Shown piece after piece: positions 1-64,000 of a stretch of DNA of 64,000 bases. The stretch comes from Cymbidium sinense. Its lineage: Eukaryota > Streptophyta > Magnoliopsida > Asparagales > Orchidaceae. A model generated the notes under the pieces. It did no database searches, was not told the DNA's origin, and saw only the letters and a list, made by a program, of their open reading frames with translations. A program made the position numbers and the translations under genes. The stretch lies in NCBI GenBank assembly GCA_021442155.1, contig CM038215.1:275950413-276014412 (forward strand). The letters are read 5' to 3'. Each line of letters starts with the position of its first letter. Within the stretch, counting starts at the first letter, position 1.

Positions 1-1369
1 TTATTTTATTTTTATTTTCTGTTTAAGTTTTTTTTTATAGTTTAAGGTTTAGGTGTTATTATTTATTTATTTTTACTTTTTATTTTTAGGTTTCTTTTTT
101 AGGTTTATGTTTTTATTTAGTTTTTCTATTATTTTATCATAGGTTTATTTTATTCTTATTTTAGGTTTAGTTTTTTTTTATATAAGTTTTATATTTTTAG
201 GTTTATTTTATTATATTTTATTTTTTCTTAGTTTAGGTTTTATTTTATTTTATTTTAGTTTAGTTTTTATTTTCTATTTTATTTTATTTTTAGGTTTAGG
301 TTTAGGTTTAGTTTAGGTTTATTTTATTTTATTTTATTTTGTTTAGGTAGGTTGGGGTTTAGGGTTTAGGTGGGTTGGATTTAGGGTTTAGTGTGGGTCA
401 GGGTTTAGGGTTTAGGGTTTAGGTTTTAAGTTCTAGTTTAGTTTAAGGTTTAGGGTAGGGTTTAGGTTTAGGTTTTTAGAAAACAAAGTTGTTTAGGGTT
501 ATATGTTTAGAGTTTAGCATTTAGGGTTTAGGGTTATTGTTTTTTTTATTTTTATTATTATTATTTTAAAATTAAGTAAATTGGTAAGTTTAGGTTTACT
601 TAGTTTATTTTTTATTTATTTTAATTTATTTTATTTTTTCTTTTTACTTAGGTTTATTTTTATTTTTATGTTTATTTAGTTTAGTTTATTTATTTTAGTT
701 TAGGTTTTTTATTTTAGTTTATTTTTTAGGTTTAGGTTTAGGTTTAGGTTTATTTTTTAGTTTAGTTTTCTTTTTATTTATTTTTTTATTTTTAGGTTTA
801 GGTTTTTTTATTAAGTTTAGGATTTAGGTTTTAGTTTTCATTTATTTTTAAGTTTTATTTTTAGGTTTATTTTGTAGGTTTAGGTTTATATTTAATTTTT
901 ATTTTATTTTATTTTTAGATCATTTTATTTTTATTTTAGGATTAATTTTTATTTTATTTAGGTTTTTTATTTTTTTTGTTTAGTTTAGGTTTTTAATTAT
1001 TTTAGTTTAGTTTAGTTTTTATTTTTTATTTTATTTTATGTTTAGGTTTAGGTTTAGGTTTAGGTTTAAGATTAGGTTTTAGTTTATGTTTTTATTTTAT
1101 TTTATTTTGGTTTAGGTTTTTTATTTATTTTATTTTGAGGTTTTATTTTGTTTAGGTTGAGGTTAGAAGGTTTTTAGGATTAGGGTTTAGGGTTTCGGGT
1201 TTATGGTTTAGGGTTTAGCATTTTAGGGTTTAGGGTTTGGGGTTTGGGGTTTAGTGTTTAGGGTTTAGGGTTTAGGGTTTTGAGGGTTTAGGGTTTAGGG
1301 TTTAGGGTTTAAGTTGTAGGTTTAGGGTTTATGTTTTAGTTTAGGGTTTAGGGTTTTTTATTTTTTTTT
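1..1369. repeat. Degenerate telomere-like T/G-rich satellite
   Basis: The + strand consists of TTTAGG, TTTATTTTA and TTTTTAGG words with very little C; I count 8 C against 31 G in the first 300 bases. A satellite landmark (AAATTAAGTAAA-like) lies at about 568-590. TTTAGGG-rich tracts lie at about 355-540 and 1160-1350, the second one running up to the GRP retrocopy. No gene is visible. This is interstitial telomere-like DNA built into a longer repeat unit. Confidence 0.85.
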
Positions 1370-1837
1370 AATTGAGAATAAATTCAGATTCAACATTTCT
1401 TCTTTTCGAATTCATCAACCAAGTAACACACCAAGTTTTCTTAGACACAAGCAATGACATAGATAGAAAATGAGCACGCATCGAGCAAATCAAAAACCCT
1501 AGATAACTAAAACTGCATCTACTATAAAGACAGTTTCATAAGCAGCAGATCAAATCGACCATTTTTCAATTTCACCAGTTCCCATCAAAACCACCCCAGA
1601 CACTCGAGTAGCGGGGTCCACCATCATATCAGCGATCTCTCCCTCCGCCACCACCACGGCTGTATCCTCCGTCGCTCCTTCCACCTCCATAACCACCATT
1701 GCTTTGACCACCACCTCTAGATCCCCCATAACCATTGCAATAATCACCGCCTCCGCCTTCATTTCCATCTCCAGATCTAGACGAAGCTTGGTTGGCAGTG
1801 ATGTTTCTATCGTCAAGGTTCTGCCCTTTCTTAGGGG
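1370..1837 (-). pseudogene. GRP retrocopy 1 (3' UTR plus glycine-rich C-terminus)
   Basis: Fragment of a glycine-rich RNA-binding protein of the plant GRP7 type (an RRM followed by a Gly/Tyr/Arg tail; such proteins bind RNA in nucleus and cytoplasm). Only the last codons of the RRM and the tail remain, at about 1567-1833 on the minus strand. The frame reads a K-G-Q-N-L-D-D-R-N-I-T segment, then S-R-S-G-D-G-N-E-G-G-G-G and Y-G-G-repeats, ending near D-G-N-W. CGA has become TGA in the R-D-R-G-Y-D-G-G segment and AGA has become TGA after the final W, so it is not functional. The 3' UTR homology runs down to 1370, ending in a short T-run (an A-tail on the minus strand). The upstream RRM is missing and CCTAA repeats replace it. 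The minus-strand valine/methionine-rich ORF at 1550-1861 is an out-of-frame shadow. Confidence 0.85.
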
Positions 1838-3009
1838 TTTTTTTTTTAAAAAAAAATTCAAAAGTGGGAGAATTTTATTGCCAAAAAGAAATATGGATAA
1901 AAGGTCCTTAAAGAGTATAAATCTCTAAATTACTGCTCAGAGAGCTATAATTAGCCTAAAGAGGTAAATCCCCTACCTATTATAAGAGAACGAAAGAAAA
2001 AGAATGAAAAGACAAAAACTAAGAAAGAAATAGCTCAAAATTCCAAGAAGGGTGGCCAAAGCCACCTATATCCCAAAATCTTTTGTGAGATGCACAAACC
2101 ACCTACAGCCCCAAAACCTGCCACAATCCTACAAAGAACTTAAGATAGAGAAAAGAATCTAGAAATAAGGACAAGCTAAGTACACAAAAGGAACAAAATG
2201 ATAAAATTCTTAGATAAGGCCCAGGCTCAGTCACATTCATCTCAAGGGGAAACATGATATGTGAGAATCCAAACTTTAGAAGAAGGGTTACAATCACATA
2301 TGGTTCTACCAGCCAAAAGAATAATAGGGAAAATATCCCAGTCATCATAGCCAACTTACCTCAATTAAAAAAAATAGCCAAGAGTTAGCCAAGTTCTAGT
2401 AACTATCATCAAAATTAAATAGGAAACTAACCAGCCAAACCAAAGGAAAGCAACCAACCAAATAGGACAATAACCAAGAAATAGCCACCATCAAAGTCAC
2501 CCAAAACAAACAAAGAACAAAGGTAAAGAACCAAAAAATTTGTAGATCCACCAACAAAAAACATAGTTGCAGCCAGCCATCAAGGCCACCCAGCCATCGA
2601 TAGTAGTAGGAATCAGTAGAAATAGCAACAGAGCCAAGAACAGCCAAAACCACATACAGGTTCATCCTCAGAGTCGAAAGAAATGACAATGGGCCATCCA
2701 AAATTAATAGGCAAACACCATAAAAAACTTTAAAAAACTACCGTAAAAGGGGAACAAAACTAGATGGCGTGCCTCAAGATAAAGTAAGTCAGCCTAGGAA
2801 GGAATAAAGCCAATGGCCAGGCTCAACCAACAATCACGATGCCAGATAGCCAAAATCGAAAGCAAGATCTGAAGCCTGCCAATCACCAGGCCATCCTAAA
2901 ACCAACATAGTAGGAAACCAATAAAAGGGGAGAGCCACCAAAACCAGAGGGCAACGAAAGCTCAGTAGTACCAACTAGAAATAATCCTGACCTCCATGAG
3001 AAGTTGATA
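1838..3009 (-). mobile_element. 5'-truncated LINE 3' tail, type 1 (left copy)
   Basis: Sequence of ordinary composition flanked by a short duplication of the junction it interrupts. CCCTTTCTTAGGGG lies at 1824-1837 and CCATTCTTACGG at 3010-3021; the better-preserved sister at 56.9 kb has exact CCATTCTTAGG copies. On the minus strand the 3' end carries an AATAAAATT signal and an A-rich end at about 1838-1860. A stretch at about 2220-2350 (CATCTCAAGGGGAAAC and AGAAGAAGGGTTACAATCAC) is also found in the 3' region of the two long LINEs, which identifies the family. No reverse transcriptase or RNase H remains. The minus-strand ORFs at 2103-2354 and 2396-2701 are Trp/Leu/Phe-rich and look like chance frames in a LINE 3' UTR. 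Confidence 0.75.
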
Positions 3010-3845
3010 CCATTCTTACGGTTCAGGTTTAGGTTTATTAGGTTTTAGGGTTAGGTTTATTTTTTAATTTACTTAGTTACATTAGGTTTAGGTTTAGGGT
3101 TCGGGATTTAGGGTTTAGCGCTAAAGGTTAGGGTTTAGCATTTAGGGTTTAGGGTTTAAGGTTTAGGGTTTAGGGTTTGAGGTTTAGGGTTGTAGGTTTA
3201 TGCTCTTGGGTTTAGGGTTCAAGGTTTAGGATTTAGGGTTTATGTTTTTTTTAAAAAAATTAAGTAAACTGATAAGTTTAGGTTTATTTAATTTATTTTT
3301 TATTTTTTTCAGTTTATTTTATATTATACTTTTATTTAGGTTTATTTTTTATTTATATTTAGTTTAGTTTATTTATTTTAGTTTTATTTATTTTAGTTTA
3401 GCTTTTTTATTTTAGTTTATTTTTTAGGTTTATATTTAGGATTTGCTTTATTTTTTTAGTTGAGTTTTATTTTTCCTTTATTTTTTAGGTTTAGATTTTA
3501 TGTTTTATATTTAGGTTTAGGTTCAAGTTTTTATTTTATTTTACTTTTTTTAATTTTATTTAGGTTTAGGTTTATTTATTTATTTTATTTTTAGGTCTTA
3601 TTTAGTTTATGTTTAGGTTTTTAGGTTTTTAGGGTTAAGGGTTTAGGGTTTAAGGTTTAGGGTTTGGGATTTAGGGTTTAGGGTTTAGGGCTTAGGGTTG
3701 TAAGTTTTAGGGTTTAGGGATTAAAGTTTAGCCTTTAGGCTTTAGAGTTTAGGGTTTAGGGTTTAGGGTTTATGGGATTAGGATTTATAGTTTATGGTTT
3801 AGCGTTCAGGTTTTAGTTTAGGGTTTAGGGTTTTTGGTTTTTTTT
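3010..3845. repeat. Telomere-like satellite unit
   Basis: Begins with the landmark AATTTACTTAGTTACATTAGG (about 3066), followed by TTTAGGG variants including TTTAGCATTTAGGG (about 3137). The AAATTAAGTAAACTG landmark is at 3255-3275, then a T-rich stretch, then a TTTAGGG tract up to the next GRP copy. It holds no gene. Confidence 0.8.
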
Positions 3846-4332
3846 AACATAGAACAAATTTAGATTCAACATTTCTTCTTTTTGATTTCATCAACCAAGT
3901 AACACACCAAGTTTTTTAAGACACAAGCGATCACATAGATGAAAAATGAGCATGCATAGAGCAAATTAAAAACCCTAGATAAATAGAACCATCTCTACTA
4001 TAAAGACACAGTTCCATAAGCAATAGATCTGTTCGGCCGATCTTTAGTTTCTTCAGTTCCCATCAGAACCACCATGGCCTCTCGAGTAGTGGGATACACC
4101 ATCATATCCTCGATCTCTCCCTCCGTCACCACCGCGGATGTAACCTCTGTCCCTCCTCCCACTTCCATAACCACCCTTACTCCAACCACCACCTCCATGT
4201 CCACCAACACCTTTAGATTCCCCACCACCACTACGATAATCACCTCCTCCACCTTTGCCTCCATCGCCATACCTAGACAAAGCCTGGCTGATGGTGATGT
4301 TCGTACTATGAGGGTTCTTCCCCTTCTTAAGG
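3846..4332 (-). pseudogene. GRP retrocopy 2 (longest surviving open frame)
   Basis: Same 5'-truncated GRP fragment as at 1.4 kb, and the only copy in which the glycine-rich frame stays open from the breakpoint (about 4330) to a stop at 4053-4055. The segment N-I-T-I-S-Q-A-L-S-R-Y precedes a tail of G-G-Y-G-S-G-R-R-D-R-G-Y and ends G-G-S-D-G-N-stop. TGG of the usual N-W-R-N end has become TGA. The first in-frame ATG is at 4280, giving 75 codons. No RRM and no promoter are visible, so it is most likely a pseudogene with a frame that happens to be open. The 3' UTR homology (3846-4050) ends in a T-run at 3838-3845. A second minus ORF at 3998-4270 and the plus ORF at 4074-4346 are shadows. Confidence 0.8.
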
Positions 4333-4730
4333 TTTTGGTTTTTTAAGTTTATGAGTTTAGGTTTATTTTTTTAATTTATTTAGTTACTTTAGGTTTAGGT
4401 TTAGGGATTGGGGTTTTGGGTTTAAGGTTTCGGGTTAGGACTAAGGGTTTAGGGTTTAGGTTTTAGGGTTTTGGGTTTAGGATTTTAGGTTTTATGCTTT
4501 CAGGTTTTAGGATTTAGGGTTAGGGTTTATGGTTTATGGTTTAGTGTTTAGTGTTTAGGCTTTAGAGTTTAGGGTTAGTTTAGGGTTTAAGGTTTAGGGT
4601 TTTATAGTTTAGAGTTTAAGGTTTAGGGTTTAGGGTTTAAGGTTTAGGGTTTTGGTTTAGGTTTTAGGGTTTAGGGTTTTAAGGTTTTAGGGTTTAGGGT
4701 TTAGGGCTTAGGGTTTAGAGTTTTTTTTGG
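4333..4730. repeat. TTTAGGG-rich tract with satellite landmark
   Basis: Starts with TTTTTTTAATTTATTTAGTT near 4368, followed by about 340 bases of near-continuous TTTAGGG variants, including a TTTATGCTTT word near 4493. It ends in T8G6 where the next LINE tail begins. Confidence 0.85.
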
Positions 4731-5848
4731 GGGGAAAGTTAGAATTTTATTAACATAAAAGGAAAAGATACAATTTTCTTAAAAGAGGTAAAGTTCTAAA
4801 ATTTTAGTGCTCTCAGATCTAAAAGAAACCTACCGAGCTAAACCCCCATCTAAGTATATTAGAAAAAAAAAAGAAAATAAAAGAGCAAACATATCGCCTA
4901 AAAAGCATAAGAGAAAAAGACACAGAAGGCTAAAATAAGTCCTGAAATAGTAAAAGGATGAGTCAACAATAGTGCATGATTCCTTTGAGAAAGCAAGATA
5001 AGTAAGATCCACAGCAACAACACTTGGGTTGACTGAGCAATGACCATTCCCTCTATAAAGTTCCAACCTGTAAAAGAAATCTGCAAAATGCTACAAAGGC
5101 AAAATTCATAGTTAAAAAAGAATAAAGATAAAAAGAAGAAAAGGAGAGAGCTGAGAAAGAGAAGGCTCAAGCTCAGTTAGGATCATCTCAAGGGGAAACA
5201 ATACATATGAGCATCCAAACTTCATAAGGAAGGGTTACAATCATATGTATTGCTACCAACTAGAGAGAAGAGGTGAGTAACATCAAAGCCATCATAGCTA
5301 GAATTCTTGATACAAGCAAACATCCAAGGCTAGCAGCCCATAGAGTTCTAGATCCAACACCATTAAATAGAGAGCAATCAGGCAGCAACTAGCTAGCAGA
5401 CAAACCATGAAAAATACCACAACATACTAATCACAATAACCTAGAGAGAGGCTAGAACAAAGTTAGAACACCAACAATGGTGATTAACTAAATACCCATC
5501 CAAGCTCCAAACCAGGGAAAATTAGAACCAACCATCAGCAAGCACCAGACCAATGCCAATTAATAGACAAATAGCAAACCAAACCAAGATAGGAGCCCTC
5601 AAGCCAAAGTCCCAACAACAACCAGTCACCAAGCCAAACTAGGGTTAGGAACCACAAATGACTAAACAACTTACAAATGAAATCATCAACTTAAGGAAAC
5701 ATAAGCTGCAGCTAGTGCTAATCATTAGAAGACAAAACAACCACACAAATGGGGGACAAAAGAAACCACCAACCACTAGAAACCAAAAAGTCCAATCCAA
5801 AAGGATCAACAAAGGTTTAGCCAGCACAGTAAAAGGCTCTTGTAAATT
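4731..5848 (-). mobile_element. 5'-truncated LINE 3' tail, type 2 (left copy)
   Basis: Minus-strand LINE 3' region. Its 3' end (about 4735-4850) has AATTTTATTAACATAAAAGG on the + strand, nearly identical to the 3' end of the long LINE at 27.1 kb. The shared block with CATCTCAAGGGGAAACAA is at about 5185. It joins T/G-rich satellite abruptly at about 5848. It matches 60,332-61,454 along its whole length, in the same position relative to the neighbouring GRP copies. No coding domain remains; the ORFs at 4830-5170 and 5645-5879 show no family signature. Confidence 0.75.
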
Positions 5849-5914
5849 ATCGAGTTTAGGTTTTAGGATGTGGGTTTAGGTTTTAGTTTACGATTTAGGG
5901 TTTAAAGTTTTTTT
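5849..5914. repeat. Short TTTAGGG-like spacer
   Basis: Sixty-odd bases of degenerate TTTAGG/TTTAGGG between the LINE tail and the A-tail of the next GRP copy. The same short spacer is present at 61,455-61,491. Confidence 0.75.
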
Positions 5915-5999
5915 TAATAGAGAAAATTCAGATTCAACATTTCTTCTTTTTGATTTTCTCAACCAAGTAACACAATAAGTTTTCTAAGACACAAGTGGT

Positions 6000-8501
6000 T
6001 GTTGTCTTAATGAGCCTCATGTTCAATACGATCAATTTTGATGATAACAAATGAATGCTTGGATGTTCTAATGTATGTTTTATGTGTTTCAGATATATTA
6101 ATTTCTAATTACATATCCAATAAATCTCATAATATGTTTGAGGAAATTGCAAAAATATAAGAATGAAAGATATATCAAAATGTATAACGTGATAATATTT
6201 TTGGTTTTATGCATTTATAACTATCCTAGAAATTCATATGAGTTCATTAGCATGAATCAATTTGCTCACAAATTAACATATTAATTTTATTTATTTAAAA
6301 TAATGATAATGAGGTTAATTTATAGAAATCTCTATCTAATTAACATTGAATTATATGTTTCATACATAGCATTTGAATTGTCAAAATAATAAATGATAAT
6401 AAATTATGACTATTAAGTGTAATTAGTTTATATACTTGATATAATTAAATTTTTAATTTGATTTTAAGGTTATATGATAACTAACATATGTATGATTATA
6501 TATAAATTATATCACAATATTTAAATGTATTATTACAAAATTAACAAACATATGTGGAAATTTGTATTTTAGGCAAAGTCATTTTATAATCAAGGCAATT
6601 ATATCAAATTTCATCTCCAATGGATTCCTTGGATTTTTTCCTTCAATTTTTTAGGTTACATGACCCATGTTTAATTAAAATTGTATTTATTATTACTTTT
6701 GAAACATTAGCTAATTTTAATACTGCATGCATGCTATATGCTTTGAATATATTAAGAGCCATATCTGACTATTTTTTACTTGCCCATGTGAATAGCTGAA
6801 TTTTGGCTATTTGAATTTAATATTTTTTTAATATAAACTATATTTTTATTGAATATTAATTATTATATGATAAAATGTTGTTAGAATAATATATTTTTTG
6901 AAATAATTCAAAATGACCTTCTTGCTTATAAATAGCCCTCATTCTCTTCATGAAAGCATCCCTCGTTCAAATTCAAAAGCCCTCCACCAAATCTAAGAGA
7001 AAATTTCCTAGATTTTCCTTCTAGGTGTTCTCTAAATATTGCAAGATCAAATCCTTGGTTTGGAAGTTTCAACATCTTCAACTAAGCAAGCTTTTTCAAA
7101 TTAATTGAGTTTATTTTCTGAATCTTAATCCTTGTTTAGTTGTTCATACTATTTTCATAATCTATTTATTCTTTCCAATTTATACTTTTTGGTGGATTAG
7201 TCTTTGGACATCAAAGTCTATGTTTTTCACATCAAAGTTTCTTCAATCATTTTTTTGTGAAAAACTCTTGTGATAGTTTGTAGGATTTATTTCAACTTGT
7301 TGAAATTTTTATCTTCCTATAAATTTCTTTTAGTTTCTTGAAATATTTCTTGATTATTCTTATTTGAAAGATCATTAATTCTTAGATCTATTTTAGAAGT
7401 ATATTTTAAGCATTTCAAATTAATTTATTGTGCTGAAATTATTTTTATATTTGATAGATCTCTCTTTTAAATTAAAAGTTTACTTGTTTACTTAAATCTA
7501 TCATATACTAATTTTATTTAAGTATTTTGTGATTAATTTCATTAATTCAAAGCTTCATTTTGGTTAAAATAAAATAAATTATTGCTGGAATTTTAGAGTA
7601 TATGCTAGATCTATTATAAATCAAGTTTCTTTAACAAAATCAAAATTTATAAAAAATTAAATTATTTTATTTGTCACTTATCATTTTATTTCAATTAATA
7701 TCCTTTATTTTAAAAATTTTATCTTACTGAAATTTAGTAAAGCTTGTTGTTTTCATTGTTTTATAATTAATAAAAAGGAAGTTTAGTAGAAAGTTAATCT
7801 TTCTTACACTATTATATACATACTAGTTATAGTTTCTCTTAAACTTAAATTTATTCCTTGCTGAAATTTAATTTATTGTACAAATAGTCTATTATGAATT
7901 TATTTTGAAATCATTTTATTTAATCTACAAATTATAATAACATAAACATCTTAGTAAGATCACTTTAAGATATTTATTTATTATTTTTTTATCAAAATTA
8001 AGTTAGCATTCTGTCTAGCCAAATTAGTTAGTTGTAAAGTGATCATTTATAAGTTTTGAGATAACTTTATGAATTGGAAAGCTTGGTATATTTGTGAGAG
8101 ATATATTTTATCAAAATTCTTTATTTTGTATTTTTCTTTTCATACTATAAAATTTATATTAGGGTTGTACTCGTCCCTTTGTAAGTGAGTACATATTATT
8201 TTAGGGGTTGTACTCGCCCTGTTATAGGAGAGTACTATTTATAAGCTATTTTACATTTAGTAGTTTTCTAGCCAAGGCTAGGCGTAGGTCGATTTTGGGG
8301 TTTGAACCATGTAAAAGGTGCCTATTGTCTCTTTTTACTTTACTATACTTTTATTTTTCCTGCATTAAGAATTGTATCTTCTCATTATAAAATTAAAAAT
8401 TTATTTTCTACTAAAACATAAAATTTATGATTTAACTTTTAAAATTTGTAATATCACCCAATTCACGGTCCCCCTCCTCTTGGGTCCTATAATGACTCAC
8501 A
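6000..8501 (+). mobile_element. Solo LTR, Sirevirus-like (Ty1/copia)
   Basis: A 2502-base insertion that begins TGTTGTC and ends ACTCACA, flanked by 5-base near-identical target copies (GTGGT 5995-5999, ATGGT 8502-8506). It interrupts the GRP 3' UTR cleanly. Features recall Sirevirus/Maximus LTRs as I know them: TTTTGATGATAACAAATG close to the start (about 6034), paired TTGTACTCG words near 8165 and 8205, a conserved patch around 8277-8330 with GGCGTAGGTCG and TTGAACCATGTAAAA, and TTCACGGTCCCCCTCCTCTT just before the end. No primer-binding site, gag or pol follows, so this is a single LTR left by recombination. The sister locus at 61.5 kb has no insert. Clade assignment is from memory of family signatures. 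Confidence 0.75.
6927..6935 (+). promoter_or_regulatory. TATA box of the solo LTR
   Basis: TATAAATAG lies about 930 bases into the LTR, followed within 30-40 bases by a plausible transcription start (CATGAAAGCATCCC). This is the expected U3/R arrangement and supports the + orientation of the LTR. A promoter remnant here could still drive transcription towards the telomere-like arrays, but nothing in the sequence shows that it does. Confidence 0.5.
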
Positions 8502-8894
8502 ATGGTGACATAAATAAAAAATGAGCACGCATAGAGCAAATAAAAAGCCTTAGAAAACTAGAACCATTTCTACTATAAAGAGACAGTTCCATAAGTAGCA
8601 GATCAAATCGATTGTTCTTCAATTTCTCTAGTTCCCATCAAAACCATCGTGGCCTCTCAAGAAGTGGGCTCCACCATCATATCCCCGATCTCTCCCTCCT
8701 CTACCACCTTGACTGTAACCTGTATTGCTTCACTCACCTACATAACCACCAATGCTCTAACCACCGCCTCCATATCCACCAGCACCTGCATATCCCCACC
8801 ACCGAAGTAATAATCCCCCACCATCAATGCAATAATCTAGACTGAGCATGGTTGATAGTGATGTCCTTCCCGTCAAGGTTTTGCCCATTCTTAG

Positions 8895-11800
8895 GGTTTA
8901 GGTTTAGGCTTAGGTTTATTAGGTTTTAGTGGTTTATTTTTTAATTTATTTAGTTACTTTAGGTTTAGGTTTAGGGTTTTGGGTTTAAGGTTTAGGGTTT
9001 AGGGTTAGGCTTTAGGGTTTAGGGTTTAGGGTTTAGGTTTTAGCATTTTAGGGTTTATGCTTTTAGGGTCTAGGGTTTAGGGTTTTTTAGGGTTTAGGGT
9101 TGTAGGTTTACAATCTAGCATTTATGGTTTAGTGTTTGAATTTAAGGTTTAAGGTTTTTTAAAAAAATCAAGTAAACCGGTAGGTTTAAGTTTATTTAGT
9201 ATATTTAGTTTATTTTTTATTCATTTTAATTTACTTTATTTTTTATTTTTTCTAGGTTTATTTTTTATTTAAATTTAGTTTAGTTTTTTATTTTAGTTTA
9301 GACTTTTTATTTTAGTTTATTTTTTAGATTTAGGTTTAGGTTTATTTTTTAGTTGAGTTTTATTTTTATTTTATTTTTTAGGTTTAGGCTTTATTTTTTA
9401 TTTTTAGGTTTAGGTTTAGGATTTTATTTTATTTTTAGGTTTAAGTTTTAGGATTTTATTATAGGTTTATTTTTTGGTTTTATTTTTTAGATTAGATTTA
9501 GTTTATTTTATTTTTTTAAATTTTAGGTTTAAGTTTAGGTTTAGGTTTAAGTTTTATTTATTTTAGTACAGTTTATTTTAGTTTAGGTTTAGTTTTATTT
9601 TATTTTATTTTTATTTTAGGTTTAGGTTTTTTTTTAGTTTAGGGTTAAGGTTTTATTTTTTTATTTATATTTAGGTTTTATTTTTAGGTTTATTTTTTAG
9701 GTTTAGGTTTTTATTTAGTTTTTTTTTTTATTTAAATATTTTATTCTTAGGTTTATTTTAATTTTAAGTTATTTTTAGTTTTAGTTTTTAGTTTTGGTTT
9801 TATTTTATTTTATTTTATTTCTATTTTTTATTTTATAAGTTAAGTTTAGGTTTAGTCCCAGGTTTTAGCTTAGGTTAGGCCTAGGATGATTTTAGGGTGG
9901 GTCAGGGTTATCTGGGATTAGTGTTTAGGATTTAGTGTCAAGATAGAGCCTGGGAGGTTTGAGTAGAGTGTGGTTAGATTTGTGGAGGATAGGAAGGAGG
10001 TTAGGGTAGGGTGTTATCAGCTTCAGTGCAAGGGTGGTAAAGAGGGTTAGTTTAGGTGGGGGGTCAGAGTCAGGGTTGGGTTTAATAGTAGGGAGGTTTA
10101 GGGTTAGGGTTTAGGGTTTAAGATTTAGTGTTTAGGGTTTAGGGTTTAGCATTTAGGGTTTTTTTCTAAATTAAGTAAATAGGTAGGTTTTGGTTTAATT
10201 AGTTCATTTTATATCTTACTTAGGTTTAGTTTTTAATTTTATTTAGTTTAGTTTATTTATTTTATTTTTATATATTTTATTTTAGGTTTTATTTTAGTTT
10301 AGGTTTAGGTTTATTTTATCTTTATTTTAAGTTTAGGTTTTTTTAATGTAGGGTTTATTTTTTATTTTTATTTTTTAGAGGTTTTATTTCTAGGTTTATT
10401 TTTTAGCTCTAGGCTTTTATTTTTTTATTTTTGGTTTATTTGGTTTTTATTTTACATTTAGTTTTTTCTTAATTTTATTTTATTTTTAAGTTTAGTTTAG
10501 GTTTTTATTTATTTTATTTTAGTATATTTTTATTAATAAATTTTTTAATTTTTAGGTTTACATTTAGCTTTTAGTTTAGGTATTGATTTGATTTTATTTT
10601 TTATTTTATTTAGGTTTAGGTTTTTCTATAAATTTTTTTTAGGTTTTATTTAATTTTGATTTAGGTTTTAGATTTTAAGTGGGGTTTTAGGTTTAGGGTT
10701 TAGGTGGGTTAGGGTTTGGTATTTTGGGCAGGTTTAGGATTAGGGGTTAGGGTTTAGTGTTTAGGCTTTAAGCTTTTGTGTTTTTAGGATTTTGGGTTTA
10801 TGGTCTAGGGTTTAGGGTTTAGGGTAAGCTTATGGTTTAGGTTTTTTTTAGTTTAGGGTTTATGTTTTATTTTTTATTTATGTTATAGGTTTTATTTTTA
10901 AGTTTTATTTCTTAGCTTTAGGATTTTATTTAGTTTTTAGTTTATTTTATTTTAGGTTTATTTTATTTTTATTTACGTTTAGTTTTTATTTTATTAAGGT
11001 TTTTTATTCTTTGGTTTATTTTAAGTTTGTTTTATGTTTTATTTATTTTAGTTTAGTTTATTCTAGTTTAGGTTTAGGTTTATTTTATTTTGTTTATTTT
11101 AGGTTTAATTTTTTTTTTAGTTTAAGGTTTAGGTGTTATTTTTTATTTATTTTTAAGTTTTATTTTTAGGTTTAGTTTTTAAGTTTAGGTTTTTATTTAG
11201 GTTTTATTTTATTTTATTTTAGGTCTATTTTATTTTTATTTTACATTTAGGTTTTATTTTATTTAAGTTTATTTTATTTTTTAAGTTAATTTTAGGTTTT
11301 TATTTATTCTATTTTAATTTAGTTTTTATTTTTTATTTAATTTTACTTTTAGGTTTAGGTTTAGGTTTTAATTTAGGGTTTTATTTTATTTTATTTTTTA
11401 TTTAGGTTTTGGTTTTCTTTATTTATTTTATTTTTAGGTTTTATTTAGTTTAGGTTTAGGTTTTTAGGTTTTTAGGGATTAGTTATGGTTTATCATTGGT
11501 GGGGTTTAGGGTGGGGTATGTTGGGGTTTAGGGTTTATGATTTAGGGTTTTAGGGTAGGGTTTGAGGGGGTTTAGGGGCATTTTGGGCTAGGGCTTTGTT
11601 TTAGTTTAGTGGTTGTAGGTTTAGGGTTTAAGGTTTAGGATTTTAGGTTAGTTTTAGGGTTTGGGGTTTTGTCCTTTTTTATTTTTTTAAATTAATTAAA
11701 CTATTAGGTTTATGTTTATTTAGTTAATTTTTTATTTATTTCAATTTAGCTTATTTTAATTTTTATTTAGGTTTATTTTTATTATTATTTAGTTTAGCTT

Positions 11801-12740
11801 ATTTATTTTAGTTTAGGATTTTTATTTTAGTTTATTTTTTAGGTTTAGGTTTAGGTTGAGGTTTATTTTTTAGTTTAGTTTTATTTTTATTTCCTTTTTT
11901 TGGTTTATGTTTTATTTTTTATTTTTAGGCTTAGGTTTATGTTTTTATTATAATTTTCATGTTTAGGTTTTAGATTTTTATTTAGGTTTATTTTTAGGTT
12001 TTGTTCTTTATTTTAGCTTTGGGTTTATTTTTAGTTTATTTTATTTAATTTAGTTTAGGTTTAGGTTTAAGTTTAGTTTATTTTAGGTTTAAGTTTAGGT
12101 TTTATTTATTTTAGTTTAGTTTATTTAAGTTAAGATTTAGGTTTAATTTGTTTTTATTTTAGTTTTAGGTTTTTTTTTTAGTTTAAGGTTTAGAATTTAT
12201 TTTTATTTATTTCTAGGTTTTATTTTTAGTTTTTTATTAGGTTTAGGTTTTAATTTAGTTTTTATTTTATTTTATTTTAGATTTATTTTATTTTTTGTTT
12301 TAGGCTTGGTTTATATTTTATTTAGGTATTTTATTTTTTTAGTTTAGTATAAGTTTTTATTTATTTTATTTTATTTTAGTTTTTATTTTTTATTTTATTT
12401 TCTTTTTAAATTTAGGATTAGGTTTAGGTTTAGGTTTAGGTTTTAGCTTAAGTTATTATTTTATTTTATTTTTTATTATATTTTGGTTTAGGTTTTTCTA
12501 TTTATTTTATTTTTAGATTTTGTTTAGTTTAGGTTTAAGCTTTTAGCTTTTTAGGGATTGTGGTTTAGGGTTTAGGGTTTGGGGTTTAGGGTTTAGGGTT
12601 TAGGGGGCCTAGGGCTCACGCATCGCCAGGGCCTAATGTCATGGCCTTAGGGTCTGATTTTGTGGCTCTATGTTTATGGGTCAGGGTTTGATTACACACT
12701 GGTCTTTAGTTTCAGTGCTTTAGGTTTTTATTTTTTTTTT
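8895..12740. repeat. Telomere-like higher-order satellite
   Basis: Several repeat units. The TTTAATTTATTTAGTTACTTT landmark is near 8940 and TTTATGCTTTTAGGG near 9056. AAATTAAGTAAACC-type landmarks lie at 9161-9185, 10,167-10,190 and 11,689-11,710. T-rich stretches alternate with TTTAGGG tracts (about 10,090-10,160, 10,690-10,830, 11,470-11,660, 12,555-12,720). A G-rich patch at 9880-10,085 departs from the heptamer. No gene is visible. Confidence 0.8.
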
Positions 12741-13224
12741 AACATAGAACAAATTTAGATTCAACTTTTCTTCTTTTTGATTTCATCAAACAAGTAACAC
12801 AACAAGTTTTTTAAGACACAACTGAAGACATAGATAAAAAATGAACAATCATAGAGAAAATAAAAAATCCTAGATAACAAGAACCGTCTCTATAATAAAG
12901 ATAAAGTTCCATAAGCAGAAGATTGAATCGGCCATTCTTCAGTTTCTCTAGATCCCATTATAGCTACCTCAGCCACTTGAATAGCGAGATCCACGATCAT
13001 ATCCTCGATCTCCTGCCCCCATAACCATAATGACTGTAACCTTCATCGCTTCTCTAGCCTCCATAACCTCAACTACTCTAACAACCACCTCCATATCCAC
13101 CAACACATTCAGATCCCCCACCACCACTATGATAATGGATACATCTCCTTCGCCTCCACCGCTAGATCTGGACTGAGCCTGGTTGAGGGTGATTTTCCTG
13201 CCATCAAGGGTCTACCTATTCTTA
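12741..13224 (-). pseudogene. GRP retrocopy 4
   Basis: Full-length copy of the truncated block. From the common breakpoint the frame reads T-L-D-G-R-K-I-T-L-N-Q-A-Q-S-R-S-S-G-G-G-E-G-D, with a TAG before it. It then shifts by one base and returns to frame as D-R-G-Y-D-R-G-S-R-Y-S-S-G followed by TGA. A late TAG replaces the terminal Trp; R-N-stop follows. A poly-T run (A-tail) lies at 12,730-12,740. Confidence 0.8.
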
Positions 13225-13959
13225 GAGTTTAGGTTTAGGTTTAGGTTTATTTGGTTTTAGGGTTTAGGTTTAATTTTTAATTTATTTAATTACTATAGGT
13301 TTAGGTTTAGGGTTTAGGGTTTAAGGTTTTGGATTTTTGGGTTTATGCTTTTAGGGTTTTGGGTTTAGGATTAATGTTTAGTGTTTAGGGTTTAGGGTTT
13401 TTAGGGTTGTAGGTTTAGGGTTTAGGCTTTAGGATTTAGGGTTTATATATTTTTTTAAAATTAAGTAAACCGACAGTGTTTACTTAGTTATTTAGTTTAT
13501 TTTTCATTTATTTTAGTTTATTTTATTTTTATTTTATTTTGGTTTATTTTTATTCTTATTCAATTTTATTTATTTTAGTTTAGGTTTTTTTCTTATTTTT
13601 CTTTAGTTTAGTTTTATTTTAGTTTTATTTTTTTTAGGTTTCCATTTTATCATTTTTTTTTAGGTTTAGGTTTAGGTTTTTAATATATTTTCTTAAGAAT
13701 AGGTTTTAGTTTTTTATTTTAGGTTTATTTTTTAAGTTTTAGTTTTGGTTTAGGTTCATTTTTTATTTTATTTTATTTTATCATTTATTTATTTTATCAT
13801 TTTATAGTATTTTAGATTAGGGTTTAGGTTTTATTTTTATTTATTTTGTTCTTTAGTTTTATATAATCTTAGGTTTATTTTATTTTATTTTAGGTTTAAT
13901 TTTAATTTAAGCTTTAATCTTAGTAGGTTTTATTTATCCCATCTTAGTCTATTCTTCCT
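13225..13959. repeat. Telomere-like satellite unit
   Basis: TTTAATTTATTTAATTACTA landmark near 13,275, TTTATGCTTTTAGGG near 13,340 and AAATTAAGTAAACCG at 13,458-13,472, then T-rich repeats that gradually gain C towards the GC-rich patch. No gene. Confidence 0.8.
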
Positions 13960-14405
13960 CAGCCTAGCTTTAAATTATGCATTTTATTTTATCTTTGATC
14001 TTATTTTGTCCAGATTCCATTTTTCTTGGTCTTACTAGCCTGTATTAGCTTTACAGGCAGAGCCCAAGCCTCAGTGTCAGCCTAGGGCCTGCCTGCCTCA
14101 GGCCTGGGCCCAGGGCCCAGGGCCCAGTGGAGGGCGGCCTGGGCTTGGCCTTGGGGTCAATGGCTCTCAGGGCCTGGCAGCCTCAGGGTGCAAGTCTAGT
14201 GGCCCAGTGGGTGGCCCAGGGGTCTTAGGGCCCAGTGGCCCAGGGCTCAGGTCAGAGCATTCTTCAACCTTTACTAGGGCCTCTGGGGCCAGAGTCAGCC
14301 TAGAGCCTAGGGTCAGATCTGGGCCCAGGCTCAGGTCAGTTTATGGCTCTGGCCTGGGTTTAGTAGGATTTAGGCCCAGGGGTTAGGATTTTGGTTCTTA
14401 GATTT
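13960..14405. repeat. C-containing heptamer variant array (CCCAGGG type)
   Basis: The heptamer TTTAGGG is here largely CCCAGGG, CTCAGGG or CCTAGGG; CCCAGGG CCCAGGG is visible around 14,110-14,130. The patch grades into T-rich satellite on both sides. Open frames here are products of the repeat, not genes. Confidence 0.75.
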
Positions 14406-14999
14406 AGGAAACCCATACTAGTTTAATTAGTTTATTTATCTCATTTAATTAATTTAATTTAGGTTTATTTAATTTAGTTTACATTTTATTTTAAATTTTT
14501 TATTTTAGTTCATTTAGTATGTTTAACTTTGTTTATTTTTAGTTTTAGTTTTATTTTATTTTTAGGTTCATGTTTATATTTTTTATTTAGTTTAGGTTTT
14601 TTTTAATTTTTTTTAGGTTTAGGGTTTTTTATTTTAGGTTCATTTGTTTTATTTTTTTACCTAGGTTTAGGTTTATTTTTGTTTATTTCATTTTATTTAG
14701 TTTAAGTTTAGGTTTAGGTTAAGGTTTAGTTTAGTTTATTTTAATTTAACTAGGTTTATTTTATTTTATTTATCTGATTTAGTTATTTTAGTTTTAGATT
14801 TTTATTTTTGTGTTTTATTTTAGGTTTATTTTAGGTTTAGGTTTAGTTTTATTTTATTTTATTTTAGGTTTATTTTTTTATCTCATACTTAGTTATTTTA
14901 TTTAGGTTTTATATTTTTAAGCTCTTCCATTTTTAGTTAGTTTATGTTTTTTTATTTGTCTTTAGTTTAATTAATTTTATTTTCTTTATCTTTTCTTTA
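14406..14999. repeat. T-rich satellite
   Basis: TTTAGG and TTTATTTTA words without long TTTAGGG tracts. No gene or other element seen. Confidence 0.75.
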
Positions 15000-15410
15000 G
15001 CCTAGGCCTTTTGGGCTCAGTAGCCTAGGCCTGGGCCTGCTCAGCTCATGCTTAGCTTTATGTTTTATTTATTTTATTTAGGTCTTGGCTTTAATTTACA
15101 TTTAGGTTTATAGTTTGGCTTAGCCTTGTTCATCAGGCCTTGTGGTCTTCCTCATGGCCTAGGGCCTGTATCTGGAGCCTAGCCCATGACTCCAGGGCTC
15201 AGCTTGGCTTCCAGCACTTATCTAGGGCTCAGGGCCTGTGGCTTGTAGTATCCAGGCCTAGTGGCCTAGGTCTTATCTTTAGGTCATTTATTATCTACTG
15301 CTGGCCTGGCCTAGTGGCATAGTAGCTTATGTGACCTAGGGGTAGTCTTGGGTGGCTCAGGATCTAGGGCCTAGTTGTAAGCCTTGTCATTTTAGGGCTC
15401 CGTGGGTTTT
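15000..15410. repeat. Mixed heptamer variant patch
   Basis: GGCCTAGGG, GGGCTCAGG and CCTAGTGGCC words mixed with T-rich repeats. A 60-codon + frame at 15,140-15,322 is Trp/Ser/Arg-rich and arises from the repeated words, so I do not call it a gene. Confidence 0.7.
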
Positions 15411-16377
15411 TTTATTATTTTTATTATTTAAAATTTTTTAAATTAAGTAATCTTGCTGGTTTAGGTTTATTTAGTTTATTTTTTTATTTATTATATTTTA
15501 AATTTTAATTTTTTTTATATTTATTTTATTTTAGTCTAGATATTTAATTTAGGTTTAATTATTTTATTTTAGGTGTCCCGATTTTATTTTTTTGTGCCTA
15601 GAAGTTTATGTTTATTTTTTTAGTTTTATTATTATTTTTTAGGTTTAGTTTAAGTCTATTTTATATTTATGATAGGTCATATTTTAGCTTTTATTTTAGG
15701 TTTTGTTTATGTTTAAGTTTGTTTTAGGTTTATTTTATTTTATTTAGTTTAGGTTTAGGTTTAGGTTTTGTTTCTTTTAGGTTTATTTTATGTTTTACTT
15801 ATTTTAGTTTAGGTTTATTTTATTTCTATTTTAGGTTTAGGTATTTTTTTTTTAATTTAGGGTTTTGGTTTTCTTTTTTATTTATTTTTATGTTTTACTT
15901 TTTTGGTTTAGGTTTTTATTTTGTTTTTATTTTATTTTATTTTAGATTTATTTCATTTTTACCTTAGGTTTAGTTTCTAATTTATTAAGTTTTTTATTTT
16001 CTAGTTTAGTTTAGGTTTTTATTTATTTTATTTTAATTTAGTTTTTATTTTTATTTTTTATTTTCTTTTTGAGTTCTGGCTTAGGTTAACGTTGTAGTTT
16101 ATGTTTTTATTTTATTTTATTTTATTTATTATAGTTAGGCTTAGGTTTAGGTTTATTTTTATTTTATTTTATTTTATTTAGTTGAGGGTTTAGCTTTAGT
16201 TTATTTTAGGTTTTAGTATAAGTTTTATTTATTTATTTTAGCATATTTTAGTTTAGGTTTAGGTTTATTTTATTTTTTTTACTTTTTTTTTATTTTAGGT
16301 TTAGATTTTTTTTAGTTTTGGGTTTTAATTTTATTTTTTATTTATATTTTGGTTATATTTTTAGGATTTAGGTTTAA
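15411..16377. repeat. Telomere-like satellite unit
   Basis: AAATTAAGTAATC landmark at about 15,440, then typical T-rich satellite up to the next GRP copy. There is no TTTAGGG tract immediately before that copy, unlike the other copies. Confidence 0.75.
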
Positions 16378-16652
16378 TTCTTCAGTTTCTTCAATTCCCA
16401 AATGGACCACCCTGATTTCTCGAGTAGCGGGATCCACCATCATATCCCCAATCTCTCCCTCCGCCACCACCATGGCTGTAACCTCCATTACTCCTCCTGC
16501 CTCCATAACCACCACTGGTCTGACCACCACCTCCATATCAACCAGCACCTCTAAATCCCCCACCACCATTGTGATAACCACCTCCTCCTCGCTTCCAATC
16601 ACTGATCTGACTGCATGGATGTTCTTGTCATGAAGCTTCTGCCCATTCTTAG
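16378..16652 (-). pseudogene. GRP retrocopy 5, lacking the 3' UTR
   Basis: Coding remnant from the shared breakpoint (about 16,652) to N-stop near 16,392. The frame reads G-G-G-G-Y-H-N-G-G-G-G-F-R-G-A-G, one TGA, then Y-G-G-G-G-Q-T-S-G-G-Y-G-G-R-R and R-D-W-G-Y-D-G-G-S-R-Y-S. About 200 bases of 3' UTR and the A-tail seen in other copies are missing; satellite begins at once. The 86-codon minus frame at 16,342-16,602 and the plus frame at 16,349-16,633 are shadows. Confidence 0.8.
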
Positions 16653-17088
16653 GGTTTAAGATTAGGTTTAGGTTTATTAAGTTTTAGGGTTTAAGATTAT
16701 TTTTTTAATTTATTTAGTTACTTTAGGTTAGGTTTAGGGTTTAAGGCTTAGGATTTAAGGTTTACGATTCAAGGTTTAGGGTTTTTTTTAAAAATTAAGA
16801 AAATAAGTGGGTTTAGGTTTATTTAGTTTATTTTTTATTTATTTTAGATTATTTTATTTTTTATTTTTATTTAGGTTTAGTTTTATTTTTTAAGATTTTT
16901 TTATTTTATTTTATTTTTAGTTTAGTTTAGGTTTTATTTATTTTATTTTAAGTTTTATTTTATTTTATTTTATTTTATTTAGGTTTAGATCTTTAGTTTA
17001 TTCTTGTTTTATTTTATTTTCATTATTTTTTTAGGTTTAGGCCTTTTAATTTATTTATCTGGTATTTAGTTAGTTTATGTTTATTTGT
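16653..17088. repeat. Telomere-like satellite unit
   Basis: Carries the TTTAATTTATTTAGTTACTTT landmark near 16,707 and AAAATTAAGAAAATAAG near 16,791, followed by T-rich satellite. No gene. Confidence 0.75.
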
Positions 17089-17245
17089 TGCCCCAGGTTT
17101 AGGTGGATTTAGGCCTGGTGGGCCTGGGCCTGGCCAATCAGGTTTAAGGCCCAGGGCCCAGGGTTTAGGGCCCAGGCCCAGGGTTTAGAGGCCTAGGTTG
17201 GTGGCCTAAGCTCAGTTTAGGTAGGCCCAGGGTGGTGGAGAGGTC
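17089..17245. repeat. Interleaved CCCAGGG and TTTAGGG heptamers
   Basis: At about 17,150-17,190 CCCAGGG and TTTAGGG heptamers alternate in one 7-base register (CCCAGGG, CCCAGGG, TTTAGGG, CCCAGG, CCCAGGG, TTTAG). This is the clearest view that the GC-rich patches are altered telomere-like repeats. Confidence 0.8.
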
Positions 17246-19850
17246 GGGTGTGAGGTCTCAGTGTGGTTATTTATTTATGATTTATTAATGTATTTTATTT
17301 AGGGTAAGGTTTAGTTTTAGAGCCTAGGGTTTAGCTGAAGCTCAGTTTTAGTGTAGTTTTAGGTAGGGGTTGGTTTGGTTTTCTCAATTAAAAATAGTTT
17401 TAGGTTTATTTAGTCTTTAGTTTAATTTTATTTATTTTGTTCATGTTATTTTTATTTATATTTAGGTTTATTTTATTTCATTTATTTTTTGTTTATTTAT
17501 TTTAGATTTATTTTAGTTTAAATTTTTTTAGTTTAGTTTATTTTGTTTAGGTTATGTTTATTTATTAGATTAGTTTTTATTTTATTTTAGGTTTAAGTTT
17601 CATTTTTATTTCTAGGTTTGTTAGGTTTTCTTTTTTTTTTTTAGGCTAGTTTTTTTTTTATTTTAGGTTTAATTTTTAGTTTAGATTTAGTTTTTTTTTT
17701 ATTTTATTATTTTATTTTATTTTTGAGGGTTTAAGTTTCATTTATTTTAGTTTAGTTTAAGTTTATTTATTTTAGTTTAATTTAATATAATTTGTTCAGT
17801 TTATTTTATTTTGTTTATCTAGTTTAGGTTTTTATTTAGTTTTATTTTATTTTATTTTGGTTTATTTTATTTTATTTTACATTTTGTTTATTTTATTTAG
17901 GTTCTTTTAGGTTTATTTTATTTTCTTAGCTAGTTATGGTTTATATTTATTTTAATAGTTTAGTTTTATATTACTATTAGGTTTAGTGTTGTTTTATTTT
18001 ATTTTATTTATGTTTATTTATTTATTTATTTTTTAGGTTTATTAGAACGTGAGTTTTTGTTTTGGCCTAGGGTCAGTTTAAGGTTTAGGGTATAGTTTGG
18101 GTTGTAGGCTCAGGGTTTAGGGCTGTTTAGGTTTTAGGGTTTAGGGTTTTTAAGGTTTAGATTTAGGCTTTATTTATTTTATTTTAAAAAATAACCCAAG
18201 TTTAGGTTTATTTCATTTCTTTTATTTATTTAGTTTGATTTATTTTTATTTCTATTTAGCTTTATTTTTATTTTATTTTATGTTTTATTTAGTTTTATTT
18301 TAGTTTAGTTTAGGTTTATTTTATTTTTCATTAAGGTTTAGTTTTATTTTATTTTAATTTTTAATTTTAGTTTATTTATTTTATTTTAGTTTAATCTTAA
18401 TTTTAATTTTTTCTTTCTATGTTTAGGTTTTAATATATATTTTATATTATTTTATTTTATTTTTTATTTTAGTTTAGGTTTATTTATTTATTTATTTTTT
18501 TAGGTTTTATTTAGTAGTTTAGGTTTTAGATTTTGAGGGTTTATGGTTTAGTTTCTTAGGTTTATTTTCATATTTAGTCAGCTTTAGTTTGGGGTTTGGG
18601 CTCAGGGTTTACTCTGCTAGGTTTTAGTTTTATGCTTTAGGGTTTATAGTTGGTTTAAGGTTTAGGGTTTTTGTGGCTCAGGATTTGTGGGCTCAGTGGC
18701 CTAGGCTGTCCCAGTTTAGGGTTACCTAGGGTTCAAGGTTTAAGGTTTTTTTTCTAATTAAATAAACCAATAGGTTTATGTTTATTTAGTTTATTTTTTT
18801 TATTTTAATTTATTTTATTTCTTTATTTTTGTTCATGTTTAGTTTTATATTTACTTAGTTTTGTTTATTTATTTTAGATTTATTTATTTTAGTTTAGGTT
18901 TTATCTAGTTTTTTCTAAGTCTGGTTTAGTTTGCCTATGTTTAGGTTAAGGGCCTAGGGTGGGTTTAGGGCAGAGTAGGATTTAGGGCCTAGTGGTAGCT
19001 TTATGTTTTAGGTTAGTTTAGGGTTTAGGGTTTTATTTTATCTTTCTTTAGGGTATGGTCATTTAGTTTAGGTTTAGGGACGTAGGTTGTGGAGGATTTA
19101 GTGTCATGGCTCTTTAATCTTTAAATTAAGCAAACCATTAAGTTTAGTATTTAGTATTTAGTATATATATTATTTATTTAGTTTATTATTTTGATTTTAA
19201 TTAGTTTTATTTCTTATTTTATTTATTTTAATTTATTTTAGTTTAAGTTTTATTTAGTTTATTATTTTAGTTTAGGTTAATTTTAGTTGAGTTTTATTTT
19301 ATTTTATTTTTTTTTAAGGTTTTATTTTATTTTAGGTTTACATTTAGGTTTTTTTTATTTTTTTAATTTTAGGTTTTAGGTTTTATTTAGGTTTATTTAG
19401 GTTTTATTTTTTAGTTTAGGTTTAGGTTTATTTTAGTTTCTTTTATTTTATTTAGTTTTGGTTTAATGAGCTTTATTTGCCTAGGATTAGGTTTTATTTA
19501 TTTTGTTTAGTTTATTTTAGTTTAGGGTTTATTTTATTTTATTTTTAGGTTTAGGTTTTTGTTTAGGGTTTTGGTTATTTTTATTTATTTTTAGGTTTAT
19601 TTTAGGTTTAAGTTTATTTAGTTTTTTATTATATTTTGTTTTAGATTCCATTTTATTTTATTTAGGTTTTTATTCTTAAGTTCATCTTAATTTAGTTTAG
19701 TTTTAAATATTTTGTTTTATCTTATTTTTTAATTTATTTTAGATTAGGTTTTATTTATTTTATTTAGTTTAGATTTATTTATTTTATTTATTTAGGTTTA
19801 AGTCTTTTATTTATTTTATTTTAAGTTTTATTTAGTTTAGGTCAGTTTGG
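17246..19850. repeat. T-rich telomere-like satellite
   Basis: Long T-rich stretch with short TTTAGGG tracts at about 18,070-18,170, 18,530-18,760 and 18,930-19,100. Landmark variants lie at about 18,755-18,775 (CTAATTAAATAAACC) and 19,121-19,140 (AAATTAAGCAAACC). No gene or foreign insertion seen. Confidence 0.75.
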
Positions 19851-20345
19851 TTTAAAGCTTGGTACGTCAAGTGAGGGCTCAGTTTGGCCTAGTGCTTAGG
19901 CCTGTTTAGAGTCAGTGGCCTGGGATAGCCTGGTCAGGGCTCAGCTTTAGGGCTCAGGATTGATTTAGAGCCTTAGAGCCTGGGGTCAGATCAGGCCTGG
20001 GGCCCAGGGCTCAGGGCTCAGCCTGAGTTTATGGCCCATGGGGTCAGTCTGGTTCTGGGCATTTAGTGGCCAAAGTTTTATATGGCTCTGGCCTAGTTAG
20101 AGCCAAGGTGAGATCATACAGGGCCAGTTTAGGATTTAGAGTAGTTTAGGTTTTAGGCCTAGGGTTTAGGGCTTAAGGATCTTTTTGGCTCAGGCCTCAG
20201 TTTTTAGCCCAGGTTTTAGGGCTCAGGTTAGTTTTAAAGTTAGTTAGGTTTTAGGGCTCAGTAGTGTCAGGGTTTAGTTTAGGGCCTAGGGTCAGGTTTA
20301 GGTATGTTTTAATTTTAGGATTAAGGTTTAGATTTTAGGGTTTTA
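19851..20345. repeat. C-containing heptamer variant array
   Basis: GGGCTCAGG, GGCCCAGGG, GGCCTAGGG and TTTAGGG words intermixed, with no other element. It grades into T-rich repeats at both ends. Confidence 0.7.
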
Positions 20346-21664
20346 TTTATCTTTATTTAAATTTATTTATGTTTATGATTATTTATCTTTTTATTATGGT
20401 TATGTTTTTTTTTTTTTAGGTTTAGGTTTTATTTGTTATCTATTGGTTTTTTAGGTTTATTTTTAGTAGGTTTTTATGTTTCATATTTTATCTGAGTTTA
20501 TTTTATTTTATTTATTAATTTTATTATTTGGTTTATTTATCTTTATTTTAATTTTTCCTTGTTTAGATTTATTTATTAATTTAATTTAGTTATTTTAGTT
20601 TAGTTTAGGTTTTATTTTATTTATTTAGGTTTATATTTTATTTTAGGTCTTAGTTTAGGTTTAGGTTTTAGGTTGTGCTCTGGTTTGGGGCCTAGGGTTT
20701 ATTTAGGGCTCAGTGGCCTGTTTAGTGTTTAAGCGTCAGTAGGTCAGGGCTCAGGTAAGATTTAGGTTTAGGATCTGGTATGGTTTTGCTTGGGATTAGG
20801 TTTGTGGCTCAGGGTTTTAGGGTGTGGGGTTAGGTTGCATGCCTAGGGCTCACAATTTAGGGTTTTGGGTTAGTTTTAGTGTTTAGGGTTTAGGTTTGGA
20901 ATTTATTTATTTATTTATATTTTAAAAAATTAAGTAAACAGGTAGGTTTAAGTTTATTTAGTTCATTTTTTATTTATTTTAGTTTAGTTTATTTTATTTA
21001 GGTTTATTTTTATTTTTATTTAGTTTAGTTTATTTATTTTATGTTTATTTATATTAATTTAGGTTTTTTATTTTAGTTTACTTTTTTGATTTAGGTTTAG
21101 GTTCAAGTTTATTCTTTTAGTTTTATTTTCATTTTATTTTTAGTTTATTTTTTTTTAGTTTTAGATTTAATTTTTGGTTTTAGTTTAGGTTTATTTTAGG
21201 TTTATTTTAGTTTAGGTTTAGGTTTATTTTTAATTTATTTTATTTTATTTAATGTGGGGTTTAGGTTTATTTATTTTAAGTTTAGGTTTAGGGTTTATTT
21301 ATTTTAGTTTAGGTTTAGGTTTATTTTATTTTGTTTATTTTAGGTTTAGGTTTATAATTAGTTTAGGGTTTGGTTTATTTTAGGTTTTATTTTAGATTTA
21401 TTTTTAGGTTTTGGTTTTATTTAGTTTTTATTTTATTTTATTTTAGGGTTTTTATTCTTATTTTATGTTTGTGTTTTATTTTAGGGTTTAGGATTTTTTA
21501 GTTTAGGGTTTAGGGTTTAATGTTTAGGATTTAGGGATTAGGGTTTATGATTTAGGATTTAAGTTTAGGGTTTAGGGTTTAGGGTTTAAAGTTTAGGGTT
21601 TATGGTTTGAGGGTTTTTAGGGTTTAAGGGTATGGGTTTAGGATTTAGGGTTTAGGGTAATTTT
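20346..21664. repeat. Telomere-like satellite
   Basis: T-rich repeats, a mixed heptamer patch at 20,640-20,900, the AAATTAAGTAAACAGGTAGG landmark at 20,927-20,946, and a long TTTAGGG tract at about 21,480-21,660 leading into the next GRP A-tail. Confidence 0.8.
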
Positions 21665-22072
21665 TAATAGAGAACAAATTTAGATTCAACATTTCTTCTT
21701 TTGAATTTCATCAACCATGTAAGAGACTAGGTTTTCTAAGATACATGTGATGATATAAATAAAAAATTAGCACACATAGAGAAAATAAAAAGCCCTAGAT
21801 AACTAGATCCATCTCTATAATAAAGACATATTTCCATAAGCAATTGATTAGATTAGTCATTCCTCAATTTCTCTAATTTCTATTAGAACCACCCTCGTCT
21901 CTAGAGTAGCCGAATCCGCCATCATATCCAAGATCTATCCCTTGGCCACCACCATGGTTGTAAGCTCCATTGCCTCCCTCCATCACCACCTCCATATCCA
22001 CCAAAGACCCCTAGATCCCCACCTCCGATTTTTTTTCCTCCATAACCATCATATCCACTAGCACCAACAATA
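21665..22072 (-). pseudogene. GRP retrocopy 6, 5' part rearranged
   Basis: The 3' UTR and C-terminal coding part are present (G-A-Y-N-H-G-G-G-Q and L-G-Y-D-G-G-F-G-Y-S-R, then N-stop-R-N-stop). Homology becomes broken after about 22,028. A partial second CATAACCATCATATCC segment at 22,040-22,070 suggests an internal rearrangement, and the common breakpoint (CCATTCTTAGGG) is absent. Confidence 0.75.
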
Positions 22073-23305
22073 GTTAGGGTTGTAGTTTGGGCTGGGTTTG
22101 GGGTTTAGGGTTTAGTGGTTTAGTTTAGGTTTAGGGTTGTGGAGTTAGACATCTTAATGTTTAGGCTTAGTTTAGGGTTTAGGTTTAGGTTTAGTGTAGT
22201 GTTAGTTTATGGTTTAGGATTTAGCTTTATGATTTGTGGTTTAGGGTTTAGTAGGTTTAGGTTTAAAGTGTGGTTTAGTTTATTGTTAGTGGTTTAATGT
22301 TTAGGCATTGAGTGCAGGATTTAGGGTTTAGGGTCCAGTTTAGGTTTTGGGTTTATTTATTTATTTTAAATCTAAATTAGCAGGTTTTAGTTTATTTTAT
22401 TTTATTTTGTATATCAGTTTATTTTATTTTATTTTATTTAAGTTCATTTTAAATTTATATTTAGTTTATTTATTTATTTATTTTATTTATTATCTTTATT
22501 TTACTTTATTTTAAGGTTTAGTTTTTTAGTTTAGATTTATTTTATTTTATTTTTAGGTTTAGGTTTTATTTTTATATTTTTAAGTTTATTTTATTTTATC
22601 TTTTTTGTTTTATTTTTTTTATTTTAGGTTTTATTTTTTTTAGACACGTTAGGTTTATTTTAGTTTAATTTTATTTGTATTTTATTTTTATGTTTAAGTT
22701 TTATCTTTTATTTTTATGTTTAGGTTTAGGTTTTTAATTTATTTTTTTAGGTTTATGTTTTAGGTTTTTATTTTAGGTTTATTTTTAGGTTTTATTTTTT
22801 TTGTTTAGGTTATGTTTATTTATAGTTTATTATATTTTATTTAGTTCATGTTTAAGTTTAGGTTTAGGTTTAGCTTTTATTTAGTATAGTTTAGTTTATT
22901 TTAGTTTTGGTTTATTTTATTTTGTTTATGTTATTTTCTTTAGGTTTAGGTTCTTTTTTAGTTTATTTTAGGTTTTCTTTTTATTTTAGGATTAATTTTT
23001 AGGTTTAGTTTTTATTCAATTTTATTTTATTTTATCATAGATTTAATTAATGTTTATTTCAGGTTCAATTTTTATTTTATTTAGTTTTTTTTTATTTTTA
23101 GGTTTATTTTATTTTTTAGTTTAATTTTGGTTTTTATTTACTTTATTTTAGTTTAGTTCATCATTTTTATTTTATTTTATTTTTAGGTTTAAGTTTAGTT
23201 TTAGTTTTAGGTTTAGGTTTTTATTTTATCTTATTTTTTATTTTATTTAGGTTTTAATTTTTATTATTTTAGGTATTTAATTTAAGATTATTTTAGTTTT
23301 ATTTT
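22073..23305. repeat. Telomere-like satellite
   Basis: TTTAGGG variants at 22,080-22,360, a weak landmark (AAATCTAAATTAGCAGG) near 22,368, then T-rich satellite. No gene. Confidence 0.75.
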
Positions 23306-23800
23306 AGTAGGGCCTGGGCCAGTGCCCAGTGTCTGGTTTATGTTTAGGGAGGCCCAGGCCCAGTTTTGGGTGGTGGCCTGTGACCAGGGCTCAGGGCTCA
23401 GTGGTCTGGGGCCTCCTAGGGTCATTATGGCCTAAGAGCCCAGCCCATGGCCCAGTGGCTCATGGAGTAAGGCTCATGGCCCAGTGGCCCAGGGTGCTTG
23501 GCCTGGGTGGTGGAGTGTGGCCCAGGTCAGTGGTGGCCCATAGCCCAAGATTAGGGCCTGTGGTTTAGGGCAGGCTGCCCAGCCTTAGGGTTTAGCATTT
23601 TAGGGCCCATGGCCCAGGGCCTAAAGGCTCAGTGTCAGGTGGGCCTAGTTCTGGCCCAGGCAGGGCAGATCCATTAGGGTTAGAAGGTCAGGGGTTTAGT
23701 GTGGCCTGGGTTGTCAGGGTCTGGGGTAGGATCAGGTTATTTAGGTGATTAGGTTTAGGGTTAGGGGCCATAGGGTTTGGGTCATGGTTAGGGTTTTGTT
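23306..23800. repeat. C-containing heptamer variant array
   Basis: Dense GGCCCAGG, GGGCTCAGGG and GGCCTGGG words. The 79-codon + frame at 23,329-23,568 (Gly/Pro/Trp-rich) is generated by these words and has no family signature. Confidence 0.75.
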
Positions 23801-24560
23801 AGTTTTAATTTTTTTATTTTAAAATTATGTAATCTGGTTTATGTTTATTTTAATTTTAGATTATTTTTATTTATTTTAGTTTATTTTATTTTTATTTTAT
23901 TTAAGTTCATTTTATTTTATTTATTTAGTTTATTTTTTTAGGTTTATTTATTTTAGTTTTGGTATTTTATTTTAATTTATTTTAAAGTTTAAGGTATGTT
24001 TGGTTTATTTTTTTTAGTTTAGTTTTATTTTATTTTATTTTTATGTTTATGTTTTATTTTAATTTTTAGGTTTAGGTTTTAATTTATTTTTTAGTTTAGG
24101 TTTGAGGTTTTATAGGTTTTTTGTTAGTTACATTTTATTTTAGTTTAGATTTATTTTTAGTTTAGTTTATTTTATTTAGTTTAGGTTTAGGTTTAGGTTT
24201 AGGTTTAGGTTTAGTTTATTTTAGGTTTAGGTTTAGGTTTAGTTTATTTTAGTTTAGTTTATTTTAGTTTAAGTTTATTTGGTTTTGTTTATTTTATTTT
24301 TTATTTTAAGTTTTATTTTTTTTAGTTTAAGGTTTAAGTTTTATTTTTTATTTTGTTTTTAGGTTTAGGTTTTTATTTAGTTTTTATTTTATTTTATTTT
24401 AGGTTTAATTAAGTTTATTTATTTATATAGTTTAGGTTTTATTTATTTTATTTTTAGTTATTTTTTATTTTATTTTATTTATCAATTAGGTTTAGGGTTT
24501 TTATTTAATTTAATTTTAATTAATTAGGTTTATTTATTTATTAGGTTTAGTTAGGTTAGT
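23801..24560. repeat. T-rich satellite
   Basis: Landmark variant AAAATTATGTAATCTGG at 23,820. A run of consecutive TTTAGG hexamers lies at about 24,180-24,240. No gene. Confidence 0.75.
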
Positions 24561-25060
24561 AGGGCCTATGATAGTGTCAGGGTTTCCTTTGAGTTTGGTT
24601 TTTTATGGCCCAGGGTTTGGGCTCAGTTTTAGGGCTAGTGTTAGGGCCCATGGTCAGCCTAGTGGTCAGGGTATTTGGGTTTAGGGTTTATGGATATGGG
24701 TCAGGGTTTTATGCATGAGCCTGTGGTTTTTGGGTAAGGCTATTTGAGTTTGGCTCCAGTTTAGTGCTCTTTTCAAGTTGGGTTTAGCTCAGGCTGTCAG
24801 AGTTTGTGGTTTAGTGGTGAAGGGTAGATCTGTGGGTTAGCCTGGGGTTTTGTATTTAGTGTTGTTTAGGGCTCAGTGTTTGGTTTAGGGCTCAGAGTTT
24901 AAGGTTTAAAGTAGTGGCCTTGGCCTGGGATTTGGGTTTAAGGTGTAGGGTATGGCTCAGAGGACTTAGGTCAGGTGTAGTATTTAGGCCTACTTTGTGA
25001 TCTGGGTTTAAGGTAGGATTTTTTAATGTGTGGTTTATGGTTGGGATCAGGCCTTTAAAT
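24561..25060. repeat. Mixed heptamer variant array
   Basis: GGGCTCAG, GGTTTAGGG and GGCCTAGG words with many substitutions. Nothing else seen. Confidence 0.65.
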
Positions 25061-25275
25061 AATTATTTATTTATTTATTTTATTTAAATTAAGCAAACCA
25101 TGGTAGTATTTATTTATTTTATTTATTTTAGTTTATTTGATCTTTATTTGTTTTAGGTCCATTTATTTTATTTAGTTTAGTTTATTTTATTCTTTAAGTT
25201 TATCTTAGTCTCTTTTTTGTTTAGTTTATCTTTGTTTAGTTTATTTCATTATATTTTTTAGTAGGTTTTATTTTT
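25061..25275. repeat. Short T-rich satellite unit
   Basis: Begins with AAATTAAGCAAACCATGG (about 25,085), showing that short satellite units here are only about 550 bases from landmark to landmark. Confidence 0.7.
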
Positions 25276-25645
25276 ATTTTAGTTTGGCCTAGTTGGTTTA
25301 GGCCTAGTAAGGGCTAGTGGCCCAGGGTTTAGTGGCTCAGGGCTCAGTGTGGCCTAGGGTTTAGGGCCTTTGGGCCCAGGATTTAGCTCACTGGCTCAGC
25401 CTCAGGGCCCAGGGCCTTTGGAAGGGTAAGGCTTATGGTAATAGGGTAGGGTTGTGGTTTCAAGAGCCTGGGATCGGTCAGGGTCTGGGCCTCAGTGGCC
25501 CAGGGCCCAGTTTGTGGAGGTTGGGTAGGTCAGGGCCAGGGCTCAGTGTGGCTCAGAGTAGTTTAGGATTTAGGTGTTTAGGGCCTGTGGTCAGTAGGAT
25601 TAGGTAATGTGTGGCTATGGTTTAGGATCAAGGTTTAAAACCTAA
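25276..25645. repeat. C-containing heptamer variant array
   Basis: GGCCCAGGG, GGCTCAGGG and GGGTTTAG words. No gene. Confidence 0.7.
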
Positions 25646-25870
25646 TCATTTTATTTATTTTATTTATTTAAATCAAGCAAACCCGACAGTTTAGTTATTT
25701 TAGTTTATTTAGTTTTATTATTTTCTTTGTTTAGTCCATTTTATTTATTTAGTTTTATTTATTCTCATTTAAGTTTTTATCTTTTCTTTTATTTTACTCA
25801 TTTAAGTTTATTTTTTTATTTAGTTTTATTTTCATTTATTTTCTTTTTAGGTTTTATTTTATTTTTAGGT
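25646..25870. repeat. Short T-rich satellite unit
   Basis: Starts at landmark AAATCAAGCAAACCCGACAG (about 25,670). A Phe/Leu/Ser-rich + frame at 25,727-25,936 is a T-rich artefact. Confidence 0.7.
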
Positions 25871-26195
25871 TTTATTTCAAGGTCAGGGTTTGGTGGCTCA
25901 GGGTTTGTGGTTTGGGCCTGGCCAGTTTTGGGTTAGTTTAGGGTTGGCCTAGGGGCTCAGGATCAGCTTAATGTCAGCTTTAGGGTTTAGTGGTTTTGGT
26001 TTAGGGCCTTTAAGGTTTAGGGGCCTGGTTATCCAGGGCTCATGGTTCAGTTTAGCTCAGTGGTCTAGTGGTCTGGGCAAGAGCCTGGGATTTATGGTTT
26101 GGGCCTGTAGGGGCCTAGGGTTTAGGGCTCAGTGGCTCAGGGTTAGGGTTGGGGTTTTAGGTTTTAGGCTCAGGTTTTAGGTTTTAGGATCTTTT
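25871..26195. repeat. Mixed heptamer variant array
   Basis: GGCTCAGGG, GGTTTAGGG and GGGCCTGG words. The 69-codon + frame at 25,971-26,180 follows the repeat. Confidence 0.65.
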
Positions 26196-27116
26196 TAATT
26201 TAAATTAAGCAAACCACTAGGTATATTTAGTTTATTTATTATTTATTTTAGTTTATTTTATTTATTATTTATTTTGGTTATTACTTTATTTAGTTTATAT
26301 TTATTTTAGTTTATTTATTTTAGTTTAGGTTTTGTTTTAGTTTATTTTCAATTTAGGTTTATTTTTTAGTTTAGTTTTATTTGTCTTTTATTTTTTAGGT
26401 TTAGTTTTATTTTTTATTTTCAGGTATAGGTTTAGGTTTTTATTTTATTTTTTTAGGTTTAGGTTTTAGGTTATTATTTTAGGTTTATGTTTATGTTTAA
26501 TTTTTTAGTTTACGTTTAGGGTTTATTTTATTTAGTTTAGGTCTAGGTTTAGGTTTAGTTTATTTTAAGTTTAGGTTTAGGTTTTATTTATTTTAGTTTA
26601 GTTTATTTTAGTTTAGGATTATTTTATTTTGTTAATTTTTATTTTTATTTTAAGTTTACTTTTTTTAGTTTAGGGATTATGATTTATTTTTTATTTATTT
26701 TTAGATTTTTTTTATTTTATTTATTTTTTAGGTTTAGGTTCTTATTTAGTTTTTATTTTATTTTATATTGGGTTTATTTTATTTTTATTTTAGGTCTAGG
26801 TTTTATTTTATTAAGATTTTTTATTTTTAACTTTATTTTGTTTTTTTAGTTTAGTTTAGGTTTTTTTTATTTTATTGTATTTTTTGGTTTAGGTTTAGGT
26901 TTAGGTTTTAGTTTAGGTTTATTTTATTTTTTTTATTTTCTTTAGGTTTAGGTTTATTTATTTATTTTATTTTTAGGTTTTATTAAGTTTAGGTTTAGGT
27001 TTTTAGGTTCTAAGGGTTTACGATTTAGGGTTTAGGGTTTTGGGTTTAGAGTTTAGGTTTTAGGGTTTAGGCTTATTGATTTTAGGATTTAGGATTTAGG
27101 GTTTTGGGGTTATTTT
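26196..27116. repeat. Telomere-like satellite before LINE A
   Basis: Landmark AAATTAAGCAAACCACTAGG at about 26,202, T-rich stretch, then a TTTAGGG tract (about 27,000-27,105) ending in a T-run against the 3' end of the LINE. Confidence 0.8.
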
Positions 27117-29558
27117 TTGTTCGAAAAAGTTTGAATTTTATTACCATAAAAGGAAAAGATACATTGTCCTTAATAGGGGTAAAGCTCAAACTTCTACTAC
27201 TCTCAGAGCTACAAGAAACCTAAAAAGCCAAACCCTGATCTAAGTACAATAGAAAAGGAAAAGAAAACAAAAGAAAAACCAAAACAAATACAATAGCTAA
27301 AAAGCAGATGAGAAAAAGACACAAAATAAGACTATTACAACTCGTGAAAGTAGTAAAAGGACTAGTCTCTTGATCCTTTGAGAAAGCTAAACAACATCCA
27401 TAACAATGTTGAGTTGATGAGCATAGCTCATTCCATCGAAGTTCCAACCCGCAAAAGAATTTTGCAAAACACTACAAAGGCAATAATCATAACTCAAGGG
27501 AAAAGGATAAAGTAAAACAATTTAGAGAGTCGAGAGAAGGCTTCAAGATCATCTCAAGTGGAAATAATACATATGAGCATCCATACTTCATGAGAAGTGT
27601 TATAGTCATATGTAACACTACCAATCAGAGAGAAGATATGAAGAAACATCAATGCCATCATAGCCAGCATACTTGATATAAGCAAACCATCCAAGGAAAA
27701 TAGCCCATAGTGACCCAGGTCTTACACCAAACAAATAGAGAAAGCAGCCAGCCAGCAGCCAAACCACCAACCAAAACCCATAATAGACCAATCACATAAA
27801 GCTAAGTACAGTAGATCAAGGGCCAAGCTAAAAAAAACAAGGAGTAATTCCACCAAAGCCACCACCAAAAGGAAGAGAAACACACAAAAAAGAGTAGTCA
27901 GCATGAATTGGCGTAACAACACAAGCCAAGAAAATAGCCCCAAAGGCATAACAACAACCCATGACTATCTCTAGAGCAATAGTAATCCAAATCTAAGGGA
28001 AAAACCTCCACCCAAATAGCAAAATAGTAGAAGATAAGCAGCACCACAGAGAGGAAAGCTATCGGGAGACCAAGAGGGCATCCAAAAATTACCATCAAAA
28101 CCACCACCAAGGCAGCAGGAAAAATAGCAAATCCAGCACCATCGACAAAGATGCAAATATCGAGAAACAAGGAGAGAAAAATAAACCAGAGGGATTCAAT
28201 ACTAACAGCCAATCTAAATCCCAAGACACCAAGCCAAGGCCCAAGCATCCAATGCAAGACAACATCCAATGCCAAGACTCCAAGCCAGAGAGAGCCACAA
28301 CCAACCCTCAGTGAAAACCAGACCAATCCAGTCAGAGGAGCAGCTGCCAGTAAACTAGTAGGCATAAATGAAAAAATAGCCATAACCATCACCTCTAGTA
28401 AACAGAAACCCAGGTCTGAAAGATAAAAAAAAACCATAAAGCAACTGCCCTCATGCCAATCAACAAAGAAAGCAACCAACAAAATAAAACACCAACCCAA
28501 ACCAGGAAAATAGCCAAAAAGAATTGAAAAAATACCAAACCTAAGCAAATTATGAAGAGACCAATAGCTGCGATCAAATAACCAAACACAGCAGCAGAAG
28601 TTACAATTCAATAAATGGAGAATCTAGCTAAAATAAGATGTTAACCCAATACAAAGCACACAATAGATGGAAAGAACAACAGCAGGCATAGCCACAACCC
28701 ACCTGGAGATCTTCAAATAAACCAAAAAACAAAATTGGTAGTCACTTAGCTGGACAAAAAACCACAGTATAAAATGCCTAAGAGAACCACCCAACCACTA
28801 GTAGCAAATCAGCGAGGAAAGGAACAAGGCCAAAGACAAATAAAGCCCCTTCCAAACCTTAAAGAGCAGATAATCACCACAAAATAGAAATTAGGAGAGA
28901 AACAACTAGAAAAAAGCTACCTCTAATCCACAAGGCAGTGGGAAAAACCAACCAGAAAAAGCCCCAAAGAGAAACCAGGAAAGGAGAACAACAACCACCA
29001 AAAAGCCCAAAACTAAGCCAAACTAGAAGAGACCAATAGTAGCCATGAAAAAATAACCACCCAAATTAGTCAGGTAGATGGAAGAAGCAAATTGCAGCAT
29101 CCAGTAGAACCAACCATAGCAACCAAAAATCTAATTCAAATAAGGTAACAGCCAGCCAAAACCTGAGGCAAACCCAACATCAATTAGTATAAGGGGTAGG
29201 CCAAAATTAGAAACAACCATAACTCAATAAGAGACCCCCAAAATGTCACTAGCTATGTGACAAAAGAAGCATAGTGTAAGCCATATAAAGAAAACCACCA
29301 GTCTTAGAGGATAGGAAAGCTAATTAAAAATAGCACCACTATGACCCAAATAATGGTCAGTCAAGTATACAATGGGGTAAAAAGGAAGGGGGTTTAAGTT
29401 TTGAAATAAACTAAAACCAACAACACAGCTTTCATATAAAGTGAGATTGACCAGGACCCTAAACAAAAATAGCAAAAACCAATTCCTGCTAAGGGAAGCA
29501 CAAAAAAAAAATAAACCAACCAAAAAATAGAATGAATAAAACCACCATAGCAATACGA
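27117..29558 (-). other. Long 3' UTR of LINE A
   Basis: About 2.4 kb between the RNase H end and the A-rich 3' terminus. It contains the family's conserved block (about 27,540-27,665) and a terminal AATTTTATTACCATAAAAGG (+ strand) shared with the truncated tails at 4.73 and 60.33 kb. The + strand is rich in CCAACCA/GCCAAA-like words. A 237-codon minus frame at 27,898-28,611 is Trp/Phe/Leu/Cys-rich with no known domain. Overlapping open frames on both strands point to composition, not coding. Confidence 0.6.
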
Positions 29559-30172
29559 TCAACAAAATAATTGAAAGTTAAAATTGGAGGTAAGGCAGTC
29601 TAGTGTATCTAGATTGACCAGACCATGCAGATGCTTAAGTAAGCTATGGTTATCAAATAAAGCAAGGTCATTTATATTAGCTCCCAAATTAGCCAGGAAA
29701 TCTTCACAAGCATTACCTTCACAAAGAATGTGATAAATATTATAGCAAACTTGAGAAAGAACCCTATTAGTGTGATTTAGAAGATAAAATAAGTCAGCAT
29801 TCCCCATTTTATTAGTATTGAGCATATCAAGTAAAAGAAGAGCATCAACATCAATCCTCATATTAAATATGTCTTTGCTTAAACAAATATCATTAGCTTT
29901 AATTAACAAGAGCTCAAAGAATAAACAACAAGCTTTGAGGGGTAGGAAATGGCAGTACCTTTAGAATCCCTAAGAATTCCACCACAACCATATTTATTAG
30001 GGGAAACAAAACCATTAATATTGATCTTAATAAAATTTTCTTTAGGCTTAATCCAATGTATAATCCTAATACTCTTGTAGGAAGAGTCATCATGCAAAGT
30101 GATACCCAATTTCTCAGCCACAAATTTATCACCTCTAAATTGAAGATTACTAATTAAATTTGCATTAAACAA
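29559..30172 (-). pseudogene. LINE A RNase H domain
   Basis: Two frames (29,903-30,172 and 29,559-29,909) together match the C-terminal RNase H of plant L1 elements. The start reads I-H-W-I-K-P-K-E-N-F-I-K-I-N-I-N-G, then Y-G-C-G-G-I-L-R-D-S-K-G. The end reads I-L-C-E-G-N-A-C-E-D-F-L-A-N-L-G. The first catalytic Asp of the usual N-T-D-G motif is Asn here, and a frame change separates the halves. Confidence 0.75.
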
Positions 30173-30215
30173 AGCATGAATTTTTCTTTAGTTCTAGCAA
30201 GGATCCTTTTATGGT

Positions 30216-30527
30216 TCATAGGAATGCCTCATATTTAGCATTTTCTATCCATCCAAATGAACCAAATAAGGGTAATAAAATTAAAACTTTCATATGACCT
30301 TTCATTTTATGTAAACAAACTTCAAGAAGTTGATATAATGAAAGAGAGCCATGAAAATAGTTAAATAAATCATCATACCATATCCAAAGTTTGGAAGTAA
30401 TAGCACCATTGACAAAAACATCATTAACATTTTCAATATGATAGCAACAATAGCACTTAGACAATTTATAAAACCCTTTAAGCCAGTTTAAAGAGTCTAC
30501 AGGAATGAATTCATTCAAAATCCTCAA
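30216..30527 (-). pseudogene. LINE A zf-RVT-like segment
   Basis: 103-codon frame resembling the zinc-binding region (zf-RVT) between reverse transcriptase and RNase H in plant LINEs. The pattern is P-V-D-S-L near an L-K-G, then S-K-C-Y-C-C-Y-H-I-E-N-V-N and a V-N-G-A-I-T-S-K-L-W segment. It sits just upstream of the RNase H in the element's own direction. Confidence 0.65.
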
Positions 30528-30992
30528 AGCTAAAACAAAATAAGAAATGGAAATGACATTGTTCCAAAGTTTAATGAAAACATTAGAGGTGTTTTGTTTA
30601 TTTCTAATAAATTTCCAAACCTCTTTAAGAACAAAATCACCATTGTTAGAGAGCTTGAAAAGAATTTGATCAGTTTATTAGAAAAGATAGTGATGTTGAA
30701 AAACTTGTCAAAATAGAAATAGAATGTAGTTCTCAAGTTTGTTTTCATTCCAATATTATAAAAAAGAGTTAACTTTGATAGTAAAGAGAGTGTGATCAAA
30801 GAGAGTCAAAAGATCCATTTCCAATCCAATTATCTTGCTAAAAGAAAGAAGGGCCCGAATCAATACCCTAAGATATTAATGATTCAACAACCCATTTAAT
30901 GGACAAAAGCCTTTTCCAAAGTAGAGAGTCACCAACTTTATAAGCATAGATAGGAGGGAACCTTAACAATATTTTTCCATCATAAAATTAGC

Positions 30993-32200
30993 CTAAAGGC
31001 TATCATTCTTTTTAAAATTCCACCAAAGCATATGAGAGAAGGCAGTCATAGCCTCACAAATAAGTTTGCAACCAAGACCACCTTCACCTAAAGGACCATA
31101 GCATTTATGCGAGGATGTCCAATGCATTATTTTAATATAATTATTGGATCCCAAAATATTTTTATTAAGTAAGTGATCAATTATGATAAGAGCAGAATTA
31201 GTGGGAATAATAGTTTGAATCAAATAAAGAGGCATAGAATTAAGAGTGCTTTTAAGAATAGTGAGCCTACCACCAAAGGAAAGTAAATGGAATTCCCAAA
31301 CAAAATTTTTTTTTGAATTAACTCATAAAAAATATGGGATCATTTTGGACCTTCAAATAGAGGAGCACCCTAGTACTTAAGAGGTAAGTGCTGATGTTTA
31401 AAATTAGTGATATGGTAGATTTGATCGATTTTATTATTAGGGATACTTGAAGAAATAATAAAACAACTTTTGTTATCATTGATAGAAGACCACTTTCTCA
31501 CCAAATTTATTTAAAAAAATCTTGAGGTTCTTGATATGTTGAATAGAAGCATTGCAAAAAGTAATGAAAACATCTACAAAGCTTATGGGAAATAGAAGAC
31601 CACCAAGAGTTCTAGTATACTAGGATTGTTTAAAAATAACTCATTGATTCCTAGATAAGTACTCAACAATAATAATAAATAAAGGGAGATAAAGGATCCC
31701 CTTGTCTTAAGCCATGGGAAGAAGTTAAGAAGCCCAAAGCTTTCCCATTAAGCAGAAAACCGGCATTATTAATACAAGTTTTAATAAGAAAAAAATTTAT
31801 CAAAAACCCAAATAAATTCATAATATGGAAAAGGAAATCCCAAGAGATATTATCAAAAGCTTTGGTAATATCTAATTTGGAAAGAACATTTCAACCTCTA
31901 GTCTTAGCATCTAAGTCATGAATTAATTCCTCATAAGTAAAATGTTAAATAGATCTACCTCTAACAAAACTAGTTTGGTTGAGAGATAATCTTATGAAGT
32001 AAAGACTAAGCTGATGGAAAGAATTTTGGAAATCGCTTATTGAAGAAGGTGCAAAGACTAATAGATCTAAGATCACTCCAATATGATTATCTTTCTTGGG
32101 TATGAGAACAATATAAGTGCTAGAAAAATATCTATGAAAAGGATTACCATTAAAAATAATCAACCACAACCTCAATCAAATCATTTTAATAATAAACCAA
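30993..32200 (-). pseudogene. LINE A reverse transcriptase (broken)
   Basis: Pieces in order on the minus strand: I-V-L-I-P-K-K-D-N (about 32,090), N-Q-T-S-F-V-R-G-R-S-I (about 31,960), L-D-I-T-K-A-F-D-N-I-S-W-D-F (about 31,830-31,880), H-G-L-R-Q-G-D-P-L-S-P (about 31,690-31,720), the catalytic box (about 31,575) and E-G-G-L-G-C-K-L (about 31,070). The usual F-A-D-D box reads F-V-D-V, so the second catalytic Asp of the pair is gone. Several frame changes separate the blocks. Confidence 0.8.
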
Positions 32201-32465
32201 CAATTTTGAAAAATTGAGTAGTGAAACCCTCACAAACAAAATCTATGTTCATGCTATTAAGAACTTTAAAAATTTCATCTTCATTAGGCACAAGTAAGCA
32301 AATCATTGTCATCATTGCAAATAATAGAAGGAATCAAGTGTGATTTAGAAATAGCTTCATAAGAGCAACTCTTATTAAGCATATTTCTAAAGTAATTAAT
32401 AACCAAAACCTTAATATCATTATTCTTCACAATCCATTCTCCATTGCCATCTTTAATTTTATTAA

Positions 32466-33519
32466 TTATTTAAAGCTCTTTTTAATAACTAAAGCATGGA
32501 AATACCTAGTATTCCTATCACAATCTGCAATATGTTTACTAGCAGCTTTTTGAAGCCAATAAGTCTCCTCCATATTTTGAAAATTAATAAGTTTATCTTT
32601 CACCTTAGTCAAGTCCTTAATCTTAGAAGGATCAGACATAATAGAGACCTCAAGATCACAAACCAATTTTTCCATATCTTTGATATTAGCAAAAGGTTAT
32701 TATAACAATGCTTGTTCCACCAACCGATTTTGCTTAAGTCATTTAAGCTTAAACAAAAGTCTATTCATCCCCATAATCGAATTATCAAGATGTAAAGGAG
32801 CTTTCCAATTTTTAGCCACAACATTAAAAAAATTAATATGCTGAATCCACATGTTCTAAAAGGAGAGAAATTTTTTAATCTATTATAATTATCTTTCCTA
32901 GAAACCAAAAAAGGAGCATGATCAGGTTTTGCTTAAATGATTGACATAAGTAATATGCCATTGAGTAATCTAATGAGTATTAAATAGAATCTGATCCAAC
33001 CTTTGTTAATGTCTAGAGTTTTACAAAGTATAATTAGGACCTTTAAAACCAATATCAATCAAATTATAATCAAGGATCATATTAGAAAATTCTTCCATAG
33101 AATGAATATTAGGAGAGCAACCACCACTTGTTAAGTGAATAAAATAGTGTTGAAATCACCACCAACAAACCAAGGTTTATTGAAAGGTAGCAAAATTCTC
33201 AAATTATCCCAAAGAAGATTTCTACTAGATCTAAGCCCAAAACACAATAATCACCATAAGAGATTTGAGCATTGACAACTTTTGAAAATCATCAAGAATA
33301 GAAACCTCTACAAAGTTATTCCAAAACACTAAATCTTATTAGACATTAGAGAAAAATTTATTGAAACCGATCATTCTAGCAACATGGTTAATTTTGTTAG
33401 CATGAATAAGAGGCTCTAGAAAAATAAGTAAAGAAATATTATGTATATGACAAAGATTTCTAATTATGAATAGAGAGGGTACTGATCCCTCTAACATTCC
33501 AAACAATAAAATTAAACAT
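32466..33519 (-). pseudogene. LINE A endonuclease and linker (broken)
   Basis: ORF2 appears to start at ATG 33,519 with M-F-N-F-I-V-W-N-V-R-G-I, the typical start of an L1 apurinic-type endonuclease. F-L-E-P-L-I-H-A-N-K-I follows with the metal-binding Glu. The segment L-I-D-I-G-F-K-G-P-N-Y-T-L and R-L-D-Q lie near 33,000-33,100. The linker before the RT includes Y-W-L-Q-K-A-A-S-K-H-I-A-D-C-D-R-N-T-R-Y-F-H-A (32,466-32,675). Stops interrupt it in several places. Confidence 0.75.
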
Positions 33520-33569
33520 AAAGAAATAAAAGGGGTTAAGAAAAGGTTAATTAAGAGAGGAGAGGGAGG

Positions 33570-34790
33570 CCATAGCTGATCTAGTGTTTCTTGGCAATTT
33601 GGGAGGGAATTTTTAACATTTTTTCTCTTTTAGCATGATAAGTTTGGAAACCATTTTCTTTTCCCATATAATCATCATCCGAGAAGGATTTAGCAACATT
33701 AGTCATAGATTTAAAAGAAATCTTCTGATTAGAAATGAGTTCTCCTTCTTCCAAGACATTAGAATTTATTAAAGCCAAATGAGCATCAGGAATAGCAAGA
33801 GAGAGAGCATAAATAGATTTATTAAGTGTGAACACCAAGCCCTTCCTTTTCATGACCCAAATTATTAGACAAAGCCAAATCTTTTGAGAATTTAAATCAT
33901 CGAATCTGGAAAATAAAATCAATTTTTCAACTGATTATCATGAGGTATTAAAGCCATATTATCCATTGAATTTGAATGATGCATAACATTAATATCCTCA
34001 TTTATATTCTCAATCAAAGCTTCATTTTCATCAATCAAAGTCAAGGATGCAGGATTGAATCGGAGGAAATAGAATCATCATCCAAAAGTTTAGAAAACTA
34101 TTATTGCTCACATTAGAAGCCTTCAATTGCATAAGAAGTAAGAGGTAAAATATCCTTATTAAGAACATTCAAAATTCCTTTTTTTTTTTTATGTAGCTTT
34201 TGATATTTAATAGTGATGGCTAGGGTAGAATAGAAGTTTCCTTATAGGATTTTTTAGGTGAGGATGAAGAATGAAGCATTCAAAATTATCATACCCATGG
34301 ATTTTACAAGTGAGAACAAATGGGAAATTTTCAAATTCAATTCTTTGCATATAACTATAATTTTCATATACCAACCATATTTCTTTGGGGTATTTCTTGG
34401 TAATGTCCAATTCAACAAGGATTCTAGCCACTAAAGGACATGATTTTATAGACGTTGTCTAGTCAATTCATAATGGCCAACCAAATAAAGCACCCATAAT
34501 AAAAAGGAATTGATGGTTAATGAAATGAATTCACATATTGGAGAGAGAAATACAAATGGGAACACCTTTGAATGATTTCAAAGCAGTTGAAGCCAAGATA
34601 GTTGATGCCATAGTAGGATCCATAGGATCCTTCAAGATTCCTTAATGAATCATCAGGGAAGAAGTGAAGTCACGGTATTACTCCAATGAAAACACGAAAT
34701 AGTCCAGCGACCATCGATTCAAGAAAGAATCCAATGAGAATCACATAAAATAGCCGGCAAGCAATGGCTAGAAAACTAAAAATCAGAGGG
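33570..34790 (-). pseudogene. LINE A ORF1 (gag-like) remnant
   Basis: Frame 34,207-34,431 carries A-R-I-L-V-E-L-D-I-T-K and F-V-L-T-C-K-I-H-G-Y-D-N-F-E-C. This corresponds to the DUF4283/zinc-knuckle part of plant LINE ORF1; the first Cys of the CCHC is lost and its His is Tyr. Frame 33,581-33,922 is the basic C-terminal end, with S-D-D-D-Y-M-G-K-E-N-G-F-Q-T, which has a recognisable counterpart in LINE B. ORF1 protein binds element RNA in intact LINEs; this copy cannot make it. Confidence 0.65.
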
Positions 34791-34831
34791 GGAAAGGGAA
34801 ATCACTAGAGCACTTGGACGAGGGCTTGGGC

Positions 34832-35655
34832 AGTGGTTTTTTGGGTTTTTGAGTTTTAGTTTAGGGTTTAGGTTTAGTTTAGTTTAGGTTTAGGGTTAGT
34901 TTAGGTTTAGGAGTTTAGTTTAGGTTTAGGTTTAGGTTGGTTTAGGATTTTAGATTTAGGTTTAGTATTAATTTAGTTTAGGGCTCAGGGAGTTAGAGTG
35001 GTTTAGGCTCAGATAGGTTTAGGGCCTAGAGGTTTAGAGTATTGGGTTTTGTTGGGCTCAGATCAGTTTGTCAGTTTAAGGCCCAGGAGTTGGGCTCAGG
35101 GCTCATAGTTTAAGATTTTAGGTTCAGCCCAGGTTTGGGCTCAGTTTAGGCTCAGTTTAGGATTTAGTTTTTAGGGCCTTTCAGAGAGAGATCAGAGTTG
35201 GCCTGGGTTCAGAGTAGTCAGTTAGGTTTGATCAGTTTAGGTGGTTCAGTCAGAGTTTAGTCAGTTTAGGTTTAGATAAATTAAGTTTAGGGCTCAGCCT
35301 GGGTTTTGGTTTAATTTAAGCTCAGTAGGGCCCAGGGTTTAGGTGTTTAGTTTAAGTTTAGCTCAGGGTTTAGTTTAAGTTTAGATTTAGTTTTAGGCTC
35401 AGTTTAGGTTTAGGTTTTAGGTTTAGTTTTAGTTTAGGTTTAGGAGTTTAGGGGTAGGGTTAGAGTTTAGTTGGGGTTAGGTTTAGTAGGGTCAGGTTTA
35501 AATTGTGGTTTAGTGGAAGAGGCTCAGTTTTGGGTTTAGGTTTAGAATTTTAGGTCAGGGTCTATTTTAATTTAGATTTTGGGGGTTTAGGTTTGGGGTT
35601 TGGTTTAGGTTTTGGGTTTAGGTTTAGTGTTTAGGTTTTGTGGTGTTTATTTTTT
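34832..35655. repeat. TTTAGG/CTCAGGG-type array
   Basis: TTTAGG hexamers and TTTAGGG heptamers interspersed with GGCTCAG and GGCCCAGG variants, with an unusual TTTAGTTTAGG/CAGTTTAGG texture. It ends at TTTTTTAGTTT, where sequence of ordinary composition begins. No gene. Confidence 0.75.
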
Positions 35656-38222
35656 AGTTTCATTTGTGTGTGTATATGTGAGACACCATCGATCTGAGGA
35701 TGTACTTATTGAGGTGATGGTATGACATCAAAGAATAGTGCACTATCTCGAATGATAGAAATCACTACCTTACGATGGCCTAATCACTTAATAAGGACTC
35801 CTAAGGAATGATGGGTCTTCAAATATACCAGAGATTTTTTTCCATACTTTACTTAGAAAAGTAAAGCATGGCTTATTTAAACCAGGTTCATTAAGTTCTA
35901 TATAAAAGAAACATCATTAAGAAAATGAATCTTAAGAATACTCGATTAAAGTAGAGATTGTTGTCTCCAAAGAATTCAAAGATAGTTATCAATAAATTGG
36001 TTGTATTTTAGAAGATCAAGTGGGATGGATCAAAGAGAAGAATTATTATCAAAACCAAAGGAGATGAATAGGGAGTACTCATGATACTAGGAAACCTAGT
36101 GAGCAGTCCAATCTATCCTATGGTTAGGCTTTATATATTTGAAATTGAGGAGATTTATTTATTTGATTTGAAATTTTATTAGAAATATAGGACTTATAAT
36201 TCCACAATGTATGCATGTAGCCTGCAAAGAGAAATAGCAACCTCGGATCCTAAATCTAGACAACTTTGGCGAGGGCCAAATCATGACCTAAATCTAAAAT
36301 GAAAGTGGGTATATGGTTTACCTACATAAGAGAGAGTAAACCACTTGACTGTTGGACTTATTATCGCCTAGAGTAGCAACCAATTAACTCCTCCTATGCT
36401 TTAAATCCATGTAAGCAAGTCATATGTTTTTAAGAGATGGCTAGGTTATTATTATTTAAACCCACTCCCTAAGAGACTAGAGCATGGGGGTATGAATAAT
36501 GACTTAAATCTAATGCAAATTCTTATCAAATTTTATTTAATTTAGGACTCTTTATTTTGACACAGGCTATAGGATTTTGTATGCCTAAATGCATGAGAAG
36601 TTGATTATGGGCCAAATCAAAAGGGAAAGAGGTGTTCTTCCATCATAGGCTCTCAAAGGTTAAGCCATTCTATTTGGCAAAGATGGAAGCCCTCTCTTAA
36701 CAAGAGTGAAACAAGATGATTATGCATGATATTAAACATAAAACATCCAGCTAAAGGGTTGCTAAATATTTTATTATTTTGATTTAATGCCTAGGTTTTA
36801 TATAAGATTATGAGTTGTTTGAAAATTTAGTTATGAGTAGTTAATGGGATAGAAAATTTATTTTATCCTAAGAGCCTAATCACATCCAGCCATACAACAA
36901 TCACCAATCATAAACAAACTATGAAAAGGAATGCTTTTCTAATGCAAGCAAAAAAAAAATATCAAACAATTTTAATAAAGCCATTGCAAAAGAATAAAAG
37001 GCCAATGCGATTTGGTTCCGCCATACATCCTAAAAATAAATGTGGGTAGCCGAGTTCTACTCTTATACAACCCAGATTACACGAGACTAATTACAATTTA
37101 AATGATGAATGTTATGGGGGTCTTCATTCTTCATTCTTCCTAGTTCACTTCATCATCTTCCATTCCTTCATTTGATTTGCTCTATTTCTTCCTTCTTTTT
37201 GGATTGATTTAGATATGCTTGCTCCAAAGGCATCACATGGTACATAAGACTTGGTCTTATAACCAATGCTCATCCTAGTCCCCCATAATACTCATCCTAA
37301 TCCTAATGCAAAATTACATTAAAAGAAGGAAAGTAAATCTAGCTACACCTGCAAAATAAATGTTAGCTAAACGCACCATACAACCCAAGCAATTATATGT
37401 ATAATTTAGACTTAGTACCCCACACATGGGTAACTAAGCCCACCTATCTAACTAGGGTTAGTCTTAGGGCTAAGCAACCCAAAAAAAAAACATTTATATT
37501 TTTATTTAGCAGCCTTAAGCACAACCCCTCAGAAGCATGATTAGCTAATATCGCCTAACATCCATCTCATACACATACACCCAAACATCCAATCTATAAT
37601 ACATCACAAAACAAGCATACATCAAACCATACAACTCCCTAACATAAAGCTATAAATAGTGACTTAGTCTAATTTGTGTGAATTAAAACTTGTGTGGTAT
37701 GTCCTAACTAGGCTTTAGAGTTATAATTTGCTAAGTGTGAGGGATTTAATTTATAAAGAGGTTGATTTTTCTTTAAGTGATTTGATTGATTTAAAGATTT
37801 TACTTAGTGTTTTCTTTTTTCATATGGTCTACACTTAACAACTAAGTGTTATAAAGAGAAGAAAGAGAGAGAACCTCTATTTCATCCCTACCTTAAGTCA
37901 CTTCTAAAGTAGGTTAATTAATCAATATCCTTTAGTGAATAGCATATTATATGTTTTAATTAGTCCAAAGTTTAGGTTCACTCTAAATAACTTTATTCAA
38001 TAAGAAAGGCATCTTAAGATTAATTAGAATGAATTACTATCACATAATACATGTTTATTCATTTCTTTCCATCATGCATATCATGCATATGATTAAATCC
38101 TAAGCATACCTATACATGCAATTTATATTTTAGCATACTTGAATGATGAATGCAAAGAAGTGTGTTTAAAATTTAATTATTTCATTTGATTGAATTATGA
38201 ATGCATGCCTTTTTAATAGGAG

Positions 38223-38695
38223 GGATTTTTCATTAGCTAGATACACATTCACATGTATAAAAGTTTTAAGTGAGTACATCGCCATTATTCTACACCAGGG
38301 GCATAAGGTACAAGACCTACTTAAGGCTACTTAAAGCCTCACAGCCCTGGTGTATCTAGACTATTATACCACTTTTCTAAGATACATATAGATTTATAAG
38401 TAACTACAAGGACTGGATAAACCAATGGAAAAATTGTATTTGATTTATATGACTTATGATTCTTTTTCATTGGCCACATCACACATACACATATAAGAGT
38501 TTTAAGTGGGTACATTATTGTTCTAGGGGCATAAGGGCCTACTTAGGGCTACTTAAAGCCTCAGGGTGTCTAGACAAATATACAACTTTTCTTAGATACA
38601 GGTAAATGTATGAAAGGAACCACAAGAAGAAGAAGTCATGCAAGAAGTCATATTTGATTTGATTATATGATTTACATATATGGTATGAAATTCTT
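38223..38695. repeat. Tandem duplication of ~236 bases
   Basis: Two adjacent imperfect copies start at 38,223 and about 38,459. Both contain TTTTAAGTG(A/G)GTACAT, GGGGCATAAGG, CCTACTTA(A/G)GGCTACTTAA and GTCTAGAC/ATCTAGAC words in the same order, followed by an ACTTTTCT(A/T)AGATACA word. Confidence 0.75.
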
Positions 38696-41630
38696 CCTAA
38701 GTCTTAGCATGGAAATGCATAGGAATTGATTTAGACAAATGTTGTGTGCTTTTCAAATGAACTATACATTTGTAATTCCTATGTGAATCCATGTAAGATA
38801 AAGATAGAGAGCTTCATATTTCATATCTTATATTATCAACACATGTAAACCTATAGATATTTGTAATTAACATCACTTCATTTATTATAATTTATTTATG
38901 AGCTTTTGAAATTAACTTTTGATTTAATAGTGATAATAGCCACACCTATTTTTAATTTAAATCAACACATGCAATTTGACATAAAAGAAACCATTTCATT
39001 TAGTTAATTTTTTAAAAAAATGAATGCATGATTACACATGGGAAGTAACATTTAACATGATTGGAAAGAAATAAAGGAACATAAGTACATTATCTAATTC
39101 ATTCGAATTAATTTTTAAGGACAATCATACTAAATAAAGCCACTTAAAATAAACTAATGTCCTTTAATGAGATTTCTTAATTTTGAGTTTGATTTCATTT
39201 AGGAAATGAAAGAGATTTGTTGATCCTAATCCCATTCCTCATTTTTGAGTTAATTTGATTTAATGAAGAAGTATTTAAGTTGATTTTATGGTTTAATTAG
39301 GTTAGGGTATGAATTAAGATAATTAATTAACCCTTACCTACATCACCTTAAGTTAATTAACTAATAAATAATGAGCTAATATGATATGAAACCACATGGA
39401 AAGTAAATTTTCAATGCTCCTAAGAAATGAAAGGGGCCTAATGCAATTGGCTCATGATTTATAGTTAATTAAGCTTAAGGGATCTCACTTAACTACTTTT
39501 ATAGTTTTCTCATACATGTGTGCTAACCATAATTTCATTACCTCCCCCTTTGGATTATTGAACAGCCAAAGAGCTACCCAAGAGCTAACCATAATTAAGC
39601 TTAAGAGATTCAATTAAATTAGTTAAATTCATTAATTAACTAATTAAACCTTAATGACCTTAATTAATCAAAATGAGATGGGCTTAAAGAAAGAGACAAA
39701 GAAGGGAGCCTAAGTCTCAATCCTTAAATCCTTACAATCTGTTGATTAAAGTTCGTATCATTTGGATTTTGATTAATCTTGTTAATTAAGGGGTGTTAAT
39801 TAATTAATAATTTAAGAGGGATTAGAGAAGACTTAAAGAAAGATTGGAAGAGGGAGTCCCAATCCATTTCTCTACACTTCATCATCATTAATAGAGGTTA
39901 ATAAGCTTAATTGATTGATTAATTTACTATTCATTTACTTAATTATCACTAATTATATTAAGAAACTTATTAAGCCTTAACCCATTGGTTTCCCTAATTA
40001 AGCAACCAATAAAATCCCAAAAAATAGGGGTGGTAGAGGTCATCCCCCTTAACATGCATAGAAAGTTTGAGATTAATTGGATGATTAATTAGGGAGTAAT
40101 CAGACTAATTACATTTCCAATTAAGCTAAATCAAGTACTCAAAATCAATTAATAATAATTTTCTTGGATTTTACTCTAAATTATCTTTAAAATGAGCATA
40201 AGTTTGGATTTTCTATGGATTTTTCTAGAGTTAGTTATGAATTTAGGAAGTTTTGGGATTAAAAACTAGTTAATTAGCCTTCTAATCCCATTAGCCACAT
40301 GACGCCGACATGGCAGCTGACGATGCGCTAATAATGCATGCAATGGGATTTTCTATTTAAGTTGTCATATCCAAGTGATGACTCAGATGGATATGCAAGC
40401 GGTAACTCTGTGGACTATCTGATCTAAGATCAGATGATCACGATTAAACTCACAGTTTCAAATGATTAATCAAAGGTTCTAAGCATGATTAGATCAGGAC
40501 CATTCATCCCAATCATGGGAGATGGAGATTCTGTGCTCTATCACCTCCCAAGCATCGAATAATGGCTACCATCCATCGATCATCACTCGATCCAAGCTCA
40601 CCCAAGCTCAGATGGAGATGAAAATGATCCCACACCTTCAGAGAAGCACAATAAAAATATCTAATGGAGGAAATCGCATGACCTGAAATTTTCTTTCACA
40701 AAAGACCAACCTATTTTCATTCAAGGATCTATTTCAATGGCATACCTCACCGGACCTTATGACCGACAGTTCCAACTATTGAGAAAGCTTTATTTTGTAG
40801 AAATGAAGCTCTGTTGAGCTGCATGAGCTTTGATTTGGAATAGTTTGCTCGGAAGACTAGCCCACTAGGAATAGCTTCTCGGGCTTGATCAAACTCTACC
40901 CTCTGACTAGCGAGAAGCTTGGGAAATAATTCATTCTCACTCGTTTGGCTCCATGGAAGGTGTGTGCAAAGTTAATTGCACTTTGGTGGAGGTTTGAGCA
41001 AATGAGAATCAGAGGTGGCCTCCCTTATTTTGGTTTTGCCTAAAACTGAGAATGGGGATTTTTGGGAGTGTGGGAAGGCTTGGAAATTTCTCTCGAACTC
41101 TCTCCTTGCTAAAGTTGAATCAAGTGTGAGTGTCCGAGTTTGAGTGAATGAGGGAATACCCCTCATTCCTGGATCAAATGACCATAGCTTCTTTGGATTT
41201 TTCTTGATCAATTGGACAAACCGAGGGTGGAGGTCTTGCAACATGATGTGGCTTAGTTTGGTTGGGTGAGGGTGTGGAGCTGGCTATCAAGGGAGTAGTG
41301 GGAGTCCTATGGTTGTTTAGAAAGCTCAAATGGGGATGAGGAGGTGATTTCACCATTCCATGGATCATGGCTGACCCAACCACCTTTAGGTCAGGTCAAC
41401 CATGGTCCTAGGTGCCTAAGTGGACCTATGACTGGGTGCCAAGTGGCTAGGGGAAGAAAATGACCAAATGAGCATGTTTCTTATCTCATGGGATGCCCTA
41501 AACATAAGGGTAAAATGGTCATTTGGCTATGAGTTTGGTTTGGGCAGATTTGGGATGCATCAAAAGTGGGTTAGCCCAATTTTCAAGTGGTTTGGAATTT
41601 ATTTGATTTGATTTGGCTTGATTTAACCTA

Positions 41631-42690
41631 TTAGGTCAAATTGGGTTAGGTTGGGTCAAGTTGACAAATTGGTCAAATTGGGTCAAACCAAGGTTTGGGT
41701 CAAGTTCAATCTAATTAAAATGATTGTAGGCTTTGGTTTGGTTTAATTTGGAATTAATTTGGATTTTGGCTAATATGACCCTTTAGGTCAATTTGGGTTA
41801 AGTTAGGTTAAGTTGACCAATTGGTCAAATTGGGCTCAATCATGGTTTTCATCAAGTTCAATAAGTGATTTTGAATGAACTTGAGCCATTGGTTAGAATC
41901 AATTTGGGTTGGATTATTATTTTCCCTATTTTGGCTTTTAGGCCAATTTGGGTCAACTTGGGTCAAATCAAATAGGCTTGGTTTGCTTGGGTGAGGGTTT
42001 GGCCATGTTCAATCATTGGTTAGAAATGGGTTTGTTTCAATCAATTTGGCTTATGGTGGATTTTGTCTAATTTGGTTTCATTTGGCTAAATGTTGACTTG
42101 GTCAAAGTTGAGACTTAGTTTGACCCAATTCAAGATTGATTAACCTAGATGATTGTTGATCATGTTGTGAGGTTTGGATGAGCTTAGTTCAATCTAATTT
42201 GGGTTGAATTAGAACTTGGCTCGAAAAGGTCTTTTTGGTCACTTTCGGTCAAGTGGACCTAAATGGGTTAATTGGCTTGTTCATGGCTTGATTCAAGTTT
42301 AACTATATTGATAAATGGGCTTGATATAGAAATATAAATCCAATTGCAAGTAATTTGGATCCATATGGATTTTGGTTCATATGATAATTTTAAGTCAAAA
42401 AGGGCTAACTTGGGTTTGATTTAGGTTATCTTGGATTTGGTTTGATAATTATAGTTTGTATTTATATTTGGATATATGATTGTAGGAATGTTTGAATCAT
42501 AAGGAAATCCATAAGTTTTGAATTTATTTGGGCATTATTTAGCCAAGTTCAAGAATTTGGCTAAAAGGGCTAAAATCAAGAATTTGATTTGATTTGGTTA
42601 TCAACCATTTAAAGTTTTGAATTGATTTATGATTTAGAATTTTATTTAAGATTGAATTTGATAATTGAGAAAATCAATTGAATTGTGATT
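41631..42690. repeat. Decayed tandem array, ~150-base period
   Basis: A segment beginning TTAGGTCAATTTGGGTTA recurs with decay at about 41,631, 41,783 and 41,938, and more weakly near 42,083, 42,237, 42,390 and 42,539 (spacings 145-155). Shared words include GGTCAAATTGGG, AAGTTGACC and CAAGTTCAATC. The first three units are clear; the later ones are inferred from spacing and short words. Confidence 0.6.
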
Positions 42691-43062
42691 TGAATTTGGT
42701 TAAGGCTAAGTCCATAAGATAAAATCAAAGGGCTTAGGAAGGGTTTTGGAGTTTGGATTTGATCATGGGTTTGAATCATTTGATAGTTGGATTTGATTTT
42801 GGAATTTAGATTTAAATTTTAGATTTTATTTGGAAGAATGAAGCAAGGATTTGGTTTGGGTGATAGGGTAGGCAAGTTCTCCTAAATCTCTAAGGCATAA
42901 CCTACCACTATGGCTAACTCTTCTAAGTCTATACAATTAAGTAAAGTGTTCACTTAATCACTACAAGTGTCTTAAGACTGAGGAACTCTTTGTGTCTATT
43001 AGAGTCCTAGATCTATGATAAGGAAGTTGAGAGCTCACTCCAAAAGTGAGGTAAACAAGTTT

Positions 43063-43184
43063 ATGGTTTAGGGTTTTGTGTTTAGGGTTTATGGTTTAGT
43101 GTTTAGGGTTTATAGTTTTTGGGTTTAGGGTTTAAGTTTTAGGTTTAGGGTTTAGGTTTTTAGGGTTTGTTTTAAGGTTTTTTT
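43063..43184. repeat. TTTAGGG-like tract
   Basis: About 120 bases of TTTAGGG variants including TTTAGTGTTTAGGG, ending in a T-run at the A-tail of GRP copy 7. Confidence 0.8.
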
Positions 43185-43659
43185 AACAGAACAAATTCAT
43201 ATTCAACATTTATTCTTTTGATTTTCACCAACCAAGTGGTGCACCAAGTTTTCTAAGACACAAGCGACGACATAGATAAAAAATGAGCTCACATAGAGTA
43301 AATCAAAAACCTTAGATAACTAGAACTATCACTACTATAAAGACACAGTTCCATAAGCAGTAGATCAGATTGATCGTTCTTTAGTTTCTCCAATTCTCAT
43401 CAGAACAATCCCCACCTCTTGAGCAGTGGGATCTGCCATCATATTCTTGATCTATCCCTCCGTGACCACGACCATTGTTACTTTTATCGCTCCTCTCGCC
43501 TCCATAACCACCTCTACTCTGACCACCACCTCCATGTCCACCAGCACCTCTAGATCCCCCACCATGACTATAATCGCCGCTCCACCATCACCTACATCGC
43601 CAAATCTAGACCTAGTTCTGAAGTGATGTTCCTACCGCCAAGGTTCTTCCCATTATTAG
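43185..43659 (-). pseudogene. GRP retrocopy 7
   Basis: Starts at the usual breakpoint with N-G-K-N-L-G-G-R-N-I-T, then shifts frame. From G-S-R-G-A-G-G-H-G-G-G-G-Q-S-R onward the Gly-rich frame is open to a complete C-terminus ending D-E-N-W-R-N and TAA near 43,382. This copy therefore keeps the normal stop that most others lost. The 3' UTR and A-tail are present at 43,185-43,380. Confidence 0.8.
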
Positions 43660-44845
43660 GTTTTTTGGTTTATTAGGTTTTAGGGTTTATTTTATTTTAT
43701 TTATTTGTTTCTTTAGGATTATGTTTAGGGTTTAGGATTTAAGGTTTAGGGTAGGTTTAGGGTTTTAGATTTTGGGTGGGATTTGTGGGTTGGGCATTTG
43801 GGTGGGTTTAAATTAGGTTTTAGGTTTATTTTAAGGTTTAAGGTTTAGGTTTATGGCCTAGGGTTAGTTTAGTTTAGGTTTTTTGGGGGTTTTAGGTTTA
43901 GTGCTTAGTGGTTTGTGGGTTGTGGTTTGTGGTCAGGTTTAGGGTTTAGTTTTAGGTTTATTTTAGGTTTAGGGTTTAAGGCTCAGATTTAGGGTTTAGT
44001 GGTTTAGGGTTTTATTTATTTATTTATTTTTTTAAAAACCAATGTTTAGATTTAGTTTATTTTTATTTATTTTAGTTTATTTTATTTTATTTTTAGGTTC
44101 AATTTTATTTTATTTAGTTTAATTTATTTATTTTAAGTTTATTTATTTTATTTTAGGTTTTTATTTAGTTTATTTTTTAGGTTTAGGTTTATTTTTAGTT
44201 TAGATTTATTTTTATTTTATTTTATAGTTTTAGGTTTTATTTTTTTTATTTTTTTTTTAGGTTTTTTTTATTTTACTTTTTTAAGTTGAGGTTTTAATTT
44301 TTTATTTAAGGTTTATTTTAAAGTTTTATTTTTTTAATTTAGGTTTAGGTTTATTTTTTAGTTTATTTTATTTTATTCTTTATTTAGATTTAGGTTTAGT
44401 TTATTTTAGGTTTTAGAATTTATTTATTTTAGTTTATTATCTTAGTTTAGGTTTATTTTTTTTATTTAGGTTTTTTTTTAGTTTAGTTTAGGTTTATTTT
44501 TTATTAATTTTAGGTTTATTTTTAGGTTTAGGTATTTATTTTATTTTATTTTATATTTTATTTTATTTTTGTTTAGGTGTAGTTTTATTTTTATTTAGGT
44601 TTTTATTTTTTAGTTTATTTTTATTTATTTATTTTATTTTTATTTTATTTTCTTTTAAGTTTAGGTTTAGTTTTAGTTTAGGCTTTATTTTATTTTAGTT
44701 TAGTTTAGCTTTTTAGGATTAGGGTTTAGGTTTAGTTTAGGTTTTATAGTTTTGGGGTTTTGGGTTTTAGGTTTTGGGTTTAGGGTTTATGGTTTAGGTT
44801 TGGGTTCAGTTTTTAGGGTTTAGGGTTTTTTTGTTTTTTTATTTT
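43660..44845. repeat. Telomere-like satellite unit
   Basis: TTTAGGG and GGGTTTGTGG variants at 43,700-44,010, then AAAAACCAATG (a weak form of the landmark) near 44,034, T-rich satellite, and a TTTAGGG tract at 44,700-44,830. Together with copy 7 this makes one full satellite-plus-GRP unit of about 1.66 kb, the cleanest in the window. Confidence 0.8.
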
Positions 44846-45318
44846 AAAGGAGAACAAATTGATTCAACATTTCTTCTTTTGATTTCATCAACCAAGTAAC
44901 ATCAAGTTTTCTAAGACATGTTTATATAGATTAAAAATGAGCATGCATAAAATAAATCAAAAACCCTAGATAACTAGAACCGTCTTTATTGTAAAGACAG
45001 TTCGATAAGCAGCAGATCGGATCGATTGTTCTTCAGTTTCTTTAGTTCCCATAAGAACCACCCCGACCAGTCAAGTAGCGGGATCCACCATCATATCCTC
45101 GATCTCTCCTTCCACCACCACCACGGCTGTAACCTTCGTCACTCCTCCTGCCTTAATAACCACCACTGCTCTGACCAACACCTCCATATCCACTAGAACC
45201 TTCCGATTCCCCACTACCACTATGATAACCATTGCTTATGCCTTTCCCACCATCAGCAGATCTAGACTGAGCTAGTTTATGGTGAGGTTCTTGCCATCAA
45301 GGTTCTGCCCATTCTTAG
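44846..45318 (-). pseudogene. GRP retrocopy 8
   Basis: Breakpoint followed by N-G-Q-N-L-D-G-K-N-L-T-I-N and a TAG. After a frame change the tail reads S-S-G-Y-G-G-V-G-Q-S-S-G-G-Y, TAA, then G-R-R-S-D-E-G-Y-S-R-G-G-G-G-R and R-D-R-G-Y-D-G-G-S-R-Y, ending G-N-TAA. The 3' UTR is slightly shortened, and the A-tail region reads TTATTTTAAAGG on the + strand. Confidence 0.8.
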
Positions 45319-45479
45319 GGTTTAGATTTAAGGTTATCAAGTTTTAAGGTTTAGGTTTCTTTTTTAATTTATTTAGTTACTTTTATTTTTTGGGTTTAGG
45401 GTATAAGGTTTAGGGTTTTAGGATTTATGCTTTTAAGGTTTAGGTTTAGGTTTAGGAGTTTGAGGCAGATGAGCATAGT
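45319..45479. repeat. Satellite junction unit
   Basis: TTTTTTAATTTATTTAGTTA landmark at about 45,360 and a TTTATGCTTTTAAGG word at about 45,426, in the order seen after other GRP copies. Confidence 0.75.
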
Positions 45480-45800
45480 TTATGATTTAGGTTTAGAGTT
45501 GAGTCAGGGTAGGTTAGGGTTTTTAGTTTAGGGCCCAGGGTTTAGGGTTTAGGGTTTAGGGCCCAGGGTTTGGGCCTGGCTGGTAGGGTGTGGCCTGTGA
45601 GTTTAGGTTTGATTAAGGTATCAGTGGCCTGGGGGTAGTGGCTCAGGAGGTCTAGTTGAGTTTAGGGCTCACAGCTGCCTAGGTTAGGGTTTAGATAGGC
45701 TCATGGTAGGCTTTAGTCTAGGTTTAGGGCTTTAGGGCCCAAAAGTAGGGTTTAGGTTTAGGATTTTTAGGGCCTTTAGGGTTTAAAGTTTATAGTAGGG
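45480..45800. repeat. CCCAGGG/TTTAGGG mixed array
   Basis: At about 45,532-45,570 the phase-locked series CCCAGGG, TTTAGGG, TTTAGGG, TTTAGGG, CCCAGGG can be read directly. The rest is GGCCTGGG/GGCTCAGG-type variants. Confidence 0.8.
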
Positions 45801-48800
45801 TTTAGGAGTTTTAAAACCAAGCAAAGAAGTTTAGTTTATTTAGTTTATTTTTTATTTAATTTAGTTTATTTTGTTTTTTATTTTTATTTAGTTTAGTTTA
45901 TTTATATTATGTTTACTTATTTTAGTTTAGGTTTTTTTATTTTGTTCATTTTTTTAGTTTAGAATTAAGTTTAAGTTTATTTTTTTTAGTTTTAATTTTA
46001 TTTTTTTAGGTTTAGGTTTTAGGTTGTTATTTTTATTAATAGGTTTTATTTCAATTTAGTTTAGGTTTATTTTCTTAATTTTTTATTTTATTTAGTTTAG
46101 GTTTAGGTTTAGGTTTTATTTATTTTAGTTTAGTTTATTTTAGTTTAGGTTTACATTTATTTTATTTTATTTTTGTTTTAGGTTTAGGAGTTATGTTTTA
46201 TTTATTTTTAGGTTTATTTTTTAAGTTTAGGTTATCATTTACTTTTTATTTAATTTTATCTAAGGTTTATTTTTTTTTATTTTAGGTTTAGTTATTATTT
46301 TATTTAGGTTTTTATTTTTTAGGTTTATTTTAATTTTTTTATTAAGTTTAGGTTTTGATTTATTTTATTTTAGTTTGGTTTTATTTTTTATTTTATTTTT
46401 TTTAGTTTAGGTTTAGATTTTTTAATTTAAGGTTTATTTTATGATTTAGGTAGGGTTTAGAGGTTTAGGGTTTAGGGTTTAGGTGTTTAGTAGGTAGGAG
46501 CCAGTGGTTTAGGTTTAGTTTAGGTTGGGTTTAAGAGTCATTTTGAGTTTAAAGATTTAAGGTATAAGGGATTTAGTAGGGTTTAGGGTTTAGGTTGTGG
46601 TAGGGTAGGGTTTAGGGTTATAGGTTTAGTGGAGGGTTAGGGTTTATTAATTTTAGGTTTGGGGATTTTTTACTTCTTTTAAATTAAGTAAACTAGGTTT
46701 AGTTTATTTTATTTATTATTTTATTTTAGATAGGTTTATTTTATTTTTATTTTATTAGTTTATTTATTTTAGTTTAGGTTTTATTTTAGTATATTTTTTA
46801 GGTTTAGATTTAGGTTTAAGTTTTATTTTTATTTTTTTTTCTAGTTTTAAGTTTTATGTATTATTTTTAGATTTCGGCTTAGGTTTTTATTTTATTTTTT
46901 TAGGTTCAGGTTTTAGGTTTTAATTTTAGGTTTATTTTTGGGTTTTACTTTTTAGTTTAGGGTTTAGGGTTTTGTTTTTTTTAAAAATTAGGTAAACCGA
47001 TAGGTTTATGTCTATTTGGTTTATTTTTCATTTATTGTAGTTTATTTTACTTTTTATTTTTATTTAGGTTTATTTTTATTTTTATTTAGTTTAGTTTATT
47101 TATATTAAGTTTATTTATTTTAGTTTAAGTTTCTTTTACATTTTTGTTTATTTTTTAGGTTTAGGTTTAAGTTTAGGTTTATTTTCTTCTTAGATTTATT
47201 TTTATTTTATTTTTGGGTTTAAGTTTTATTTTTTATAATTAGGATTAGGTATAGTTTTTTATTTTATTTTTTGAGGTTTACATTTTAGGTTATTATTTTT
47301 AGGATTTATTTTTTAGTTTAGGCTTAGGTTTATTTTTAGTTTATTTTATTTTATTCAGTTTAATTTTAGGTTTACTTAATTTTAGGTTTAGGTTTTGGTT
47401 TTATTTATTTTAGTTTAGTTTATTTTTGTTTGGATTCAAGTTTATTTTATTTTGTTTATTTTATTTTTATTTTAGGTCTATGTTTTTTCTTAGTTTAGGG
47501 TTTAGCGATTATTATTTATTTATTTTTAGGTTTTGTTTTTAGGTTTACTTTTTAGGTTTAGGTTTTCATTTAGTATTTATTTTATTTTATCTTAGGCTTA
47601 TTTTATTTTTATTTTAGGTTTTGTTTTTATTTATTTAGGTTTTTTATTTTTAAGTTTATTTTCTTTTATTTTTGTTTAGTTAAGGTTTTTATTTATTTTA
47701 TTTTAGTTTAGTTTCTTTTTTCTATTTTATTTTGTTATTCAGTTTAGGTTTCGGTTTAGTTTTAGGTTTAGGATTCGGTTTTAGTTTAGGTTATTATTTT
47801 ATTTTATTTTATTATTTTATTTAGGTTTAGGTTTTAGGGTTTAGTGTTTATGGTTTAGGGTTTTAGGGTTTAGGGTTTAGGGTTTAGGTTTACTTTAGGG
47901 TTTAGGGTTTAGGGTATAAGATTTAAGCTTTAGGGTTTTAGGGTTTAGGGTTTAGGGTTTAGGGTTTTATTGTTTAGGATTTAAAGTTTAGGGTTGTAGG
48001 TTTAGGGTTTAGGGTTAGTTTTAAGGTTTATGGTTTAAGGTTAGGTTTTTTTATTTTATTTATTTATTTATTTTACTTAAGTACACTGGTACATTTAGGT
48101 TTATTTAGTTTAGTTTTTTTATTTATTTTAGTTTATTTTTTTATTTTTATTTAGATTTATTTTTTTTTTACTTAGTTTTGTCTAGGTTTTTTATTTTAGT
48201 TTATTTTTTAGGTTTAGGTTTATTTTTTAGTATAGTTTTATTTTTATTTTATTTTTTCTTTTTAGGTTTATGTTTAGGTTTTTTATTTTATTATTTTAGC
48301 TTTAAGTTTTAGGTTTTGCTGTTAGGTTTATTTTTGGGTTTTATTTTGTAGTTTATGGTTTGGGGATTTAAAAAAAAAAAATAAGTAAACTAGTAGGGTT
48401 AGGTTTATTTAGTTTATTTTATTTATTTATTCTTATTATTTATTTATTTTATTTAGGTTTTTATTTATTTTAATTTATTTTTAAGGTTTTGGTTTAAGTT
48501 TAGGTTTATCTTTTAGTTTAGTATTAATTTAATTTAATTTTTTTTGTTTAAGTTTTATTTTTTATTATTAGGTTTAGGTTTAGGTTTTTATTTTATTTTT
48601 TTAGGTTTAGGTTTTATGTTGTTATTTTATGTTTTTTTAGGTTTTCTTTTTAGTTTATGCTTAGGTTTATTTTTAGTTTATTTAGATTTACGATTTAGTT
48701 ATTATTTTTGATTTATTTTTAGGTTTTATTGTTAGTTTTGTTTTTTATGTTTCCTATTTTTGTTTAATTTTAATTTTATTTTATTTTAGGTTTATTTTAT

Positions 48801-50048
48801 TTTTATTGTAAGTTTAGTTTTTATTTTATTTAGGTTATTTATTTATTTATTTAGTTTAGGTTTTTATTTATTTAATATTAGTTTAGTTTTTATTTTATAT
48901 TTTATTTTATTTTAGGTTTAGGTTTAAGTTTAGGTTTTTATTTTATTTTATTTTATTTTCTTATTTAGGTTTAGGTTTTAGGGTTTAGGGTTTAGGGTTT
49001 ATGATTTAGGGTTTAGGGAGTTTAGGTTTAGGATTTATGGTTTAGTGTTTGGGTTTAAGTGGTTTAGGGTTTAGGGTTTAGTTTAGGTTTAGGGTTTAAG
49101 GTTTAGGTTGGTGGTTTTTTTTTAATGAGTTTAGGTTTAGTGTTAAGTGGTTTAGGGTAGGTTGTGGTCAGGTTTAGGTTTAAGTTTAGTGGAGTTTAGG
49201 GTTAGAGTGGTTTAGGATTTATGGTTTAGGGTTTAGGGTTTAAGTTTAGGGTTTAGGTCAGTTTAGGGTAGGTTATTTTATTTATTTAAATTAAGCAAAA
49301 ATGGCAGTTTAGGTTTATTTGTTTGATTTTATTTATTTTATTTTATTTTATTTATTTTATTTATTTAGCTTTATTTATTTATTGTTTTTATTTTAGTTTA
49401 TTTTTTAGGTTTAGGTTTAGGTTTAGGTTATTTTAGTTTAGTTTATTTTCATATATTTTTTATTTTAGGTTTAGGTTTTATGTTTTATTTTAGGTTTACC
49501 TTTAGGTTTTATTTTTTTTTAGGTTTAGGTTTATTTTAGTTTATTTTATTTTATTTAGTTTATGTTTAGGTTAAGGTTCATCTAATTTATTTTAGTTTAG
49601 GTTTAGGTTTATTTTATTTTTATTTTAGGTTTAGGTTTTTTTTTATTTTGGGATTTTGGTTTCATTTTTTATTTTTTTAAGATTTATTTTTTTAGGTTTT
49701 GGTTTTGATTTAGTTTTTATTTTATTTTACTTTAGGTTTATTATATTTTTTATTTTAGGTTTAGTTTTTATTTTATTTATGTTTTTTATTTTTTAGTTTA
49801 GTTTAGGTTTTTATTTATTATATTTTAATTTAGTTTTTATTTTTTTATTTTTTTTCTTTTTAGGTTTAGGTTTAGCTTTAGGTTTTTGTTTTTGTTTTTA
49901 TTTTATTTTATTTATTTTATTTTATTTTAGTTTAGTTATATTTATTTATTTTCTTTTTAGGTTTTATTTAGTTTAGGTTTAGGTTTTTAGCTTTTTAGGG
50001 TTTAGGGTTATTTTAAGGATTGGGGTTTAGAATTTAGGATTTTTTTTT
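45801..50048. repeat. Telomere-like higher-order satellite
   Basis: Landmarks at about 46,679 (AAATTAAGTAAACTAGG), 46,984 (AAATTAGGTAAACCGATAGG), 48,370 (ATAAGTAAACTAGTAGG) and 49,287 (AAATTAAGCAAAAATGG), with a weaker form near 48,075. TTTAGGG tracts lie at 46,440-46,670, 47,830-48,050, 48,960-49,270 and 49,990-50,040. No gene. Confidence 0.8.
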
Positions 50049-50649
50049 GATAAAACCCACAATGGGGGAAAATTTCATTGCCACAAAGGAGTTCAAAAGT
50101 CCTTAAGAGGGGAAGAACCTCAAAACTAATGCTCCTAGAGTTACAATCAACCTAGAGAGAAAATTCCCCAAACTATTACAACCAGAAACACGAAAGAAAA
50201 TAAAACCTAAGAAATGGAGCAACAAAACAAAAGAAAAAAAAAGAAACATTCAATGACCACAAATAAAACAGCAGGAGAGCGAGAGTAGTAGAAGCCACAA
50301 GCTGAAGCCGACACCTGCAAAGAAAAGAAGAAAGACCTATAGAAATGAAAGCAAGAGAAAATCAAGGAAGAAAAAAAGGAAGGGATGAAGAGTGAAAGAA
50401 AGGTTCAAGCTCAGTATAGAAAAAGGGGGACAACCAAATTTTATGAGCAGCCAAACCTCTAGAAGAAGGGTTACAATAAAAAAAAGGCTACCAACCAAAG
50501 TGGAAAAAGGAACATCCCAGCCATCATTGCCAACAAACCTCATAGAAATGCACCAAACCAAGCAGCAAAGTCAGCCAAGAATAATGGATAGCAACCACCA
50601 TCATAGAAGGAGAAAATGAAATTAAGTAAATCTGACAAAAGGCAAATCA

Positions 50650-51455
50650 GCATTATCTAAGTTAGAAAGGCCTCTTTATTTCTTTGGAATATTATCATTA
50701 GAAAATAAAGTGAAATATAAATAATTATTCCCTAAGCCAGCAAAAAAAATCAGCACTAGCATTACCTTCTCTCAAAATATGAGTCATCTTAAAAGGCAAT
50801 TTAAAAATAATAGCTTTAATATTCCTAAGTAGAAAAATTGAGCATTACCCTTTTGATTTGAGTTGATCATAGTAACAACCATCTCAACATCAGATTTCAA
50901 CTAAATGGAAAGAAAATTCATCTTCAAACAAAGCTTAAGAGCTTGATAAACAACCATTAGTTCAGCCATAATAATAGAAGTAGTAGAGGGAGGAGTGGAG
51001 AAAGCCAAGATAATTCTCCCAAGATTATTACGAAAAATACCACCACAGCAAGATTTGTCAAGTGCAAAAGCCAAGATAATACTCCCAAGATTATTATGAA
51101 AAATACCACCACTGCTAGATTTCTTAAGTGCAACAGAGCCATCAATGTTAATTTTAAGAGGCTTAATCCAGTAAATGATTTTATAAGGAGGAATGTCACA
51201 ATAAGGAAACTTAAGTCCCAATTTAGAAGCAACAAACTTGCAACCTCTAAAATTAGTACCATTAAGAAGCGCAGCCTTATGTAAAGAAATTTTTTTTTCT
51301 GTAGTCCTATCAATAATTCTCTTATGATTCATAGGCACATTATGATGTTTAGCATCATTTCTGTCAAGCCAAATGAACCAAATCAAAGTAACAGCCACAA
51401 CAATTTTGATATGACCTTTGACAGTATTAAGAAAGTAAGATATAAGGAGCTGCAT
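50650..51455 (-). pseudogene. LINE B RNase H with internal tandem duplication
   Basis: The 184-codon frame 50,901-51,455 has Y-W-I-K-P-L-K-I-N-I-D-G-S, which retains the first catalytic Asp, then a G-G-I-F-H-N-N-L-G-S-I-I-L-A-F segment. A 66-base stretch (51,001-51,066) is repeated directly at 51,067-51,132, so that 22-residue segment occurs twice (second version C-G-G-I-F-R-N-N-L-G-R). It continues towards A-E-L-M-V-V-Y-Q-A-L-K, typical of the second Asp/Glu region of plant RNase H folds, and breaks near 50,900. Confidence 0.75.
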
Positions 51456-51509
51456 TAAGGTAAAATTACCATTAAAAGAACTAATGTTGAATAAGTCCTC
51501 ATACTAATT

Positions 51510-52400
51510 TCAAACTTTAGAGGCAATAGCACCATTAAGAAAAACATGGCTAACATTCTCAATATGAAAACAAAACAACCATTTAGAAGGAAGATAAAAA
51601 CCTTTCTCCAAAAGTAAAGATTCAATAGCAATAAAACCCCTTAAAATCCTCCAAATAATAATAGAATAAGAGGTAGGAATAATGTTATTCCAAATCTTAA
51701 AAAAGACAGGCGAAGATGGTTTATTATCTCTAATATGGTGCCAAGTATCTTTAAAGGAAAAATCACCATTACTAGAAATCTTAAAACTTGAAAAAATAAT
51801 AATAGGAATCTTGGTGATATTATTAAAAATGAAATCAAGAATCAAGTTAGACAAAAAAGAATAATTCCAATCACCATTTAAAATAAAATGCTTAACTTTC
51901 AAAGAAGAAGTAGAGTGAGTATTAAGCATAGAATCAATAGTGGATTCCCCCATCCAATTATCTTGCCAAAAGAAAGAGGAGCCACTATTAATACCCAAAA
52001 TGAGAGAATCCATTTAATAACACAAAGGCATTTCCAACCAATAGAGTCACCATGTTTATAGCTACAAGTTAAAGGATGTTTACCTTGCGATTTGAAATTC
52101 ATAAAATTAGCCCAAAGACTAACATTCTTTCTAAAATTCCACCAAAGTTTAAAAGAAAAACCATTAGTGGAATCCAAAAAGGACTTGTAGCCAAGACCAC
52201 CTTCAAATAAAGTACCACACATGTTATTCCAAGAGGGCCAATGAAGTCTTTTGGCCGAAAGACTTGAGCCCCCAAAAAATTTATTAAAAAGTTTTTCAAT
52301 CTGCATAATAATAAGAGAAGTAGGAATAATATCAAGTAGCAAATAAAAAGTAAGAGAGTAAAGAATTGTTTTAATAACAATTACTCTACCACCAAAAGAT
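51510..52400 (-). pseudogene. LINE B RT-to-RNase H connection (zf-RVT region)
   Basis: Frame 51,899-52,342 contains L-H-W-P-S-W-N-N-M-C and F-E-G-G-L-G-Y-K-S, the standard plant-LINE segment after the RT. Frame 51,510-52,013 contains F-F-W-Q-D-N-W-M-G, D-T-W-H-H-I-R, W-R-I-L-R-G-F-I and L-P-S-K-W-L-F-C-F-H-I-E-N-V-S-H-V-F, with an altered Cys/His pattern of zf-RVT. A frame change separates the two. Confidence 0.75.
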
Positions 52401-52483
52401 AAAAAATGAAATTCAAGGGTAGATATCTTATTCTGAATGTTCTGGATAACCTCATCAAAAAGGTGAGACCTCTTAGGACCACA

Positions 52484-53460
52484 CTATAAAGGAGAACCTA
52501 AATACATGATAGGAAGACATTGATGAGAAAATCTAGTAATATCTTTTATTTTATTGATTCTATGAGCAAAAATAGAAACATAGGAGATAAAATAGCCTTT
52601 CTGAGTACTAATCAAGAGGCCACTTTCCTTTTCAAACTTATTCAAAAACACCATCAATTTTTTAACATATTGTAATGAGCCATTACAAAATATAATGAAG
52701 TCATTAGCAAAACTTAAGTGGGATATAACCAAACCACCAAGATTCCTAAAATACATGCTAGAATTTCACCCAAACAAAAAATTAAGCCAACAAGACAAAT
52801 ATTCAATAGTAATAATAAAAAGTGACAGAGAAAGAGGATCACCTTATCTAATACCTTGGTAAGACTTAAAGAAGCTAAAGTTTTCACCATTTATAACTAA
52901 AGAGAATCTAACATTACAAATGATATTGTTAACCAAAGAGATAAATTTAGTAGAGAAATTGAATAAAGAGAGAATGATGTTAACAAAATCCCAAGAAATG
53001 TTGTCATAAGCTTTGGTAATATCAAGCTTGAAAAGGAAATTGCCACCTATTGGTTTTACATTTAAATCATGAATTAAATCTTGCGCAAGCAAGATGTTGT
53101 CAGAGATAGTCCTACCATTCACAAAGCTAGTTTGATTAGGAGAAATAATCTTAGGAAGAAATTTACCAAGCCTACTAGTCAGAATTTTAGAAATCAATTT
53201 ATTAAAGAAAGTATAAAGACAAATAGGTCTGAAATCATTCTAGAAGTCAGGATTATCTTTCTTGGGAATAAGAATAATATTTGTAGAAGTGAAGTATTTA
53301 GGATTAGAGTTCCAAAGAAATAAATCCCTCACGACATTAACAAGATCAAATTTAATAATAAACCAAGCTTTTTGGAAGAGTAAAATAGAATAGCCATCCA
53401 ACCCTGCAACAGAATTAACATTCATACCATTAAAAATATTAAACATTTCCTCATCCAAAG
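52484..53460 (-). pseudogene. LINE B reverse transcriptase (broken)
   Basis: Blocks in order: G-L-D-G-Y-S-I-L-L-F-Q-K-A-W and I-I-L-I-P-K-K-D-N (53,240-53,458); I-S-P-N-Q-T-S-F-V-N-G-R-T-I-S-D-N and K-L-D-I-T-K-A-Y-D-N-I-S-W-D-F (52,844-53,197); S-Y-Q-G-I-R followed by TAA then G-D-P-L-S; and S-H-L-S-F-A-N-D-F-I-I-F-C (52,484-52,756). Gln of R-Q-G-D-P has become a stop, and the F-A-D-D box reads F-A-N-D. Either change alone would be expected to abolish activity. Confidence 0.85.
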
Positions 53461-53844
53461 GAGGAGAAACCTAGCAATCATTATCCTCAAGAAACATAAT
53501 AAAAGAAATGATAGATGGGTTAGATAACTAGTCAAGGTGACAATTTTTATTTAAAAGATCTTTAAAATAGTTAATAGCAAAAGGAAAAATATCCTCTTTT
53601 TTGGTGATCCAAGAACCATCAAAATTCTTAATTTTATGAATTTTCCCAATAACTCTCCTTTACATAACCAAAGCATGAAAATATTTGGTGTTTCGTTCCC
53701 CCTCAGAAAGATGTTTAGAAGTAGGCTTTTGTATCCAATAGGTTTCCTCTATATCCTGAACTTAGTGAGATTATTTTTAACTTTAGCAAGGTTAGAACAA
53801 ATAGAGGAATCATTATTAACAAGTTCTTCCAAATATTTCTCCTA

Positions 53845-54735
53845 TTATTTCATGCTCTTGATATTATCAAAAAGATTTTTGAAATAATTTCTATTCCACC
53901 AATTAATATGATGCTTAAGCCTTTTTAGTTTAAGCAAAAATCTCTTCATACTAAAAGCAGAATCATCAGGAACAAGAGGAGCATACCAATTAGAAGTGAT
54001 AGCATCAAGAAAGCCACTATCTTGCAACCACATATTCTGAAAATGAAAATTGTTAATAACATTATTGTTATGAACAACATTTTTAATGGAAATCAAAAGA
54101 GGAGCATGATCCGAGAGAGTTCTACTAAGGTGTTAAACCAAAGTCAAAGGCAAATGGTTTAACCAAAAATTATTAAATAAGGCACAATCCAATGTTGCCA
54201 AAGTCTATGATTATTCCAAGTGAAATGAGAGCCAATAAAACCAACATCATGCAAATTACACTCTAAGAACAAATTAAAAAAATCTTCTATAGAATGTAAA
54301 TTCGACGGAGAACCCCCTTTTCTTTCATTCACAAAAAGGACCATATTGAAATCCCCACCAACGATCCAAGAATAAATAACAGTAGAAGCAAAAGTAGATA
54401 ATTTATCCCAAAGAATCCTCCTCTTATCTTATTACAAACAGCATAAACAAAAGAGCCAAAACCATGATAATCACCAAGATAAATATCCACATTTGCAACT
54501 TGATGAAAATCATTAATGACATTAATACAAAGAGAATTATTCCAAAATAACCAAATCTTATTGCTATTGTTAAAAAAATAATTCGAGAAACCAATAATTC
54601 TAGCCGCATGCATACTTTTAGAAGAAAAAATAAGACATTCAAGAATAACAAAGAAATTGACATTATAAACCCTACAACGGTTCTTAATCCTATTCCTAAT
54701 AGCAAGAGTACCAATGCCCGAACATTTAAAAAAAA
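53845..54735 (-). pseudogene. LINE B endonuclease and linker (broken)
   Basis: The N-V-R-G-I-G-T start is recognisable near 54,725 but is frameshifted next to a T-run. V-I-L-E-C-L-I-F keeps the Glu (about 54,650), followed by A-R-I-I-G-F and K-I-W-L-F-W-N-N. The C-terminal part (54,159-54,344) has D-V-G-F-I-G-S-H-F-T-W-N-N-H-R. The usual L-D-R is lost. The linker frame 53,845-54,096 has F-H-F-Q-N-M-W-L-Q-D-S-G-F and L-K-R-L-K-H-H-I-N-W-W-N-R. The enzyme normally nicks target DNA for first-strand priming. Confidence 0.8.
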
Positions 54736-54749
54736 AAGTAAAAATTAAT

Positions 54750-56106
54750 TCTTATTAGGAAAAGAAGATGAAGAAGATCGAGTCAATCTAGAAACTTTAG
54801 GAGGAAAATTTTTGAACTATTTTTTCCTTTTCACAAAAATAGTTTGGAAACTAGTTTCATTTCCCAAAGATTCATCATCAGAAGGAGCATTAGAACTCTT
54901 AGTAGCTGCAAATTTGGTAGGAGAATCCAATTGAAAATGCACTAAAACATTAGTATCCATTAATTGATATGAAACCATAGACAAAACATCATCAGAAATA
55001 ACTATTAAAGAAGGAGCAAAAATAGATTTGTTAAGCAAACAAGAAGCAGGTTGCACAACATCCTTCTTATCCAAACCATCAACAACTTCCATATTAAAAA
55101 AAATTAAAATCATCTTTTTCTTTTAGAGGTTCTTGAAAATCAGAAAGAAAGACATTATCTTTAAAATTTTTAGGAGCTATATCACAACAATCTTTAGTAG
55201 ATGAAACCAAAATTGGAATAACATCACCTTGAATATTTCCAAAAAGCATAGGATCAATAGAAGCCAAAATCTGATTTCCATTCAAAGCATCATCATTATT
55301 TTTAGAAACATTTTCAAAAGAATTCTCAGAAGTTAAAAAAATTCAATCAGCAACATCTTTATCTTTTTCAAAAGAAACAAAACTTTTATTTTTATTAGTT
55401 AAATGATATCTAGGTTGATCAAACAGCTTAGGATTTTTAATAAATTTTTTTCTGAGTTGAGGATGAGCAATGAAACATTCTAAAAAGACATGACCATGGG
55501 TTTTATAGTGATTGCAGAAAGCAGGAAGTTTTTTAAATGCAACTGGTTGAAAGTACCCATATGTTTTGAACCCTATCTAAATCTCTTTAGAAAACATCTT
55601 TATAACATCAATTTCAATAAGGATACTAGCAACTAAAGGGTGTGATTTAGCCGTAGTTGCATCATCGATTTGTAAAGGTCTACCAAAAATAGACCCATGA
55701 AGAAAACAAAACATAAAGCCTCCAAAAAATAAGAGATTCTTCTTGAATGTCAAAAAGGAGTCCTTTTAAGAAATTCTTAACTTGATCATAATAATATGAG
55801 GGATACCATGCAATGACATATCCAACAAACAAGCGAAAAGTAGGAAAAATTGAATATCATTCATATTGTCGAAGAAGAAAATTTGCCAATCGAAAAGCAT
55901 AAGCTTCAATATCCCAACACATTATTATCATGTCGTAAACAAGATTAATCAAAATTCATGGGAGGTTGAAAAGCATATCTTTACTAGATGAAGGATTTAA
56001 AAGAAGCAAGCTTAGATTTACCCAAGAAATCATTAGTCCTAGGAGGAGCAGCTTTAGGCATTTGTTTAGCCTTTCTAGATACCAGATCTGACTCCAAGAC
56101 ATCCAT
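54750..56106 (-). pseudogene. LINE B ORF1 (gag-like) remnant
   Basis: A likely start is ATG 56,106 (M-D-V-L-E-S-D-L-V-S-R-K-A-K-Q-M), open for about 40 codons. A zinc-knuckle relic near 55,450-55,530 reads F-C-N-H-Y-K-T-H-G-H-V-F-L-E-C. This is the C-x2-C-x4-H-x4-C pattern with the second Cys changed to Tyr. The frames at 55,094-55,285 and 54,817-55,113 continue to the basic C-terminal end (S-L-G-N-E-T-S-F-Q-T) that matches LINE A. Confidence 0.7.
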
Positions 56107-56252
56107 TTGAACTAGTGGAGAAGAGGGGAATTGGCCAAAGGCCAAGGAATGAGAGCCTTACCAGTGAAGATCATCAAGGATCCATGGAAAAATCTAAAGA
56201 AACAAGGGTTTCTTGAACACTAGAAAGCCGAGAGGGAAAGGCATGCTCGGGC

Positions 56253-56452
56253 TTCAGGTTTAGGGTTTAGGGTTTATATTTTTTTTTTAGTTTAGGGTTT
56301 AGGGTTTAGGGTTTAGGGCTTAGGTTTTAGGGTTTAAGGTTTAGGATTTAGGGATTTAGGGTTTAGGGTTTAGAGTTTATGGTTTAGGTTTTAGATTTAG
56401 GGTTCAAGTTTTAGTTTAGGGTTTATGGTTTAGGGTTTTTGGTATTTATTTT
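56253..56452. repeat. TTTAGGG tract between LINE B and GRP copy 9
   Basis: About 200 bases of TTTAGGG variants, with a T-run (about 56,277) that looks like a remnant of a satellite junction. Confidence 0.8.
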
Positions 56453-56940
56453 TTAACAGAGAAAAAAATCAGAATCAACATTTCTTCTTTTTGAATTCAT
56501 CAACCAAGTAACACACCAAGTTTTCTAAAATACAAGCGATGAGATAGATTAAAAATGAGCATGCATAGAGCAAATTAAAAATCCTAGATAACTAGAACTG
56601 TCTCTACTGTAAAGACATAGTTCCATAACTAGCAGATCGGATTGGACAATTATTAGTTTGTCAAATTCCCATCAAAACCACTGCATCTTTTTGAGTAGTG
56701 GGATCCACCATCATATCTCTAATCTCTCCCTCCGCTATCACCATGGTTGTAACCTCCGTTGCTCCTCCTCCCTCTATAACCACCATTGCTCTAACCACCA
56801 CCTCCATATATACTAGCAGCTCTAGATCCCCCACCACCAATGTGATAACCGCTGCCTCTGCCTTCACCTCCACCACCAAATCTGGACTGATCCAAGTTGA
56901 CGGTGATGTTTCTACCATCAAGGTTCTGCCCATTCTTAGG
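56453..56940 (-). pseudogene. GRP retrocopy 9 (sister of copy 1)
   Basis: Shows the conserved N-terminal part best: N-G-Q-N-L-D-G-R-N-I-T-V-N, then Q-S-R-F-G-G-G-G-E-G-R-G-S-G-Y-H. Two TAG codons interrupt the tail (after Y-G-G-G-G and in the R-D-R-G-Y segment), and the final Trp is lost. Its 5' edge is the exact junction that the adjacent LINE tail used as target. Frames at 56,661-56,933 and 56,698-56,979 are shadows. Confidence 0.85.
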
Positions 56941-58223
56941 TTTTTTTTTAAATCAAAAGTGGGAGAAATTTATTGCTAGAAAGAAAGGGATAAAATGTTC
57001 TTAAAAGGGATTAATCTCTAAACTACAGCTTAGAGAGCTATAATTAGCCTAAAGAGGTAAATCCCCAACCTATTACAAGAAAACCAAAGCAAAAGAAAGA
57101 AAAGACAAAAATTAAGAAAGAAATAGCACAAAATTCCAAGAAGGGCAGCCAAAGCCATATATATCCCAAATTCTTCTAAGAGATGCACAAACTACCTATA
57201 GCCCCAAAACCTGCCACAAACTTGCCAAGAACTTAAGATAGAGATAGGCATCTATAAATAAGGACAAGCTAAGTACACAAAAGGAATAAAATGACAAAAT
57301 TCTTAGATAAGGCTCAGGCTCAGTCACATTCATCTCAAGGGGAAACAAGATATGTGAGCATCCAAACTTCAGAAGAAGGGTTACAATCACATATGGTTCT
57401 ACTAGCCAAAAGGATAATATGGGAAACATCCCAACCATCATAGCAAACTTACCTCGATTAAACTAAACAACCAATAACAAAGATCTAACCAAGTTCCAGT
57501 ATCTATCATCAAGATTAAATAAGCAACTAATCAGCAAAACATACAGCCAAACCAAAGTTAAGCAACCAACCAAACAAGACAACAACCAAGAAATAGCCAC
57601 CATCAAAGCCACCCAAAACAAACAAAGACCAAAGGTAAAGAACCAAAAAATTTGTAGATCCACAAATCAACATCACAGTTGTAGCCAACCATCAAGGCCA
57701 CCTAGCTAACCATATTAACAAGAATCAGCAGAAATAGCAATAGAGCCAAGAACAGCCAAAACCACATACAAGTTTATCCCAAAATAGAAAGAAATGATAA
57801 GCCAATGGGCCATCCAGCCAACAGGCAAAAACCATAAAAAAAACTTCAAAAAAACCACCATAAAGGGGGACCGAAAACTAGATGGTAGGTGACAACTCTA
57901 GAGAGAGTAACTCAGCCCATAAAGCAACAAATCCCATGACCAGGTTCAACCAATAATCATGATGCCATTTAGCTAAAAATGAAAGCAAAAGGTTGGAAAA
58001 AACCCTAACCATCAAGCAACCACTATCCAATAAACCCTCACAAGGAAAAAAGAGGCTAGGGAAAAAGGCAAACAAGTAAGCTCCGAAGCCTCCCAATCAC
58101 TAGACCATCCAAAAACAAACACAATAGAAGACCACCAAGAGGAGAGAGCCACCAAAACTAGAGGGCAACCAAAGCTCAATAGTACTAACCAGAAATAATC
58201 AAGACCTCCATCAGAAGGAGATA
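56941..58223 (-). mobile_element. 5'-truncated LINE 3' tail, type 1 (right copy)
   Basis: Flanked by an exact 11-base duplication, CCATTCTTAGG, at 56,930-56,940 and 58,224-58,234. The 3' end on the minus strand has an A-run followed by CTAAG. It aligns along its whole length with 1838-3009, including the AGAAGAAGGGTTACAATCAC block (about 57,370). No RT or RNase H is left; frames at 57,196-57,663 and 57,878-58,227 are non-coding by composition. Confidence 0.8.
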
Positions 58224-59506
58224 CCATTCTTAGGGATTAGATTTAGGTTTATGTTTATTAGGTTTTAGCGTTTAAGTTTATTTTTTAATTTATTTAGTTA
58301 CTTTAGGTTTAGGTTTAGAGTTTGGGGTTTAAGGTTTAGGATTTATAGTTTAGGGTTTAGGGTTTAGGGTTTATGATTTAATGTTTAGGGTTTAGGGTTT
58401 TAGGGTTTATGCTTTTAGGGTTAGAATTAGGGTTAGGGTTAGGGTTTAGGGTTTAGGGTTTTTTAGGGTTTAGGGTTTAGTGTTTAGGGTATAGCATTAT
58501 AGGTTTAGGTTTATGGGTTTAGGGTTTAGGATTTAGGGTTTATGATTTTTTCTTAAATTAAGTAAACCTATAGGTGTAGGTTTATTTAGTTTATTTTTTA
58601 TTTATTTTAGTTTATTTTAATTTTTTTCATTTAGTTTAGTTTATTTATTTTAGGTTTATTTATTTTAATTTAGGTTTTCTATTTTAGTTTATTTTTTAAG
58701 TTTAGGTTTAGGTTTAGGTTTATTTTTTAGTTGAGTTTTATTTTTATTTATTTTTTAGGTTTAGATTTTTTTTAGGTTTAGGTTTAGGTTTTTCTTTTAT
58801 ATTTTTAGGTTTAATTTTTAGGTTTTTATTTTAGGTTTATTTTTAGGTTTAGGTTTTTTTTAGTTGATTTTTTTTATTTAGTTTAGGTTTAGGTTTAGGT
58901 TTTATTTATTTTAGTTTAAGTTTAGGTTTATTTGATTTTATTTATTTTATTTTTTATTTTAGGTTTATATTTTAGTTTAGTGTTTAGGTTTTATTTTAAG
59001 GTTTATTATTTAGGTTTAGGTTTTTATTTTATTTTATTTTAGGTTTATTTTATTTTTATTTTATGTTTAGTTTTTATTTTATTTAGGTTTCTTATTATTA
59101 AGTTTATTTTATTTTTTAGTTTAGTTTAGGTTTTTATTTATTTTATTTTATTTTATATTTAGGTTTAGGTTTAGGTTTAGGTTTTAGTTAATGTTTTTAT
59201 TTTATTTATTTTATTATTTTATTTAGGTTTAGGTTTATTTATTTATTTTATTTCTAAGTTTTATTTATTTTATGTTTAGGTTTTTAGGTTTATAGGGTTT
59301 AGGGTTTAGGGTTTAGGTTTTCGGGGTTAGTGTTTAGGGTTTTGGTTTGTAGGTTTTTAGGGTTTAGGAATTAGTGTTTATGGTTTAGGGTTTAGGGTTT
59401 AGGGTTTATCATTTAGGGTTTAGGGTTTAGGGTTTATGGTTTACGGTTGTAGGTTTAGGGTTTAGGGTTCAGGTTTTAGTTTAGGGTTTAGAATTTTTGG
59501 TTTTTT
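58224..59506. repeat. Telomere-like satellite unit
   Basis: TTTTTTAATTTATTTAGTTA landmark near 58,275, TTTATGCTTTTAGGG near 58,407, AAATTAAGTAAACC at 58,555-58,568, T-rich satellite, and a TTTAGGG tract at 59,285-59,490. It corresponds to 3010-3845 but is longer by about 450 bases of T-rich repeats. Confidence 0.8.
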
Positions 59507-59992
59507 TAGTAAAGAAAAAATTTAGATTCAACATTTCTTCTATTCGATTTCATCAATCAAGTAACACACCAAGTTTTCTAAGACACAAATGATGACATAG
59601 ATAAAATATGAGCACGCATAGAGAAAATTAAAAACCCTAGATAATTAGAATTGTCTCTACTATAAAGACATAGTTCCTTAAGCAGCAGATTGGATCATCC
59701 ATTCTTTAGTTTCTCCAGTTCCCATCTGAACCACCCCAGCCTTTCAAGTAGCAGGATCCACCATCATTTCCCTGATCTCTCCCTCTGCCACCACTATGGT
59801 TGTAACTTTCGTCAGTCCTCTCACCTCCATAACCACCATTGCTCTGACCACCACCTTTATATCCACCAGCACCTCCAGATCACCCACCTCCACTATGATA
59901 ACTGCCACCTCTACCTTCACCTTGACTGCCATATCTAGACTGAACTTAGTTGACAATGATGTTCCTACCATCAAAGTTCTGCCCAATCTTAG
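59507..59992 (-). pseudogene. GRP retrocopy 10 (sister of copy 2)
   Basis: One frame runs the entire length, with only two internal stops: TAA in I-V-N-x-V-Q-S-R and TGA before S-G-G-A-G-G-Y. It ends with the full G-G-S-D-G-N-W-R-N and a normal TAA at 59,706-59,708. This copy therefore gives the best estimate of the source protein's C-terminus. The 3' UTR extends to 59,507. Confidence 0.85.
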
Positions 59993-60331
59993 GGTTTAGG
60001 TTTATTTGGTTTTAGGGTTTAGGTTTTTTTTAATTTATTTAGTTACTTTGGGTTTAGGTTTAGGGTTTAGGGTTTAGGGTATAGGGTTTAGGTTTTATGC
60101 TTTTAGGGTTTATGGTTTTGGCTTAGGGTTTAAGGTTTAGGGTTTAGGGCTTATTGTTTAGGCTTTAGGGTTTAGGGTTTGTTTAAGGTTTAGGATTTAG
60201 GTTTTTAGAGTTTAGGGTTTATGGTTTAGGGTTTAGGGTTTATGGTTTAGGGTTTAGGGTTTAGGGTTTGGATTTAGTGTTTATGGTTTAGGGTTTTAGG
60301 GTTTAGGGTTGTTTAGGGTTTAGGGTTTTTT
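59993..60331. repeat. TTTAGGG-rich tract
   Basis: Landmark TTTTTAATTTATTTAGTTAC near 60,026, then near-continuous TTTAGGG variants to a T-run at 60,326-60,334. The counterpart is 4333-4730. Confidence 0.85.
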
Positions 60332-61454
60332 TTTGGAAAAAGTTAGAATTTTATTATCATAAATGGAAAAAATATAATGTCCTTAAAAGAGGTAAAGCTC
60401 TAAAATTCTACTACTCTCAGAGCTACAAGAAAATTAGAGAGCTAAACCCCCATCAAAGTACATTAGAAAAAGAAAAGAAAACAAAATAGAAAATACAACA
60501 CCCCCAAAGCAAGAAAAAGACAGAGTAAAACTAAAGTAAATCTTAAAAGTAGAAAAAGGATGAGTTAGTTGCAGATCATGATTCTGTTATGAAAGCAAGA
60601 TAAGCAAGATCCACAATAACAATACTTAGGTTGACTGAGCAATGACCATTCCCTCTATAAAGTTCCAACATGTAAAAAAAATCTGTAAAACACTACAAGG
60701 GCAAAAATCATAGCTAAAAAGGATAAGGATAAAGAGAGGAAAATGAGAGAGTTGAGAAAGAGAAGGCACAGGCTAAGTTAGGATCATCTTAAGGGGATAC
60801 AATACATATGATCATCCAAACTTCATAAAAAAGGGTTGCAATCATATGTAATGCTACCAGCCATAGAGAAGAGGTGAGTAACATCAAAGCCATCATAGTC
60901 AACATACCTAATACAAGAAAAAATTCGAGGCCAGTAGTCCATAGAGCTCCAAATCCATCACCATTAAACAAAGAGCAACCGACCAGCAACCCGCTAGCAG
61001 CCAAACAACCAAATGAAAACCATAATAGACTAATCACAATAACCTAGAGAGGCGAACAAAGTTAGAACACCACCATAACCAACCATTAAAATACCCATCC
61101 AAGCTCCAAACTAGGGAAAACCAGAACTAGCCATCAGCAAGCACCAGACTAATGCTAATTAAGAGAGAAATAGCCAACAAAATCAAGATAGGAGCCCTCA
61201 AGACAAAGTCCTGGCAATAAGCAGTCACCAAGCTTAACTAGGTTGAGCAACCACAAATGACTAAATAGCTTAGAAATGAAACCAACAACTGAAGGAAACA
61301 TAAGTTGCAGCTAGTGCAAATCACTAGAAGAAAAAACAACCACTCAAAAGGGGTTGAAAGGTAGCCACCAACCACCAAAAATCATAAAGTCTAATCCAAA
61401 AGCATCAACAAAGATTCATCCAGCACAACAAAAGGTTCTAACAAATTATCAGGT
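60332..61454 (-). mobile_element. 5'-truncated LINE 3' tail, type 2 (right copy)
   Basis: Aligns with 4731-5848 along its length, with the same end points and the same GRP neighbours on either side. The CAATGACCATTCCCTCTATA block near 60,638 matches 5038 almost exactly. The minus frame at 60,789-61,037 has no domain. Confidence 0.8.
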
Positions 61455-61491
61455 TTAGGTTTTAGTTTAGTGTTTAGGGTTTTTGGTTTTT
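61455..61491. repeat. Short TTTAGG-like spacer
   Basis: Counterpart of 5849-5914, only some 37 bases. Confidence 0.7.
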
Positions 61492-61949
61492 TTAATACAG
61501 AATAAATTTAGATTCAACATTTCTTCTTTTTGATTTCATCAACCAAGTAACACACCAACATTTCTAAAGCACAAGTGATGACATAGATAAAAAATGAGCA
61601 TGCATAGAGCAAATCAAAAACCCTATAAAATGAGAATCGTCTCTACTATAAATACATAGTTTCATAAGCAGTAGATCGGATGGATCGTTCTTCAATTTCT
61701 TTAGTTCCCATCAAAACCACCCTAGGATCTCGAGTAGTGGGATCCACCATCATATCCTTGATCTGTCCCTCTGCCACCACCACGGCTGTAACCTTTGTCG
61801 CTCCTCCCGCTTCCATAACCACCACTGCTCCGACCATCACCTCCATATCCATCAAACCTAGAAACCACCACCACCATTGCCACCCTTACCACCTCCATTC
61901 GGCTGGTTGATAGTGAAGTTTCTATCATTAAGGTTTTACCCATTCTTAG
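61492..61949 (-). pseudogene. GRP retrocopy 11 (uninterrupted sister of copy 3)
   Basis: The 3' UTR is continuous across the site where copy 3 carries the solo LTR (CACAAGTGATGACATAG at about 61,570). The coding remnant has N-L-N-D-R-N-F-T-I-N-Q-P-N-G-G-G-K-G-G, an internal deletion with a frame change, then G-G-Y-G-S-G-R-S-D-K-G-Y-S-R-G-G-G and G-Y-D-G-G-S-H-Y-S-R. The 73-codon minus frame at 61,722-61,943 covers the second part. Confidence 0.8.
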
Positions 61950-64000
61950 GGTTTAGGTTTAGGTTTAGGTTTATTAGGTTTTAGGGTTTCGATTTATTTT
62001 TTTAATTTATTTAGTTACTTTAGGTTTCAGTTTAGGGTTTGGGGTTTAGGGTTTAGGGTTTAGGGTTAGGGTATAGCATTTAGGGTTTATGATTTAGAGT
62101 TTTAAGGTTTATGCTTTTAAGATTTAGGGTTTAGCATTACGGTTTAGAGTTTAGGGTTTAAGGTTTTTTAGGGTTTAGGGTTTAGGGTTTTGGGTTTAGA
62201 GTTTGGGGTTTAGGGTTTAGGGTTTAGGGTTTAGGGTTTAGGGTTGTAGGTTTAGAGTTTAGGGCTAAGGGTTTAGCATTTAGGATTTTGAGTTTATGGT
62301 TTTTTTTTAATGAAGTAAATCAGTAGGTTCAAGATTATGTAGTATATTTAGTTTATTTTTTATTTATTTTAGTTTACTTTATTTTTTATTTTTATTTAGT
62401 TTAGTTTTTTATTTTAGTTTAGGTTTTTTATTTTAGTTTATTTTCTAGGTTTAAGTTTTGGTTTATTTTTTAGTTGAGTTTTATTTTATATTTTATTTTT
62501 TAGGTTTAGGTTTTATTTTTTAGTTTATAGTTTAGGTTTATGATTTTATTATATTTTTTATGTTTAGGGTTTATGATTTTATTTTAAGTTTATTTTTTGT
62601 TTTATTTTTTATTTTATTTTTAGGTTTATTTTTAGTTTATTTTATTTTTCTTAGTTTAGGTTTAGGTTTGGTTTAGTTTATTTTAGGTTTAGGTTTAGGT
62701 TTTATTTATTTTAGTTTAGTTTAACTTAGTTTAGGTTTAGGATTATTTTATTTTGTTTATTTTATTTTTATTTAAGGTTTATGATTTATTTTAGTTTGGG
62801 GTTTAGGTTTTATTTTTTATTTAGTTTTAGGTTTTATTTTTGGGTTTATTTTTTAAGTTTAGGTTTTTATTTAATTTTTATTTTATTCTATTTCAAGTTT
62901 ATTTTATTTTTTCTTTATGTTTACTTTTTATTTTATTTAACATTTTTATTTTTAGGTTTATTTTATTTTTTTAGTTTAGTTTTCATTCATATTTATTTTA
63001 TTTTAGTTTATTTTTATTTTGAGGTTTAGGTTTGGGCATTAGTTTAGGTTTTTATTTTATTTTATTTAGGTTTAGGTTTTTTTATTTATTTAATTTTTAG
63101 GTTTTATTTAGTTTAGGTTTAAGTTCTAGGTTTTTAGGGTTTATATTTAGGGCTAAAGGTTTAGGGTTTAGGGTTTAGGGTTTAGGGTTTTAAGGTTGAG
63201 GGTTTTAGGGATTAGTGTTTGAAGTTAGGGTTTAGGGTTTTTAGGGTTAAGGGTTTAGGGTTAGCTTATGGGTTAGGGTTAGATTAGGGTTTATGATTTA
63301 GGGTTTAGGGTTTAGGCTTTAAGGTTTTGAGTTTTTAGAGTTTATGAATAAGTTAGAGTTTAAGGTTTAAGGTTTTATGGTGTACAGTTTAGAGTTTAGG
63401 GTTTAGGGTTTAGGGTTTAAGGTTTATGGTTTAGTGTTTAAGGTTAGCTTATGGTTTAGGGTTAAGAATTTTTTTAGGGATTAGGGTTTTGGGTTGTAGG
63501 TTTAGGGTTTAAGGTTTAGGATTAGTTTTAGGGTTTAGGGTTTAGTATTTAGGGTTTAGGGTTTAGCATTTAAGGTTATTTTTTAAAATTAAGTAAACTA
63601 GTAGGTTTAGGTTTATTTAGTTTATTTATTTTATTTAATATTTTTATTTAGGTTTCTTTTGTATTTTTATTTATTTTAGTTTACAAATTTTATGTTTATT
63701 AATTTTAAGTTTAGGTTTAGGTTTATGTTTATTTTTTAGTTTAGTTTTATATTTATTTTATTCTTTTAGTTTAGGTTTATTTTGTATTTTTAGGATTAGA
63801 TTTTGGTTTTTATTTTAATTTTTTAGGATTACATTTTAAGCTTTTATTTTAGGTTTATTTTTAGGTTTTATTTTTTTAGTTTAAGTTTAGGTTTATTTTT
63901 AGTTTATTTAATTTTATTTAATTTAGGTTTAGGTTTTGATTTACTTTATTTTAGGTTTAAGTTTAGGTTTTATTTATTTTTATTTAGTTTATTTTAGTTT
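61950..64000. repeat. Telomere-like higher-order satellite to window end
   Basis: TTTTTTAATTTATTTAGTTA landmark near 61,998, then a long TTTAGGG tract (62,035-62,290) with about six consecutive heptamers near 62,207-62,250. Landmarks ATGAAGTAAATCAGTAGG (62,310) and AAATTAAGTAAACTAGTAGG (63,586) follow. A second TTTAGGG tract lies at 63,135-63,580. The stretch after 62,310 matches that after 9161 (shared TAGTATATTTAGTTTATTTT). No gene. Confidence 0.8.

Follow-up and report, generated by a model that had tools for sequence, protein, structure and literature searches.

A telomere-like satellite carrying a probable gene retrocopy in the orchid Cymbidium sinense

The 64-kb window, by which we mean the whole stretch of DNA analysed here, lies at 275.95 Mb on a 306-Mb contig, i.e. 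away from the chromosome end, and contains 11 remnants of a glycine-rich RNA-binding protein (GRP) gene set within one-stranded, TTTAGGG-derived, T-rich satellite DNA, together with several inserts (Table 1). All 11 remnants are on the minus strand, and the count given by an earlier, sequence-only reading was borne out by blastn, which returned the same 11 with two different copies as queries.

Table 1. Features of the 64-kb window (positions are those of the window).
Feature	Position	Strand	Remarks
T-rich module and TTTAGGG-like tract	1..1364	+	G-rich strand is +
GRP remnant 1	1365..1836	-	breakpoint at right, abuts LINEa
LINEa, truncated LINE-like insert at GRP breakpoint	1836..3005	-	poly(A) end; CCATTCTTAGG repeated on both sides
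TTTAATTTATTTAGTTAC (1 mismatch), AAATTAAGTAAACC (1 mismatch), T-rich module, TTTAGGG tract	3006..3840	+	
GRP remnant 2	3841..4336	-	blastn
LINEb, truncated relative of LINE at 27110	4725..5845	-	72% over ~730 bp
GRP remnant 3, 3' piece	5911..5996	-	unit split by insertion
2.5-kb insert in GRP remnant 3	5997..8497	.	TG..CA ends, 5-bp target duplication
GRP remnant 3, 5' piece	8498..8899	-	unit split by insertion
Telomere-like satellite with several T-rich modules	8900..12735	+	
GRP remnant 4	12736..13231	-	blastn
Telomere-like satellite with GC-rich CCCAGGG-type variants	13232..16376	+	
GRP remnant 5	16377..16657	-	incomplete, 3' part missing
Telomere-like satellite	16658..21660	+	
GRP remnant 6	21661..22078	-	incomplete, degenerate on breakpoint side
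Telomere-like satellite	22079..27109	+	
Long LINE	27110..34840	-	65% identical to LINE at 50036 over ~3.7 kb
GRP remnant 7	43180..43662	-	blastn
GRP remnant 8	44842..45323	-	blastn
Telomere-like satellite without GRP	45324..50034	+	
Long LINE	50036..56262	-	RVT_1, zf-RVT; RVT_3 below cut-off
GRP remnant 9	56450..56943	-	abuts LINEa
LINEa, second copy	56940..58223	-	same site, 86% identical; block duplication
GRP remnant 10	59503..59997	-	blastn
LINEb, second copy	60333..61452	-	82.5% identical
GRP remnant 11	61489..61954	-	blastn
Telomere-like satellite	61955..64000	+	extends past window; 1 further GRP in next 6 kb

TTTAGGG occurs 356 times in the 30,380 satellite bases, compared with 8.7 times in base shuffles, and CCCTAAA does not occur there at all; with the GRP pieces excluded the satellite is AT-rich (24.9% GC). 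Enriched for TTTAGGG on one strand and away from a chromosome end, the arrays are an interstitial telomere-like repeat. The AAATTAAGTAAACC module is commoner than the GRP piece, with ~22 window sites in the satellite part. Within the T-rich module, the initial 400 bp aligned best in phase in 133 of 136 pairs, but the following 400 bp in just 57 of 120. A fixed unit of 0.9-2 kb, as had been proposed, was not found, the spacing being irregular and the T-rich module occurring both with and without GRP. Neighbouring units are ~75% alike and thus form no regular homogenised monomer; this low likeness, together with the irregular spacing, is unlike a homogenised satellite and counts against reading the arrays as one.

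The order of landmarks after each GRP copy had been described as largely constant, and this held. The breakpoint is marked by CCATTCTTAGGG (at most 1 mismatch) in 7 of the 11 copies; this motif has 9 window sites (0.55 expected in shuffles), the remaining two being its repeats beyond LINEa, at 3010 and 58224. TTTAATTTATTTAGTTAC (at most 1 mismatch) follows nine copies, directly or, for two, beyond LINEa, and is missing after those ending at 22078 and 43662, whilst TTTATGCTTTTAGGG follows seven at a loose match (at most 2 mismatches), for which shuffles already give 5.55 sites against 18 observed, a 3-fold excess. The AAATTAAGTAAACC module begins 135-500 bp after nine copies once the length of LINEa is subtracted (three of the module starts were placed by eye); in its place, LINEb comes after the two copies at 3841 and 59503. 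Framing by TTTAGGG-like DNA, claimed for every copy, holds for most, but those at 1365 and 56450 abut LINEa on the breakpoint side.

The target duplication of the 2.5-kb insert can be read, with an ambiguity of one base, as ACCAC or CCACT, and no pair of repeats was found inside the insert; from these features it is probably a solo LTR, and it is common to copies elsewhere in the genome. One orientation is common to the GRP piece and to the window's six LINE-type inserts, and counting inserts and GRP as ~5 independent events gives a two-sided chance of 0.06 for this.

The source assembly (3.53 Gb, 20 chromosome-scale contigs) was then searched. The exact 17-mer across the GRP/telomere junction gave 19,709 matches (9,659 + 10,050) and its reversed control none, which suggests a total of the order of 10^5 satellite copies. 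Of the 20 chromosomes, 16 were seen to carry copies, in arrays spread along whole chromosomes and not just at their ends, and on C1 the first 100 listed junction matches form 19 same-strand runs where 51 were expected. In each of the 27 stretches read, from 21 places, GRP lies antisense to the G-rich strand, with one orientation per stretch and, for example, 16 units in 80 kb; the sequence is therefore a satellite in the sense of tandem head-to-tail units in long arrays at high copy number. A protein search gave 75,062 first-look candidates, and 129 of the 150 that were scored start at query residues 63-72, i.e. at the same breakpoint. One longer-looking match on C6 was rejected as an exception, since on reading it has the same breakpoint, beside a LINEa-like end; this reading took in the C6 match and not those at C9:1378011, C3:205999570 and C17:63516589. 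Telomere-like flanks were present, by a loose word test, at 79 of 79 3' ends and on 53 of 69 5' sides; in the remaining 16, LINEa adjoins the 5' side. An 18-mer of the 3' UTR was found in 43 of 100 fetched hits. The junction was absent from the viral and genome contig collections scanned, as expected for a plant sequence, and Rfam gave no match at gathering scores. GRP blocks with other flanks and different breakpoints, which had been named as the observation that would speak against a composite of telomere-like repeat and GRP piece, were looked for in the source genome and not encountered in comparable form among the matches scored and read; the shared breakpoint and flanks support such a composite.

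An intact two-exon GRP gene on C13 is the parent. The fragment begins inside exon 2 and lies wholly within it, so that the absence of the intron proves nothing. Copies match the parent as far as approximately GTTCTTTGTTT, beyond which A's follow: a run of at least 6 is present in 63 of 80 copies, and the parent has at most 3 there. The runs are short (4-11), and 12 copies with a longest run of exactly 5 were left uncounted, the telomere-like flank itself containing AAAAA. The piece of a host gene recognised earlier is indeed truncated but, judged by this poly(A) tract absent from the parent, appears to be a 5'-truncated, poly(A)-tailed retrocopy. The common 5' breakpoint points to a single founder, whose target-site duplication cannot be shown because both flanks are repetitive. 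Many independent retro-insertions of GRP into telomere-like DNA might be imagined, given the strong expression of such GRP genes, but one 5' breakpoint, one 3' A-site and the LINEa, LINEb and LTR insertions held in common leave this with almost no likelihood, the shared breakpoint already refuting it.

As to where the single founder arose, it might have formed at a chromosome end, where the 3' G-strand primed reverse transcription of GRP mRNA and telomerase added TTAGGG to the cDNA end, the retrocopy thus being sealed within the telomere and carried inward later. The G-strand order is as this predicts (telomere repeat, T-run, antisense cDNA, TTAGGG repeats) and the breakpoint joins CCCATTC directly to TTAGGG, but priming within an existing interstitial array would yield the same product, there is no obvious microhomology at the junction and the arrays lie along entire chromosomes, so we regard both the terminal origin and the later inward passage as unlikely. 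Shared orientation was dropped as proof of chromosome-end priming, since the T-rich strand offers L1-type priming a one-sided target and the orientation may arise anyway.

Repetition is also seen at a higher level: a larger block containing LINE and LTR inserts recurs about 125 times, in many places. Blocks carrying the LINEa, LINEb and LTR marks span about 9-13 kb and occur on several chromosomes; 15 of 16 LINEa-flanked copies fall in one clade (one falls outside), as do all 16 LTR-split copies. Same-position copies are 84-85% alike compared with 75% for neighbours within one locus, i.e. a higher-order repeat, although the 20 loci compared were drawn from the top 40 matches of a single copy in the window, which favours the block containing that copy. 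A Helitron- or MULE-like gene-capturing element moving the GRP piece and telomere-like DNA as a unit would explain why many chromosomes, and both strands, carry copies, but it fits poorly with several GRP units per locus in one orientation per stretch, and among the few loci read far enough block edges differ and no common termini were seen; we hold it very improbable. Inflation of the arrays by assembly or scaffolding might be suspected from the 16 of 47 split-block junctions on unplaced contigs and from C1 starting inside satellite, yet copies from separate loci diverge by 10-30% and carry different inserts, unlike one sequence assembled repeatedly, and an artefact seems very unlikely.

The copies differ from the 11-copy consensus by 0.166, 0.186 and 0.171 at codon positions 1, 2 and 3, and drift without selection. 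Compared with the parent gene, the difference is larger at position 3 (0.245) than at position 1 (0.153), an excess ascribed to change in the living gene. C>T change is 0.27-0.33 at CG/CHG vs 0.07-0.10 at CHH with the consensus as reference, and 0.33, 0.29 and 0.10 at CG, CHG and CHH with the parent as reference (80 copies), a pattern of decay that would imply methylated heterochromatin. Presumably no product is made from the copies and any role is structural; no function beyond heterochromatin is indicated.

Taken together, this is very probably a dead composite satellite, in which a GRP retrocopy within a telomere-like array was amplified from one founder, copied in blocks and left to unselected decay. 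The sequence shows that polyadenylated mRNA of the gene now on C13 was reverse-transcribed and that its 5'-truncated copy sits in a T-rich, TTTAGGG-derived array, antisense to the G-rich strand. The machinery may have been that of a plant LINE of the L1 kind, with the T-rich strand priming on the A-tail, which would explain the one orientation of GRP and the six LINE-type inserts. Founder and telomere-like surroundings were then amplified as tandem arrays to a total of roughly 10^5 units, perhaps through replication-based copying or unequal exchange. LINEa, LINEb and the probable solo LTR inserted into array units, the marked blocks were copied to several chromosomes, and the copies drift with C>T change at CG and CHG sites.

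The satellite thus has a legible history, in which the retrocopy, LINEa, LINEb and LTR as marks give the order of capture, amplification and spread, and, with a living parent gene as reference, the build-up of a large satellite can be followed stepwise. The GRP/TTTAGGG junction is a ready FISH or PCR probe for orchid heterochromatin, and annotators should be warned that a GRP gene model will match very many dead sites in this genome.

No satellite of this make-up is described in the open-access literature searched, most subscription journals lying outside that search, in keeping with the earlier impression of novelty among plant satellites. Capesius reportedly described an AT-rich satellite DNA of Cymbidium in 1976 (FEBS Lett 68:255, cited in PMC11985410); compared by title alone, the two share genus and AT-richness. 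We tentatively suggest, with considerable doubt, that the composite satellite is the chief constituent of the AT-rich satellite DNA and heterochromatin reported for Cymbidium in the 1970s, that it accounts for several percent of the genome and for a far greater portion of C1, and that it contributes by late or non-replication to partial endoreplication in orchids. Alpha satellite forms higher-order repeats (PMC9498494). The orchid array resembles it in that same-position units of different blocks are closer than neighbours and differs in its irregular unit lengths, its LINE and LTR inserts and its far lower homogeneity. In the parts drawn on, the account of Cycas pericentromeric megablocks describes similarly huge interstitial stretches of TTTAGGG and its variants, which presumably changed once they had left the telomere; these consist of simple 7-bp variants, whereas the orchid has long T-rich modules, a gene retrocopy, retroelements and chromosome-wide spread (PMC9827991). 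Interstitial telomeric-like repeats of seed plants, for which satellite-like spread, perhaps via circular DNA, has been suggested, likewise place telomere-like DNA at non-terminal sites but, in the portion of the review consulted, include no gene piece (PMC8621592). Finally, the segmentally duplicated LCORL retrocopies of equids are reportedly likewise a retrocopy later multiplied by DNA-level duplication, unlike which the orchid retrocopy stands at the order of 10^5 copies inside a satellite (PMC10249811).

Blastn with two different copies as queries recovered the same 11 remnants of a glycine-rich RNA-binding protein (GRP) gene that the sequence-only reading had listed, all on the minus strand, with the proposed order of landmarks present in most copies, not in every one. 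Alignment of the 11 gave pairwise identities of 66–82%, and of 78–89% to their consensus, which reads as the C-terminal end of a plant GRP in an open frame, followed by a stop codon, ~200 nt of 3'UTR and an A-run. A protein search of the genome (150 scored of 75,062 candidates) matched the query as two exons at one locus among the scored hits, on contig C13, and this locus when read out is an intact two-exon gene, the sole TAG reported there lying in the final bases of the intron. The protein of this parent gene shares 94% identity with a protein of Dendrobium chrysotoxum and 92% with one from Phalaenopsis equestris. The satellite consensus agrees with the gene at 433 of 488 positions (89%), from inside exon 2 (gene ATGAATGGG, satellite CCCTAAGAATGGG at the start of the match) into the 3'UTR, and since the whole piece falls within exon 2 the absence of an intron is no evidence for a retrocopy. 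At the 3' end the copies track the gene up to about GTTCTTTGTTT and then continue in A's, whilst the gene itself goes on GATCATTC. Among the 80 copies reaching this end an A-run of ≥5 was found in 75 and of ≥6 in 63, the longest in the gene there being 3; because AAAAA of the telomere-like flank can yield runs of exactly five, the argument is based on the 63, whose runs are the hallmark of a polyadenylated mRNA copy.

The copies go back to one founder. GRP blocks with differing breakpoints elsewhere in the genome had been named as the sign of independent insertions; instead, 129 of the 150 scored hits begin at query residues 63–72, i.e. at the breakpoint, the common 5' end of the window copies. 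The other 21 include the two parent exons, one hit (C6) with the same breakpoint on reading, three unread hits and 15 beginning at residue 9 or earlier, in the RRM domain, which we take for other RRM genes. The many copies that the sequence-only reading had proposed to look for in the source genome were found with the 17-base junction CCCATTCTTAGGGTTTA, which has 9,659 forward and 10,050 reverse matches (reversed control, 0 and 0). Its exact form is present in 17 of 82 GRP units in the fetched stretches, which scales to ~95,000 units genome-wide (63,000–157,000, binomial interval alone), an order of magnitude because 66 of the 82 came from places chosen by similarity, or beside them.

The copies decay neutrally: differences from the consensus are about equal at codon positions 1, 2 and 3 (0.166, 0.186 and 0.171), and 10 of the 11 window copies carry in-frame stops. 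When the parent serves as reference, the largest difference is at position 3 (0.245; 0.153 and 0.216 at positions 1 and 2), an excess that we attribute to divergence of the living gene itself. C>T or G>A changes from the consensus reach 0.27–0.33 at CG and CHG sites and 0.07–0.10 at CHH sites, and across 80 copies against the parent 0.33 (CG), 0.29 (CHG) and 0.10 (CHH), a pattern that plant heterochromatin with CG and CHG methylation would be expected to show.

The T-rich/TTTAGGG part of the window (30,380 bases) is strongly one-stranded, with 356 TTTAGGG and 0 CCCTAAA. Exact CCCAGGG (19) and CTCAGGG (15) words in the satellite part, against shuffle means of 0.1 and 0.2, look as if the telomere word had drifted from T to C. 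Beyond the window the GRP units continue on the same strand: the preceding 10 kb contain four and the following 6 kb a further one. Over 27 stretches from 21 places (310 kb; 100 GRP matches, pieces counted apart) each stretch has a single GRP orientation, antisense to the G-rich strand in 27/27. By a permissive word test, the telomere-like framing noted in the window holds elsewhere for each of the 79 3' ends examined and for 53 of 69 5' sides; the remaining 16 adjoin the truncated insert LINEa (14 by pattern, two by eye), and three more 5' sides lay too close to a stretch end. The first 100 junctions listed, from the first 3.2 Mb of C1, form 19 same-strand runs against 51 expected, and the arrays are therefore tens to hundreds of kb long and alternate in orientation.

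The window lies at C2:275950413-276014412 in a 3.53-Gb genome, of which contigs C1–C20 measure 73–377 Mb each and C21, C22 and C23 <0.2 Mb; PMC9539832 gives mostly 40 chromosomes for Cymbidium and 3.56 Gb for C. ensifolium. Among the hits scored, copies occur on 16 of 20 chromosomes, with none seen on C8, C12, C15 and C19. C1 carries an excess, both of breakpoint hits (54/129 against 13.8 expected by length) and of split-block junctions (18 of 31 placed against 3.6 expected). Of 40 samples of 400 bp taken at even spacing, 4 of the 20 on C1 and 1 of the 20 elsewhere contained satellite sequence, telomere-like or GRP (counting L046, with GRP but only three TTTAGG, and excluding L056, with three TTTAGG and no match); a further three C1 samples match LINEs of the window. 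The start of C1 (C1:1-600) is inside the satellite, in CCTAAA orientation, and a canonical telomere array is absent from these 600 bases. matK-like matches (at least 120, often several per place, mostly with stops) are scattered over many contigs and probably represent extensive plastid DNA in the nucleus. For one matK-like stretch, the readable portion is matched best, among named proteins in the top 120 of 765 matches, by orchid maturases, at up to 90% identity.

Features in the window and 10 kb upstream of it
Feature	Position	Strand	Detail
LINEa at GRP breakpoint	1836-3005 and 56940-58223		CCATTCTTAGG repeated on both sides; two copies 86% identical
GC-rich stretches	14000-15400, 23300-23800, 24500-25000, 25300-25620		CCCAGGG/CTCAGGG-type words replacing TTTAGGG tracts
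Insert with short internal direct repeats	35660-43055		7.4 kb
LINE fragment, 10 kb upstream of window	L033:1715-2806	+	motif FIDLEKAYD, GTT-rich tail

A second truncated LINE, LINEb, is likewise present twice (82.5% identical), and from the paired LINEa and LINEb it follows that a block GRP-LINEa-GRP-LINEb-GRP was duplicated within the window. In one of the two block copies, a 2.5-kb insert with TG..CA ends and a 5-bp duplication splits the third GRP; this split, on one side or both, recurs at 17 of 20 loci fetched, where stretches are collinear with parts of the first 9.9 kb of the window, mostly at 79–90% identity; in L022, L024 and L026 it is other parts that match, at 68–79%. All 20 loci were selected as top hits to a single window copy, which leaves the LINEa/split block over-sampled. 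Block edges vary between loci where enough was read. A tree of 80 copies, rooted on the parent, groups LINEa-flanked copies in one clade (15/16, support 0.95) and split copies in another (16/16, support 1.0), and same-position copies across loci are 84–85% identical against 75% for neighbours. Exact matches to the GRP/insert junction word number 47 across the genome, and the word is present in 6 of 16 known junctions, which suggests ~125 split blocks (73–309), and hence a small part of the GRP family. The 7.4-kb insert, in which a terminal repeat pair was looked for and none found, is probably an abundant dispersed repeat because parts of it match 3/40 evenly placed genome samples (L040, L063, L075).

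The mRNA copy, its orientation, the single founder, the later inserts, the spread of blocks and the neutral decay are established by these data. L1-type priming on the T-rich strand would have produced the GRP retrocopy, and unequal exchange or replication-based amplification may then have multiplied the founder. A LINE in the same array (50036-56262) encodes RVT_1 and zf-RVT, the latter a mark of plant L1 elements. All six LINE-type inserts of the window share one orientation, which could reflect a T-rich strand bias regardless; the upstream fragment, which we take to be an RTE-like LINE from its motif and tail, has the opposite strand. Formation of the founder at a chromosome end, a less likely alternative, would give an identical structure.

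A bold reading would make the GRP satellite a candidate for the AT-rich satellite of Cymbidium that a 1976 study, listed among the references of PMC11985410, reportedly described. Searches of an open-access library, from which most subscription journals are absent, turned up no satellite that unites telomere-like DNA with a retrocopy on such a scale and with its history still readable. Each of the two components, the telomere-like satellite and the amplified retrocopy, is already known; new would be their union in one satellite.
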